From Sphaerolaimus hirsutus (Eukaryota > Nematoda > Chromadorea > Monhysterida > Sphaerolaimidae): 64,000 bases of DNA. Within the stretch, counting starts at the first letter, position 1. Each line of letters opens with the position of its first letter. The notes under the pieces were generated by a model. It made no database searches. It was not told where the DNA came from and worked only from the letters and a program-made list of their open reading frames with translations. The DNA lies in the NCBI GenBank assembly GCA_964036195.1, contig OZ038450.1, forward strand, positions 19,745,208 through 19,809,207, read 5' to 3'. Positions 1 through 64,000 of the stretch are shown here, in pieces. Both the position numbers and the translations under genes were made by a program.

Positions 1-138
1 GGGATTGCTATTTTTGAGATTTCGGGATCGGGATCGGGATCGGGATTGGGGTTTCGGGATCGGGATCGGGATCGGGACTGGTAAATCCCGAAATTTCACG
101 GGATCCGGGATCGGGATCGGGATCCCGTTTGAACCCTA
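1..138 (-). mobile_element. Truncated GATCCC-arm hAT-like element
   Basis: One end of a family-c element (see 53631-54251): GGGATC repeats and a terminus reading CGTTTGAACCCTA at 126-138. The rest lies outside the window. Confidence 0.8.
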
Positions 139-330
139 CCCATGGGGGTGTATTTTTTCGCCACGAAATTTTGAGGGGGGTTTATTCCAGGGGGGTCTAT
201 TATTTCACCAGATATTTTGTGTAATTCCACGCACTCCAATGTAGAAAAATGCACTAATGATAAATAGAAACATATAAGTGTTTATGGACATATTTATATA
301 AATTCATATGTGCGTAAATCCTGTCCTCAA
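139..330. mobile_element. TACCGTATTT-clan fragment
   Basis: G-rich blocks of the form GAGGGGGGTTTATT and TATTATTTCACCAG are the interior of the TACCGTATTT clan. No ends were found. The remainder is AT-rich with nothing recognisable. Confidence 0.5.
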
Positions 331-1214
331 TAGTGATGTAAAGGCACCGGGGCACCGGTGCCCCGGTGCTGGGCACCGAAGGGCACCAGCACCGGTGCTG
401 GTGCGGTGCCATTGCAATCTTCAGGGGTGCCATGCCGGTGCCGGTGCCATTTTTTTCTGAATAGCACCGGTGCCGGTGCGGTGCGGTGCCATTTTTTTGC
501 CGGTGCCAAAGGTGCTAGCACCGGGCCAAAGTAAAAGGCACCGGGAAAGGCACCGACCAAGGCTTCATGTGCTGTGCAATTTTGTCCATAGTATGTGCTT
601 ATTCATATTTCAAAAAACAGCGATATATTTACCCAACCGTTTTTGCCTAACCGACGTGATCTGATGAACGAATCTAAAATTTTGTTGAATTTTAAATCAT
701 TTTTATATTTTATATTTATCTTACTTGTCTGTTCAAAATTTGTTGTCAGTTTATGACAGAGATAGTTCCATTCTCTGTACAGCAACGATTCCGATCAGTA
801 GACAATAGTGGCTATGGACATTGCAGTGAATTAAATATTGTATCTTTCATTTGTAATCATTGTAATTGCTTCTTAAAAGTGATTGCCACATCATTCTGAT
901 CATTTTAAGTGCTCAACCATCAAAATCGGTTGAAAATTCATGGAAATATGCGCTTCCAAAAGTGAGACCACTGAGAAACTGCCCGATATTCACTTCAGAA
1001 ATTCCAGCCCGGTGCGGTGCCTTTCAGTGCTAGCACCGGCAACCCGCCGGTGCCCTTCGGTGCCGGTGCCATTTTTTCCAAAAGGCACCGGTGCCGGTGC
1101 GGTGCGGTGCCATTTTCTGGCCGGTGCCCCAGGGTGCCAGGTGCCCTTTTCATGTGTTGGCAAAGGTGCCGGTGCGGTGCGGTGCCATTTTTCCCGGTGC
1201 CTTTAACATCACTA
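331..1214. mobile_element. GGTGCC-arm hAT-like element, full length, TSD GTCCTCAA
   Basis: Ends TAGTGATGTAAAGGCACC and GGTGCCTTTAACATCACTA. Arms are arrays of GGCACC/GGTGCC. A unique core lies at about 567-998. The 8-bp direct repeat GTCCTCAA is at 323-330 and 1215-1222. No coding capacity. Confidence 0.9.
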
Positions 1215-1463
1215 GTCCTCAAGTCACTTAGTCATTAGTTTTAACGTTTGTTCTGCATCATACAGATCACACCTGGTGGTATTTTTTGTGTATATACTGT
1301 TTACACTGTATTTGGGGGGGGGGGGGTATTTCGAAGAGTTTATTATTTCCCCAGCCTATTTTGAGGGGGGTTAATTTGAGGTAATATGGTATATGTGATG
1401 TATATAACTAAAACTTTTGCGCTTATTTTCTGACTCACTGATCCCATTTGAGTAGTTTAGGAC
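1215..1463. mobile_element. TACCGTATTT-clan fragment
   Basis: A run of G, TATTTCGAAGAGTTTATT, TTTGAGGGGGGTTAATT and GAGGTAATATGGTA (1308-1391) is one half of a TACCG-clan element. No gene. Confidence 0.55.
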
Positions 1464-2519
1464 CAGGGTTGGCAAAATCTCAGAAAAAAATAAAAATAAA
1501 ATAAAAATAAAATGGAATATTCAAGAATAAAATAAAATAAAATAAAATGGAAAATTAAAGAATAAAAATAAAAATTGTATAAAAATTCGAATTTTTGTAA
1601 TTTTTTTGTAAAATTGTATAAAAATTTGTATTTTTGTAAAATTGTATAAAAATTCATATTTTTTGTACAATTTTATCTCATTACTTGAGTTTCTACCTGT
1701 TTATTCATGGATCTGGAAGCAGTCCCAAGTGTAAAGTGTCAAATGTCATGTAAAATGTCATGCAAAGTGTCAATTGTCATGACAAATGTAAGGTAAATTG
1801 TAAATTGTCATGTAAAAAAACATGTAAAAAAATAAAGTATCAATTGTCAAGCAAATTGTGTCCAAATCTTAAGTTTTTATATCTAAATCTTATGTTTTGT
1901 ATCCAAATTATGTTGTTGTTGAATCCAAATCTTATGTGAACATTTGGATACAAAAACATAAGATTTGGATACAAAACATACTATGGATACAAAAACATAA
2001 GATTTGGATACACAATTTACACTTTGCATGACATTTTGCATGACAATTGACACTTAACTTTACATTTGTCATGACAATTGACACTTAACTTTACATTTGT
2101 CATGACAATTGACAAATTGCATTACATTTTACGAATGTGCCCAGCACACTCCACTAGTCCTTCTACTGAAAATGCAAACCATTCTTATCAATAATTGTAA
2201 CTTTGCACTTGCAGCTAGCTAACAATACATACTGCATGCAACTTTTGAGAAGTAAGGGAAAAATTTGTCACAGGTTTTTTATGTATATGTTTAATTATAA
2301 CATTTTTCTGGCCTTGCATGCATGATTCTGATTTTTTGTAAAATTTTTGTACAATTTTTGTAAAATTTTTGTAAAATGTGTCATTTTATTTTATTAATGA
2401 CTTTTGGGAATAAAATAAAATAAAATAAAATGAAACAAGAATAAAATAAAAATAAAATAAAATTTTTATACAATTTTTATACAATTTTACTAAAATGAAT
2501 TTTTATAAAACCAACCCTG
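1464..2519. mobile_element. AAATAAAAT-arm hAT-like element, full length, TSD TTTAGGAC
   Basis: Ends CAGGGTTGGCAAAATCTC and the complement CCAACCCTG. Arms are AAATAAAAT arrays with TTGTATAAAAATT units. The core has TGTCATGTAAAATG repeats and an ATCCAAATCTTATG inverted block. TSD TTTAGGAC at 1456-1463 and 2520-2527. A close relative is at 45163-46170. Confidence 0.92.
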
Positions 2520-2614
2520 TTTAGGACCAATTTTACAATTTTCTATTTTTTACCAGTGTCCAAGGTTTGTTCCTGGAGTGGACTGACTCATAATAAGGAT
2601 GTAAATACCCTAAA

Positions 2615-3130
2615 TTCTCGTATAAGACGCCAGGGGAGTTCTGATTTTGTCAGAAGTTTCTGAGGGGGGGGGACTTATTCTAGGGGGGGTGTTATTTTTT
2701 CCTCAGAAAAATTGAACTTAATCCATTGTACGGATGCAGTCTGTCAACTCATGTAACTCAAATATTTAATATTGTTCAACAACAACAAAACTGCATACAC
2801 ATCATTATAAATATCTGCTGTTGCTGCCGTACTCTAATGTATTTTTGTATTGTATCCCTGTCATACAGAGGGGGGAGTTTTTCAAGAGGGGGAGTTTTTT
2901 TCCTCACCTCGCCAACAGGGGTGGGGGTATTTGAGGGGGTGTCTTATTCGAGGTTTTGCTGTAGATGGTACAAACTCTGTTCTAACGTAACACGGTCATT
3001 GCTTAAACGTGCGTTCTGCATTGCCTGGAACCGTAGCTTTTGTCATTTACGTTGGGAGGGGGGTGTTTCGAGGGGGGTCTATTAATTCATAGTGGTCATT
3101 TTGAGGGGAGTATTTCGAGGAAATACGGTA
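2615..3130. mobile_element. TACCGTATTT-clan element
   Basis: Starts TACCCTAAATTCTCG and ends CGAGGAAATACGGTA, with AGGGGGG-rich arms and a middle that includes GTGCGTTCTGCATTGC, a motif recurring in other copies (48400, 36020, 30790). No gene. Confidence 0.65.
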
Positions 3131-5712
3131 GGTAGTATAAAGACCCTTGGGTAACATCAGTTCCAAAATTGTGGTTAGTTACTGCAGTTCAATTTGCCTT
3201 TCACAAAATAAGATTCCACAAATTCCATTTGTCGTCATTGCGTGATAAAAGTAATGGTATTGGGTAAATATATGTGATTTATGTTAAAATGTGTGATTAC
3301 TGTAAATATATTTGATGGCTAAATTTCAATATAGAAAAACAATAATAGCCGCATGAACGCAGACGCGGGGTAAGAACTGTAGGTAATCACATCAAATAAA
3401 ATAAAATTGAATAGAAAAAATGCACATTTTATGCATGACGTCAACAATATCGACCCCGATTACATTTCAACACGGAAGATAAGCAATTAAATAAGGAAGA
3501 GTAACATAAAAGTAATTTATGCATTAGGTAACGCAAATGGGGAATTGAGCTGTCACTGTCTTATTTAAAAGAAATGGGTTTGTCTATGGATTCAAATCAT
3601 TCTTCTTCATATTTGAACAATTGTTCACTGTTCTTTTTAAAGGTTAGACCCGTGAATTTCACAATTGTCTAGAGTGGTGGTATATTTACCAGAGTTGATA
3701 AAAGTACCGAACTTTTTTCGAAGTATACGTAAACGTAAAGTATTTATTTTTTACTCACCCCTGAGTACAGAAAATGTAAAGTAATTTTTTTATACTTTTA
3801 CTCATTAGTAAACATGTGTATGTCTTATTGCCTAATTTCAGCTATTTTTGGCTATTTATGTGCTTATTTGTACCTATTCTTAACCTATTTCTTAGCCATT
3901 TTTCACCTATTTTTAGCCATTTTCCCCCTTTTTTAGCTTCTAAACCTCAAAATAGCCTACCCCTCAATCCTGAATAGGACCTCGAGTGAGTTAACCGAGT
4001 CGCCATTTTGCAGGGCATTTTCCATGACTTTTGACACTTTGCATGACATTTTACATTTTACATGGCTTTTTACAGGGTCTGGGAGTGCCCCCTGATGTGT
4101 TGTGTCAGATTTTGACCGCGTTTATTGAATATTTTCCACCTCATCACACAATCGAAATGCGAACAGTGACGTCGCCCGCAAAAATTACGCAGTACGGAAA
4201 ATATTCGCAAAATAGACAAAATATGCCCATTTCTGTGTATGGCTGGAGTTAAACGATAATAATTAATCAAAAAGATGCCCTTGGCAAGTGATCAGTCGCT
4301 CACCATATCTCATTTGATGGTGCTCGGCGATCACGGACCACTCATTTGAGCGTCAACTTACAAGCCAAACCCCAACGTCCAGTATCCAAAACGTAACAAT
4401 AGGGGTCTGTAACTAAATGGACAGAACCATACAATGAATGCTACCATATTTTGATGAATAAGGTTACGTGAAAAATTGTGCACCAAATTCACCCAGTGGA
4501 GCAATGTGATCTGATCACAAGTTTTTTATGTCTGTTCGTTTATTCAGATGGGGCATGGTAGATTCCACTGTAAGGTGTGCCGTGGGTAAGCATGACGTCA
4601 CAAGCTTTTGAAACGTTCGCTTGAAGCTTCCATAAATATTTATTGCTTTCGCACCCGAGTGTAATCAAGGCGATGTTTGGTTCCGGCAAATTAGTGGCAA
4701 ACAAACATAAATACCCGTAGGTTTAAAAAATATTTACGAATTTCGTATTTAAAGCTTGAAGTCGTCTTGGGCGACAGCGATAATTCAGCTTTAAATTGAA
4801 GAAAAACACACGATTAATTAGCATTTTTCCCACAGATTTCATTCGATTACAGAGCGATGTGCCAACGAGCACCGGGTGGGTTGTGTCATTTTTGTATTTA
4901 ATTTATCTATTTTATCGTTCGTAGTACGTATTTACATTTGTGATCGTTACACTTCGGAGCAGATAAATACAAAAACTTCGTGACTTGAATATGTAAATTG
5001 TAGGTGGTGCGTTGGTAGTGCATTTTGCGAAAAATAAATTTTTGAACTAATATGCATGCCTCAAATCGAAAACAGAAGAAAATTTCGCATGAAAAAATCC
5101 CCCAGCGAAGATTCCGCTGTAATAACTTTCTGTCAAATATTGTCGGTAACTCGGTGACTGTCTGCCCGGTGCGAAGTAATTTTGCGAAATAAGCGAAATT
5201 TTTACGTGGTGGTGGTGCCATTAATTGTGGGACTCGGACATTCGACGTGCATTTCAATCAAATCATGTCAGGTGCAGTCACGCACCCTGTAAAGTCACAT
5301 GCAAAGTGTCGATGTCATGAGTAACGTTGAAAGTTCAGTAATGAAATATTTTTGAAACAAAATGTCAGTGGGTGTTATTTAGTGGCTTTGGTGCTCGGTG
5401 CAGTTTTAAAATCAAATGTTTTATGGAATCTATTAATCATCATTCTTTGCACTCACTGTGACGTAACATTTGAAAAACAGAACTTTTGAAAAAATGCCCG
5501 AAAAATGCCGAAATAAACAAAAAAGAAGGGCGGCTTCCAATATAGAACTGGGTAATGAGGTTGACAAACAAATAGAAAGGCATCCTTCCATAAGAAGAAA
5601 CACTGTACCCGACTTTCGACACTTTGTCATTTGAAATTTTACAGGGTATTTGACACACTTACAGGGTTCGGCTTCGGCACTTCCACCTAATCACTTCCGA
5701 TAATCTCTGGGG
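3131..5712. other. No gene recognised; repeat fragments
   Basis: 3676-4000 is a decayed copy of the CAGAGTTG family (GTAAACGTAAAG arms, see 39332-39794). 4010-4085 and 5280-5320 hold pieces of a TTTTACAGGG / GCATGACATTT element. The longest open frame (4907-5257, minus) has no recognisable motif or splice context. Confidence 0.5.
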
Positions 5713-6259
5713 TAGTGATGTAAAAAGCGCCAAGCGCCAATGGCGCCAGAGGAGAGTGGCGCCAAAAGTGGCAGCGCCAAAATAATTTCACTGCTTGTAA
5801 ATGTATGCGGCCCCATGGAACACCTTGGATTCAGTTCCTTATATTTATTTCATGACTAGTGAGGAAAAGTTCTTTGGAGCACTGAGATAAGTTTAATGTT
5901 AATCAGATCAGGTTACCTATAATTTTTTTTTTGTTGCTTCTTGTGTCAGCACTCCCAGACCCTGCACAATGTAAAATGTCATACAAAGTATCAAAAATCA
6001 TGTAAAATGCACTGTAGAATGTAAAATGTACCATGTTCCAGTGTATTTTACATGACATTTGACGCTTTGCATGACATTTAACAATTTACAGTGCATTTTA
6101 CATGACTTTTGACACTTTGCATGACATTTCGCATTTTACTGAGCCTCTGGCACCATGGATAGCTGAGCTGGGCGCCAAGCCAAGCGCCAAAAGCGCCATG
6201 TCGCTTTTTGCTTTGGCGCTAGCGCCAGGCGCCAGCGCCATGGCGCTTTTACATCACTA
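5713..6259. mobile_element. GGCGCC-arm hAT-like element interrupted by a TTTTACAGGG-type repeat
   Basis: Ends TAGTGATGTAAAAAGCGCC and GGCGCTTTTACATCACTA are present, but the flanks (CTCTGGGG, CCCGTGAA) do not form a TSD. The middle contains GCATGACATTT / TTTTACAT blocks. Possibly rearranged or recombined between two insertions. Confidence 0.75.
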
Positions 6260-7467
6260 CCCGTGAAAGTTGTGGTTTTGTCGTACTTTCTTAGCAAGTG
6301 GCCTCGGCACAAAAACGTAGATTTTTTGTTCAAAATGTTACCTATATTTAAAAATCCACACTCACGCTGAAAAATGGTCTCGTCTCACGAGTTTTAAAAC
6401 CTGGCGCCCATGTGCGAAGTCGGTCGCACTTTTTGCGGGCGCCACACAGTCGGCGGTGGGCACAAAATGACTGACGGCCGTCAAATCCGCACGACTGCAG
6501 CGCGGCAGTTTACCTGTACGGTAAATTTCCCTACTTGTAAATACTGGATCGAATCTGTGCAAACTTTGGATTAAAAAATAGAATTGACGGTTTTGTAGAC
6601 AAACATTCGAAGATTAGCGGGAAGGTTGGCGGCAATTTTTTTTTGAGGTGACTAAAAACCTTGGCGCTGTCACACCTCATTAAATATTGAGAATGGAATT
6701 TCCACTTCTGTTTGTCAACAGTCGATACGTTGCATCAACTTTACAACTTTTTGGCATATTAAATAAGTTGTGTCATGAGGTATGCAGACTTTCGAATAAC
6801 GCCCCACTACTGCTACTATTTACATTCCAAGGAATCGTAACATTACCACACAAATATGTAGTAAAAACGTCATGAAAACATGTAATTACTTTCCTTTAAA
6901 TTCGGTATTTATTAGATTTCTGTTCAAAGGCATAATTCAAAACTTGAGGTGTGTTTGTGTTCTCAATTTTATTCAGAATGACATATTTTGTGTACCTATA
7001 TATGGTTTTATCTACCGCATTAGTGCCAGATTTATGCAACTTAATTAGTATCTCATCCGTGTTTGCACCCCCGGATTGACATTAAGATCCCTACTTTCAT
7101 CCTTGTTATTGCTTTTGGTGCCTTCTATGTTTATTTTTCTGGATTGGTCATGGCTTACTTAATTTAATTTAATAAATAATAGAGCGGATCAACGCATGAG
7201 CATTTTTAAAATTTTACTCATACATAAGGGACAGCCGAGATAAGGTCGGGTCCTTCCGCACATAATAACATATCGATAAATATTTTCCAATGTCAACACT
7301 AGAATAATAAAAATTCCAATGTCAACTAGTAACATGAAAAGTAAACTTTATAAGATAAACGTCACTCAACGTTCTGTCAATAACCCTTTGTTATCAAGCA
7401 TTTTGCCAATGGCATACCACTCACATCTAAAGAGATTTAAGACTTGGAAAATGACACTCATTATATG
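6260..7467. other. No gene recognised
   Basis: AT-rich sequence with short, unsupported open frames at 6362-6562 (minus) and 6687-6875 (plus). No protein motif, splice pattern or element ends seen. Confidence 0.4.
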
Positions 7468-8607
7468 CAACGATGGGTAAGTTCCAAAAAAAAACACTTT
7501 CTGTGTTTTGAGTTTTTCAAAAATGAATACCTGTGTTTTGAGTTTTTTTCTTGAAAAAAACTTGAGTAACTCTGTTTTTATTTCTGTGTTTTTTGTAAAA
7601 ACTCGAGTTTTTTAGTTTTTTCTTAAAAAACTCAAGTTTTTTTCCAAAAAATTCGAGTTTCCCCCCAAATTTTTTTGATTTACAGCATTTCGATCTGGAA
7701 ACAGTTTTTTTCTTATAAAATATTGGTTTTGCACATAACATTTGTGTATTCATTCAAATGTCAAAAAAGTCCTTAAAAATGTCCACCATGAGGACATCAA
7801 CATTACAACACCAGCAACAAAATGCACAGAAGCGACAATTTATGCAGTACTTCCAAATTCTTCAATGGATGTGAACTGTATGGAAGACTACGGAATTGAT
7901 TTGAACTACAACTATCATATTACCTAGAAATACCCCCATGGGCATTATTATTTCGTCAGAAAGTTTTGTAAGGATCATAGAAAATAGTAGGCATTTACGT
8001 ACCCAAAACAGGTTATAAATGCATACAAACAGGATATATTTGAAATAAACATCAGTAGTCAGCTACACAACCTAGTACAGTCTATGTGTAGCTGCAATGC
8101 AATCAGCAGTAATAAATACATCATGTACATTGGATACATGATGTACATCATCCCGGAGGGGGGTATTTCGAGGGGGGCGGGGCTTATTATTTCACCAGTC
8201 CATTTTGAGGGGAGTTAATTCAAGGGGGGGTTTATTCAAGGGAATAAGGTATACTTAAATGTCAAAACTTAAATTGTCAAATCCACCATGAGATGTGCAT
8301 GCATCTTTAATTTCTTTTTTTGTACCATTATAAAATATGAATACATTATGTACATATTTACATACTATAGATGCTTATCTTATCTTGTTTAGTTTAACTG
8401 AATTAATGTGCATTCAACCACTTCGCTGAAAAAAACACAAAAACTCAAAAAACTTTTCTGTGTTTCCGTGTTTCTGTGTTCTCCAAAAAAAACTCATTTG
8501 AGTTTTGAGTTTTTCAAAATTTATGAGTTTCCGTGTTTCTGTGTAAAACAAAAACACAGAAACTCAATGAGTTTCTGTGTTCAATTTCTGTGTTTTTTCC
8601 ATCGTTG
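7468..8607. mobile_element. GAAACTC-arm hAT-like element, TSD ATTATATG
   Basis: Ends CAACGATGG and CCATCGTTG. Arms are arrays of GAGTTTT / GAAACTC with CTGTGTTT. A TACCG-clan fragment (7926-8252, starting AAATACCCCCATGGG) is nested inside. TSD ATTATATG at 7460-7467 and 8608-8615. Confidence 0.88.
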
Positions 8608-9434
8608 ATTATATGATCTGATAAATTATGGGTTTTTTTCTTTTTAGGGTTTAATTATCGCATAAATATGAATGATTTTCTTACAAATTTTTGCCCTTAT
8701 GTGAAAGAGATGTAGAAGTTTTGTCACTTGTGCAACTTGTGTGTACTTTCCATTATGTAATCTGTTAGACAATTCTGCTCCATGTCAAGTGACAAACTGC
8801 ATTTGAAGGATTTTAGCGGTATTTGAAACCATCTTGTCAGTTGAAACTTTGCAAGACCCTTTAGACATTGCATTATCAAGAAGAAAGCATTCTTTTTTGA
8901 TGTAACCACTTTTCAGATTTGCAACATTTGTATATGAATGATGACAATCCAAAAAAATTCTGTAAGCCCAGTTAATCTCAACATACATAGGTAAATATAT
9001 TTAGATCACACGCATTATTCAAAATTCTAACTCATATGAATTACCTAGTTTGTCTCCTATATCATGTTCGGTTCATTTAAACTAAAAACCGCACCCAGTT
9101 GTCTTGTATAACGTTGTTCGATCAATTTACCAATGCAATTTTTCCATATGTCTACCAAAATCTGTAAATATTATTTGGTAGCCAGCGGCAAAAATTTGAC
9201 AAACTGCTGACAAACTGTAAAAGGGCGTGGCCGTGCTTAAAGATTATAAACTTTTTTCCATGATGTAAAACATTGATTATTGATATTTTTGGCGATGAAA
9301 TGACGCCATGGTTTATGGTGAACTTCCAATTGCATGGTAAACTCATAAATTGATTATACCTCCGCGGATATTAGAGCTGTTTCGCAATTTGCTTCACTGT
9401 CTATTTCGCTATCACATTAATTTGATGCTTTATT
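8608..9434. other. No gene recognised
   Basis: Unique-looking AT-rich sequence; small minus-strand open frames at 8724-8988 have no support. Confidence 0.4.
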
Positions 9435-9665
9435 GTGCCTACACACACTAGTTTTCACCGTGACTTCGTGTGAAAACTGAAATTTTTTCAAATGCAAATT
9501 AATGAACACGGTTGAATGATTAGATTTTATTTAAATTAGAATTTAATCTGATGAAAGTTTGAAAACTAAAACACATATAGCATACAAAAAGAGTAGGCTG
9601 TATGTCGCCATGTCGCCATTTCAGTTTTCACATCGGTCACGGTAAAAACTAGTGTGTGTAGGGCC
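9435..9665. mobile_element. CACACTAGTT-type MITE, 3-bp TSD ATT
   Basis: Inverted ends GTGCCTACACACACTAGTTT and AAACTAGTGTGTGTAGGGCC flanked by ATT (9432-9434, 9666-9668). Related to 10196-10438, which is in the opposite orientation. The 3-bp AT-rich TSD suggests a PIF/Harbinger-type mover. Confidence 0.8.
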
Positions 9666-9729
9666 ATTAAGATAACAAGCATTTGTTTTCCCGGCGCTCA
9701 TCATCAATAAGAAATTGGCGTGTTATCAG

Positions 9730-9992
9730 TAGTGTCGGAAATGCACCGGGTCACCGGTGCCCCGGTGCTAGGTAACGAAGGGCACAAGAACCAGTGCTGG
9801 TGCGGTGCGATGCTTTTTTCGAGGGTGCACTGCCGATGCCGGTGCCATTTTTTTAGAATAGCACCCGTGCCGGTGGGGTGCGGTGCCATTTTTCTGCCGG
9901 TGCCTAATTAAGGTGTCAGGTGCCTTTCTGAGGCGTGGAGTAGGTGCTGGTTCGGTGCGGTGCCATTTTTCCCGGTACCTTTTCCATCACTC
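9730..9992. mobile_element. GGTGCC-arm hAT-like element, TSD GTTATCAG
   Basis: Ends TAGTGTCGGAAATGCACC and GGTACCTTTTCCATCACTC, with arrays of GGTGCC between and no separate core. TSD GTTATCAG at 9722-9729 and 9993-10000. The last base of the right end is C, not A. Confidence 0.88.
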
Positions 9993-10195
9993 GTTATCAG
10001 CGCAACTCTTTATTTGAATGTGTACCGTAGAAAACCGTTCCCACATGTTCCTTCAAAATTTTCATCAACTGATTATTCGATTTTTTATCTTGTGGAGATC
10101 GAGAAAATAAAAAAATATTTAAGTACATTTAAATTAATAATACAGCTTTTTATTTTTTTACATAATTTACATTTTTTTTGCATATTTTACATAAT

Positions 10196-10438
10196 GGCCC
10201 TACACACACTAGTTTTCACCGTGACACGTGTGAAAACTGAAATGGCGACATGGCGACATTCAGCCTACTCTTATCGTATGCTATGTGTTTTAGTTTTCAA
10301 ATTTTTAAACTTTAACTTTCATTTATTAAAATTCAAATTTAATTAAAGTTAAATCATTCAACCGAATTCATTAATTTGCATTTGAAAAAATTTCAGTTTT
10401 CACACGAAGTCACGGTGAAAACTAGTGTGTGTAGGCAC
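10196..10438. mobile_element. CACACTAGTT-type MITE, 3-bp TSD AAT
   Basis: Ends GGCCCTACACACACTAGTTT and ACTAGTGTGTGTAGGCAC, TSD AAT at 10193-10195 and 10439-10441. Inverted relative of 9435-9665. Confidence 0.8.
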
Positions 10439-10652
10439 AATGCAGTCTGACAGTTTCTCTTGGTGATTTACGATTTTTTTCACTTACACGAAAACTTTTG
10501 TGGAATGTTGTTCGTTACCACAACAATTGTGCAAAGGAATGCATTCGAAGTATGAAATCCAAAGTGGTATTTAGCGTGAGAAAACGCATCAAGTTTTCAT
10601 CAGCTAAATGCGCACTAAATTATTTTTTGAAAGAAGAAATTCGTTGGGCGCG

Positions 10653-11041
10653 TACCGTATTTCCTCGAAATATCCCCACGGGTTTATTTTTTCGGGGTGC
10701 AAATTTTGAGGGGGTATTTCAAAAGGGGTGCTTATTCCAGGTGGATTATTATTTCGTCAGAAATTTTTCGTGAAACTTATAGTAAAGTATTATACGCTTT
10801 TACGAACTATTTGGACGAACAAGCATAGTTCGTGTATTTATGTACGTTGATATGTGTAAAATAGCTGCGATGCAAACTGGCAGCAATAGGTAAATACACC
10901 AAGTACATTGCATTCATGATGTACATCATTCCAGACGGGGGGGGGGGTATTTCGAGAAGGTTTATTCTTTCATCAGCTCGCTCAGACCTGGGGTATTTCG
11001 AGGGGGTTAATTCTAGGGGGATATTTCGATGAAATACGGTA
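10653..11041. mobile_element. TACCGTATTT-clan element
   Basis: Ends TACCGTATTTCCTCGAAATA and ATTTCGATGAAATACGGTA. The middle carries GTACATCATT and the G-rich TATTTCGAG blocks typical of the family. An open frame at 10498-10650 just upstream is unsupported. Confidence 0.82.
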
Positions 11042-11588
11042 AATAGTTAAAAATCCCATAATATTACCACGCCTTGTGTTTATGCGCGTCCGCCGGGTGC
11101 AGTTCCTCTTTTCTAATTTCATTTTCATTTTTCAGCTTTTTCAGACCCCCTGTTGATCGAAAACACATTGCTTTTTCAACTGGTTGTAACTTGTACCCCA
11201 AGCATTGTTGAAAAAATGAAGGCACCTAAAATGCACCTTAAAAACATGCATTCGCTCATATTTAAGTGATTTTCATACAACTTATGAAAGATTAAAAAAA
11301 TGAAAAGTAAAATTAGGTAATTGAACATGATGAACACGGTCCCGATCATATCTAAAGGAGTTTTTAGTGAATTTTGACGGCCCTACCTGCTGAGCTGTCC
11401 AATCAATTTTCCCTAATTGATAGCGGCAACTATTTTCTGCGTATGTACGCGTCTGATTTTTCGATTTAATCATTTTTAGAATGGTAAACTTAAATAGTGT
11501 AATAAAATGAAAACATTTTACCTAATTTTATATGCCTTTTCTAATGTTGGTAAAGGCAACACGTGAATCGCGTCATGGCTATAATGCT
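11042..11588. other. No gene recognised
   Basis: AT-rich sequence without element ends or coding signal. Confidence 0.4.
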
Positions 11589-12086
11589 GCGATTACAGCT
11601 CGGACGTAAAATTCCAGCGTAAAATTCCATCACAAAATTGATTACATTAAAGTGGATGATGATTCAGGTCTGCAATTTTTTATGGACAATATATTTATCA
11701 ATACCTTCATTGTGACCAAGGGTCATCGTCCACGGTCACTTCTATTCGATTCTGAAAATTCAAAAATTTCGATTTTACGCCGCAATTTTATGCCAGCTGA
11801 AGAAAAATCAATCGATTAATCAGCTACGCCAGGTGATTGCATGCAATGACATAGCGTAGAAAAGATTTTTCGTCAGCTGGCGTAAAATTGCAGCGTAAAA
11901 TCGAAATTTTTGAATTTTCAGAATCAAATAGAAGTGACCGTGGACGATGGCCGTTGGTCACAATGAAGATATTGATAAACATATTGTCCATGAAAAATTG
12001 CAGACCTGTATCATCATCCACTTTCATGTGTACTCAATTTTGCGATGGAATTTTACGCTGGTATTTTACGTCCGAGCTGTAATCGC
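11589..12086. repeat. Foldback element with GATTACAGCTCGGACG ends
   Basis: The two halves are inverted copies: GCGATTACAGCTCGGACG at the left and its complement at the right, with long partly matching arms. An ACGTAAAAT-rich tail continues to about 12290. No coding capacity. Confidence 0.75.
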
Positions 12087-12500
12087 TCCATAAAGCTGAG
12101 ACTAGAGCTCAGCGTAAAATCATGACGTAAAATGACGTCGTAACATACAAGGTACATACATACATATAAGGTATTGATACATATATTATCCATTAAAAAT
12201 TGGAGACCGTAGCATCATCGACACTCATTAAAAAAAATTTTACGACTTTATTTTACGTCATCTTTTTACGCTGAGCTCTAATCTAGGCTTTATAGCTTTG
12301 TTTTGCGTGGCCACGTCCACCTTGAATTGTCCACATTGCGTTAGTCACTTTGAACGCTGGCCATCGGCCACTCAATGATTTTTACAATAATTGATCAAAT
12401 GATGTCACTGTGAGTGTACTCGTGATGGAAAAGCGCCAGAAGAATTGCACCATATGCCAAAGACGCCAGAGCTGACTGGCACACCTACACTGCTCAAAAG

Positions 12501-13501
12501 GGCGTAGGCTCGCTTGGCATGTAAACCCGCTTGGCATGTAGACTCGTTGCGGGTGTCCCATCCCATGGGGAGCTGCTCAGCTAGCTATCTATCCCGAGCA
12601 CACTATCCCCTGAGCTCTGCCACCAAATCTTGCAACTATCTACTATCTAAGTGGAGCAAACTTTGAGTGACTGTCTGGTCCCCAACCTTCACCCAAAATC
12701 ACTAAATTTAACTCAATTTTGTCAATTTTGCCATATACCTATCATATGTATTTTGCCCCAGTGAGCCCCCAGAATAATTCTCAGCTATCTACCCCTCCGG
12801 CTCCGAGGGAGAGATTTGTTATCTATGATGCCGCCACAAGGGTCAAAACATTGGAAATTCCTGATCTGCTGTCTACATGCCAAACGGGTTAGATGCCAAG
12901 AGTACAGGCACACTAACAAGTACACCATGATGGCGCCATATGCCAATGGTTATGTGTGCCAGCCAAGCCAAAGCGCCAAGTGCAAAAATTGAAAATCATT
13001 TTCAAAACAGCTAATATTCATTTCTAACAAAAAAGGCAATAGATAGACAATAGATCTGTTTGGAAATGCCTAGTGCACAATAGAGGTAAATGGGGGCCTG
13101 TGCCTCTTGGCATTTAACCTGTTTGGCATGTAGACAGCAGATCAGGGGTTTTCAATGTTTTGACCCTCGCGGCAACATGATAGATAGAAAATCTCTCCTC
13201 TCGAGCTGGAGGGGTAGATAGCTGAGAATTATTCTGGGGGCTAGCTTGGGTAAAATACATATGATAGGTATATGGCAAAATTAACAAAATTGAGTGGAAT
13301 TTAGTGATTTTGGGTGAAGGTTGGGGAACAGTTGCTCAAAGGTTGCTCCACGTTGATAGTAGATAGTTGCACGAATTGGGGGCGGGGCTCAGGGGATAGT
13401 GGGCTCGGGATAGATAGCTAGCTGAGCAGCCCCCCATTGGACGAAACCCCCGCAACGAGTCTACATGCCAAGCGGGTTTACATGCCAAGCGAGCCTACGC
13501 C
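12501..13501. repeat. 1-kb foldback element
   Basis: Left GGCGTAGGCTCGCTTGGCAT and right end ATGCCAAGCGAGCCTACGCC are inverted copies. Arms of about 400 bp match through CAGCTATCTA and ATACCTATCATATGTATTTT blocks. The centre includes CATTTCGCCAAG-like GCGCCA units. No gene seen. An outer pair of partly matching flanks may extend to 12430. Confidence 0.78.
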
Positions 13502-13883
13502 GTAAATGGGCACTTGTTTATGGACTTTACACACAAAGTCGTTGCTGGACATCATTTATTGTGATTTCTGCCCTTGACCACCCTGGCGCTTGGAGCTTTT
13601 TTACCTCGCAACCAAAATTTTGTGACTTTTTTGAAACATAAAATACCACCAAATATCTAGTTGTTTCTGGTCGTTCGCAACAAATGATCGACGAAATGGC
13701 CGACATTACATTAAAGAATACTGCATTCCAATTAAATAATTACACGTCTTAAAACTGCGCAAAACATATTTACAGGTTGTAAATAACTAACCGGGTAGCA
13801 CCGGTAATATCGAGATCGTTAATATGGAGCACGTACGCACAAAAATATATGTACCTAGGTATGCAAATAAATATTTAAGTATG
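13502..13883. other. No gene recognised
   Basis: Unique-looking sequence between the foldback and the next element; nothing identified. Confidence 0.4.
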
Positions 13884-14249
13884 TACCGTATTACCTCAAA
13901 TTATCCCCCCTTGAATTAACCCCCCCCCTCGAAATACCCCCCCCCCCCCCTAAAATTGAGTGTAACGTGAACGCAGTTTGTGATCTGTACAATGCAGAAC
14001 ACACGTTAAAACTGATGATTGAGTGACGTTAGGGAAGGGCTTTTGTGTATATACAGTAATATATGCCTATAAACACATATAAATCTATGTGATTGTTCGA
14101 TTTTTCTACGTCTGCGTATGGGGAATTTCCGATAATTTCTGGCGAAATAATAGAATCCCTCGAATAAACCCCCCCCTCGAATTATTCCCCCCTCAAATTT
14201 TGCTGGCGAAATAATTAACCCCCTGGGGGTATCTCGAGGTAATACGGTA
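13884..14249. mobile_element. TACCGTATTT-clan element
   Basis: Ends TACCGTATTACCTCAAATTA and CTCGAGGTAATACGGTA, C-rich arms (CCCCCCTCGAAATACCCC) and a middle containing AATGCAGAACACACG. Confidence 0.85.
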
Positions 14250-14351
14250 TATTATAGGTAGGTGAGGTTTACACCGATATAATGCGGCCCACAGAAAATT
14301 CGTTGGGGGTAGTGCAGTTGTTTAAAAAACTGTTTAAAACATACACTGCAG

Positions 14352-14690
14352 ATAGCGTTCCAAAGATGAGTGCTTTTCAGAAAATATAATTAAATATAAT
14401 CTCAAAAATACAATTAAATCTCTCTTAAAAAACGCAGGAAAAATAAATATAGGTAACTAAGATATTTTTCCCCTATTTTCTTATCACCAGAATAATAAAT
14501 ATATTTAAAATTAAACAAAATATTAAAAATCGCCCCGGAAAACCTGGAAAAGATATTAATAAATATTTATTTATTTTATCTAGGTTTTTTTAGATGTTAA
14601 GATAATATATATATAATATATTTATTTTAAGATTTTTTTATTTTATCATAGGTATCTATAAAAATCTGCCGAGATTTTTGGAACGCTAAC
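14352..14690. mobile_element. Small inverted-repeat element with TAGCGTTCCAAA ends
   Basis: TAGCGTTCCAAA at the left and TTTGGAACGCTA at the right enclose very AT-rich sequence. No convincing TSD. Classification open. Confidence 0.5.
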
Positions 14691-15287
14691 TGGCGGCGCA
14701 CCAGGTTATGTGGTACCGTAGGACCCGTTTTATGCAGTTCTAACTTGAGGCCACAGTTTTATCCTCGTGATCGCCAACCATGTGACAGTTTTGGAAAAAT
14801 ATGGATTTACTATCTTTTTCATGTGTTTTCCCGGCTAAGTGTTTTTAAAGTTTTACTGTGTAAGTGTGTAAATCGTTAAAGTGTTCTGAATATTTTGTCA
14901 CTTTATTTCACTGGTCAGTTTTAATGATGGGGTGTTCCCGTCTCCAATTGTCTGCAAAATAGGAAATCAGTTTTCGAATCTTCCGAATGCCGGCATATGT
15001 TATAAGTTTATGTACCTATCTAAAAATAAAATCACGTGATATAAAAATATCTGGAATTCAAAAAATTCAAGAAATTTAGGAATTCGAAAACTCTTTGAGA
15101 GTTTTTCAGAGTTATTTACGTTCCATCGGTGTTGATGCCATGCCTATTTTTCAACCGCTCGCATCAGTAGACTTATTGTAATTTACACCATAAGGCGATA
15201 TTTTGATGATGTTTCATGTCACGTGATAAAACTTTAACAGGTACAAACGTGTGGATCGGGGTTCACACAGACGTCATTACCGTATTT
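14691..15287. other. No gene recognised
   Basis: AT-rich sequence with no element ends or coding signal that I can support. Confidence 0.4.
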
Positions 15288-15689
15288 CTCCGTGTAAACC
15301 GCCCGGGCGTTATACAAAACCGAGGCACTTCTTGGTAACCTTTTTTAAAAAATGTATAACGCCCGGGCGTTAAATCATTGCGAGGGGGGCGTTATGCAAG
15401 GAAAAATTTTGCTTAAATATTTACATAATTTGTGTTCCCTCCCCGTGTGCACCGAATTCAATGGAAAAACGTACATTCCGCAGAATAACAATGCGTGCCG
15501 CAAGGCACAACGTTCAAATAGTTCAAACCAAGTGGACCTTTCATTACCATTCAGCTTGATTTGTCCTGAAAATATTCCCACTTCGCTAATGTTTTTGGAA
15601 CCAAGCATAGCGCCCCGGGGGCGCTATACAGCTGTATAACGCCCCGGGCGTTGTGCACAGGGGGGCGGTTTACACGGAGAAATACGGTA
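15288..15689. mobile_element. TACCGTATTT-clan element with GCCCGGGCG arms
   Basis: Ends TACCGTATTTCTCCGTGTAA and TACACGGAGAAATACGGTA. Arms use CGCCCGGGCGTTATAC instead of the CCCCTCGAAATA units of other copies. The 95-residue open frame inside is a by-product of the arms and core. Confidence 0.85.
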
Positions 15690-16876
15690 AGTGTGCAACA
15701 TAAATTTTTAAGCAGTTTACTTTTTAGTTTTGCTATTTTATATTATTGTAATTATGCCATATTGGTTTACTTTCATTCTAATAATGACCTGGTTTTCCTC
15801 GAATAATTTCCGCGACTAAAAACTTATTGTTGGTATGAGATACTTAGTGTGCAGAATCACAACGCAATCGCTCTACCATTTAACTTTACGCTGCCAACGA
15901 TTAATCAAGAAAAAAAAACTCCCGCATGAACTCTAACTGGTCTGCACCGGATGGAAGTTGTCATAATGTTTTCAGTTCTCCGCAAATTTAGTTGTTTTTT
16001 GACGGTGCATATTACACGGAATACCTAATTATTCATCAACATATCCATTTTTAGTTGTTGATAAACAAAGTGTTTACTGATTTTCCTGCGTAGTCACACA
16101 ATAAGATCAGCGAAATGAAGTATAATAAGTTCATTTCTATACTCACATTATGGTCTCAGAAATCAGTCATAAATTGCAAATTTTAGTTTTCTGATTTAAG
16201 GCGTTAATTTCATTTCGGCGCGACAATATGAGCACTGATTTATGGAAACTCTTACAAGCGTTTGTATAAAGTTTCAGTTCAGTTGTATCATTTATTCTTC
16301 TAGATTATTTGATAATTCCGAAATAAATTCTGATTTAAATCTTCATGCTTCGCAAAAAAGTATTGTACCTAATGATCCTATAAATCATCCGCAGACAAAC
16401 CGATAAAGCTACTTGTTACTATTTTTTCTCCTTTTTTTGTTCGACATTCGGCCACCTCCGGCTGGAATTTGACACTGCTAACTCAGGTGAGTGAAAGCTT
16501 AGAAATATAGTGACATTGCGAATTATTTTATTAAAAAGATATTCATCTAGAATTGACCCAGGGTTGTTATTTTATTGCAATATGCAGTCGCCTCCATTTA
16601 TTCCTTTTTGGCACTAAGCAATTAAAATTACTGCACTGAACCAATTTCTTATTTTCTAAATTTCCGACTTACAAAACATCTTGCGACAATTAGAAGATGA
16701 ACTTTCAAGTCATGATAAAATGCCTCTTCTCACCCCACCAATGGAGTGTGAACTTAGCGCAGAAAATTAGAAAAATATAGAGAAAATTAGCAAAAATTAG
16801 CACAGATGGACTGAAAAATGGCGCAATCCCATCTATTCTATATAGGTAGACAAACCAACGACCCCCCCATTTTCAG
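15690..16876. other. Upstream region of the cuticlin-like gene; start exon not located
   Basis: No mobile-element ends. A possible splice donor (CTAACTCAG then GTGAGT) lies at about 16487 and the acceptor TTTTCAG for exon 1 at 16870-16876. An exon with the ATG should lie here or further upstream, but I cannot place it. Confidence 0.4.
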
Positions 16877-19800
16877 GCAGCGTTTCCTACCCCCCTGTTA
16901 AACAATCGACCGGTCACTTTGACCAGTACCAATTTCGTGCAACATGCTTTCGTCAGCATCACGTTCGCCCTGTGCGTTTTCGTCAAGAGCGGCCTCGGCC
17001 TGATCAAGATCGAGAATTCGATTGCGCCCAATGAGGTGCGATATAGGCCCGTGGTTGGCGAGAAGTATGTCCGTGAGTTTGGGGGGCATATTTTTGTACA
17101 ATTGAAGGATTGTGCACATGTTGAAAAATTGGTATCATATTTCTTCGAATAGTATGGCATACCTCCAATAGAACGGCATCTCCAATAGAACGGCAGGTAA
17201 AAAAGTAGACGAAAACGATCGAACGGCGCTCTTCTATTAGAAGAAATAAGGTACCTAATCATGTTTTGGAGATAATATTGACGTTTTAAAAGAGTTCTGT
17301 AAGATTTGGATTGGCTTGTCGTTTCTGTTTCGTTTTGAATGTTTTCCACTTCAGACCGCATATGGGGGGTAATTCAAGTGAGAGATAAGCCAATCAAATT
17401 ACCTACTATGAAATTTCCACAATTTTTCTGCACCAGTGCCGACAATGTCAGTGCCATACTTGACAAATACTTGACAAAAGAACTTCGAATAAAATTAGAA
17501 GTGCAGCTCTCAGCTATAAATTTCACAACACCAAAAGAAGTTGTAATCTCACACAATCTCCTACAGGCAAATGCGAAGTGTCCGGCCCCGCATTGGACGT
17601 TTTATTTCTAGTTGACGGGTCAGGGTCCCTGGCGGAGAAGTGGGACGAGCAGCTGCGCATGGTGACCGACATTGTCGACTTGGTGGTCATCAAGGCGGAG
17701 GCCACGCGGGTCGCCTTTGTGCACTACAGGTCTGGTTTTAAAGCCGGAATTACAGCTCAGCGGCGTTTGACGTGAAATGATGACGTCGTAAAATTGATTA
17801 CATCAAAATAGACATAGGTACAGCGTTGAAATGTCAGAATTTGATAGTTCTAGTAATTGTGTGTAATGTCCTAAAAAAATTAAGAAAATAATTATTATTT
17901 AATAAGTTATTAATTTTACGTCAAAATTTACACATTCTACATCAACATTTCACGTCAAACATTTTACGTCACCAAAACACTTTGACGTTAAATTCATAAC
18001 TACTGATATAATGATTATTTGGTAAAAATGTTTTTGGGACATTACACACAATTACTAGAACTATCTAATTCTGAAATTTCAATGCTGTACCTTTGTCTAT
18101 TTTGATGTAATCAATTTTACGACGCGATCATTTCACGTCAAACGCCGCTGAGCTGTAATTCCGGCTTTATATATTTACCTAGATTCGAGTGACAAATTTT
18201 ACTCGAACCCTGCAAAAAAAAAAGACATCGATTTTTTTCGAAAACACCCTCGAAATATACCCACGTCTGAGCGAGCTTATGAAAACATACCACCCTAGGA
18301 ATACGCCCACCCTCCAATTACCCCCCACAAAATTTGCACTCTGAAAATATAAACCCCCCTGGGGGTAGTTCGAGGAAATAAAGAAGTTACAAACTGAAGT
18401 GTTATATTTATTTATAAATATTTATTTATTTATAAATATAAGTTTTATATTAGGTACCTGTAACCTACTACAAAGGGAATATGCAAGCTTACACCTCTGA
18501 TCACCCACACGTAGACACCTTGAAAAATTTTATAAAGTAATGTGCTCCAGGCGAACTGTAGCTCGATGGCCGACTTCGGCGCATACAAAAGTAAGCCCCA
18601 ACATTTGTTTAAAAGTAGATATAGGCGACCCCCTGTGAAATCCCCTGTGGGCCGTTTACTCGGCCCACAGGGGATTTCACAGGGGGTCGCCTATATCTAC
18701 TTTTAAACAAATGTTGGGGCTTACTTTTGTATGTGCTGAAGTTGGCCGTCGAGCTACAGTTCGCCCGCGGCACATTCTTTTATCAAAATTTTCGAAGTGT
18801 CTACGTGTGGGTGATCAGAGGTGTACTTCTCACATGACAAGGTATTTACCGGAGTGGGTACATCCTATCAGTTGGCACATATTATATCTACGTAAAACCG
18901 TCGTTCAAAGCTTGTGTTGGAAAAAATTTACCGAAAATTTCAGCGGAAACCCAGTGGAAGAATTCTCATTCAACACCTACACCAACAAGACGGAAATGCT
19001 GAACGCGATTGCAAAAATCAGACCAGTGAAGGGTGTGACCAGAACGGCCACCGCGCTGCAATTTGCACACAGATTTTGGAGCGATCCGGACAAGGTGAGT
19101 AGATTTACGGTCGACATAGATCAATAGGGGGGATGAAATGGTTCCTTGCGCCAAGTTCTCTAACGCCATTTGAAAACGCCATTGGCGGCCCAGTGCCCAC
19201 CCACTAGTTGACACACGGGTGTGAACTGGTCTTTGTCAACTCAGATTTCGGGTTCTTGTGTCACAGAGCGATTGTCAAATGCACTTGCTATAATTTTTAA
19301 TGTTCAACATTGCCGCATGTCCATTTGATGATCGCTCTACGACATGTGAAGCCGACATTTCAGTTGTTGACACCAACTGACACACGTGTGTCAACTATTG
19401 TGCGGGCCGCCACTGAACGCGATGTTGTGGTTAGTGATGGAAAAGCGCCATGGCGCTGGCGCCTGGCACCAGTGCCAAAGGAAAAAGCGCCATGGCGCTG
19501 GCGCCTGGCACTGGCGCCAAAGGAAAAGCGCCATGGCGCTGGCGCCTGACACCAGCGCCAAAGGAAAAAGCACCATGGCGCTGGCGCCTGGCACTAGCGC
19601 CAAAGGAAAAAGCGCCATGGCGCTGGCGCCTGGCATTAGCGCCAAAGGAAAAAGCACCATGGTGCTTTTGGTGCTTGGCGCTTTTTGCTGTGGCGCCATT
19701 GGCGTTTGGCGCCACACCCATGAAAAGTGCCATGGCACCTTTGGCGCTTGGCGCTATTTTTGTGTGGCGCCAGGAACAAAACGGCTGGCGCTGCGCCAAA

Positions 19801-22800
19801 GCGAAAAGCGCCATGGCGCTTCTGGCGCTTGGTGACATTTTGCTCTGGCGCCATTGGCGCTTGGTGCTGGGGTTCGGAAAAGCGCCATGGCGCTTTTGTC
19901 GGTTGGCGCAAAGGTCCTGGCGCGTTTTCCATCACTAGTTGTGGTGTGTCACCAACAACATGGCGCCCTTTTTCGCACAATAGCGCCCTTTCCGCGAACA
20001 CAACTAAACAAATTCTCGCAGGGCGCGCGCCAAGGCATCCCCCGAATCTTGATGCTGCTCTCCGACGGCAGAATGACACCGGAGCCGATCGATTTCAGGG
20101 AGGCGGCGCGCATCCACAGGGAAACATATGGAGCCGATATTTATGCCTACGGCTTGGGCAGATATCTCGACTGGAATCCACTCATTGATATCGTTGGTGA
20201 GTTATGGAGTAGTAAGTATTGAGTATCTTTTATGAGTATCTACCGACTGCACACTTTGGATTGAAATCTACCACATCCTATCTGAATATGAAGCTTCACT
20301 TTAGAATAACCATTTGGATTGGAATTTATTCCATCCATCATCCCTAACGATATGGTAGCATTCTGTGAAACGCGCGAAGTCCGGTGAAGTTGGTTCTATC
20401 CGGCGGAACGATAGAAATATTGCGAGGGAAATCGCGAAGTAAAAACACAGATAAATAAGTATCAGCACAAAACTTGTCATTGAATTTGGTCACCATTAGC
20501 ATTGAAAAGTCGCTGTGAGATTTATATTTGAAAAATCTCAAAAAATCTCAGAACATATAAGATTTTCTGAGATTTATATTTTTTCCACGATTTTCCAGAC
20601 AGATTTTATTATATTTTCTTTTTGAGAGATTTTTTTGAGATTTTTAAAAATATCAGAAAATCTTTTTTAAGGGACATTTAATTATATTTTTTGCTTGAGA
20701 GATTTTCTGAGATTATAATTTATTATATTCTCAAAAGATGATTTTTTCAATGCTAGTCACCATCAAACGTTCAGTCTTGCGTTCAGTAATGAAAATGTGA
20801 TCTTTCTATCGCTCAAAATTCCCCCTCAAAAATACAGGTGGTCCAGAGCGCCAGTCACGCATTGTCAACTCGCTCAGCAAAGAATCAGCACTGAAATGGT
20901 TCGACCGGTTTCAAGGGGTCGAAGAATGCGATGAAGTTCCAGTGTGCGTTCCCGGGGAATCGAAACCGGCCGACGTACTGTTCATTTTGGACGGCAGCAG
21001 TTCGGTGATTCAGAAATTCCAAGAACAGACGCGTTTCGTCACTCGCGTGCTGAATTCGGCTAATGTGCATACTAATGTGGTCAGGTTGGTGCTGGAGGGG
21101 ATGAGGGAATGATAAATATTTACATAATTATTGTAAATATTTCCTCTAAATACCCCCTCAAAGACTTAATAACAGACCCCTCAAATGACCGCCACCCTCG
21201 TTTACCCCCCCTCAAAATTTGCACTACTTAAACCCCCCCCCCCCCGAGGGGTAATTCGAGTAAATACAGTAGATGGAAGTTCTGCTTCCACCAAAAATAC
21301 ACACCAAATGCCCCACCAATTGCAGAGTGGGCATCATCGTCTATGGCACACATGCTGAAATTAAAATGAACTTCAAACAGTCAACAAATGTGCAAAAAGT
21401 TCACGACAGACTTGCGCAGCTGCGGCCGCTGAACAGCACTACCAGAACAGATGAAGCGCTGAAAATGGCCTATCAGATATTTGCAGAGCCAAAGAAACAT
21501 GGTAATTTATTTTTATCCATAATGTGTGTTTAGATGAAGCGATGAAGTGCACTGCAAACTTGTTGTAGTTACAAACAAAAACGGTAATCAAATTACACAT
21601 TCAGACAAAAAATTAGTTTCTGACTGCACTAAAAACGTGGTTTCAATCTCAATTCATGCAAATTACGTAAACTTTAAATGGCGCTTGTCAAATAACACCA
21701 TTTTGTTCACAGGCGCGAGAACATTTGACGATTTCCCAGCCCTGCAGCGTTTGGTCATCATTATTACTGACGGAAGGAGTTCAGTAGACAGCGCACTAAT
21801 GGCCGCGCGCCTCAAGCACCCCGCCTATTCGAATGCCACCATCGTCGCGGTCACACTCAGCGAGCACTATGTAAGTTGTTCATTGTAGATTTATCTGCGT
21901 GACTGTTTCGACAGAGTTTCACTTGGATATGATTTTAGAAGTGATTTCTATGTCGCGAAGGTAATGGGTGATTTCATCTGTGTGTGTGAGATATTTATTA
22001 CCCCGAATAAGCGAAATCACACTTTTGAACTTACCGTATTTCCTCGAAACCTTGAATAAACCCCCCCCCCCCCCGCGAAATTCCCCCACCAGGTGTTTTT
22101 GAGCTGGGAAAAAAATAATCGGAATACCCTCTGAAATGATGTACATCATGTATGCAATCACAGCAAAAAATGGGTGTGTGGATGCGCGGTGAAGCGTCGG
22201 GAAGTGTCTTCACGCCAACACTTCCCGAACGCTTCACCAAGCTGCCAGCGCCTCCACACACATCACAAAAATCTGCGTGAAGGCACTTCACGCTTCTTAA
22301 TATGGCGCTCCCACGCAAATGAATACGCGGGGGAAGCGTGTGGAAGCGCCAGCGCCGTGAAGTGTCTTCCACATGTTTGGATGCGCGTGAAGCGCGTGGT
22401 GAAGATAGGTGAAGCGTGTGGAGGACACTTCACCCAGAATCTCGTGATGTTGGTGGAAGCGTGTGGAAGCGTGTGGAAGCGCGCCGCTTCACGCGCATCC
22501 AGCCCGCTTCCACACGCTTCACGGATCCATTTTTTGCTGTGAATGTACATGATGTATATATTGATCGCAGTTTGCATCGCAGCTACACATGTACTACCTA
22601 GTTTGTGTAGCGATACACGTTGATAATGTACAAATATACCCCACTTGGACACGTCGATTACCAGTTTTGTAAACACCTTCCCGATCAAGTCCGGCCGCCT
22701 ATTTTTTTTTCACTTCGCAGGCCATATCTCCGGTTGCGGGAGGGGTGGGAAACTAAAACTTGGGTGGTATATAGGCGCAACCCCCCACTACCCCGCATGA

Positions 22801-25800
22801 ATAAATGGGGCAGCGGCGACTCACTATAGAGGGGGTCGCTATATACGTGAAAAAAATTTGCAGCGTTTTCACTGTCCCGCACAGGTCCGGCCCCCGGTTG
22901 ATTTCTTACACTGCGGGTCCCGTATCTCCAGCTGTGGGAGGGGTATAGATCTAAAATTTTTGGGGATGTGTCGCCAACACCCATCCCCTACTATACACTG
23001 GCCAGGTGGTTTTTGGCAACTCACCACAAGTGTGGGGTGCAAAGTTTAAAACTTATTAAAATGTTACTGTCCCACACAAGTCCAGCATCCAATTGAATTT
23101 CAAAAAATGGACACTTTTGTGTTGTTTTAACACTAATGTGGTTGACAATGTGAAATAAGCATGAAATATCCTCTAAAAATTATCTTATCTGACCTAAAAC
23201 TGGCCACCACATGAACCCCTTCCCCCAAGTGGGTGACAAAAAAATCACTTTTTACAACTTTTTTATTAGACACTTGAACAGCTGGTTTACAATAATTTAT
23301 AGGGGAGGGTTAAAGGTCTCAAGTTGTGTAAAAAATCTTACCTCAAAAATGCCTTCATAAGAAAATTTGCTGGGGCTGAATTTCAAATTGTAAAAATGAC
23401 ATCATTGCAGGAACAAAAATAGGCAAAATTCACAATTTAAAATTTACCCCCAGCAAATTTTCTTATGAAGGCATTTTTGAGGTAAGGTTTTTTACACAAT
23501 TTGAAACCTTTAACCCTCCTCTATAAATCATTGTAAACCAGCAGTTCAAGTGTCTGATGAAAAAGTTGTAAAAAGTGATTTTTTTGTCACCCACTTGGGG
23601 GGAAGGGTTCATGTGGTGGGCAGTTTTAGGTCAGATAAGATATTTTTTAGAGGATATTTCATGCTTATTTCACATTGTCAACCACATTAGTGTTAAAACA
23701 ACACAAAAGTGTCCATTTTTTTAAATTCAATTGGATGCTGTACTTGTGTGGGACAGTAACATTTTAATAAATTTTAAACTTTGCACCCCACAGTGTGGTG
23801 AGTTTCCAAAGACCGCCTGGCCAGTGTGTAGTAGCGGAGGGGTGTTGGCGACACATCCCCAAAATTTTAGATTTATACCCCTCCCACAGGTGGAGGTATG
23901 GCACCCGCAGTGAAAGAAGTCAGTGGGGGCCGGACCTGTGTGGGACACTAAAAAAGCTGCAAATTTTTTTTGCAGTCGGCGACCCACCCTGTAGGGGGTC
24001 GCCGAAACCCCTTCAATTTATGCGAAGTAGAGGGGGGTTGCGCCAATATCTACCCCAAGTTTCAGCTTCTGGCGCGTCCTAGAACAGGAGATAGGACGTC
24101 AGAAGTAAAATAAAAAATGGGGGGCCGGACTTGATCGGGAAGGTGTTTATTACAAAAGCGTACTCTTTACTATGAATTGCGTGACAATTTCTGACGAAAT
24201 AATCCCACCTCGAATAAGTCCCCACCCCCCTCGAATAAGCTCCCCCCCCTCCTCGAATAAGCCCCCCCCCCCTCGAATAAGCCCCCTCAAAATTTCCACC
24301 CTGAAAAAATAAACCCCCTCCGGGTATTTCGAGGTAATAAGGTATTTTGAATACCCTGAAACACGGTGCCATATTTACAAATTTTGAAGATAATGGGTTA
24401 TTGTCCCTACACACTAGTTGACAACAACACCAAATGTCAACTGGTTCCAATCCCAATTCAAGGCTTGCTGACGAGCCGAGGATGGCGTTCAAATGCAAAA
24501 GTGTTGAATAATGTTGAAAATCAAACTGTTGCATTGAAATTTGACATTTGGTGTCGTTGTAAACTAGAATTGGCCATTCACCTGAAAATAATTAACACCG
24601 CTAACTTCCGTTCATCCAGCAGCCAAAAACAGACACAAAATGAATAAAAAACACACAGGACATCCATGGCCTTCAAGAGTTGACTGACAAAATCTACATC
24701 TTCATTAAAAACGAAAATTTGGTTGACTTTGAAGAGGCGTTCCACCAATTCGCTGATTTGCGCTGCGCCGGTTTGGAATTGGATGTTACAAACGAGGCGG
24801 AAGCTACCAAGTGGGTCTCGTTTCAATTTGAAGGACACCATAAATACGTGTAAAATGTAATGTGTGTGAGCGAACGTGTGAATATTAAGATTTATGAAAT
24901 GTGGAAATGTGACCGACCGAGACATATTTTACGGAACTGTTTTGAGCATGGTTGGTTTTAGTACAATTCTTTTTACTAAAATTGTATTTTATTTTGATTA
25001 AAATTGTATTTTATTTTTATTTTATTCATGTTTCAGTTTATTTTATTTTATTCTGAAATGTCATAAATAAAATAAAATGAAACCATTTTACAAAAATTGT
25101 ACAAATATTTTACAAAAATTTTACAAAAAATCGGAAATCTTGGATGCAAGGACATAAAACAATGTGCATGCTAGAAGCATGCAGATGAATACAACAAAAT
25201 TTTTATGTTAACTTTTGACACGAGTTGTGAGGTAGGCATTTTGTATTTTGACCCTCAGGAGGTCCTGGATATATGCATCTAATTGCTCCTCCCAAGGGAA
25301 GATACCTAAAATTTTGTTTGTTATTTTTTGGGTGGGGGGAGGGCTTGCGGGGTTCAATATATAGGTTTTTCAAGGCATGGAACGAAGAAAATGGGAAACA
25401 AATCACATAAATTGGTGATCTTTAAAGTGAAAATATTCTAAAAATGTGAAAATTTGCAATTTTGAGCAACGATATGTTTCAATCACAACAATGATAGATA
25501 CAACAAGGCACTAGTTCTGCAAATTGGCAGCTAGGAACTTAAGCAACATGATAGAAAACTTTCTATAGAATTAAACGGACACTCGAGTTTTTGTAAAATT
25601 TTACTAAAATTGTACAAAAATTCGAATTATTGTACAATTTTACTAAAATTTTACAAAAATTCGAATTTTACTAAAATTGTATTTTTATTTTTTTAATTTT
25701 CCATTTTATTTTATTTTATTATCTAATTTTCCATTTTATTTTTATTTTATTTTTATTTTTTTCTGAGATTTTGCCAACCCTGGTTTTGAGGAATAAGCAA

Positions 25801-28800
25801 AGTTTCCTAAAAGCCAGTCAAAATAGGTATGAAATGTCTATGTAACTGACATCGATGTCTATCGTTACTATGCTTGTCGCCCAGCATCCCTCTAAGAATT
25901 TCCAGTCTCAAGAATGTGGAAAGTTACAAAATCCAACTTGAATCATTGCCACTTGCAATTTCGCAAAATTGACAAATTCACCCAAATGAGGGGGCAGTTC
26001 CAAAAAACCTTCACTTTCAAATCATCCTGAACCAACCCAACCGTGAATCCCAACCCAGAATCGAAGTGCCAGCGGTAAAAGCGACCTGCGACGCCAAAAC
26101 GGGCATGATAGCGTCCATCCGCATGAAGAACAAGTTCTCGGGCGCCCTGTACGTGGTCGGCCACGAGCACACCAAGGGCTGCTCGCAGGCGTACAGACTG
26201 GACACCTTCTCGCAGTCCGCTTCCGTTAGGGCTCAGAATGTGCCCACTGAAGACAAGGGCAGGCTGCCAAAGATTATCCTGGCTAAGAACACGTGCGGCA
26301 ACAATTTGAAGAGATTGGTGAGTGAGGTTTGGCTGGAATTTGTGAATTTTTTGAAACTTTGTTTTGTGGTGAATTGAGAGAAACCGATTTTGTGGGCACC
26401 TTGACAATCCCACCGTTAAATAATAAGGCCGTTTCTACCTATTCTGGCATTGAATAGATCCGTTCAAACACACCATTCAATGTTCTCAATCAAATAACTA
26501 CCGTATTTCTCTGAATAGAAAGGCTTCTCTAATAGAATGTAAAAAGTTAATGAAAAAAATAGAAGGACGCCATTCTATTAGAAAGAATACCCATGTCAAT
26601 CAAAAATCCCTGGCTACAATTCTTCCAAACCTCAACCAAATCTCAACCACTCGCAGCCGTCGGGCAAGTGGGGCTACCGCGTCAAAGTGGGCGTGAAGTT
26701 CCACGATCTGGTGATGACTGCAGCCGACCAGGCAGTCTGGGTGGAGTGCGAATTGGGACCGACTGAACAGGCTGCCGTGTCCATACAGGGTGGCCCGCAG
26801 AATGTGAGTGTTCTTTGGGTGATAGATTACGGGGCAGTCACGAGGCCTGTAATGTGTAAAGTCAAGTGTCAAATGTCAGTCAAAACAAAAAAGAAAAGAT
26901 TTGATTACTGAACCTTGCATCTGTATAACAATTGACGCTTTGCCTAACATTTTCCATGGCAAGTTTGTCATGATGTTTGACACTTGACCTGACCCTTTAC
27001 AGGGCTTGGGACTGCCACCTTAAAAGATTTCCTATAACTCTACATTTCCAAATACTTCAACACCGCCCAAAACACAGAATGCCCTGGGTCTAGCCACCCT
27101 GAAGAAGCCTGACGACGTGACCTGCGGATACAGGGTGATCCCCAACGAGTACAACAGTGTGTCCAACTGCCAGCTGCTCGACGCGCAGGTGGGCAAGATG
27201 GTCGCCCACCGATGGGACTGCGACATCACTGGTGAGCGGAGAATGTCTGGTTTTAAAACGATTTATTAAAGCAGCACTACTAGTGATGTAAAAGCGCCAA
27301 AGAAGAACGAGCCATAGCGCTTGGCTCTATTTTGCTGTGGCGCCATGCTCATGCACTGGCGTGCCCATGAAATGGCGTCATGGTTAGTGATGGAAAAAGC
27401 GCCAGGACTTTGGCGCTAAGCGCCATGGCGCTTTTCCGAACCCGGGCGCCAAGCGCCATTGGCGCCAGAGCAAAATAGCGCCAAGCGCCAGTAGGGCCAT
27501 GGCGCTTTTTCCTTTGGCGCCAGCGCCATGGCGCTTTTCCATCACTAGTCATGGTATGTACATGGCATCACTTTTTCATAGCGCCTGGAACAAAATAGCA
27601 GGCGCAGGCGCTCGGTACTAGCGACGAAGCAAAAAGCGGCATGGTGCTTCTGGCGCTTGGCGCCATTAGCGCTTGGCGCTTTTTACATCACTAAGCAGCA
27701 CCAAACTGGGACTAGGGTTTGGAAATTTAGAAATTTTGCGGTTGGGATATCGGGTTTCGGGTCGAAAAAGTGTCGGTCCGGTTCGGGTCCGGCCCCAATT
27801 CCACTGGGGAGACGTTTTTCGGACCGATTCCCTGACTATAGTCAATGACTATGGACAAAATTAAAAACTTCACACAGGACCACTGCGTTTTCTGGTGCAC
27901 GATTGCATTGCCATCAGCGACGTGCCCGGCTCGGAACCTATTCACATGATTGACTCCGATGGGTGAGTAAAATTGACCTTTTTGGCCTGTGGACACAATT
28001 ATTTTTACTAAGTCTTTCGGCCAGCCTGATTCATTGTATCGGAATTTACAACTCACCTAATGTATTCAATTCAGCTTATAGGCGGTGTAGTTCGCCATAA
28101 AAATAATTCCAATCGATTAACTTCGACCATTAAACATTGTTATCTCTTGAACATTAATCAGTACACTAAAATCCTTATTTATATGCCCAAAAATCCCACA
28201 AAATCACAGCTGCGAAGTGGACAAATACATCATCCAAACGCCAGTTTACAACAGTGCCTATCCATCACGAGTACAGCAACGTGCCTACATGTTCAAATTT
28301 CCGATGGGAGAGTCGGTCAGATTCAAGTGTCTCATTTCTGTGTGTGACACTGAAAGGGCAGACCTGTGCAAATATGACCTGGTAAGTGGAGGAACAGACT
28401 TTATGGTTATGAGAAAAATTGGGTGATTAAAAGAAGTGATAACAAATTTTATACTCGGAAGACATCACACTTAGTATGGAAACCCACCATAACCCATCTG
28501 AATAATGAACCAAAAATTATGCAGTTTTTCATCATAATATTTCGTTTTTACAATAGAATACCGTAATCAATAACGAAATTTATCACGAGATTTTATTCAT
28601 TAAATTATGGTAGGATTCTGCGCAAAGTATTTGCTCTACTCAAAATACACATTGTAAATATTGTACCCACTAGAACTCCCATCACACTTTAATCCCCCCG
28701 CAGCAACAGAACGAAGACCAACCACGCGCATGCGTCAACAAAGATAAAAATACATTCCCAGTGGTTCGGAAGCAAAACTTCCCAATAGATTATGAAGAGC

Positions 28801-28928
28801 CAGAATTGAGAACCAACTATCATGCAACAATTGCTGTGGAATCGAGAAGGATCAATGTCTATGACAAGAGATCTATGACAGAGAATGAGGAAAGCCCTTA
28901 TAAGAGCTATTGCACTAGTTTGCTGTAG
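16877..28928 (+). CDS. Cuticlin-like protein with two vWA domains and a ZP domain (CUT-6-type), 5' end incomplete
   Basis: Fourteen exons fit with GT/AG junctions and continuous phase: 16877-17072, 17567-17729, 18944-19094, 20022-20196, 20838-21084, 21326-21501, 21713-21870, 24659-24810, 26059-26317, 26657-26803, 27078-27231, 27878-27962, 28210-28381, 28704-28928 (stop TAG), about 819 residues. Exon 1 has a hydrophobic stretch (FVSITFALCVFV), probably a signal peptide, but no in-frame ATG, so a start exon is missing. vWA1 has metal-site residues D82-S84-S86, T154, D185; vWA2 has D280-S282-S284, T352, D389. Residues about 476-745 form a Cys-rich ZP domain. The last exon shows no transmembrane tail. 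Known of the family: nematode cuticlins are secreted and polymerise through ZP domains into cuticle or alae, and CUT-6 combines vWA and ZP. Role here is inferred. Introns are packed with mobile elements. Orthology to CUT-6 is not tested. Confidence 0.85.
17155..17255. mobile_element. TACCG-clan fragment with ATAGAACGG units
   Basis: Contains CTCCAATAGAACGGCA repeats and ends ATTAGAAGAAATAAGGTA, as in the fuller copies at 33159-33417 and 51015-51110. It lies in intron 1. Confidence 0.7.
17739..18170. repeat. Foldback element in intron 2
   Basis: Arms of about 160 bp are near-identical inverted copies starting TAAAGCCGGAATTACAGCTC; the left arm begins 10 bp after the exon-2 donor. The arms contain CGTCAAACG and ACGTC units. 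Confidence 0.85.
18491..18824. repeat. Long near-perfect palindrome in intron 2
   Basis: Left arm starts ACACCTCTGATCACCCACAC and the right arm is its inverted copy. The central part (about 18591-18735) looks perfect by eye, with a centre at GGGCCGTTTACTCGGCCC (18650-18667). It ends 120 bp before exon 3. In RNA it could form a hairpin of more than 150 bp. Confidence 0.88.
19432..19937. mobile_element. GGCGCC-arm hAT-like element, TSD GTTGTGGT, intron 3
   Basis: Ends TAGTGATGGAAAAGCGCC and GCGTTTTCCATCACTA. Almost all of the element is GGCGCC / GCGCCATGGCGC arrays with AAAGGAAAAA spacers. TSD GTTGTGGT at 19424-19431 and 19938-19945. It ends 84 bp before exon 4. The long Ala/Pro/Trp open frames here on both strands are array by-products. 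Confidence 0.92.
20520..20760. repeat. GAGATTTT-array region in intron 4
   Basis: Repeated TTTTGAGATTTT / AAATCTCA units in both orientations, as in the arms of the hAT-like families, but without clear ends. Confidence 0.55.
21111..21275. mobile_element. TACCG-clan fragment in intron 5
   Basis: C-rich units (TAAACCCCCCCC, GAGGGGTAATTCGAGTAAATACAGTA) without a complete left end. Confidence 0.6.
22034..22669. mobile_element. TACCG-clan element interrupted by a GAAGCGTGTG-array element
   Basis: Left end TACCGTATTTCCTCGAAA at 22034, then C-rich arm and the family core GTACATCATGTATGCAAT. Into that core an element with CAGCAAAAAATGG ends (22161-22539) is inserted, made of GAAGCGTGTGG / CTTCACGCG arrays; flanks TGCAATCA and TGAATGTA match only in part as a TSD. 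The right end of the outer element is lost at the foldback next door. Confidence 0.7.
22674..24152. repeat. 1.5-kb foldback element in intron 7
   Basis: Outer arms TTGTAAACACCTTCCCGATC and its complement at 24152. The inner arms are long inverted copies sharing CAAGTCCGGCC, AAATTTTCTTATGAAGGCAT and CCTAAAACTG blocks; the centre is near 23400. No coding capacity. Confidence 0.85.
24190..24350. mobile_element. TACCG-clan fragment
   Basis: CCTCGAATAAGCCCCCC repeats and an end reading TTTCGAGGTAATAAGGTA. Confidence 0.65.
24403..24575. mobile_element. CACACTAGTT-type MITE, TSD ATT
   Basis: Ends GTCCCTACACACTAGTTGAC and AACTAGAATTGGCC flanked by ATT. It lies 83 bp before exon 8. Confidence 0.7.
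24947..25782. mobile_element. AAATAAAAT-arm hAT-like element, TSD GTTTTGAG, intron 8
   Basis: Ends CATGGTTGGTTTTAGTACAA and GAGATTTTGCCAACCCTG. Arms are TTTTATTTTA arrays and TTTACAAAAATT units; the core includes GACCCTCAGGAGG and a G-rich GGGTGGGGGGAGGG. TSD GTTTTGAG at 24939-24946 and 25783-25790. Core relatives lie at 46243, 54724, 41580 and 53010. Confidence 0.92.
26500..26590. mobile_element. TACCG-clan fragment with AATAGAA units, intron 9
   Basis: Begins TACCGTATTTCTCTGAATAG and has an inverted tail CTATTAGAAAGAATACC. Confidence 0.65.
26830..27020. mobile_element. TTTACAGGG-type MITE, intron 10
   Basis: GGGGCAGTCACGAGGCCTGT at the left pairs with ACAGGGCTTGGGACTGCCAC at the right. 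The interior has GTCAAATGTCA and GCTTTGCCTAACATTTT units. The same family appears at about 5290, 5940, 42290 and 54256. Confidence 0.65.
27281..27693. mobile_element. GGCGCC-arm hAT-like element carrying a nested element, intron 11
   Basis: Ends TAGTGATGTAAAAGCGCC and GCGCTTTTTACATCACTA. AGCAGCAC occurs at 27270-27277 and 27694-27701, with three extra bases at the left, so the TSD is likely but not exact. A second element of the same family sits inside (27385-27547). Confidence 0.82.
27385..27547. mobile_element. Nested GGCGCC-arm element, TSD GTCATGGT
   Basis: A 163-bp element with ends TAGTGATGGAAAAAGCGCC and GGCGCTTTTCCATCACTA and a perfect TSD (27377-27384, 27548-27555) inside another copy of its family. 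The shortest clear member. Confidence 0.92.
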
Positions 28929-29742
28929 ATGCCATTTTTTAATTGCTATAAAAGTTTTGTAATTATTTTTACAAATTGTTTTGTTGGTTGTGCATGCAAC
29001 TTTGTTCTGCAGTAAGAAAACTGACTGATAAAAAGTAAGGTGTCCAGCCAAACGCCCCTGATGTTATTGACTGCTTTTGTGGATTCACAACTGAATTTTC
29101 ATCATGCATTTTTGTGTAAAAAAAAAAATTGTGTAAAAAATCTAGTTCGTGAGTCCACAAAGTGCTATTATTCTACTATTATAATTATTCTACTACTACG
29201 ATGGGGTATTTTTCCATTTTTGTGATAAATAGTCTTGATTTTGCAGCAAAAATGTTCACTAATTGCCTTCAATAGGGCACATGCAGCAAACTATCACAAC
29301 GGGTTCCTCAATATTGTTTGAAAAAGCCATTGGGCAATTTTGTATTTTGTTCAAGTTTTTTTCACATTCACTTCACACTGCAGGGGATTTCGTTACGCAT
29401 GCACAAGCACAAGAATATTTGCCATTGAGTTGCTTAGCAAAGTGATGATGCTTACCCATTGATAGACTGTTTGAGCAAAATCTGCATTGCTTCTTGTGAA
29501 TGCATTATGTTTCGTGTGCCCCTCGCAGAATTTAAGTACTTTCGGCTGGACAAGTACAGTAACAAAATTTACTAACAGATTTCAAGTACAAATAAACGTT
29601 TTCCAACACAAAAATGTTAGAGGTTACAAAATACAATACGAAGACAAATAGATGATGGTTACGATACCAGCGCTCAATACACAAACACGAACAACACATT
29701 CATGTACAAATCACATTCACAACCTAAACAAATGACCTTTTT
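28929..29742. other. 3' flank of the cuticlin-like gene and start of the tandem unit
   Basis: No AATAAA was seen in the first 200 bp after the stop. From about 29590 the sequence matches 43.2 kb. No gene. Confidence 0.45.
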
Positions 29743-30027
29743 GGTGGCCCACACACTAGTTGACACAGCGACAGATTGTTTGTGTGTCAACTGAACAGAG
29801 CTAGAAATAGTAGCAGCGTGACGCGCACATGGTGTTACATTTTCCCATTTAGTGCGCCAAACTGATCAAATGTTTGATGTAGGTTACTTGCCGAAACCTT
29901 TTGACACATTTGTTTTGTGGAAATTATGTAAAAATACGTCCATGTGTCAACTGCACGCACATGCATGATGCTTTTTCAATTGACACAAGGAAATTTTTCC
30001 TCTATGTCAGCTAGTGTGTGGCGCCCC
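29743..30027. mobile_element. CACACTAGTT-type MITE inserted only in unit 1
   Basis: Ends GGTGGCCCACACACTAGTTG and CTAGTGTGTGGCGCCCC, TSD TTT. Unit 2 (43915-43935) has the uninterrupted CCTTTTTCTCC, an empty site. Confidence 0.78.
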
Positions 30028-30525
30028 TTTCTCCCAATGCGTGGCATTTCCCAACAACAAACATGAGAGTCGTGCAGTCCACTGCCCACGGGCGCTTTCA
30101 TTGCATGATTTAATAGCACAGGTACCAGATTTGGACACCGCAGCTCACCGTGGAATGGAGCGAACCATTTCAGTACAGTTGCATTCTGTTCTATGTTGCC
30201 AATGTGGGTTCTATTGCCACCTGTTTTTGGACAAACGTTGATTGACACAGAAGGTAAAAAATATTATGCAAATACATAAAGACACATAACTACCATATTT
30301 ACCTGAATAATTCCCCCTGTTAGACGAGTGAGTAAGACATGATTCACCCACTTGAATTATCCCCCCCCCCCTTCAATGATGAAAGAATGATAATAATTCT
30401 TTAAAAAATAATGAAGCCAGACAAAGCAAACGAGCTGTTTCTGGTTACATTCATCGAATGCAAATGCATCACATCCGGTGTACAGAGATGCAATTGGTAT
30501 GAGCACTACAAATGAAGACAGGACA

Positions 30526-30947
30526 TACCGTATTTCCTCGAAATACCCCCCGGGGGTGATTGTTTCATAGTGCTCCCGAGAGGGGGGGGGGGTTAAACGA
30601 GGGGGGGGGTATTTCGAGGGGAGGGTCATTGTTTCGCCAGAAATTTTTTGAAACCCTAGTACAAAATCGTTGTTTGTGATGTACGTTGGGGTGGAAAAAT
30701 GCATCAATAACTGACATGTATGGACTCCCGTAGACTAATATTAGTACGTAGATGGTATAAACACTGTTCTAACGTGATTCCGACATTGTTTAAACGTGTG
30801 TTCTGCACTACGCAGAACACTAACTGCAGTATTTGTCATGTACGTTCTCTTTACACTCAATCTGGGGGGGGGGTATTTCGAGGGGGGGGGGGGTGATTGT
30901 TTCATAGTGGTCTCGAGAGGGGGGGGGGTATTTCGAGGAAATACGGT
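30526..30947. mobile_element. TACCGTATTT-clan element
   Basis: Ends TACCGTATTTCCTCGAAATA and TATTTCGAGGAAATACGGTA, G-rich arms, and a core with GTGTGTTCTGCACTACGCAG. Confidence 0.85.
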
Positions 30948-31798
30948 ACATGTATTTTGTAGTGTGTTAGACAAATGCTTGAAAATTTTGAAGAAATAAT
31001 AGTTCCCACACTTGAATAATCCCCCCTTGAGTAGTTCCCTTCAAAACGGTGTGATCAAAAAATATTACCCAGGAAAATTATTTGACTAAATATGATATTG
31101 AGATTTTGCAGATTCAGGCGAAATATCAAACTGAACGTGCCATTGAAAAATAATGACACAGCTAACAGATAATAATGTCAAATCGTTTTGGCTGATGATC
31201 TCAAGCACAAAAGGAAGAAATCATATTATTATTATCATATTATTATAATCCAACCGGTATACAAACCCAACAAACCGACAATCTCAACAAGTGGGTTCCA
31301 ATCCAAATATTTACCCAATCCATAAGCATAGATCTCTGCCCCATAGACTTCCCTATGCATGCGGGCAGACTTCTCATAGCTGACATCTTCTGGTGTCATT
31401 CTGCCATCTGACAGCAGCATTAGAATGCGTTTGGCATTCTTACGGGCACCCTGGTGTGATAGCATTCAGACTAAGACCAATTTTCGGAATTGTGCCAGAA
31501 AAATGATATTTTTAGCATTTTGCCAGGTGCAATTTTCATCAAAAACAACATTTTGGTGTAATTAGGTTTTCCGTTCTGCACTGCTCTAAGGGCTTTTCAC
31601 ACGGTTTTTGGAGTTTTTAACCATCGTTTTGCAATGAAAATTTGAAATTGAACCATGTCATGATCAGCTTTGTTTGTATGAGAAACATCACAGTTCATAG
31701 ATGATGTAATAATGTATTTACACCAGATCAAAATCTTTTCGTTCTCGATGGTTGCCTGGGGAATTTGTTCTGTGTGTGCAGCCTCGTTAATGAGTAAT

Positions 31799-33095
31799 GG
31801 CCCTGCGCACACTAGTTTACTGGCGTTTTCAGTTTACCAGAGGTAAACTGAATTAATCCAGTTTACTTTTTTGTTTCATGGATTGTATGAGTGGGTGGAG
31901 CTTAGGCCGCCATCTTTATTTTTTCAAGTTTGCCAAAGCAGTGATTTTACCCTGTAAACATGAATTTTTACTTTCTTAAATTGTGTAAGAACAGAGCATT
32001 GTTCATGTAATTTTTTTTCATGTAAGTATTGAATTATTGATCGTTCCCCTCATGTGGCGAGCTTCTCTCTTGTCAGTGTACATTTGTATTTGCACTTGAA
32101 GGACATCATCAAGCTGACTCAATTTGGGTCAGAAGATGCAGATATAAACAAAATTATTAAATCATTGTTCCACTATGCCTAATATTCATATAGTTTATTT
32201 CTCACTTTATAAGTTTCTCACCTTAATTTTGTTACAAACATATTATATGTCTTCCTTTTTTAAGTTTACTATATGTATGAATTTTTACATGTATTCCTTT
32301 TTTATGTTTACTATAATTATGTATGAATTTTTACATTTTTCTGCATTGCCACAATTTATGACAAAAAATGTAAAAAAAAATTTAAAATTTTTTTTGAAAA
32401 TGTTTTAGGGCTTGTACAGACCACCATTAAAAAGGCGATTTTTTTATGCACATGTCAGTGATAAAATGACTCAAGTCTGACCTACGAGTGACAAATAAAG
32501 TTACTTTTTCATCGGTGGGGGTTGCTGTTAAACTGAGTCAAAAAGCGACATTTTGCGACATTTTTGATGACGTTCGCGATGATTTATGACCATTTGATTC
32601 AAAGTAACACAGTAAAAGTAAACTGGCGACGTGTTTGGCAGGGTTACAGTAGCTTCATAAATGTCGCCAGTTTGCCTGTGTGTTTACCAGCTTACTGTAA
32701 AAGTGAAAAAATAACAACTTTATGAGCAGAATGCTAAGTAACAGTCATTTTAAGCACCAAAATAAAACGTAAATGCTAAAACAATCACAAATTTCTTGAC
32801 TCAGATGAAATTCAAAAAACGTAGTTTACATCTTATGTGCGACACTTTCTGCGTCGCCAGCGACGCGTTGCCAAAAATTGCATTCAGTTTGCCCATTACG
32901 TTTCACACAAAAAATAATCTGGTGACCCGTCGCATTTCTGTGACTTGCTGAAACTACTAACCCCAGAAAGTGAAACACAAAAATAAACTAATGTTGACAC
33001 GTCGATCAGAAAGGTAAACTGGCACGCGACGCGTTGCTTTTTAGTTTACATTTTTGCTTGACATGCTGCATTGGTAAACTAGTGTGTACATGCCC
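31799..33095. mobile_element. 1.3-kb CACACTAGTT-type element, TSD AAT
   Basis: Ends GGCCCTGCGCACACTAGTTT and GTAAACTAGTGTGTACATGCCC-like, TSD AAT at 31796-31798 and 33096-33098. The interior is rich in CAGTTTAC / GTAAACTGG units and GTCGC. No transposase frame. It lies in an intron of the unit 1 vWA fragment. Confidence 0.82.
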
Positions 33096-33158
33096 AATAA
33101 AACAAACAATCCTGACAACAACAAAAACGCAATCTTTTTAATGTGCATGATCTAGGTA

Positions 33159-33417
33159 TACCGTATTTCGTCTAATAGAAGAGCGCCGTTCTATTTTTTT
33201 CGTCAAACTTTTTTACCTGCCGTTCTATTGGAGGTGCCGTTCTATTGGAGGTGCCGTTTTATTTTTACCAAATTTTTCACACACTTTCATCTGAACATTG
33301 TTTTATTTTTAATGGTGCTTGAGCAACATTTGTATATTTGAATAGGCCAAAACCTGTCGTTCTATTAGAGATGCCGTTCTATTGGAGGTATGCCGTTCTA
33401 TTAAAAGAAATACGGTA
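33159..33417. mobile_element. TACCG-clan element with CCGTTCTATT units
   Basis: Ends TACCGTATTTCGTCTAATAG and CTATTAAAAGAAATACGGTA; interior of GCCGTTCTATTGGAGGT repeats. Related pieces at 17155, 35002 and 51015. Confidence 0.85.
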
Positions 33418-33560
33418 ATCTATAAAGTCATGAGCGATCGAGGCATCGCACCTAATTAATTTCCATCCTCAAAAATCGTTGAAACATCGATATTTTTGTT
33501 GTCACAGTCCAACAATACCGTGTGAAAGCCCGCTAAAACTTATTTAGGTATCAATGCCCA

Positions 33561-33828
33561 TAAGTGATGTAAAAGCGCCATGGCGCTCTTGGCTCTTGTC
33601 GCTATTTTGCTGTGCCGCCATTGACGCTTGGCGCCATGCCTATGGAAAGCGCCATTGCGCTTTTGACTCCTGGGGCTATTTTTGACCGGTGCCATGAACA
33701 AAATGCCTGGCGCTGGAGCCTGACGCCATTTTGCTCTGGCGCCATTGGCGCTTGGCGCTGGTGGTCGGAAAAGCGCCATGGCGCTTGTGGCGCTTGGCGC
33801 CAAAGTTCTGGCGCTTTTCATATCACTA
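33561..33828. mobile_element. GGCGCC-arm hAT-like element, only in unit 1
   Basis: Ends TAAGTGATGTAAAAGCGCC and GGCGCTTTTCATATCACTA. AATGCCC stands on both sides, and unit 2 (46900-46917) reads ATCAATGCCCCTTCACC without the element: a natural empty site. Confidence 0.9.
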
Positions 33829-34018
33829 ATGCCCCTTCACCTTGCCAGGATCGCTCCAAAATGTCTCGGCAAACTTCAATGCACTGGCCGTTCTCGTAAC
33901 ACCATTTACTGGGCGCACTGAGTTGACAGCAGAGATGACGTCACTTTTGGTTGTGTACACATTAAATGAAAACTCCTCAACTGCCCTGCCGCTGCGCAGG
34001 TAATATTTATATTAGAGG

Positions 34019-34492
34019 TATACTGTATTTCCTCCAAACACCCTCCTTGAATTAGCCCCCCCCCTTCGAAATACCGCCAGGTGTTTTCACGCTGAGGAAA
34101 AAGAATAGACCCCCCCTCGAAATACCCCCAGTCTGGAATAAGGTACATCATCTATGTAATGATCATGAAGTATTAATTGATGTCAATTTGCATCGCAGCT
34201 ACACATAGACTAGTATTTATGGGTAGCTATCTATTTATCTAGGGAGCGTATTCGCTTGGTCTGGCTTCATCGATTGTTTTTCTAAAGACGTGCAGTCTTT
34301 TTTAGTCCATTCGTGGGGGAATTATTCAAGGGGCGGGGGGATTATTTTTTTCCTCACGTGTCTAACAGGGGGATTATTCGTGGGGGGATTATTCAAGGGG
34401 CGGGGGATTATTTTTTCCTCACGTGTCTAACAGGGGGAATTATTCGAGGGGGGGATTATTCAAAGGGTGGAATTATTCAAGCAAATACGGTA
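34019..34492. mobile_element. TACCG-clan element(s) in unit 1
   Basis: Starts TACTGTATTTCCTCC and ends TCAAGCAAATACGGTA. The right half uses GGGGGATTATTC / TCCTCACGTGTCTAACAGG units, so two family members may be fused. Unit 2 lacks it near 47100. Confidence 0.7.
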
Positions 34493-35001
34493 TTTAGTTT
34501 ATCAAAATAGCGTCTATAAAATAGCGAGACATGGGATGTTAAAGGCACCGGAAAAATGGCACCGCACCGGACCGGCACCTATGCCAGTCCTTAGAACGAG
34601 CGCCTGGCACATTGAGACCGGCAAAACAATGGCAGCGCACCGCATCGTACAAGTGAAATTGCGGCCTCGCACGCAAAATACCCTTCCTTTTTGAATAGCT
34701 ACCAAATACATTTATTCTACATAAATATCTGATTGACCCGTGAAATTAAAAAAATAGTGCAAGAATCAAGTGCACGTCCTCCCTAGCAAACCTGTAATGT
34801 ACAAAAGCAACTCTGGTGGCATCTGGCGTGATGGCCAGTGTGTCGATGATGTCGGTCACCATGCGCAGCTGCTCGCTCCACTTCTCCGCCAGCGAACCCG
34901 ACCCGTCAACCAGAAATAAAAGATCCAATGGGGCACCCATCAATTTGCAGTTGCCTGTTGAGTGGTTGGCAACTGGACAAGTGCGATAGGGGAATTTTTT
35001 T

Positions 35002-35590
35002 ACCGTATTTCTTCTAATAGAGTAGCGCCGTTATATCTTTTTCGTCAACTTTTTTACCTGCCGTTCTATTGGAGGCTGCCGTTCTCTATTTTTTTCACCA
35101 ATTTTTCAAATTCAATTGTTTCATTTCAAAATTTAGCTTTTTTTAATGAAGCTTGATCAATATTTTAATATCAGAGTATCAACTTCAGATTTAACACCTA
35201 TTTGAATGCTTTGCATGTTATCACCATCCATTTCTGATTCATTTTTGTGTTTTGGCACACTCAACGATGGCAAAAACACACGTATTAAATACGGAAACTC
35301 ATTGAGTTTCTGTGTTTTTGTTTAAGCCCCGCGCAGCTTTTGTTCTCGGATGTGAGTTTCTCAGTCACCCTGTACAAGAACGAATCCTAACTCTGACTTT
35401 TTGTGGGCTGATATCTCCAACTCTGGTATCCAAGTTTAATGATGAAATAAGTATCCAAAAATAATGGTGTCCGCATCTCGGGGGAGTTATTCAAGGGGGG
35501 GGGGTATTTTTTACTCACCTCGCCAACAGGGGGGAGTTATTCAAGGGGGGAGTTATTCGAGGGGGGGTCTTATTCGAGGTTTTGCGGTAG
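35002..35590. mobile_element. Cluster of TACCG-clan and GAAACTC fragments
   Basis: 35002-35095 is a left part with CCGTTCTATTGGAGG units. 35264-35325 is a CAACGATGGCAAAAACAC end of the GAAACTC family. 35480-35590 is a G-rich TACCG right arm (TTATTCGAGGTTTTGCGGTA). Confidence 0.65.
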
Positions 35591-35597
35591 TCCCCGA

Positions 35598-35747
35598 CAC
35601 GGTTGGTTGTATAAAAATTATTTGTATACAAATTGTATAAAAATTGTATTTTATTTTAATTTTATTCTTGTTTCATTTTATTTTATTTTATTTTATTCTT
35701 CAATTTTCCATTTCATTTTTATTTTTTATGAGATTTTGCCAACCGTG
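35598..35747. mobile_element. Minimal AAATAAAAT-arm hAT-like element
   Basis: 150 bp with ends CACGGTTGGTTGTATAAAA and GAGATTTTGCCAACCGTG and only TTTTATTTTA arrays between. The flanks GTCCCCGA and GTCACCGA match in 7 of 8 bases. Confidence 0.8.
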
Positions 35748-35887
35748 GTCACCGAACAGAACCCAAATGTACAATTATTACAGTAAAATTACAATTATTA
35801 CAGTACAAAGTTGGGACGGTCGTCCCAGGTCGATGAATTGACTCTGGGACTTGGTTGAAGCTCCAGACAGAACTACCTATTCAACAT

Positions 35888-36317
35888 ACCGTATTTCTTC
35901 GAAATACCCCCCCCCCTCAAAATGGCCACCATGAATTTATAAACCCCCCTCGAAATACCCCCCTCCCCCCAAATTTAGTGTATAGATAGAGAACGTAAAT
36001 GACAAAACCTACGGTTTGTGATCCGGGCAATGCAGAACACACGTAAATATAAACAATGACTGTTTTATATAAGAATAGTGTTTTAACCATCTACATACTT
36101 ACCGTATTTGCTTGAATAATGCACCTGGGGGATAATTACTTCATCAGACTTTTTGAGGGGGATTATTCAAGGGGGGGGGTTATTATTTCGTCAAAGTTTT
36201 CAAGCATGTTTCGATCGATTCATTTTGCAAAATAGTCTTATTAGCAAGATAACATGATATTTTTGTTCAAATTGCACACAACAAATTTAAAAAATGCCTT
36301 AAATTCATATTCAACAG
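35888..36317. mobile_element. TACCG-clan element pair
   Basis: TACCGTATTTCTTCGAAATA at 35888 with core AATGCAGAACACACGT, and a second left end TACCGTATTTGCTTGAATAA at 36102 followed by G-rich units. Confidence 0.7.
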
Positions 36318-37222
36318 TAGTGATGGAATGGCGCCATGGCGCTGGCGCCTTTTGAGGGCGCCAAAGGGCGCCGCGCCATGGCGCCATTGGCGCTTGGCGC
36401 CCTTTTTCTGTGGCGCCCTTGGCGCCTGGCGCCCACTTTCTGAAAGGCGCCATGGCGCCCTTGGCGCTTGGCGCCCTTTTTCCGTGGCGCCCTTGGCGCC
36501 TGGCGCCCTGCTTTAAAAGGGCGCCAAAATGGCGCCAGCAGGATTTCAAGGTGAGCGCTGCGAAAACGATAAAAAAGCGCGTCCGTGGATAATCGAAATT
36601 CGCTGGAAAAATACACGTGGTGCCAGTGGATTGAAATCGTTCGTCCAATGGTTTTCCAGACACTTCGGCTGGAATGATGGGCCGTGCAACCTACAAACTT
36701 GTCAATCAACGGATTCAAATTGTTATAATTCCATTTTTATCCACTTCAAAAAACATCCATTGCAAAAAATCTATTTGAGGTGAATGCTTTGCGACAATTT
36801 TCATTGTGTTTGAATTAAAATTCACGTGTGAGTTAATATGATTTTATGCAAAATTTTTGTTGCTAGTTTCGTTTTTGTTGATTACATGCTAGAGAACATA
36901 ATTAAAGAAGTGATTGTGTAAAATATAGTGTTGGAGAACCATTTTTAGCACACGCAGGGTATCATACACACTTATTTATCCTGGCGCCCTTGGCGCCTGG
37001 CGCCCTAATCTTCAAATGGCGCCATGGCGCCCTTGGCGCTTGGCGCCCTCTTTCCGTGGCGCCCTTGGCGCCTGGCGCCCACTTTCCGAATGGCGCCATG
37101 GCGCCCTTGGCGCCTGGCGCCCTTTTTTCTGTGGCGCCCTTGGCGCTTGGCGCCCAGTTTCCGAATGGCGCCATGGCGCCATGGCGCCTGGCGCCCTTTT
37201 TTCTGGCGCTTTTCCATCGCTA
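36318..37222. mobile_element. GGCGCC-arm hAT-like element with a core, TSD TTCAACAG
   Basis: Ends TAGTGATGGAATGGCGCC and GGCGCTTTTCCATCGCTA. Both arms are GGCGCC arrays; a 440-bp unique core lies between. TSD TTCAACAG at 36310-36317 and 37223-37230. The largest member of this family here. A related truncated arm is at 50405-50495. Confidence 0.92.
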
Positions 37223-37523
37223 TTCAACAGCATCAGCGTTAGCGTACATTCACTGTGTACAATGTGTATGCACAACGTACAGTGTGCGGCATTTGAGACA
37301 TACGCTCTGGATTTGAATAACTTGTCAGTGGGTTGTCGGATTAACGTCAAATTTTAGGTCAACATCCCTGAAGGATCCCTGAAAATATGGCTGCGATAGC
37401 TCCACTCGTTCTCATGTTATTCATGCAAACACCAATAATTGTCGCTTTACTACCACCTTGCTTTACAACCAATTATGGAAGCGTCTGCCGATTTCCTTAT
37501 CGGTAAGGCGGATTAGTGGTGCG

Positions 37524-38371
37524 TAACGATGGCAAACCCCCCGAAAAAAAGTATTTAAATTTTTAAGTGTTTTTTCCTGAATGAATTTTCGAATTTTCGA
37601 ATTTTTTCCCAAATGAATTTTCGAATTTCGAATTTAATTTTCGAATTTTCGAATTTTCGAATCTTTTTTGTCAATTTTCGAATCTTTTTCACAAAATGTT
37701 GAATTTTGAGCTTAAAACACAGTATTTGGACTGTTTTCATGTTTGGAACCCCTTTTAACCTTAATTTCACTGTGATTTTGCACCATTTCTGAACGCCTTC
37801 CAAAAAAAAATGCTTGTGTATATACCGTATTTCTTAGATTTTATTGACTATTCATTTACATGGCCATGCTCGATTACTTTAACGGGTTTGGAGGGCATCT
37901 GAAGAATACATTGACAGTCAATAAAATCGAAGAAATACGGTAACTGACCCTCGGACTTTTTGATGGACCCGCGTCCCCGTTTCTGCGCCGCGGTTCTAAT
38001 TGTTCACGGCACGGCTCAGTGCATTCCTCAATATATGTGTCGGGTCCGCCGCTGGTCGGGTGTTGCCGCGGACCCCATTTCAATGTTTTATGTTTTTTTT
38101 CTATTACATCAGTCTTTTTCAGACCCACCACATATCAATTGTCGCTTTATTTTGCACGCTGAACTTAAGAGTGTGTTTTGTCGCCTTGAATTCCCTGAAA
38201 AATTCGAAAACTATTTTCGAATTTTTGAATTTTCGAATTTTCGAATTTTTTGAAAAATAAATCGATTTTTAAGTGTTTTTTCCAGGGGTGGAATAAAAAT
38301 TCGAAAATTATGAAAAAATTCGAAAATTCGAAAATGTTTTCGAATTTTCGAATCTTTTTTTGCCATCGTTA
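37524..38371. mobile_element. TTCGAA-arm hAT-like element, TSD GTGGTGCG
   Basis: Ends TAACGATGGCAAACC and TTTTTGCCATCGTTA. Arms are GAATTTTCGAATTTT arrays. Perfect TSD at 37516-37523 and 38372-38379. A short TACCG-clan element (37823-37942) is nested in its core. Confidence 0.92.
37823..37942. mobile_element. Short TACCG-clan element nested in the TTCGAA element
   Basis: 120 bp, ends TACCGTATTTCTTAGATTTT and AAATCGAAGAAATACGGTA, flanked by TA. Confidence 0.8.
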
Positions 38372-38399
38372 GTGGTGCGCGCGGACGCATTTTTGGCAT

Positions 38400-39331
38400 G
38401 TCGCTGCGAGAATACCCCCCCCCCTCGTTTAACCCCCCTCAAAAATCTCACTCTGAAAAAATAAACCCCTCGAGGAAATACAGTAAATACACAAGTAGCC
38501 AGTTAGGTACATGTGAAGTTCAACTGAAAAATTTATGCTACTGGTTCAGCATAGCACAATCAGTCAAGATCTACATATCTCACACATCACAGCAATGGAT
38601 ATCAGATATGTATCTAGTGAAAACAGACCTGGCACGTGACGCATCTCAAAATGTGATTCAGTCAGACCAGTGAAAACAGCAAACAGCATAGAAATACTGG
38701 ACCAGTCCATTTCGATATTATTTTATCAACAACAAAATTCAACTGACGTCTTAATTCGGTGCTCAAGAGTTATTTGCTCAATTCTCAAAATTACCAGACG
38801 GTCTCCCATCAATCAACCAAAAATGATAAAAAAGGTGATCGCAAACAACAAATCGTAGGTATAACTCTTTGATAGCCTACAGTCAGTTTTCCATGCAAAA
38901 ATGTGTTGACGATTGATTTACTTTAATTGTAGATGATGATTAGGCGGAGTATTTATCGCGCAGAGTTCCCGATATTATTACAATCTAGCATCTCGCCTAG
39001 AGAGGAATTTTTGTTCTCGACGTGCTCTAATCGTTTGGGCCGTCACAAAAAAATGCAGTATTTCTATCCAAAGTAGCCACGTTGTTTACCGGGCTGAGCT
39101 GAAATGCGGAGACCACATTCATATTCTTGGGCGGGTGACATCAATCACTACGCAGCCTGTACGTTGTTCGATGGAAAAAACGCTCAGGTTTATTAGCCGA
39201 ACTTTTCTCAAGTTGCCTGGGAAACTAGAAAATGAAAAAGACACATCTGGAGTAGATTTAGAAACAACCAAGTTTTTATGATTGGGACTGGAATTTTGAT
39301 GACTCTGTTACCTGCTAAATGACATTTCAAA
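38400..39331. other. Duplicated non-coding block (unit 1)
   Basis: After a TACCG fragment (38410-38485) this matches 51.12-51.96 kb at high identity with scattered indels, but no reading frame is kept between the copies, so I see no gene. Confidence 0.6.
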
Positions 39332-39794
39332 CATAGTTGTTAAAACTCATTTACCTTTACTCGATAAATACATATACTTGAGTACAGAGTAAATATGTTT
39401 ACGTTTCCTCCGAAAAAAGTTTCGGTACTTGCTTTTACGTATACTTTTTGAAAGTACTTGAGTACAGAAAACGTATTTCAGATCATCTTTTATGTGGATT
39501 TTTAAAGGCATATGGGGAGAAAATATGCTAAAAATATGGGAAACTAGTCGAAAATTGCGTAAAATAGGCTAAAAGTTACGAAAATTTATGATTTTGAGCG
39601 AAAATTTTAGCCACATTTCTCAAAAGTACTCACGTTAACGTTTTCTGATGAGAAAAGTACGTTTACTCATGTTTACTCATGAGTAAAAGTAAAAAAATTT
39701 ACTTTACATTTTCTGTACTTATGGGGTGAGTAAAAATTAATTACTTTACGTTTACGCATACTTTGAAAAAAGTTCGCTACTTTTAACAACTCTG
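39332..39794. mobile_element. GTAAACGTAAAG-arm hAT-like element, only in unit 1
   Basis: Ends CATAGTTGTTAAAA and TTTTAACAACTCTG. Arms repeat TACTTTTACTC and ACGTTTAC units. Flanks ATTTCAAA and ATTTCCAA match in 7 of 8. Unit 2 (51960-51975) reads ACAATTCCAAATG without it. Decayed relatives at 3676 and 50700-50865. Confidence 0.82.
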
Positions 39795-39907
39795 ATTTCC
39801 AAGTGCTAGGCATGGCAGTGCCCCATGGCAATCACCATGCTGCTTTAAAAGAGTACGTATTCATATTCCTCGTTCTATGTACAGCCTTCTACATATGTAT
39901 AGTGTAC

Positions 39908-40320
39908 AATCAGGTACGTAGCCAGGATTTTTGAGCGGGGGGGGGCGGATTGTACCCTGGCCCCCGGCGAACGGGAGGGGGGGCGGCGCTCCCCCCTAAA
40001 ATTGAAGCCCTGTGGTATCGTAGGCGCCACGCCCATGGCGCTGGCGCCATTTGTAAGCACCACGCCACTGGCGTTGACACTGGCGCCAAAGACCACGGTT
40101 TATGTCTGTATTTACAGACATATACAGTTACGTGGGCAGAAATTTCACATTCTCAGTGCATTTTCATGGGATTTGTTGCTGCCGCGGCCGGTCAGCCGAA
40201 ATACCTGTTGCTTGAAAAGAAAGTGCGCGCAAATTTTTCTCAAACGGAGAGCAATATTGCTCTATGGAAGTGATATTTTCGGATTCAGCTAATTTTCGGA
40301 TTTGTGTACTGTGGATTCAG
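39908..40320. repeat. GTAGCCAGGATTTTTGA-type repeat fragment with GGCGCC units
   Basis: A GTACGTAGCCAGGATTTT stretch followed by a G run and GCGCCACGCCCATGGCG units; a similar piece is at 61320-61690. Ends unresolved. Confidence 0.5.
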
Positions 40321-40324
40321 CTAA

Positions 40325-40702
40325 AGCGGCGTTTACACTGCATTTTGTGCCGACAAAAAAAGAAGACAAAAAGTTTCATTATTCCACAATAAAGTTCCAT
40401 GTCTGCAATACAAAGCAGTGAAGTATACTCACTAGTTGAGTGTACACACATGCCAATTTGCAGATAATTCGGGCATGTCGTTCACGACTTAAAAACAAAT
40501 TACATTTGTCGGTTCGGTTTTCGTTTTGAAACCGAACCGACAAGTGTAATTTGCTTTTAACTTGCAAATTGGCATGTGTGTACACTTAACTAGTGAGTAT
40601 ACTTCAGTGCCTTACCTTGCAGATATGGAACTTTATTCCGGAATTATGGAACCCTTTCACTCGTTTTTTTTTGTCGGCACACGAAACCGTGTAAATGCCG
40701 CG
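40325..40702. mobile_element. Inverted-repeat MITE, TSD TAA, only in unit 1
   Basis: Ends AGCGGCGTTTACACTGC and GTGTAAATGCCGCG flanked by TAA. The interior is a foldback around AACCGAACCGACA. Unit 2 has the empty site GCTAATAAAAAAGAATACC (52308). Confidence 0.82.
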
Positions 40703-42730
40703 TAATAAATAAGAATACCAAATATTGCTTTGAGTCCATTGACATCAGCAAACTTAGTTAACACTGTGTCCAAACACATTGTTTTTTTCAATGTAAATAT
40801 TACATTGCACTTGTTGGGAGTGGAAGTATGCCTAGAAGTTGTTGTGTGTAAACTAAATTCCAGTGGCTTTGCGTTTGCAGTCTGGGACAGTAAAACCCTT
40901 TTATGTTTGCACAACAGTTCTGACAAAGTCACTGTTGGTAGGTCACAACAATTATGGCACTATTATCCAATTATGGCTACAACCAGTTAAAACCAATTAG
41001 TATTGTCCTGCACTACAATATTTTTCTGATTAGTGTTTCACCTTCAGTAGCACTGCCCTCGGTATGAAAATGTTCAGTCCAAAATAGCGCAGTTTTTACA
41101 TTGTTATCATTCAGAATATGTTAAGGCGAAGTGCTTGGACAGTCAAATAAAAGTGAGACTTCCAGTGAATATTTTTCCTTGAATCCTTATAAAGATTGAC
41201 GCTAGACATTTCTTGACAGACTTCAGGTTATTTTTATATACCAGATATTTTTATTGGGCTCCTTGTGGGAGGTCTGATACCAACCAAATCAAATCATAGT
41301 ACTGCCCCAGGTATAGCTGGGTTCAAGGAAAAGCACTTTGCTGCCCCGGGCATAACTGGGGTAGGTATTTTGTACTGGGGGGAGGCTAAGTATGTGAACC
41401 TTTTTTGGAGGTTCAATGCAGCTCATTTTTTTGGTTATGTTCATTGTGAAAAGAAAACCATTTTCTGTAATGTTTACTTCAGTCTTGTTTGTACCATTAT
41501 TCACTTAGTTACAGATAAGCTTATTATATTTACTTTTTGCCTACAAGTTTTAGCCAGGGGTATTCCGGATATTGACCCTCTGGGAAGTTGGATAGAGAGC
41601 AAGCCACTTTTCACTTCTTCGGAGGCATATATATGTATGTAGCAGAAGATTTTTTGTTTGGGGGGGGGGGGTGGAATTGCAAGGGTTCTGTATATATTTA
41701 GGCTTTATCAAGGTGCAGAAGGCAGAAAAAGGGGAGAAATCGCTAAAAGTAGGTGAAAACAACAACAACACTAATAATAGGTTATAAGCACATAATAATA
41801 GGTATCTATATAAGCAACATGAACATGTAAGTGATTTTGAAGGTGGAAATCTATAAACAAATCTATAGAAATTAGCAAAAATATGGGTGAAAGTTCTCAA
41901 AAATCACTCCAAATAGATAGATAGCTGCCCATTTTGTGGGGTCAGGGGATAGTAGCCAAAATAGAGCAAACTAAGAAAAACGTGTGCTTGTGATTAGCAA
42001 GCTTTAAAAAATTTATTTACAATCAAACAAGCGTTGGCATGCATCTAATTAAAATAAAAAAACTACTGATTGTGCGCATCGCAATTTAACAGCTCCCCAA
42101 AAAGCGCTGCATTCATTTGAGGCAAGATACGGTCACATTGCCGAATATTTATAACGTTGATTGAGACCGCAATCCACAACGTCACAAAAAACACCAGTCA
42201 AACACCAGAAGGCACCAAATTCATGAGCGATGCTACAGGATGGGGAATTCTCCTGTCCGTGGTTGGACTACCAGGGGGCAGTCCCATACCGTGTGAAATG
42301 CCATTAATATGTCATGCAAGTGTCAAGAGTCGTTTAAAATGAACAGGAAATCGGCTAACATATGTTTGCGATTTTACAGGGATTTTACATGACTTTTGAC
42401 ACTTTGCATGACATTTGACATTTTACAGAGCATTTTACAGTGTCTGGAATTACCACCAGGACTAACTCTCAACTGTACATGGTGGCTAATTAGATGTGCT
42501 GGAAAATTTCTTATCTCACAGTTTAATACATCTTACTGATGGACGTAGAGTTAGATTTCAAAATATATGTACAAAATAAAGCAAACCAATTGGCAATGGG
42601 GATCTCCGATTGGTATTGCATATTTTCAGCTATTGATACCTGTGCATGTATATTTTTATACCTATTTTGATGTTTCTCACACAGTTTTTGATTTTTCCTT
42701 TTTGCCTACTAAAAGCAGATTCACTATCGA
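40703..42730. other. Duplicated non-coding block with decayed repeats (unit 1)
   Basis: Matches 52.30-54.72 kb minus insertions. Includes GCATGACATTTGACATTTTAC units (42290-42440) of the TTTACAGGG-type MITE and the site CCAGGGGGCAGTCCCATACC (42269-42288), which is the empty site of the 53631-54251 element. No gene. Confidence 0.6.
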
Positions 42731-42938
42731 CTAGTGATGTAAAAGGGGCATGGCGCTGGCGCCTGGCGGTAGAGCAAAAGAAAAAAGCGCCATGACGCCT
42801 TCGGCGCTTTGCGCTATTTTGTCGTGGCGTTATTGGCTTTTGATTACCTAGTTTGACTTTCGTTGCGCATCTATGCTCGCATGTGCACTGCGGAGTATCT
42901 TATAGCAACAACACCCCCACCTCTATTAATGTTCAAAC
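42731..42938. mobile_element. Truncated GGCGCC-arm element (unit 1)
   Basis: CTAGTGATGTAAAAGGGGC start and GCGCC units; no right end. Unit 2 counterpart at 55542 on, where a second element has inserted into its first bases. Confidence 0.7.
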
Positions 42939-43164
42939 GGGGCAGGCCTGATACGCACATCTGCCCGTTTCGCACATTTGCCCGTTTTTTTCACTTGACA
43001 CTTTTTCAAGTGATTTTCAGATATGAGTGACGTGAAAAAAGTTCACTAATGTCATCGCGCAGCGTTTTTCACTTCACTCATATCTGAAAATCACTTGGAA
43101 AAGTGTCAAGTGAAAAAACGGGCAAATGTGCGTAACGGGCATATGTGCGTATCAGTGCACCCCC
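42939..43164. mobile_element. Foldback MITE with GGGGCAGGCCTGATACGC ends, TSD GTTCAAAC, only in unit 1
   Basis: Ends GGGGCAGGCCTGATACGCAC and GTGCGTATCAGTGCACCCCC; arms pair through TCACTTGAAAAAGTG-like sequence. TSD GTTCAAAC at 42931-42938 and 43165-43172. Unit 2 (55735-55742) has one GTTCAAAC and no element. A relative with GGGGCAGGCCTAAATAGC starts at 44157. Confidence 0.88.
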
Positions 43165-43257
43165 GTTCAAACCATGCTTACTGCATTTCTACATTTCTAA
43201 ATTAACGTTTTCCAATCCAACACAAAAATGTTATAGGTTACAAAATACAAAGACAAA

Positions 43258-43820
43258 TACCGTATATCCTTGAATAAGACCCCAGGGGCGTTATTATTTC
43301 GTCAGAGGTTTTGGAGGGGGGAGTTATTCAAGGGGGGGTACTATTCAAGGGGGGGAGTTATTTTTTCGTCAGAACATCCATGAAAACTTTCACTTTATTC
43401 GTTGTTTGTATGCATTCCGTCAACACATCTAATGCAGAAAATGACCAGTTCAAAAGAACAAAAACAACGTATCCATCCTAAAATTTGTGTTCATCGGCGT
43501 TTTATGCGTACGCTGCGTACACAAAATGTATCTGCTGTGCCGTCCCAGCCGTCGGCTAACATTATTTTGTATTTTTCGTTTCACACACCAAACCCCATTT
43601 GCATTCGATGAATCAGCCCAGACATAGCTTTATTTTTCTGTTTGTCTCGTTTTAATTTTCGTGTGTTGCTCATCGATCGTTTTACCCAGAGGGGGGACTT
43701 ATGCAAGAGGGGGGAGTTATTCAAGGGGGGGCGTTATTATTTCCTCACATGGCCAACAGGGGGGTGTTATTCAAGGGGGGGTATTATTCGAGGGGGGGTC
43801 TTATTCAAGGATATACGGTA
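43258..43820. mobile_element. TACCG-clan element, only in unit 2, TA target
   Basis: Ends TACCGTATATCCTTGAATAA and TTCAAGGATATACGGTA with G-rich arms. Unit 1 (29655) reads GACAAATAGATGATGG without it, so the TA at each edge fits a TA target duplication. Confidence 0.88.
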
Positions 43821-44895
43821 GGTAGATAATGGTCACGACACGATACCAGCGCTCAATACACAAACACAAACAACACATACATGTAAATACAAATCACATT
43901 CACAACCTAAACAAATAACCTTTTTCTCCTGGTGTGTGGCATTTCCCAACAACAAACATGAGAGTCATGCAGTCCACTGCCCACGGGCGCTTTCATTGCA
44001 TGATTTAATATCACAGGTACCAGATTTGGACACCGCAGCTCACCGTGGAATGGAGCAAACCATTTCAGTACAGTTGCATTCTGTTCTATGTTGCCAATGT
44101 GGGTTCTATTTCCACCTGTTGTCGGGCAAACGTTGATTGACACAGTAGGTAAAAAATGGGGCAGGCCTAAATAGCATGTAAACCTCATAGCATCTGGACC
44201 CGGATAGCAGGGATTTCTCCCCGCTTAGCATCTAGACCCGCCTAGCATCTATCCATTGCTAGATGCCAAGCGGACTGTGGCAAAGATGCCAGACGGGCGG
44301 GTAGAGCCAGATGCCGGATTCTAGGGTTGAAATTCTAACGTGATATGCCATTAAAAATGATGACACAGCTACCAAATACAAATGTCAAATGTTGGCTAAT
44401 GCTCTCAAGTATCAGACGGAAAAGGAAGAAAACACAGTTTTACGCCAATCCAATTCATTCAAACGTTAACTCAACAGACCGACAATCTCAACAAGTGGGT
44501 TCCAATCCAAATATTTACCCAATCCATAAGCATAGATCTCCGCCCCATAGACTTCCCTATGCGCGCGGGCAGACTTCTCATAGCTGATATCTTCTGGTGT
44601 CATTCTGCCATCTGACAGCAGCATTAGAATGCGTGTGGCATTCTTACGGGCACCCTGGTGTGATAGAATTCAGAATAAGAGCAATATTTGGATTTGTGCC
44701 AGAAAAATGATGTTTTGTCAGGTGCAATCTTCATCAAAAACAACATTTTGGTGTTATTAGGATTTACTGTCTGCACTTTTTAAGGCTCCTTTCACACGGT
44801 TTTTGGAGTTTTTAACCATCGTTTTGCAATAATAATTTTAATTTTCAATTGTGTGACGCCTACATCATGTCATGAAGATCAGCTTCGTTTCTAAA

Positions 44896-45162
44896 TACCG
44901 TATTTCGTCGAAATACCCCCCCCCCTAAATTACCCCCTCCTCGAAATACCCCCCCCCCCCTAAATTACCCCCTCCTCGAAATACCAGCATGTGTTTCCGA
45001 GCTGAGGAACCCCCCCCCTCGAAATACCCCCATCTGGAATGATGTGCATCATGTATGCGATGTACATGACGTATTTATGGATAGGAATTTGCATCGCACA
45101 TACACATACACCTACTCTAATATGTGTTCAGATGTACGTCTATATAGCCGACATGTCACGAT
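44896..45162. mobile_element. TACCG-clan fragment (unit 2)
   Basis: Left end TACCGTATTTCGTCGAAATA, C-rich arm and core GTGCATCATGTATGCGATG; cut at 45163 by the next element. Confidence 0.75.
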
Positions 45163-46170
45163 CAGGGTTGGCAAATTCTCAGGAAAAAAAAATAAAAATA
45201 AAATGGAATATTCAAGAATAAAATAAAATAAAATGGAAAATTTAAGAATAAAATAAAATAAAATAAAATGGAAAATTTAAGAATAAAAATAAAAATTGTA
45301 TAAAAATTCAAATTTTTGTAAAAAAAATTGTAAAATTGTATAAAAATTCGTATTTTTGTAAAATTGTATAAAAATTCATATATTTTGTAAAATTATTTCT
45401 CATTGCTTGAGTGTCTACCTGTTTATTCATGGATCTGGGGAATAGTTCCAAGCTTTGTAAAGTGTAAAATGTCATGTAAAATGTCAAGCAAATTGTATCC
45501 ACATCTTATGTTTTATTTCTGAATCTTATGTTTTGTATCCAAATTACATTGTTGTTGAATCCAAATCTTATGTGAACATTTGGGTACAAAAACATAAGAT
45601 TTGGATACAAAACATACTATGGATACAAAAACACAAAATTTATTTACACAATTTACACTTTGCATGACATTTGTCATGACAATTGCCACTTTGCTTGAAA
45701 TTTCACATGACACATGACATTTTGCATGACAACTGACACTTTACTTTGCATTTGTCATGACAATTGACACTTTGCATGACATTTCAAAAATGTGCCCAGC
45801 ACAGTCCAGTAGTCCTTCTACTGAAAATGAAACCATTCTTATCAATTATTGTAACTTCACACTTGCAGCTAGCTAACAATACCTACAGCATGTAACTTTT
45901 GAAAAGTAAGGGAAAAATTTGTCACAGGTTTTTCATGTAAAGGTCTAATTATAACATTTTTGTGGCCTTGCATGCATGATTCCGATTTTTTGTAAAATTT
46001 TTGTACAATTTTTGTAAAAAAATTTGTAAAATGGTGTCATTTTATTTTATTAATGACTTTTGGGAATAAAATAAAATAAAATGAAACAAGAATAAAATAA
46101 AAATAAGATAAAATTTTTATACAATTTTTATACAATTTTACTAAAATGAATTTTTATAAAACCAACCCTG
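45163..46170. mobile_element. AAATAAAAT-arm hAT-like element (unit 2)
   Basis: Same structure and core as 1464-2519, ends CAGGGTTGGCAAATTCTC and CCAACCCTG. Flanks GTCACGAT and GTCATGAG match in 6 of 8; unit 1 (33429) keeps the intact GTCATGAGCGATCGA site. Confidence 0.85.
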
Positions 46171-46242
46171 GTCATGAGCGATCGAAGTATCGCACATAGA
46201 AACCTACCTAGTTAATTTTCATCCCCAAAAACTCGTTGAAAC

Positions 46243-46834
46243 CAGGGTTGGTTTAAGTAAAATTCTTTCAACTAAAATTATATTTTATTATTATTAAAAC
46301 TGTATGTTATTTTTATTTTATTCATGTTTCATTTTAATTTATTTTATTTCGAAATGTCATTAATAAAATAAAATGAAACATTTTACAATAATTTTACAAA
46401 AAATCTGAACCTTGCATGCGACGACAATGTGCGATTCTGTGCAGGCTAGAAGCACGCAGATAAACACAAAAAATTGAACATTTGGATCTGCGACACGGGT
46501 TTCGATATATGGATGTCTTGAATTTTGACCCTCTGAGGGTTTAGATAGATAGCAAATTGCTGTTATGGAGGGCTTGATAGCTAAAAACCATTATTATTTG
46601 GGGGGGTTCCGGGGGTGGGATTCGTGGGGGTTCAATATAAAGGCTTTTTCACGGTGTGGAATGAAGAAAACGGGAAAATCACATGAACTGGTATTTTTTC
46701 AGGTGAAAAGTGTGTGAAAATTTGTAATTTTTAGCAAATATTTTGAGCAAAAATGTTTCACAATCACAACAATGAAAGCAACAAGCAGGCGCCAGTTCAG
46801 AAAATTGACAGGTAGAAAGTTAAGCAACAGGATG
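46243..46834. mobile_element. AAATAAAAT-family element with an abnormal right end, TSD GTTGAAAC
   Basis: Left end CAGGGTTGGTTTAAGTAAAA, then TTTTATTTTA array and the core. The right edge is CAACAGGATG, which corresponds to the middle of 24947-25782, yet GTTGAAAC stands on both sides (46235-46242, 46835-46842). The empty site is present in unit 1 at about 33474-33490. Confidence 0.82.
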
Positions 46835-47285
46835 GTTGAAACATCGAAATTTTTGTTGTCACAAAAATACCGTGTGAAAGCCCTCTAAACTTATTCCGGT
46901 ATCAATGCCCCTTCACCTTGCCAGGATCGCTCCAAAATGTCTCGGCAAACTTCAATGCACTGGCCGTTCTCGTAACACCCCTTACTGGGCGCACTGAGTT
47001 GATAGCAGAGATGACGTCACTTTTCGTTGTGTACTCACCAAATGAAAACTCCTCAACTGCCCTGCCGCTGCGCAGGTAATATGTATTTAGGTATATTAGA
47101 GGTAAGTAAATATTATGATAAAACTGCAAATCCGCCTCATCGGTGACCAATTTACTGATCCCGCCCTGCCCTGACAACCAATATCAATAAAAACCATGTT
47201 TAAAGTTCTACACTGTTCGGTTATGTCCACTGGATTGAAGTAATTTAGGTATTGTATCATGCCAGGGAACAGTGGATAAAGGGAG

Positions 47286-47450
47286 CACCCATCAACGATG
47301 GCAAAAACACACATATTTAATACGGAAACTCATTGAGTTTCCGTGTTTTTGTTTAACACAGAAACACGGAAACTCAGCAATTTTGAAAAACACGGAAACT
47401 CAAATGAGTTTTTTTGGAGAACACGGAAACACAGAAACACGGAGTACAGC
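47286..47450. mobile_element. GAAACTC-family fragment (unit 2)
   Basis: Starts CAACGATGGCAAAAACAC and continues as CGGAAACTCATTGAG arrays; no right end. Confidence 0.65.
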
Positions 47451-47901
47451 AGTCATCAGACAAGTACAGCAACTTGTCTGATATACCTGTAGACTCAGGA
47501 GCTTGAACCATACGCACTCATTAAGTGCTAGTAAAGGTGCCACGCACAACGCCCCGCCCCCCCCCTCTCCCATAGACCTACGTAATGACTGGGCAATAAA
47601 AGTTTTAGAAAAGTTGACTGAAACGTTCTTTCTGATGGATCAGTGTGAAGCTTTAAAACAAATGAAAATATGGAAATGTTTTTTTAGTTTTTTTTCCGGC
47701 ACATGATTTGAACTGAACAATGTGAGTCAATGTATGTGCATAAAGAAGGTATGCATGTATGTATAGTATGTAGATACACACATAAAGTATCCAAGTTTAA
47801 CAATGAAATAAGTATCCAAGAAATAAAAAATAAAAGATGGTGTCCACATATCCTGGTGGTTTTGACAATGATGGAATCGAAGTGTTGTAGAGTATCCACT
47901 T

Positions 47902-48788
47902 ACCGTATTACCTCGAAATACCCCCATGGGGGTTTATTATTTCGCCAGCAAAATTTGAGGGGGGTTAATTCGAGGGGGGGTTTATTCGAGGGTTTTTTTA
48001 TTATTTCGTCAGAAATTTTCGTAAGGATCGTAGTAAATAGTAGGCATTTACATACCCAAAACAGGTAATTAATGTGTCAAAACAGGGGTAATTAATGTGT
48101 CCAAACAGGATATATTTGGACATAAAAACGTAGATAGCTACACAAACTAGTCTACCGTATTTCCTCGAAATACCCCCGGGGGGTTTTTTCAGAGTGAGAA
48201 TTTTGAGGGGGGGTATTTCGAGGGGGGGGTTTATTATTTCGCCAGTAATTTTTTCAAATCCCAGTACTAAAATGTCGTCTGAAACGTACGCAGACGTCGA
48301 AAAATGCAACAAAAATCGCCATTTATAAGACTCTAACGACATTTATAAGTGTGTAGACGTACAAACACTGTTCTCACATAACAGAGTCATCGTTTTTAAC
48401 GCGTGTTCTGCATTGCCGGGATGACAAACCGCAGCCTTTGTCATTTACGTTCTCTGTACACTAAATTTGGGGGGGGGTATTTCGAGGGGGGGGTTTATAA
48501 GTTCATAGTGTCCATTTTGAGGGGGGGTATTTCGAGGGGGGGGGGTATTTCGAGGGGGGGGGGTATTTCGAGGAAATACGGTATGTGTAGCTGCGATGGA
48601 AATTAACAGTAATATACATGTACATTGCATACATGACGTATTTATTATGTACATGAAGTACATCATTCCGAAGGGGGGGGGGTATTTCGAGGGGGGTTTA
48701 TTATTTCCCCAGCCCATTTTGAGGGGGGGGGGTTAATTCGAGGGGGGGGGTAATTAAAGGGGGGGGGGGTAATCAGAGGTGATACGGT
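47902..48788. mobile_element. TACCG-clan element with a second one nested inside
   Basis: Outer ends TACCGTATTACCTCGAAATA and AGAGGTGATACGGTA; inner element 48153-48583 with ends TACCGTATTTCCTCGAAATA and TTCGAGGAAATACGGTA. Both have runs of TATTTCGAGGGGGGG. Confidence 0.85.
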
Positions 48789-48989
48789 ATGCTTATGTCG
48801 TTCTTGCTGCTTATGTTGTGGACATGCTTATGTTTTTTATTTTGTGGACTGTTGTGGACTTTTTGTGGACTTGTGGAACCATGAATGAAAATGCAGATGA
48901 TATGTGATATGATATACGTGTGCAAAACCTATATATGATAAGAAAAGCACTATTTCCACATCAAAATGCTGTAAAATGCGACTGTATGT

Positions 48990-49430
48990 AAAAAAACTAG
49001 AGTTATTAAACAAAAACTCGAGTTTCTACTAAAAAAAACTTGAGTTTCTAACAAAAAACTTGAGTTTTTATGAGAAAAAAAAACAGAAATAAAGCATGGA
49101 AACTAAAGTTTTTTTCATGAAAAAAACTCAAAATACAGATATTGATTTTTGAAAAACTCAAATACAGATATTCATTTTTGAAAAACTCAAATACATATTC
49201 TCATTTTTGAAACACTCAAAATATGGAAATTATTTTTATTTTGAGAACTGACCCATCATTGGCACCCATACAGGTGTAATATGTACACACAAAATTTTTT
49301 TTAGGGGAAACGGAAAATTTTTGCACTTGCCGGAAAACGGAAATGAAAAAAATCTTGCACTTGCCGGAAAGAGGAAATGGAAAAAAAAATTTCAGCTGCC
49401 GGAAAACGGAAAACAAGGTCAGAATCAAGT
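48990..49430. repeat. GAGTTT and GGAAA array fragments
   Basis: 48995-49225 has AAAAACTCGAGTTT / AAAACTCAAA units; 49300-49425 has TTGCCGGAAAACGGAAA units. The second array recurs at 63640-63830. No complete element ends. Confidence 0.6.
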
Positions 49431-49753
49431 GCACGTCCTCCCTAGCAAACCTGTAATGTACAAAAGCAACTCTGGTGGCATCTGGCGTGATGGCCAGTGT
49501 GTCGATGATGTCGGTCACCATGCGCAGCTGCTCGCTCCACTTCTCCGCCAGCGAACCAGACCCGTCAACCAGAAATAAACGATCCAATGGGGCACCCATC
49601 AATTTGCAGTTGCCTGTTGAGTGGTTGGCAACTGGACAAGTGCGACAGGGGAATTTTGTCACATCTAACAGAGGGTTTTTACAGGAAAAGCGGTTCTGAG
49701 GTTGACAAGTGGCGGTGCGGACATCAGATGCCTGTCTGTAGGTGGTATCACTA

Positions 49754-51120
49754 CCGTATTTCTCCGAGTATAATTCCCGGGGCTCTATACAAATTTGTCG
49801 TCATTTTTCAAACACTTTCCAAGTGCTGTGCACAGTGCCCGGGCACTATGCTATTCACCTAATTTTTCACCTAATATTTTTCTACAAAAGAAAAGCTGCC
49901 GCCGATCCATGTGAACGAGACACTCGACCAGGGGCCAGTTCCGCAAAATGAGAAGTGAGAGGTGAAATGGCAAATGCGAAGTGAAATGAGAAGTGAAGTG
50001 AGAAGTGAAATGGCAGTTAAAAATGGCAACTCAAAATAAAAGAAAAATTTAACACATACGTAAACTTGGCAGCCAGCCAAAATATTGCGAAATAGTGATA
50101 AATATAATAAAACTAGGCGGAAAATAGCTAAAACAATCTATATTGAACAAAAATAGCAATTATGAAGGTGAAAATTTGCAATTTTAGCGATTTTGAGCGC
50201 TATCTATATGTTTTCTATCGCTATTGTTTGATCCTAAATATGCAACCGGTAACTTGGACGTAGGCCGACCCGATCAATTTCATAACAAAAAAAATATCAG
50301 CTAGCATGGTGCCAATATTTGCACACGCTACGTTTTGAACGGACAAAAGCGCGATCTGATTGTTCACAAAAAATGACTGGAAATATGGATCGTCATTCTG
50401 TATCCATTTCTCACAGGCGCCATTTCTGTATCCATTCTGTATCCTCAAAAGGCGCCAGCGCCATGGCGCCATTCCATCACTACTATCTATGTGATCCAAC
50501 GTTTGAGCGATTTTCCTTAAATTTTTGCTCCAAATCACTAAAATTTGCTCTATTTTGCCAATTTTTACCTTCATGATAGCTTTTTTCATCTATATGCATG
50601 GTTATTTACCTATTTTAAGCCTATTTTGGCTATTTTCAACTTATTTTTACAGCGATTTTTGGCTGGTTGTCAAAATATCATAAGGTGTATCTCCGATATC
50701 GTGGATTCGGATTAGGAATTTTTACGCTTACGCTTTTTTTACGCTTTCCTAGGTATTTAAAAAATACCTTATGCTTATAGTATCCATACTCAAAACTTGG
50801 AAAGTGTATTTACGCTTACGTTTACGCTTTCCAAAATTACCGGTATTTAACAACTCTGGTGAGAACATTCAAGGTGTTCAAGAGCTATGATTTAGGGTTG
50901 TTTTCACATTTGGTTTCGTTTGAATTTATGCTCTGATATTCAAGTGTTATTCATGTTTTGTTAAAAACACTATGTTCAAATGAGAAATGTGTGAAAAATA
51001 TTAGTGAAAAAATAGAACGGCAGCCTCCAATAGAACGGCACCTCCAATAGAATGGCAGGTAAAAAAGTTGACAAATAGAACGGCGTTTCTCTATTAGAAG
51101 AAATACGGCAACTATTTACC
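49754..51120. other. Repeat fragments, no gene
   Basis: 49754 starts a TACCG-clan piece with CCCGGGGCTCTATAC units. 50405-50495 is a GGCGCC arm ending ATTCCATCACTA. 50700-50865 is a GTAAACG-type array ending TTTAACAACTCTG. 51015-51110 is an ATAGAACGGC array ending AGAAGAAATACGGCA. A minus frame at 49871-50000 (CGTGPWSSVSFTWIGGSF) could be an upstream exon of the vWA fragment but is unsupported. Confidence 0.5.
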
Positions 51121-53630
51121 TATTCATCATAAATACACAAGCAGCCAGTCACATGTAAAGTTCAACTGAAAGCTACTGGCTGAGCCTGGCTCAGCATGGA
51201 CAATCACCCAAGATCTACCACACACTTCACAGCATTGGATATCAGATATCTAGTGAAAACAGACCTGGCACGTAACGCATCTCATAACGTGATTCAGTCA
51301 GACCAGTGAAAACAGCAAACAGCATAGAAATACTCGACCAGTCCATTTCGATGTTATTTTATCAACAACAAAATTTAACTGACGTCTTAATTCGGTGCTC
51401 AAGAGTTATTTGCTCAATTCTCAAAATTACCAGACGGTCTTCCATCAATCAACCAAAAATGATACAAAGGTGATCGCAAACAACAAATCGTAGGTATAAC
51501 TCTTTGATAGCCTACAGTCAGTTTTCCATGCAAAAATGTGTCGACGATTGATCGACTTTGATTGTAAATGATGATTAGGCGGAGTATTTATCGCGCAAAG
51601 TTCCCGATTTTATTACAATTTAGCATCCCGCCTGGAGATAAATTTTTGTTCTCGACGTGCTCTAATCGTTTGGTCCGTCGCATAAATAATGCAGTATTTT
51701 TATCCAATGTAGCCACGTTGTTTACCGGGCAGAGGTGAAAATGGGAACCAGATTCATTTTCTTGGGTGGGTGACATCACTACGCTGTATGTTGTTCGATG
51801 GACAAAAACGCTCAGGCTTTTTTAGCCGAGCGTTTCCAAGTTGACGGGAAAAGAGATAAAACTAGATGATAAAAAAATACATAAATATTTGCAGTAGATC
51901 AAAGACCCAAACCAGGTTTTTGGGGGACTGATATTTTGATTACTATTTAACCTGCTTATTGACAATTCCAAATGCTAGGCATTTGAGTTGGCATGAGAGG
52001 CATTGCAATCACCATGCTGCTTTAAGAGAGCATTCATATTCCTCTTTGAATGTACTGGCTTCTACATAGTAAAATATACAATGTGTGGTGTGTTGCCTAT
52101 AGTATATTTACAGTGTGAAACTTACTGTCTATTCTAGGGTACAACTGCATAGCTTGGGTCTACCGGTTGCATGAATGGCTTATTGTGTAGTGTGGAACCA
52201 TGTGTTTGGTATACACTTGCTGCAGTCAGGTCAAGTTGTATTTCAGCTCCCAATAAAAAATTGGGTGCATATTGTACTCAAACTTCACATGTGTACTGTG
52301 GATACTGCTAATAAAAAAGAATACCAAATATTGCTTTGAGTCCATTGACATCAGCAAACTTAGTTCACATTGTGTCCATATACACATTGTGCTTGCAATG
52401 TAAATGTAAATATTATTGCACTTGCTGGAAGTGGAAGTATGACTCAAAGTTGTTGTGTGTAAACTAAATTCCAGTGGCTTTGCGTTTGCAGTCTGGCTCA
52501 GTAAAATCCTTTGATCTTTGCACAACAGTTCTCACAAAGTGACTGTTATGGTGGGTCACAAAAATTATGGCATTGCTACAACCAGTTAATGTTTTCCTGC
52601 ACTACAATATATTTCTGATTAGGTAGTGTTTCACCTTCAGTATTACTGAACTGACCTCGGTATGAAAATGCTTAGTCCAAAATTGGTCAGTTTTTACATT
52701 GTATTTATTCAGAGTATGGTAAAGCAAACTGCTTGGGCAGTCAAACAAAAGTGATACTTCCAGTGAATATTATTCCTTATAAAGATTCCTGAGAAACATT
52801 TCTTGACAGACTTCAGGTTATTATTCATATAAATATACCAAATATTATTATCAGGGTTCTTGTGGAAGTTCTGATACTTTTTTGGCTGGAGAGTCCAGCC
52901 AAATCACATACTACCCCAGTTATAACTGGGGTCAAAACAAGTCACTTTGCTGCCCTTGGGCATGTGCTATTGGCATAACTAGGGTATTGCATGTTTGTAT
53001 TTCAGATTTTGACCCTCTAGCTCTGGGGAGTTGTATAGATAGCAAACCACTCTTTCGGAGGCATAGAATGCTGAAATTTTTTTTTTTGGGGGGGGGGGGT
53101 GAATGCAAGGGGTTCAATATATAGGCTTCTTCAAGGTGTAGAAGGCAGAAAAAGGGGAAAAATTGCTAAAAGTAGGTGACAAATAGCTCAAATGGGTATA
53201 TAAGCACATAGTACAAAAATATCTGCTATATAAGATTTTGAAAGTTTAAAAAAATTAGCAAAACTACAGGTGAAATTTCTCAAAGACACTCCAGATTGAT
53301 AGATGTAAAAATAAAGTAAAACATGTGTGATTGTGTCATGATAACACGTCATAAAATGTTTTTTAACAATCATACAAGCGTTGGCACATACTGTATTTAA
53401 ATAAAAAACTATTGATTGTGTGCATCGTCACTTAACAGCTTCCCGAAAAAGCGTTGTATTCATTTGAATAAAAATACAGGCATATTGCCAAATATTTATA
53501 ATGTTGATGCCCACCGCGATGCACAACGTCACAAAAAACACCAATCAAACAACAGAAGCCACCAAATTTATGAGCGATGCTACAGGATGGGGAATTCTTC
53601 TTTCCGCGGTAGGACTACCAGGGGGCAGTC
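51121..53630. other. Duplicated non-coding block (unit 2)
   Basis: Counterpart of 38.49-42.28 kb without the four elements found only in unit 1. The two copies share no conserved frame. Nothing coding recognised. Confidence 0.6.
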
Positions 53631-54251
53631 TAGGGTTCAAACGGGATCCCGATCCCGATCCCGGATCCCGTGAAATTTCGGGATTTACCAGTCCCGATCC
53701 CGATCCCGATCCCGAAACCCCAATCCCGATCCCGATCCCGATCCCGAAATCTCAAAAATAGCAATCCCGATCCCGATCCCGATCCCGAAAGTTTTCAAAT
53801 CCCGATCCCGATCCCGAGAAACTCCCAAGTCCGGGATCCCGATCCCGGAAAAATTAGTGGAAATTATCAAAAGTGAAATAATGGCGTTTTTGCATGCAAA
53901 AAACTGGATGCAAACCCCCAGCGTCAATTTTATGCCACTTTTCTGGCATCCAACAGTGTTTTGAGACCTTTATGAACTACTGTGAATGCCAGAAAAATGG
54001 CCAAAATATCTATCCCTAGAACCCAATCCCGATCCCGGAAAAATGCCTATCCCAATCCCGATCCCGATCCCGTGACCCCAATCCCGGCCAATCCCGATCC
54101 CGATCCCGATCCCGAAATCTCAAAAAACCAATCCCGATCCCGATCCCGATCCCGAAACCCCAATCCCGATCCCGATCCCGATCCCGAAATCTCAAAAAGT
54201 GAATCCCGATCCCGATCCCGATCCCGAAAAGTCAATCCCGTTTGAACCCTA
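53631..54251. mobile_element. GATCCC-arm hAT-like element, TSD GGGCAGTC, only in unit 2
   Basis: Ends TAGGGTTCAAACGGGATCCC and CCCGTTTGAACCCTA. Arms are GATCCC arrays with GAAATCTCAAAAA spacers; a core of about 170 bp (53840-54010) contains TTTTTGCATGCAAAAAACTG. TSD at 53623-53630 and 54252-54259, empty site in unit 1 at 42269-42288. Confidence 0.95.
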
Positions 54252-54723
54252 GGGCAGTCCCAGACCCTGTAAAATGCATTGTGATATGTCAAATGTTATG
54301 CAAGTGTCAAGAGTCGTGTAAAATTCACAGGTAAAAGGCCAACGTATGTTTGCCATTTTACAGGGATTTAACATGACTTTTTGACACTTTGCATGACATT
54401 TGACATTTTACAGGGAATTTTGCAGGGTCTGGGATTGGCACCAGGGCTGACTCTCAACTGTACATGGTGGCTAATTAGAGGTGCTGTAAAATTTCGTCCC
54501 ACAGTTAAATATATCTTACTGACGGAAGTATAGTTAGATTTCAAAATATATGGACAAAATTAAGCAGACCAATTTGCAATGGGGATCTCCGGTTGGTACC
54601 GCCTATTTTCAGCTATTATATATGGAAAACTAGTTTTTATTACATATTTTGATGTTTCTCACACAGTTTGTGATTTTTCTCCGTTTCTGGCTACTAAAAG
54701 CCCATTCTGTATCGACTAGTGAT
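54252..54723. mobile_element. TTTTACAGGG-type MITE and duplicated flank
   Basis: GGGCAGTCCCAGACCCTGTA pairs with ACAGGGTCTGGGATTGGCAC at about 54416-54441; interior GCATGACATTTGACATTTTA units. Then unique sequence matching 42.45-42.73 kb. Confidence 0.65.
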
Positions 54724-55541
54724 CAGGGTTGGCAAAATCTCAGAAAAAAATAAAAATAAACTAAAAATAAAATGGAAAATTGGAGAATAAAATAAAATAA
54801 AATAAAATGGAAAATTAATAAAATAAAAATACAATTTTACTAAAATTCAAATTTTTGTAAAATTTTAGTAAAATTGTACAATAATTCGAATTTTTGTACA
54901 ATTTTAGTAAAATTTTACAAAAACTCGAGTGTCTGTTCAATTCTATAGAAAGTTTTCTATCATGTTGCTGAAGTTTCTAGCTGCCAATTTTCAGAACTAG
55001 TGCCTTGTTGTATCTTTCATTGTTGTGATTGCAAAATATTGTTGCTCAAAATTGCAAATTTTCACATTTTAAAAATATTTTCACCTTAAAAAACACTAAT
55101 TTGTGATTTTTTTCTTATTTTCTTCGTTCCATACCTTGAAAAAGCCTATAAAGATATTGAATCCCGCAAGCCCCCCCCCCCACCCAAAAAAACAACAACC
55201 CATTTTTAGCTATCGTCCCTTGGGAGGCGCAATTAGCTCCCCCTGAGGGTCAAAATACAAAATACCTACCTCGCAACCCGTGTCACAAGTTTACTTAATT
55301 TTTTTTGTATTCATCCGCATGCTTCTAGCGTGCACATTGTTTTATGTCCTTGCATTTAAGATTTCTGATTTTTTGTAATATTTTTGTAAAATTTTTGTAA
55401 AATGGTTTCATTTTATTTTATTAATGACATTTCAGAATAAAATAAAATAAACTGAAACATGAATAAAATTAAAATAAAATACAATTTTAATAAAAATAAA
55501 ATACAATTTTAGTAAAAAGAATTTTACTAAAACCAACCATG
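54724..55541. mobile_element. AAATAAAAT-arm hAT-like element, TSD CTAGTGAT, only in unit 2
   Basis: Ends CAGGGTTGGCAAAATCTCAG and AAACCAACCATG. TSD CTAGTGAT at 54716-54723 and 55542-55549. It has inserted into the first bases of a GGCGCC-family element; unit 1 (42731-42738) has the empty CTAGTGATG. Confidence 0.95.
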
Positions 55542-55760
55542 CTAGTGATGTAAAAGCGCCACGGCGTTGGCGCCTGGCGGTAGAGCAAAAGCAAAAAGCC
55601 ATGACGCCTTTGACGCTTTGCACCATTTTGTCGTAACGCTATTGGCTTTTAACGGGTTTTCGTTGCGTGTTAATGCTCTCGGTCGCGTGTACACAGCGGA
55701 GTATCTTACCGCAACAACAACCCTCTATTCATGTTCAAACATGCTTACAGCAGCACCTGA
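55542..55760. mobile_element. Truncated GGCGCC-arm element (unit 2)
   Basis: TAGTGATGTAAAAGCGCC followed by GGCGTTGGCGCCTGGCGG and decayed units; matches 42731-42930. Confidence 0.7.
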
Positions 55761-55827
55761 AATCAGCCACCAGGTCTATTCATAGCAACATTTTGTACAC
55801 AAGATCTGTTGGGTAAGAAAAAGCCAG

Positions 55828-58800
55828 TGATTCACATGGCTATGATCAGTTTATTACTGGCTGAAACCACCCAGTTGTGTTGTGTTGCTTTATATTTGGG
55901 ACCAGCATGTGCAAGTGAGGTGAGATTTGAATATAATGCAGACATTTGAAAAAACAACTTACTGTTAATGTGAAAACCAATTGCAAATGGATCTTTACAT
56001 GCAGAACCAACTGGTTAGTGATGGGATGGTAACATTTATCGATTTCATGTTCCACTGGTGCTGGTATCAAGCAACAGTTATGCTTAGTCTATTGGCAATT
56101 AATCGGTGAGTGAGCTAATGTTCATTACAAGCAAAACAGCTAACAATAGCACCACATAATTAGGTATTTCAAACATAATTGAGTGAAACAACAGAGTATA
56201 ACAATCCCATCACAGCTACATTGGCCTGTGCCAGCGGAAATGGTACCTAAACCTAGGCGACACCGGCCGCGCAGTGTACGTTTACCTCACACTTGCCAGC
56301 TGGCCAATCACCGCTGGACTAAGTGCACTAACTCAATTTGTGCTTTATTGCTGCCCCTTCCATTTGTATTATGTGGAGTGCGCATTTAGCTATGATCCAT
56401 ATTTGGAACCGGACATGGAAAAGTTGTCAGAATATATTGTCACTGTGCCTATGGATGTCATCGCTACTATTATTATGATGTTCTGCTATGGTAATGTGAG
56501 TTTTTCTTCATTTTTCCAGAAATATTACAATGCTAAAACCAACAGCCACTGCGCACAGATTTTCCTGCTCGTAATGCGATCAAAAAGTGAGGCACGTGCA
56601 TTCAATTTAACGATGCGCATGCAGCAGGTAATGTTTCCCATGAATTCACACAAGACAAATATTCAGAGACTTTCACCAATGATTTGACCAGCCGTAAATA
56701 AAATAAGGAATCAGAACACGCAACTGAAATTGAAAGTTGTCAGGTCCATAAAAACGATTGATGACGTCTCTAAAAAAACATGGCGCCTCCCATGAACTAG
56801 GGATGGAAAAAAGCGCTTTTTTTAATGGCCCCGCTTTTTTTTGAAAAAAGCGCTTTTTTTTAAAAAACGCGCTTTTTTCGCTTTTTTTCAAAAATTGTCA
56901 AGACGTTACCCAAAAAGCCCCCAAATATGGTCCTGAGTCAATATATACAGGTATATCAGAGAAGTAGCAGTACTTGTGATGATATATAACCATAGAATCT
57001 CTATGTAATCATCTGATGGCATTATAAGTGCTGATTTCTGCCAAAAAATCCAATTTTATGTCGACTAATTATGTATATCGCTGTTTTTGAATGTTTCTTG
57101 ACTGCAAGTGAAGTTAGGCATGGAATAGTGCTTAAATTTGGCTACAAAAGATGGCTAATACATGACAGTGATGTTTCACACTGTAGAAAAGTGGAAGCAC
57201 ATTGGCTGGATATTATTTACTAGACTGACATATCTCCTCAACTTATTTTTACATGATACCATGCAGGAATAGAAGCAATGCCACTAAAATGCTACAAAAC
57301 CAATGAAAACAACCACCAATGGCAATTTGCATGTGAAATTTTGCGCTTGCGCGCAAAATTTTTTGCAAAATACCTAGTGCATGAGTACTAAAATTTTTGC
57401 CAGCGCTTTTTTTAAAAAAAAAGCGCTGGGACCCTTGCGCTTTTTTTTTAAAAAAGCGACGTTTTTTAAAAAAAAGCGCTTAAAAAAAAGCGCTTGCCAT
57501 CCCTACCATGAACTGCTGCAGGTGCGTCGGCGACAGAGACTACGCCTGGCGGCGCAATTCAGTTTAATGGCCGCATTTTACATAGGAACATGGACAACTT
57601 TCAGGATTGCACATTTTCTGGGCGCCGCCTTCGCGAATATGAAGCAAATATGCGGTGAGACAATAATGACATCATAAATAAATGACCGAATGGGACATTT
57701 GGCCCGCCCGCAGTGCTGCTGTGCGAAATCAACGCTTCGAGCAACGGCGTGGTGTACGTGGCGCTGAACGCGGAGCTGCGCTTGAGGCTGCGCAACATGT
57801 TCACCTGTCACACGTGGAAGGTGCGCTGTTTCACTCAATCTCAGGGGAATGTTAAGCAGCGTAAAAAGCAAGGATGATGTGGTCAGAAGGTGTCTGGTGC
57901 CAGCGATACTGTAGGCTGAAAAAATGATACTGTACGCTGCGCATTTAATCGTCATCGCAAGACTTGATCATTTCCACAGCTGATTTAACAATACAGCAAG
58001 TTTATCCGCCGCTAAACCAAATGACACTATTAAGGCGTGATCACGGGTAATGCCAAAGCAGAAAGGGTCACGCCACTTAAGACAACTTTACCCAGGAGTT
58101 ACGCGCTGGGGTTCAAAAATGCGTCACGGCGCCATCATTCCATGACACCAAGAACAAAAGTGTCTGGCGCCCCCCCCCAGTACCGGCGACGTCAACTGGT
58201 GCGGCAGACATCAGCAGCGAGCAGCTTGGCCAGCCGCATGGGCGCCATCGAGACCGACGCGTCGCTGCACATTCCCGCCTTTGAACCTGCCGCAACTGCA
58301 GCTGCAGTCGCCACTTTCAGCATTGGCGGTGGCAGTCGGGCGGCGACAAGGAATGCTAGAAGCGCCACTGATACGAGCCCCCATAAGGGCAGTGTGCAAG
58401 TGAAAGCGAGGTTGTTTCACATTTCCAATGCAACTTTGTAAGTTGCTTTTCGAGGGTGCGGTAATTGTATTTACGCGTCAAAAACTGAACCAACTGCTGA
58501 AATAGCGCATAACGTTCATTCAAATGAATTGAGCTGAAAATCAGCAAATTGAGTCTTCGCAAACTTTTGAAATATGAACCACTGCCCAATTCAAAGGTTG
58601 TATTTGAATGTCGTTCGTCCGATCGTCAGCAAGCTTTGTATTGGGGTCGGAACCAATTTACATTTGTCGTCGATGTCAACTAGCGTGTGTTGGGCTAATA
58701 ACCGAGCCGCAGTAAAATTTGCACATTTTTAACATGACTATGGTTGAATTCTGACATGACATTGAATACGGATACATAAATGACTTACAGGTCGCGCACG

Positions 58801-59005
58801 GCGACGGACAGCGCGACGGGCGAGCGGCAGGCGCGCATGTTCCGCAAGTTGAACAGGCTGAGACGCGCGCAAACCGAGAGTGGGAAAGCGCCCGGCGACA
58901 GGTGAAAGTTTGATAGATAGACCATGTATAGCAATGTAAATATTTATGTATGTTTCAATTACGTAAATATGTATTTACAGTGTCGACAGAACATACAGGG
59001 CATGA
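55828..59005 (+). CDS. Rhodopsin-like seven-transmembrane receptor (GPCR), 5' end not found
   Basis: Nine exons join in phase: 55828-55919, 56005-56105, 56216-56495, 56559-56627, 57522-57654, 57714-57820, 58181-58437, 58791-58901, 58981-59005 (stop TGA), at least 391 residues. They cover TM2 (MAMISLLLAETTQLCCVALY), TM3 ending LLAINRY (an NRY form of DRY), TM4 (WPITAGLSALTQFVLY), an ECL2 with VECAFSYDP, TM5 (DVIATIIMMFCYGNIFLLV), a basic loop (VRRRQRLRL), TM6 (FSLMAAFYIGTWTTF) and TM7 (NASSNGVVYVALNAELRLRL, where NGVVY stands for NPxxY). The C-tail is long, Ser/Ala/Arg-rich. The TM1 exon was not found; the duplicated repeat region lies directly upstream. Ligand unknown. The family is clear, the subfamily is not; nematode chemoreceptor or peptide receptor are both possible. 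Confidence 0.82.
56798..57505. mobile_element. AAGCGCTT-arm hAT-like element in a receptor intron, TSD CCATGAAC
   Basis: Ends TAGGGATGGAAAAAAGCGC and GCGCTTGCCATCCCTA. Arms are AAAAAAGCGCTTTTTT arrays around a 500-bp AT-rich core. TSD at 56790-56797 and 57506-57513. Its right edge is 16 bp from the exon at 57522, leaving a very short original sequence before the splice acceptor. Confidence 0.93.
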
Positions 59006-59203
59006 ACGTAATTTATTTACAACCAGTAAAAAAGCCGAGGTATTGCTTAAGGCAAGGGAAGGAAAGTCCGCGAAAAGCGACATCAACATGGAGATCCAAA
59101 AAAGAACAACTACGTCAACTAAAATATATAACGTCAAGTATTGATGTACAACGTAAAGTCGACGTCAACTATATATAACGACGCCCCCACTCACCAAAAA
59201 AAC

Positions 59204-62200
59204 TCAGTCATCACACAAAACATCGACTGATCGATGGCACTGTCTGAGCAAATGTCTCAACTCCCGCTCGTCATGTTGACACGTGACTGGCGAGTTCAGC
59301 TGTTCCTTCAGCGACGCGATTTTGTCATTTTTCTCACGGATTTCAGCTAGGCTTTCTTCGTGCTGAGCACCCAGTTCAGCATTCCGCTCAAGCCAGAGCT
59401 GGAGCTGTTCCCTGAGCATCTGAGAAATAGGTAAAACATTCTGAATGGATGGATGCATCCGGACCGAAATGTCGTGGAAATTCCAAAGCAGGGTTATCTT
59501 GAATTTCGACCCTCTGAGTGGTTGGATAGATAGCAAATCGTTCCTCCGGAGGGATAGATAGGGTTCAAACGATATATCGTATCGAATATCGAATATCGGA
59601 TATCGACCATTTTTTAATATCGAATATCGATATCGAAAATTTTGAAAAAATATCGAATATCGATATCGAAAATTTTGAAAAAATATCGAATATCGATATC
59701 GGATATCGACCATTTTTTCGATATATCGAACCTATACTGTGTCCCTAAAAAAAGTTATCATTTTCATTTTGAGATATTTATGATTGATCTAATGTGCTTG
59801 ATCTGAGCTGAGAATTATATAAGATGAGTAAAAGTACAGTACTTATAATGTCTTTTTGTTGGAGTGCTAAATTTGAAGCCAGAAAATGCGGATATTCTTT
59901 TTTTTGCAACATGCCCTTACCAATTGTTATTTGTCTGATACACATTGATTCATCATGTTTTTTTCTACATGTTCTACTTTGAGTGATGTAAACCTTGTTA
60001 AAATCACTTGTACCATTCACATTTAACTAAAGAGATGATTAACCATGCGTGCAACCACAAGAAAATACAATATGTCACTTGAAATATGCCTTGCTATACC
60101 AAAAGCAAATCGCAATATCGAATATCGAAAATATCGAAATATCGAATATCGAATATCGAATATCGACCATTTTTTAATATCGAATATCGAATATCGATAT
60201 CGAGGTTCCATATCGTATCGATATCAAATATCGAGTTTCAGAAAAAAATATCGAGTATCGAATATCGATATCGAGTTTCAGAAAAAAATATCGAATATCG
60301 ATATCGAAAAGTCATATCGTTTGAACCCTAGGGATAGATAGCTGAAAAATTTTCTGGGGGGGTTGGGGGGGTTGTGGTGGTTCGATATATAGGCTTTTTC
60401 GGGGCATAGAAGGAAGAAAAGGGAGAAAAATCGATTTTTTTAACGATTACGTTCTTTAAATAATATTTTACAAAAATCTCGTGAATATGGTGACGGTCAA
60501 CACCATATATTTACCGTATTTCCCGAAATACCCCCAGGAGTTTATTTTTTCGGCAGCAAAGTTTGAGGGGGGTTCATTCGAGGAGGGACTATACGGGTCA
60601 ATACAACCCGAACAGACAAAAAGGCATAACCTCGATCGTTTTGACTGCATTAATTTGCAGCATCTGGCAGCTCGAATGCGCGCATTCCAGCTCAGTTTTC
60701 CTTTTTTCAGCATCCCTGTACTTTGACCGTAAATCGTCCCGCTCTCGTCTGAAAAAACACAATACGTGAATTCATGGTAGAAACGGCTCTAATCGTTTTT
60801 GTATTTATGTAGGGTTTTTGTTTATTGATGGTTGGGTTTTATCAGCTGCAACTTTTTAAAAAAACCTATCAATTTTTTAAAGCGCAAGATTCAAAAACGG
60901 CAGCCAATTTTCATTCTCGTATCGTAGGCACTATGTAACAATTCCTCACAATTTGATGTGTGCATTAAAATCGGAAGTTTTTTCATATTTAGCACTTGTA
61001 GCATTTCAGTGTAAAACAACGATTAGTTTGGAACTAAAAAAACCCCGGTGGTTGTAAAATCGACATGGACACCCTATCACGCAGTGATAAATCTTCACTT
61101 GGACTTGACAATGTCCCACCAACAAGAAAATGAAAACGGAGCATACACAATTTTGTCCAAATGTTGCTGGCTGGCGACATTCAGCTTGTGCTGCACCGAC
61201 GCGTTCGTGTTGCTGTTCGAGCTCCCCGACGTAGTAGCATCCGATGCCACTGTTGACGACAGCTGAAATTATAAAATTTTCTTGAAGGATTCAATCAGTG
61301 CGTATTGCTCACGATGCTGGCGTAACCAGGGGGCGGGGGTGCCGCCATCCCCGTCCGGGGTGATACATGTGAAAGGTAAGGAAACGTGATCTGGTGAAAC
61401 GATCATGAGATGATTTTGCAAAAATTTGGCTTCACATGACAGGCATTTTAACTTCACAGGTCGCGACTGCGCCAAGTTCTATGAAAATACACTCAAATTT
61501 TGCCATGAGTCTGTATATGTATGTATGTAAATCCGATACATATACAGCATTCTCTGCCGCCAATTCCAACGCCAATGGCGCCTACGAATGGCGCCAGCGC
61601 GAAGGCGCTATTTCCCTATCACTGGGGTCAAAGTTTAGGGGGGGGGCGCCCGCCTCCCCCTCAAAAATCATGGCAACGCCACTGTTCGCGATCGGCTGTT
61701 CGCATTGGAGCATAGCTGTATTATCATCACGTTATCCGTAGACTTTTTAAAACGTTATTCAAAAATATAACATATCAAACCATGTAAAAATTATACTCCT
61801 CAAACTTGAATGAAAAAATTAAAAAAACACCGATTCCGCTTACCCATTGCGTAACAAGAGGCATAATATCAGGAGCACCATCCTGCTCAAAGACACCTTT
61901 CATCATTTGAGTCAAAACAGACACAGCCGCGCGCCTTTTCCCACTTTCAGAATTCTGCAAATTTACACCAGGTCCTTATTTTAAGTCCATCCAAATGTCC
62001 TGGACAATCCGCCGCAAATCCCAAAACCGACCATAACTTGCCGTAGCGATTTGGCCAAGTCGCGCAGTCGGCTGGTCGCATTGGCGCACTGGTCGCTCCA
62101 CAGCGGCGCCGAATTGGCACTGACGCCAATTGACGCCTGTGACGCTTGCGTCGACGTGCTCGCTGAGGTAAGGCGTAAAATGTTAATTAGTTTTGTATCA

Positions 62201-64000
62201 ACAACTCGGATTGTAATTAGGGTTCAAACGGGATCCCGATCCCGATCCCGGATCCCGTGAAATTCCGGGATTTACCAGTCCCGATCCTGATCCCAATCCC
62301 GAAACCCCAATCCCGATCCCGATCCCGAAATCTCAAAAATACCAATCCCGATCCCGAAAGTTTTCAAATCCCGATCCCGATCCCGAGAAACTCCCAAGTC
62401 CGGGATCCCGATCCCGGAAAAATTAGTGGAAATTATAAAAAGTGAAATAATGACGTTTTTGCATGCAAAAAAGTGGATGCAAACCCCCAGCGTCAATTTT
62501 ATGCCACTTTTCTGGCATCCAACAGTGTTTTGAGACCTTTATGAACAACTGTGAATGCCAGAAAAATGGCCAAAATATCTATCCCTAGAACCCAATCCCG
62601 ATCCCGGAAAAATGCCTATCCCAATCCCGATCCCGATCCCGTGACCCCAATCCCGGCCAATCCCGATCCCGATCCCGAAATCTCAAAAAACCAATCCCGA
62701 TCCCGATCCCGAAACCCCAATCCCGATCCCGAAATCTCAAAAAGTGAATCCCGATCCCGATCCCGAAAAGTCAATCCCGTTTGAACCCTAATTGTAATGA
62801 ACCTAAGGCGGGGTGGCAATAATGCCATGATATCAGGCAAAATACCACGCAAACTTAATAAATGACGTTAAAACTTCAGACCTCAAAAACAGTCTCAAAA
62901 TTAGGGTGCCAACTAGGGTTGGCCGATGTTTTTTTTAAAACGTTTTTTATTAAAAAAACGTGTTTTTAAAAAAAAAACATGACGTCCGAAATGTTTTTTT
63001 TTAAAAAAAACATCGACCAAAATTTTTAGTACTAAGCACTAGGTATTTTGCAAAATTTTTGCGCGCAAGCGCGCAATTTCACACACAAATTGACATTGGT
63101 GGTTGATTTCATTGGTTTTGTGGCATTGTTAGTATCAAAGTATCCATTTATATATGCTACCATGGGTTAATAAGCCGTCATATGTTGCTGTAGTATATAA
63201 TATTGAGGTAATGTGCTTCCATGTACCCTCCACAGTGTGTAAATTCACTCCCAAAGTAACAACCTCGTTTAAAAACCTTGTTTGATCACTATTCCGTGCC
63301 AAACTTTACCTGACGTCACAAACATTCGACTATAAGGCAATATACGAACGATATGTCGACAAAAAATGGATATTTTTGACACAAATCACCACTTATAATG
63401 CTATCCCATGGCTCCACAGACATACTATGGTCATATATAACATCACAGAGTATTGCCACTGTCTGATATACCTATATATGTTGACACAAGGTTATATCTG
63501 GGAGCTTTTAAAAAAACGTTTTTTATTAAAAAAACAACGTTTAAAAAAAAACAACGTTTTTTATTAAAAAAACGTTGTTTTTTTTAAAAACATCGAGTTA
63601 AAAAAAACGTTTTTTTCCAACCCTAGTGCCAACAATTTTTTTAACAAAAACAGAAACGGGAATTTCTTTGCACTTACCGGAAACGGAAAAAAATTTACCT
63701 GCGGAAAGCGGAAACATAATTATTTTGCACTTGCTGGAAAATGGAAACTGATTTTTTTGCATTAGCCGGAAAACTGAATGGAAACCAATAAAATTTTGCC
63801 TGCGGAAAGCGGAAACGGGAAGTTGACCCCCTACTCAAAATACCACCCGTCAAAATGAATCCCCATAGCTGCGAAATCAAAAAATACCCACCATCAGTGC
63901 GCGCAACTGCAGAAGTTAAGATATTCCTCCCTTCAATGGCATTTTCATGCAGAAATTTGATCAATACATGTAGCTCTCTAGAGCCATTTGTGTTGTTTTC
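59204..64000 (-). CDS. Helical / coiled-coil protein of unknown family, 3' part of a gene running off the window
   Basis: Minus-strand exons with GT/AG borders: 63892->64000 (RELHVLIKFLHENAIEGRN), 62038-62162 (STSTQASQASIGVSAN, then SRLRDLAKSLRQ), 61844-61954 (SGKRRAAVSVLTQMMKGVF), 61149-61262 (Ser/Asn-rich, then LNVASQQHLDKI), 60631-60748 (RERDDLRSKYRDAEKRKTEL) and 59204-59419 (MLREQLQLWLERNAEL, then EESLAEIREKNDKIASLKEQ; stop TGA). Phases agree for all joins except 61149-61262 to 60631-60748, where phase 0 meets phase 2, so a small exon is missing there. The last two exons have heptad-like, charged coiled-coil sequence. I do not recognise the family; a very weak resemblance to long coiled-coil proteins such as Tpr is not enough for a name. 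Two large mobile elements sit in the introns. Confidence 0.62.
59569..60330. mobile_element. ATATCG-arm hAT-like element, TSD GGGATAGA
   Basis: Ends TAGGGTTCAAACGATATATC and ATATCGTTTGAACCCTA. Arms are AATATCGATATCG arrays; core about 59735-60110. TSD at 59561-59568 and 60331-60338. It sits in a sequence resembling the core of the AAATAAAAT family (CTCTGAGTGGTTGGATAGATAGC). Confidence 0.93.
60514..60600. mobile_element. TACCG-clan fragment
   Basis: TACCGTATTTCCCGAAATAC and a GAGGGGGGTTCATTCGAGG arm, directly beside the minus-strand exon at 60631-60748. Confidence 0.65.
61320..61700. repeat. GTAACCAGGGGGCGGGGG-type repeat, decayed
   Basis: GGCGTAACCAGGGGGCGGGG at the left and GGGGGGCGCCCGCCTCCCCC with ATGGCAACGCCA at the right, with GGCGCC units between. 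Similar to 39908-40320. Confidence 0.5.
62218..62790. mobile_element. GATCCC-arm hAT-like element, TSD ATTGTAAT
   Basis: Same ends and nearly identical core as 53631-54251, but shorter arms (fewer GATCCC units at almost every array). TSD ATTGTAAT at 62210-62217 and 62791-62798. Lies in an intron of the minus-strand coiled-coil gene. Confidence 0.95.
62914..63625. mobile_element. AACGTT-arm hAT-like element, TSD GTGCCAAC
   Basis: Ends TAGGGTTGGCCGATG and TTCCAACCCTA. Arms are AAAAAACGTTTTTT arrays. The core, read in reverse, resembles that of 56798-57505 (shared TTTTGCGCGCAAGCGCGCAA, GGAATAGTG and GTCGAC blocks). TSD at 62906-62913 and 63626-63633. Confidence 0.93.
63640..63835. repeat. CGGAAAC array
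   Basis: TTGCACTTACCGGAAACGG-type units with TACCTGCGGAAAGCGG, as at 49300-49425. Possibly the arm of a further family; ends not seen. Confidence 0.55.

Follow-up and report, generated by a model that had tools for sequence, protein, structure and literature searches.

Family-specific repeat arrays in the arms of hAT-like non-autonomous elements of the nematode Sphaerolaimus hirsutus

Elements and insertion sites

We analyzed a stretch of 64,000 nucleotides from the genome of Sphaerolaimus hirsutus (contig OZ038450.1, positions 19,745,208 to 19,809,207), hereafter called the window. VWA, cuticlin and ZP domains, which point to an animal, were identified by Pfam in its ORFs, and Rfam and tRNA scans of the window found nothing. 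The window also contains a large set of elements with similar ends (Table 1). Like MITEs, they are short (150-1969 bp), possess TIRs, have no transposase domain and occur in several copies, such as two intact copies and one cut copy of the ATCCCG family and five copies of the AAAATAAAA family. At least ten families with similar ends had been described in the initial annotation, and about eleven could be distinguished here (eleven units were tested, each of which was present in both arms). One of them had to be redefined: the GTAAACGTAAAG family (39332-39794) does not have the ends listed for it, its ends being CAKAGTTGTTAAAA and its motif AAGTA. These ends resemble those of the hAT element Tol2. 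No relatives were found in viral contigs with the three patterns searched, and the eight bacterial records matched by one pattern in genome contigs had a single end apiece, lacked arrays and were taken as chance.

Table 1 Elements identified in the window (unit counts refer to both arms; strand is given where assigned)
Element	Position	Strand	Ends	Unit (copies in arms)	TSD	Remarks
Cut-off ATCCCG-family copy	1-138	-		ATCCCG		One end only; 138/138 identical to 53631-53768, opposite strand
E1	331-1214		TAGTGATGT	GGTGCC/GGCACC (25)	GTCCTCAA, exact	
E2	1464-2519		CAGGGTTGG	AAAATAAAA (15)	TTTAGGAC, exact	
E3	7468-8607		CAACGATGG	GAGTTT/AAACTC (13)	ATTATATG, exact	
E4	19432-19937		TAGTGATGG	GGCGCC (42)	GTTGTGGT, exact	Array nearly throughout
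E5	20497-20755		TAGCATTGAAAA	AAATCT/AGATTT, weak (10)	GTCACCAT, exact	
AAAATAAAA-family element	24947-25782		CATGGTTGG/CAGGGTTGG	AAAATAAAA	GTTTTGAG, exact	93.7% to E11, ungapped
E6	27385-27547		TAGTGATGG	GGCGCC	GTCATGGT, exact	Array only
Pair enclosing E6	27281-27693				Two mismatches	
Short AAAATAAAA-family copy	35598-35747			AAAATAAAA	GTCCCCGA/GTCACCGA, one mismatch	
E7	36318-37222		TAGTGATGG/TAGCGATGG	GGCGCC	TTCAACAG, exact	Arms direct repeats, 172/187
E8	37524-38371		TAACGATGG	TTCGAA (17)	GTGGTGCG, exact	
AAGTA-motif element	39332-39794		CAKAGTTGTTAAAA	AAGTA	One mismatch	Empty paralogous site near 51966
AAAATAAAA-family element	45163-46170		CAGGGTTGG	AAAATAAAA	Two mismatches	93.5% to E2, ungapped
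E9	47293-49261		CAACGATGG/CAATGATGG	GAAACTC	GCACCCAT, exact	Contains TACCGTATT elements
E10	53631-54251		TAGGGTTCAAACG	ATCCCG	GGGCAGTC, exact	Empty site 42276-42283
E11	54724-55541		CAGGGTTGG/CATGGTTGG	AAAATAAAA	CTAGTGAT, exact	Empty site 42731-42738
E12	56798-57505		TAGGGATGG	AAGCGCTT	CCATGAAC, exact	Homologue of E15
E13	59559-60330		TAGGGTTCAAACG	ATATCG (42)	GGGATAGA, exact	
E14	62218-62790		TAGGGTTCAAACG	ATCCCG	ATTGTAAT, exact	565/573 to E10 outside gaps
E15	62914-63625		TAGGGTTGG	AACGTT	GTGCCAAC, exact	Homologue of E12

Pairs of ends were searched with a relaxed motif ([CT]A[AG][CGT]G[AT]T; 120 left and 99 right motifs in the 64-kb window) at distances of 120-3500 bp, and an exact flanking repeat was required. 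Repeats of 5, 6, 7, 8, 9 and 10 bp were found in 1, 3, 0, 13, 0 and 0 pairs, respectively. When one flank was shifted (62 offsets), the exact 8-bp matches averaged 0.0 instead of 13, and with one mismatch allowed 14 pairs with 8-bp target-site duplications (TSDs) were observed versus an average of 0.37. A second search with the named ends (49 left and 49 right motifs, at most one mismatch, or three for the 13-mer) yielded 18 pairs. Their 8-bp TSD was exact in 15 cases, contained a single mismatch in one and two mismatches in the other two; 31 left and 31 right motifs had no partner. Together with the element at 20497-20755, the total is therefore 16 exact 8-bp TSDs, in agreement with the earlier claim of more than ten. 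It should be noted that one GGCGCC copy (5713-6259) has both ends present between unlike flanks without a TSD, which counts against this pattern. Exact copies of the ends on both strands were also more numerous than expected from a first-order Markov control: 16 versus 0.97 for TAGTGATGG/T, 7 versus 0.30 for CAGGGTTGG, 6 versus 0.73 for YAACGATGG and 7 versus 0.00 for TAGGGTTCAAACG, the weakest being TAGGGWTGG (4 versus 0.67, control maximum 3).

Of the 16 exact TSDs, 12 have T as their second base and 10 have A as their seventh, which is consistent with the nTnnnnAn target preference of the hAT element Hermes (PMC10368747) (22 of 32 positions when pooled, p=8e-6); G at position 1 was also over-represented (10/16). 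Perfect TIRs of 9-17 bp were present in 12 of 15 elements (range over all, 2-17 bp), compared with 10-25 bp for hAT elements; those of E7, E9 and E11 have a mismatch at base 3 or 4 but remain similar over ~9 bp. An assignment to Mutator-like elements, whose TSDs are about 9 bp, was not supported, as no exact 9-bp or 10-bp TSD occurred among the motif pairs. The proposed hAT-like identity thus appears well supported at the DNA level by the 8-bp TSDs and empty sites, the target preference, the short ends and the end of E12, TAGGGATGG, which is close to the C/TAGGGATGAAA ends of maize Ac/Ds (PMC3260210). At the protein level it is not supported, since no hAT transposase domain (BED, hATC) was found by Pfam in 264 of the 351 window ORFs of at least 60 aa.

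The window contains a segmental duplication (38484-43167 versus 51130-55740, blocks 71-85% alike), which supplies uninterrupted paralogous sites for three insertions. E10 and E11 are present only in the second copy; in the first, GGGCAGTC and CTAGTGAT each occur just once at the corresponding places; the insertion point of E11 is the tip of a TAGTGATG element common to both copies. The AAGTA-motif element is present only in the first copy, flanked by ATTTCAAA and ATTTCCAA, and the second copy reads AATTCCAA without interruption. For the set as a whole, insertion with an 8-bp duplication and a preference for hAT-type targets are regarded as shown. Insertions unique to one duplicate copy are useful for dating.

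Other repeats were also observed. A second clan is defined by TACCGTATT ends (25 exact copies versus 0.23 expected in the Markov control; 24 left and 26 right ends with at most one mismatch), which would fit a TA target. Examples are 10653-11041, 15278-15689, 30526-30948, 33159-33417, 43258-43820 and 48153-48583, and a 120-bp member (37823-37942) lies within the body of E8. Members of this clan have family-specific units of their own, for example, CTCGAAATACCCCC, TCCGTGTAAACCGCC and TTCTAATAGAAGAGCGCC. Further long palindromic repeats, unlike those above and reaching ~1.5 kb, were observed at 22670-24149, 11589-12086, 12501-13501, 17739-18169, 18490-18825, 40326-40701 and 42936-43167. In addition, 34762-34998 and 49421-49657 are near-identical (98.7%), the second lying in the region of a VWA-like ORF (49216-49800), and a more distant relative is found on the opposite strand at 17563-17734.

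Units and orientation of the arms

It had been suggested that each family fills its arms with a unit of its own. Arm counts of eleven units in 18 elements were compared with 500 shuffles, and the description was borne out: arm totals were 9-71 versus shuffled means of 0.08-1.73, and in all 18 elements the total exceeded every shuffle and copies of the family unit were present in both arms. The weakest signals were those of AAATCT (E5, 20497-20755) and AAGTA (39332-39794). The view that the arms are microsatellites applied to part of the families, as only GATCCC, ATATCG and GGTGCC run head to tail as the exact unit originally given; in the remaining families a core of 5-8 bp is repeated, or the core is scattered within longer blocks.

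The units were largely confined to their own elements, yet some copies lie outside intact elements. For ATCCCG/CGGGAT, 82 of 102 copies were located in E10 and E14 and a further 13 in the cut copy at 1-138, and the elements concerned also accounted for 7/7 copies of the AACGTT-type unit, 8/9 of the AAAAGCGCT-type unit and 16/22 of the TTTTCGAA-type unit. ATATCG was found 44 times in E13 and 22 times elsewhere (66 in total), GGCGCC 49 times in E4, E6 and E7 and 33 times outside (82 in total), and AAAATAAAA 54 times in the five family copies and 16 times outside (70 in total). A common block period of ~28-42 bp was suggestive in several families; it did not exceed shuffles in all arms and was given no weight. 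Protection of CpG as the reason for the arrays was rejected: with a background observed/expected ratio of 0.90 there is no clear CpG depletion, and the GGCGCC arms had ratios of 0.83-1.17.

Comparison of the left and right arms revealed that the arrays have the same direction in both arms wherever orientation is readable. The direct score was higher than the inverted score in 12 of 15 elements and at least 1.5-fold higher in 8 (for example, 214 versus 23 in E10, 240 versus 48 in E7 and 150 versus 18 in E14), whereas the inverted score never exceeded the direct one 1.5-fold and was higher by 1-4 points in E5, E8 and E12. Direct alignment of the arms matched 172 of 187 positions in E7 and 131 of 139 in E10. 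Strand counts of the units were +18/-2 (left arm) and +21/-0 (right arm) for ATCCCG in E10, +8/-0 and +6/-1 for AAAATAAAA in E2, and +15/-5 and +18/-4 for ATATCG in E13. Counts of shared 7-mers, which were less clear than the arm scores, favored direct sharing in E3, E7, E8, E10, E11, E13 and E14 and slightly in E9 and E15; they were neutral for E1 and E2 and favored inverted sharing in E4 and E12.

Thus, the elements are not foldback elements, and a structure of long inverted arms with repeats was rejected. Foldback-type elements with tandem repeats in their arms are known from the sea urchin (TU). That the present elements belong to another superfamily with TSDs of about 8 bp (P/Galileo or Mutator-type foldback) would be in line with Galileo, whose transposase sites lie within tandem repeats of long TIRs (PMC3688188), and with Tetris, which has repeats in its TIRs and TSDs of 8-10 bp (PMC4079207). 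In all three systems, however, the repeats occupy long inverted arms, whereas here the perfect TIRs measure 2-17 bp and the arrays are direct; the T2/A7 bias of the TSDs and the similarity of TAGGGATGG to Ac/Ds ends (PMC3260210) also speak for hAT, and we regard this alternative as very unlikely.

The arms had also been characterized as mostly self-complementary. About six units are palindromic, and of 12 arms examined, 8 showed clearly better folding than their shuffled versions (z -2.4 to -6.9). On the other hand, the arms of E2, E8 and E10 (3/12) did not, that of E3 was a borderline case, matched by 11 of 200 shuffles, and the arms of an element are direct repeats of each other, so that only part of this characterization could be retained and hairpin arms were rejected as a common principle. 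If hairpins or cruciforms formed by self-complementary arms were recognized by the transposase or by host factors whatever their letters, the folding excess would be accounted for, but neither the arms without such excess nor the family-specific unit would be, which leaves this explanation with hardly any probability.

Replacement of units and changes in unit number

E12 and E15 are oppositely oriented and homologous over their full length, with 382 of 485 body positions (79%) and 160 of 188 aligned arm positions identical. Their spacers are colinear and the cores have changed at aligned sites. The arms of E12 contain 20 copies of GCG/CGC (11 + 9) and those of E15 none (0 + 0), whereas ACGT occurs once in E12 (1 + 0) and eight times in E15 (3 + 5). 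In the bodies, GCGC was kept (3 and 4 copies, respectively). Neutral substitution of the arms, as simulated without indels or phylogeny, does not produce this swap: starting from E12, none of 5000 runs led to complete loss of GCG/CGC at 21% or at 30% substitution, compared with 0.4% of runs at 40%, and a gain of ACGT to 8 was never reached (highest 4). In the reverse simulation from E15, a gain to 20 was never observed (highest 12), and loss of ACGT to one copy was easy (9.5% at 21%). The suggestion that arrays are replaced by a conversion-like process gains support from one pair, in which the old unit is gone from both arms; no other pair shows a complete swap. E10 and E13 have their 13-bp ends and the last spacer in common with the unit exchanged (ATCCCG versus ATATCG). 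No body homology above shuffles was observed for E10/E13, E1/E7, E3/E8 or E2/E11.

The number of units also varies. E10 and E14, inserted at different sites, differ by six gaps that are 6 or 12 bp long, five of them plain units, and are identical at 565 of the remaining 573 positions (98.6%). Considering also the cut copy, which matches E10 at 138 of 138 positions, units are gained or lost about as fast as the elements transpose. Gaps in the AAAATAAAA family are of mixed lengths.

Such indels would also be expected if the arms were neutral, with only the short tips being read, slippage in gap repair making the repeats and recombination spreading them between the direct arms, an exchange that direct arms permit. 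The TACCGTATT clan fits as well: its families also have arm repeats of their own, which means that hAT elements are not alone in this genome in carrying arm arrays, and arm amplification may be general there, with binding deciding what is kept. However, separate insertions of a family share its unit, the colinear spacers of E12 and E15 would not have survived plain expansion of a new array, and the hAT transposases studied need sequence well past the tips (PMC10368747, PMC3260210). We consider the neutral explanation rather unlikely, while giving it real weight.

Known systems and a proposed explanation

Clusters of subterminal sites, tandem repeats in foldback arms and several hAT domain specificities per genome are already known. 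Maize Ac/Ds has 8-bp TSDs and non-autonomous members with unrelated fillers, and Ac carries AAACGG hexamers in its outer 200 bp that the transposase binds cooperatively (PMC3260210). The whole maize family has one motif, whereas about eleven occur here in one window, in arrays that are dense and of the same direction in both arms. In Hermes, BED sites, AAG(T/C), are clustered at both ends, which must differ; left-end STR2-7 are antisense and right-end STR1-5 sense, symmetrized ends lose most of their activity, and restoring asymmetry in the first 50 bp does not rescue it (PMC10368747). On our own reading, these STRs would have the same absolute direction as the present arrays, provided that reading of the right end starts at the tip and proceeds inward. 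The motif AAGTA of the element at 39332-39794 is similar to these BED sites. Hermes sites are scattered 4-mers rather than family-specific dense arrays. Herves has CG/AATTCAT repeated at both ends, and four direct copies suffice for binding (PMC3143072); it is a single element and not a set with exchanged motifs. Finally, hAT-type DNA-binding domains recognize diverse motifs (CGG, GCGC or AT-rich), the coelacanth genome encodes at least eight hAT-derived CGG-binding proteins with distinct motifs, and four hAT proteins bind motifs to which the element itself has matches in its subterminal regions (PMC8097297). The CGG-binding proteins differ from the present case in being host proteins, and the parts of that report consulted describe no matching element arrays (PMC8097297). 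A set of families of this kind was described in none of the titles or abstract openings of the literature matches listed (Repbase and most subscription journals lay outside the search), nor did these contain a precedent for numerous families with exchanged units side by side in one region, for a full swap between homologues or for direct arrays.

Because subterminal sites are known in hAT elements and hAT domains bind diverse motifs, family-specific arrays fit directly into this framework. We propose, with a probability of about 0.68, that these are non-autonomous cut-and-paste elements of the hAT type, with arms composed of family-specific arrays of putative transposase binding sites. Given the precedents of Ac, Hermes, Herves and the CGG-binding domains, expanded subterminal sites, each presumably matched to a different transposase, are the best explanation of the arrays. 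The tips of 9-17 bp would serve as cleavage ends, and in the filled arms the N-terminal BED finger of the transposase would find its clustered binding sites, with one motif per family because each family would be served by a differently specified enzyme. Arrays may gain or lose whole units when they are replicated or when excision gaps are repaired, and after a change in transposase specificity a variant unit could be driven through both arms, eventually eliminating its predecessor. Same-direction arrays would make homogenization between the arms possible and would keep the two ends unequal, as Hermes ends require; recombination between the arms could also delete the body, leaving array-only elements such as 27385-27547.

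A further step, which we put forward tentatively and at somewhat less than even odds, is that a recognition code has been caught switching: related hAT elements would replace the word in both arms and keep their ends, spacers and body, the array would name the specificity of the transposase, and its uniform direction would let a new word spread from arm to arm. How a transposase and its many sites change specificity together poses a problem, since a new enzyme cannot work well until a large number of sites have changed. E12 and E15 may represent the two endpoints of such a change in both arms, and about eleven motifs in 64 kb would provide a natural table for comparison with the DNA-binding domains of hAT proteins in this genome. 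MITE arrays could predict which transposase moves which element if arrays and domains do match.
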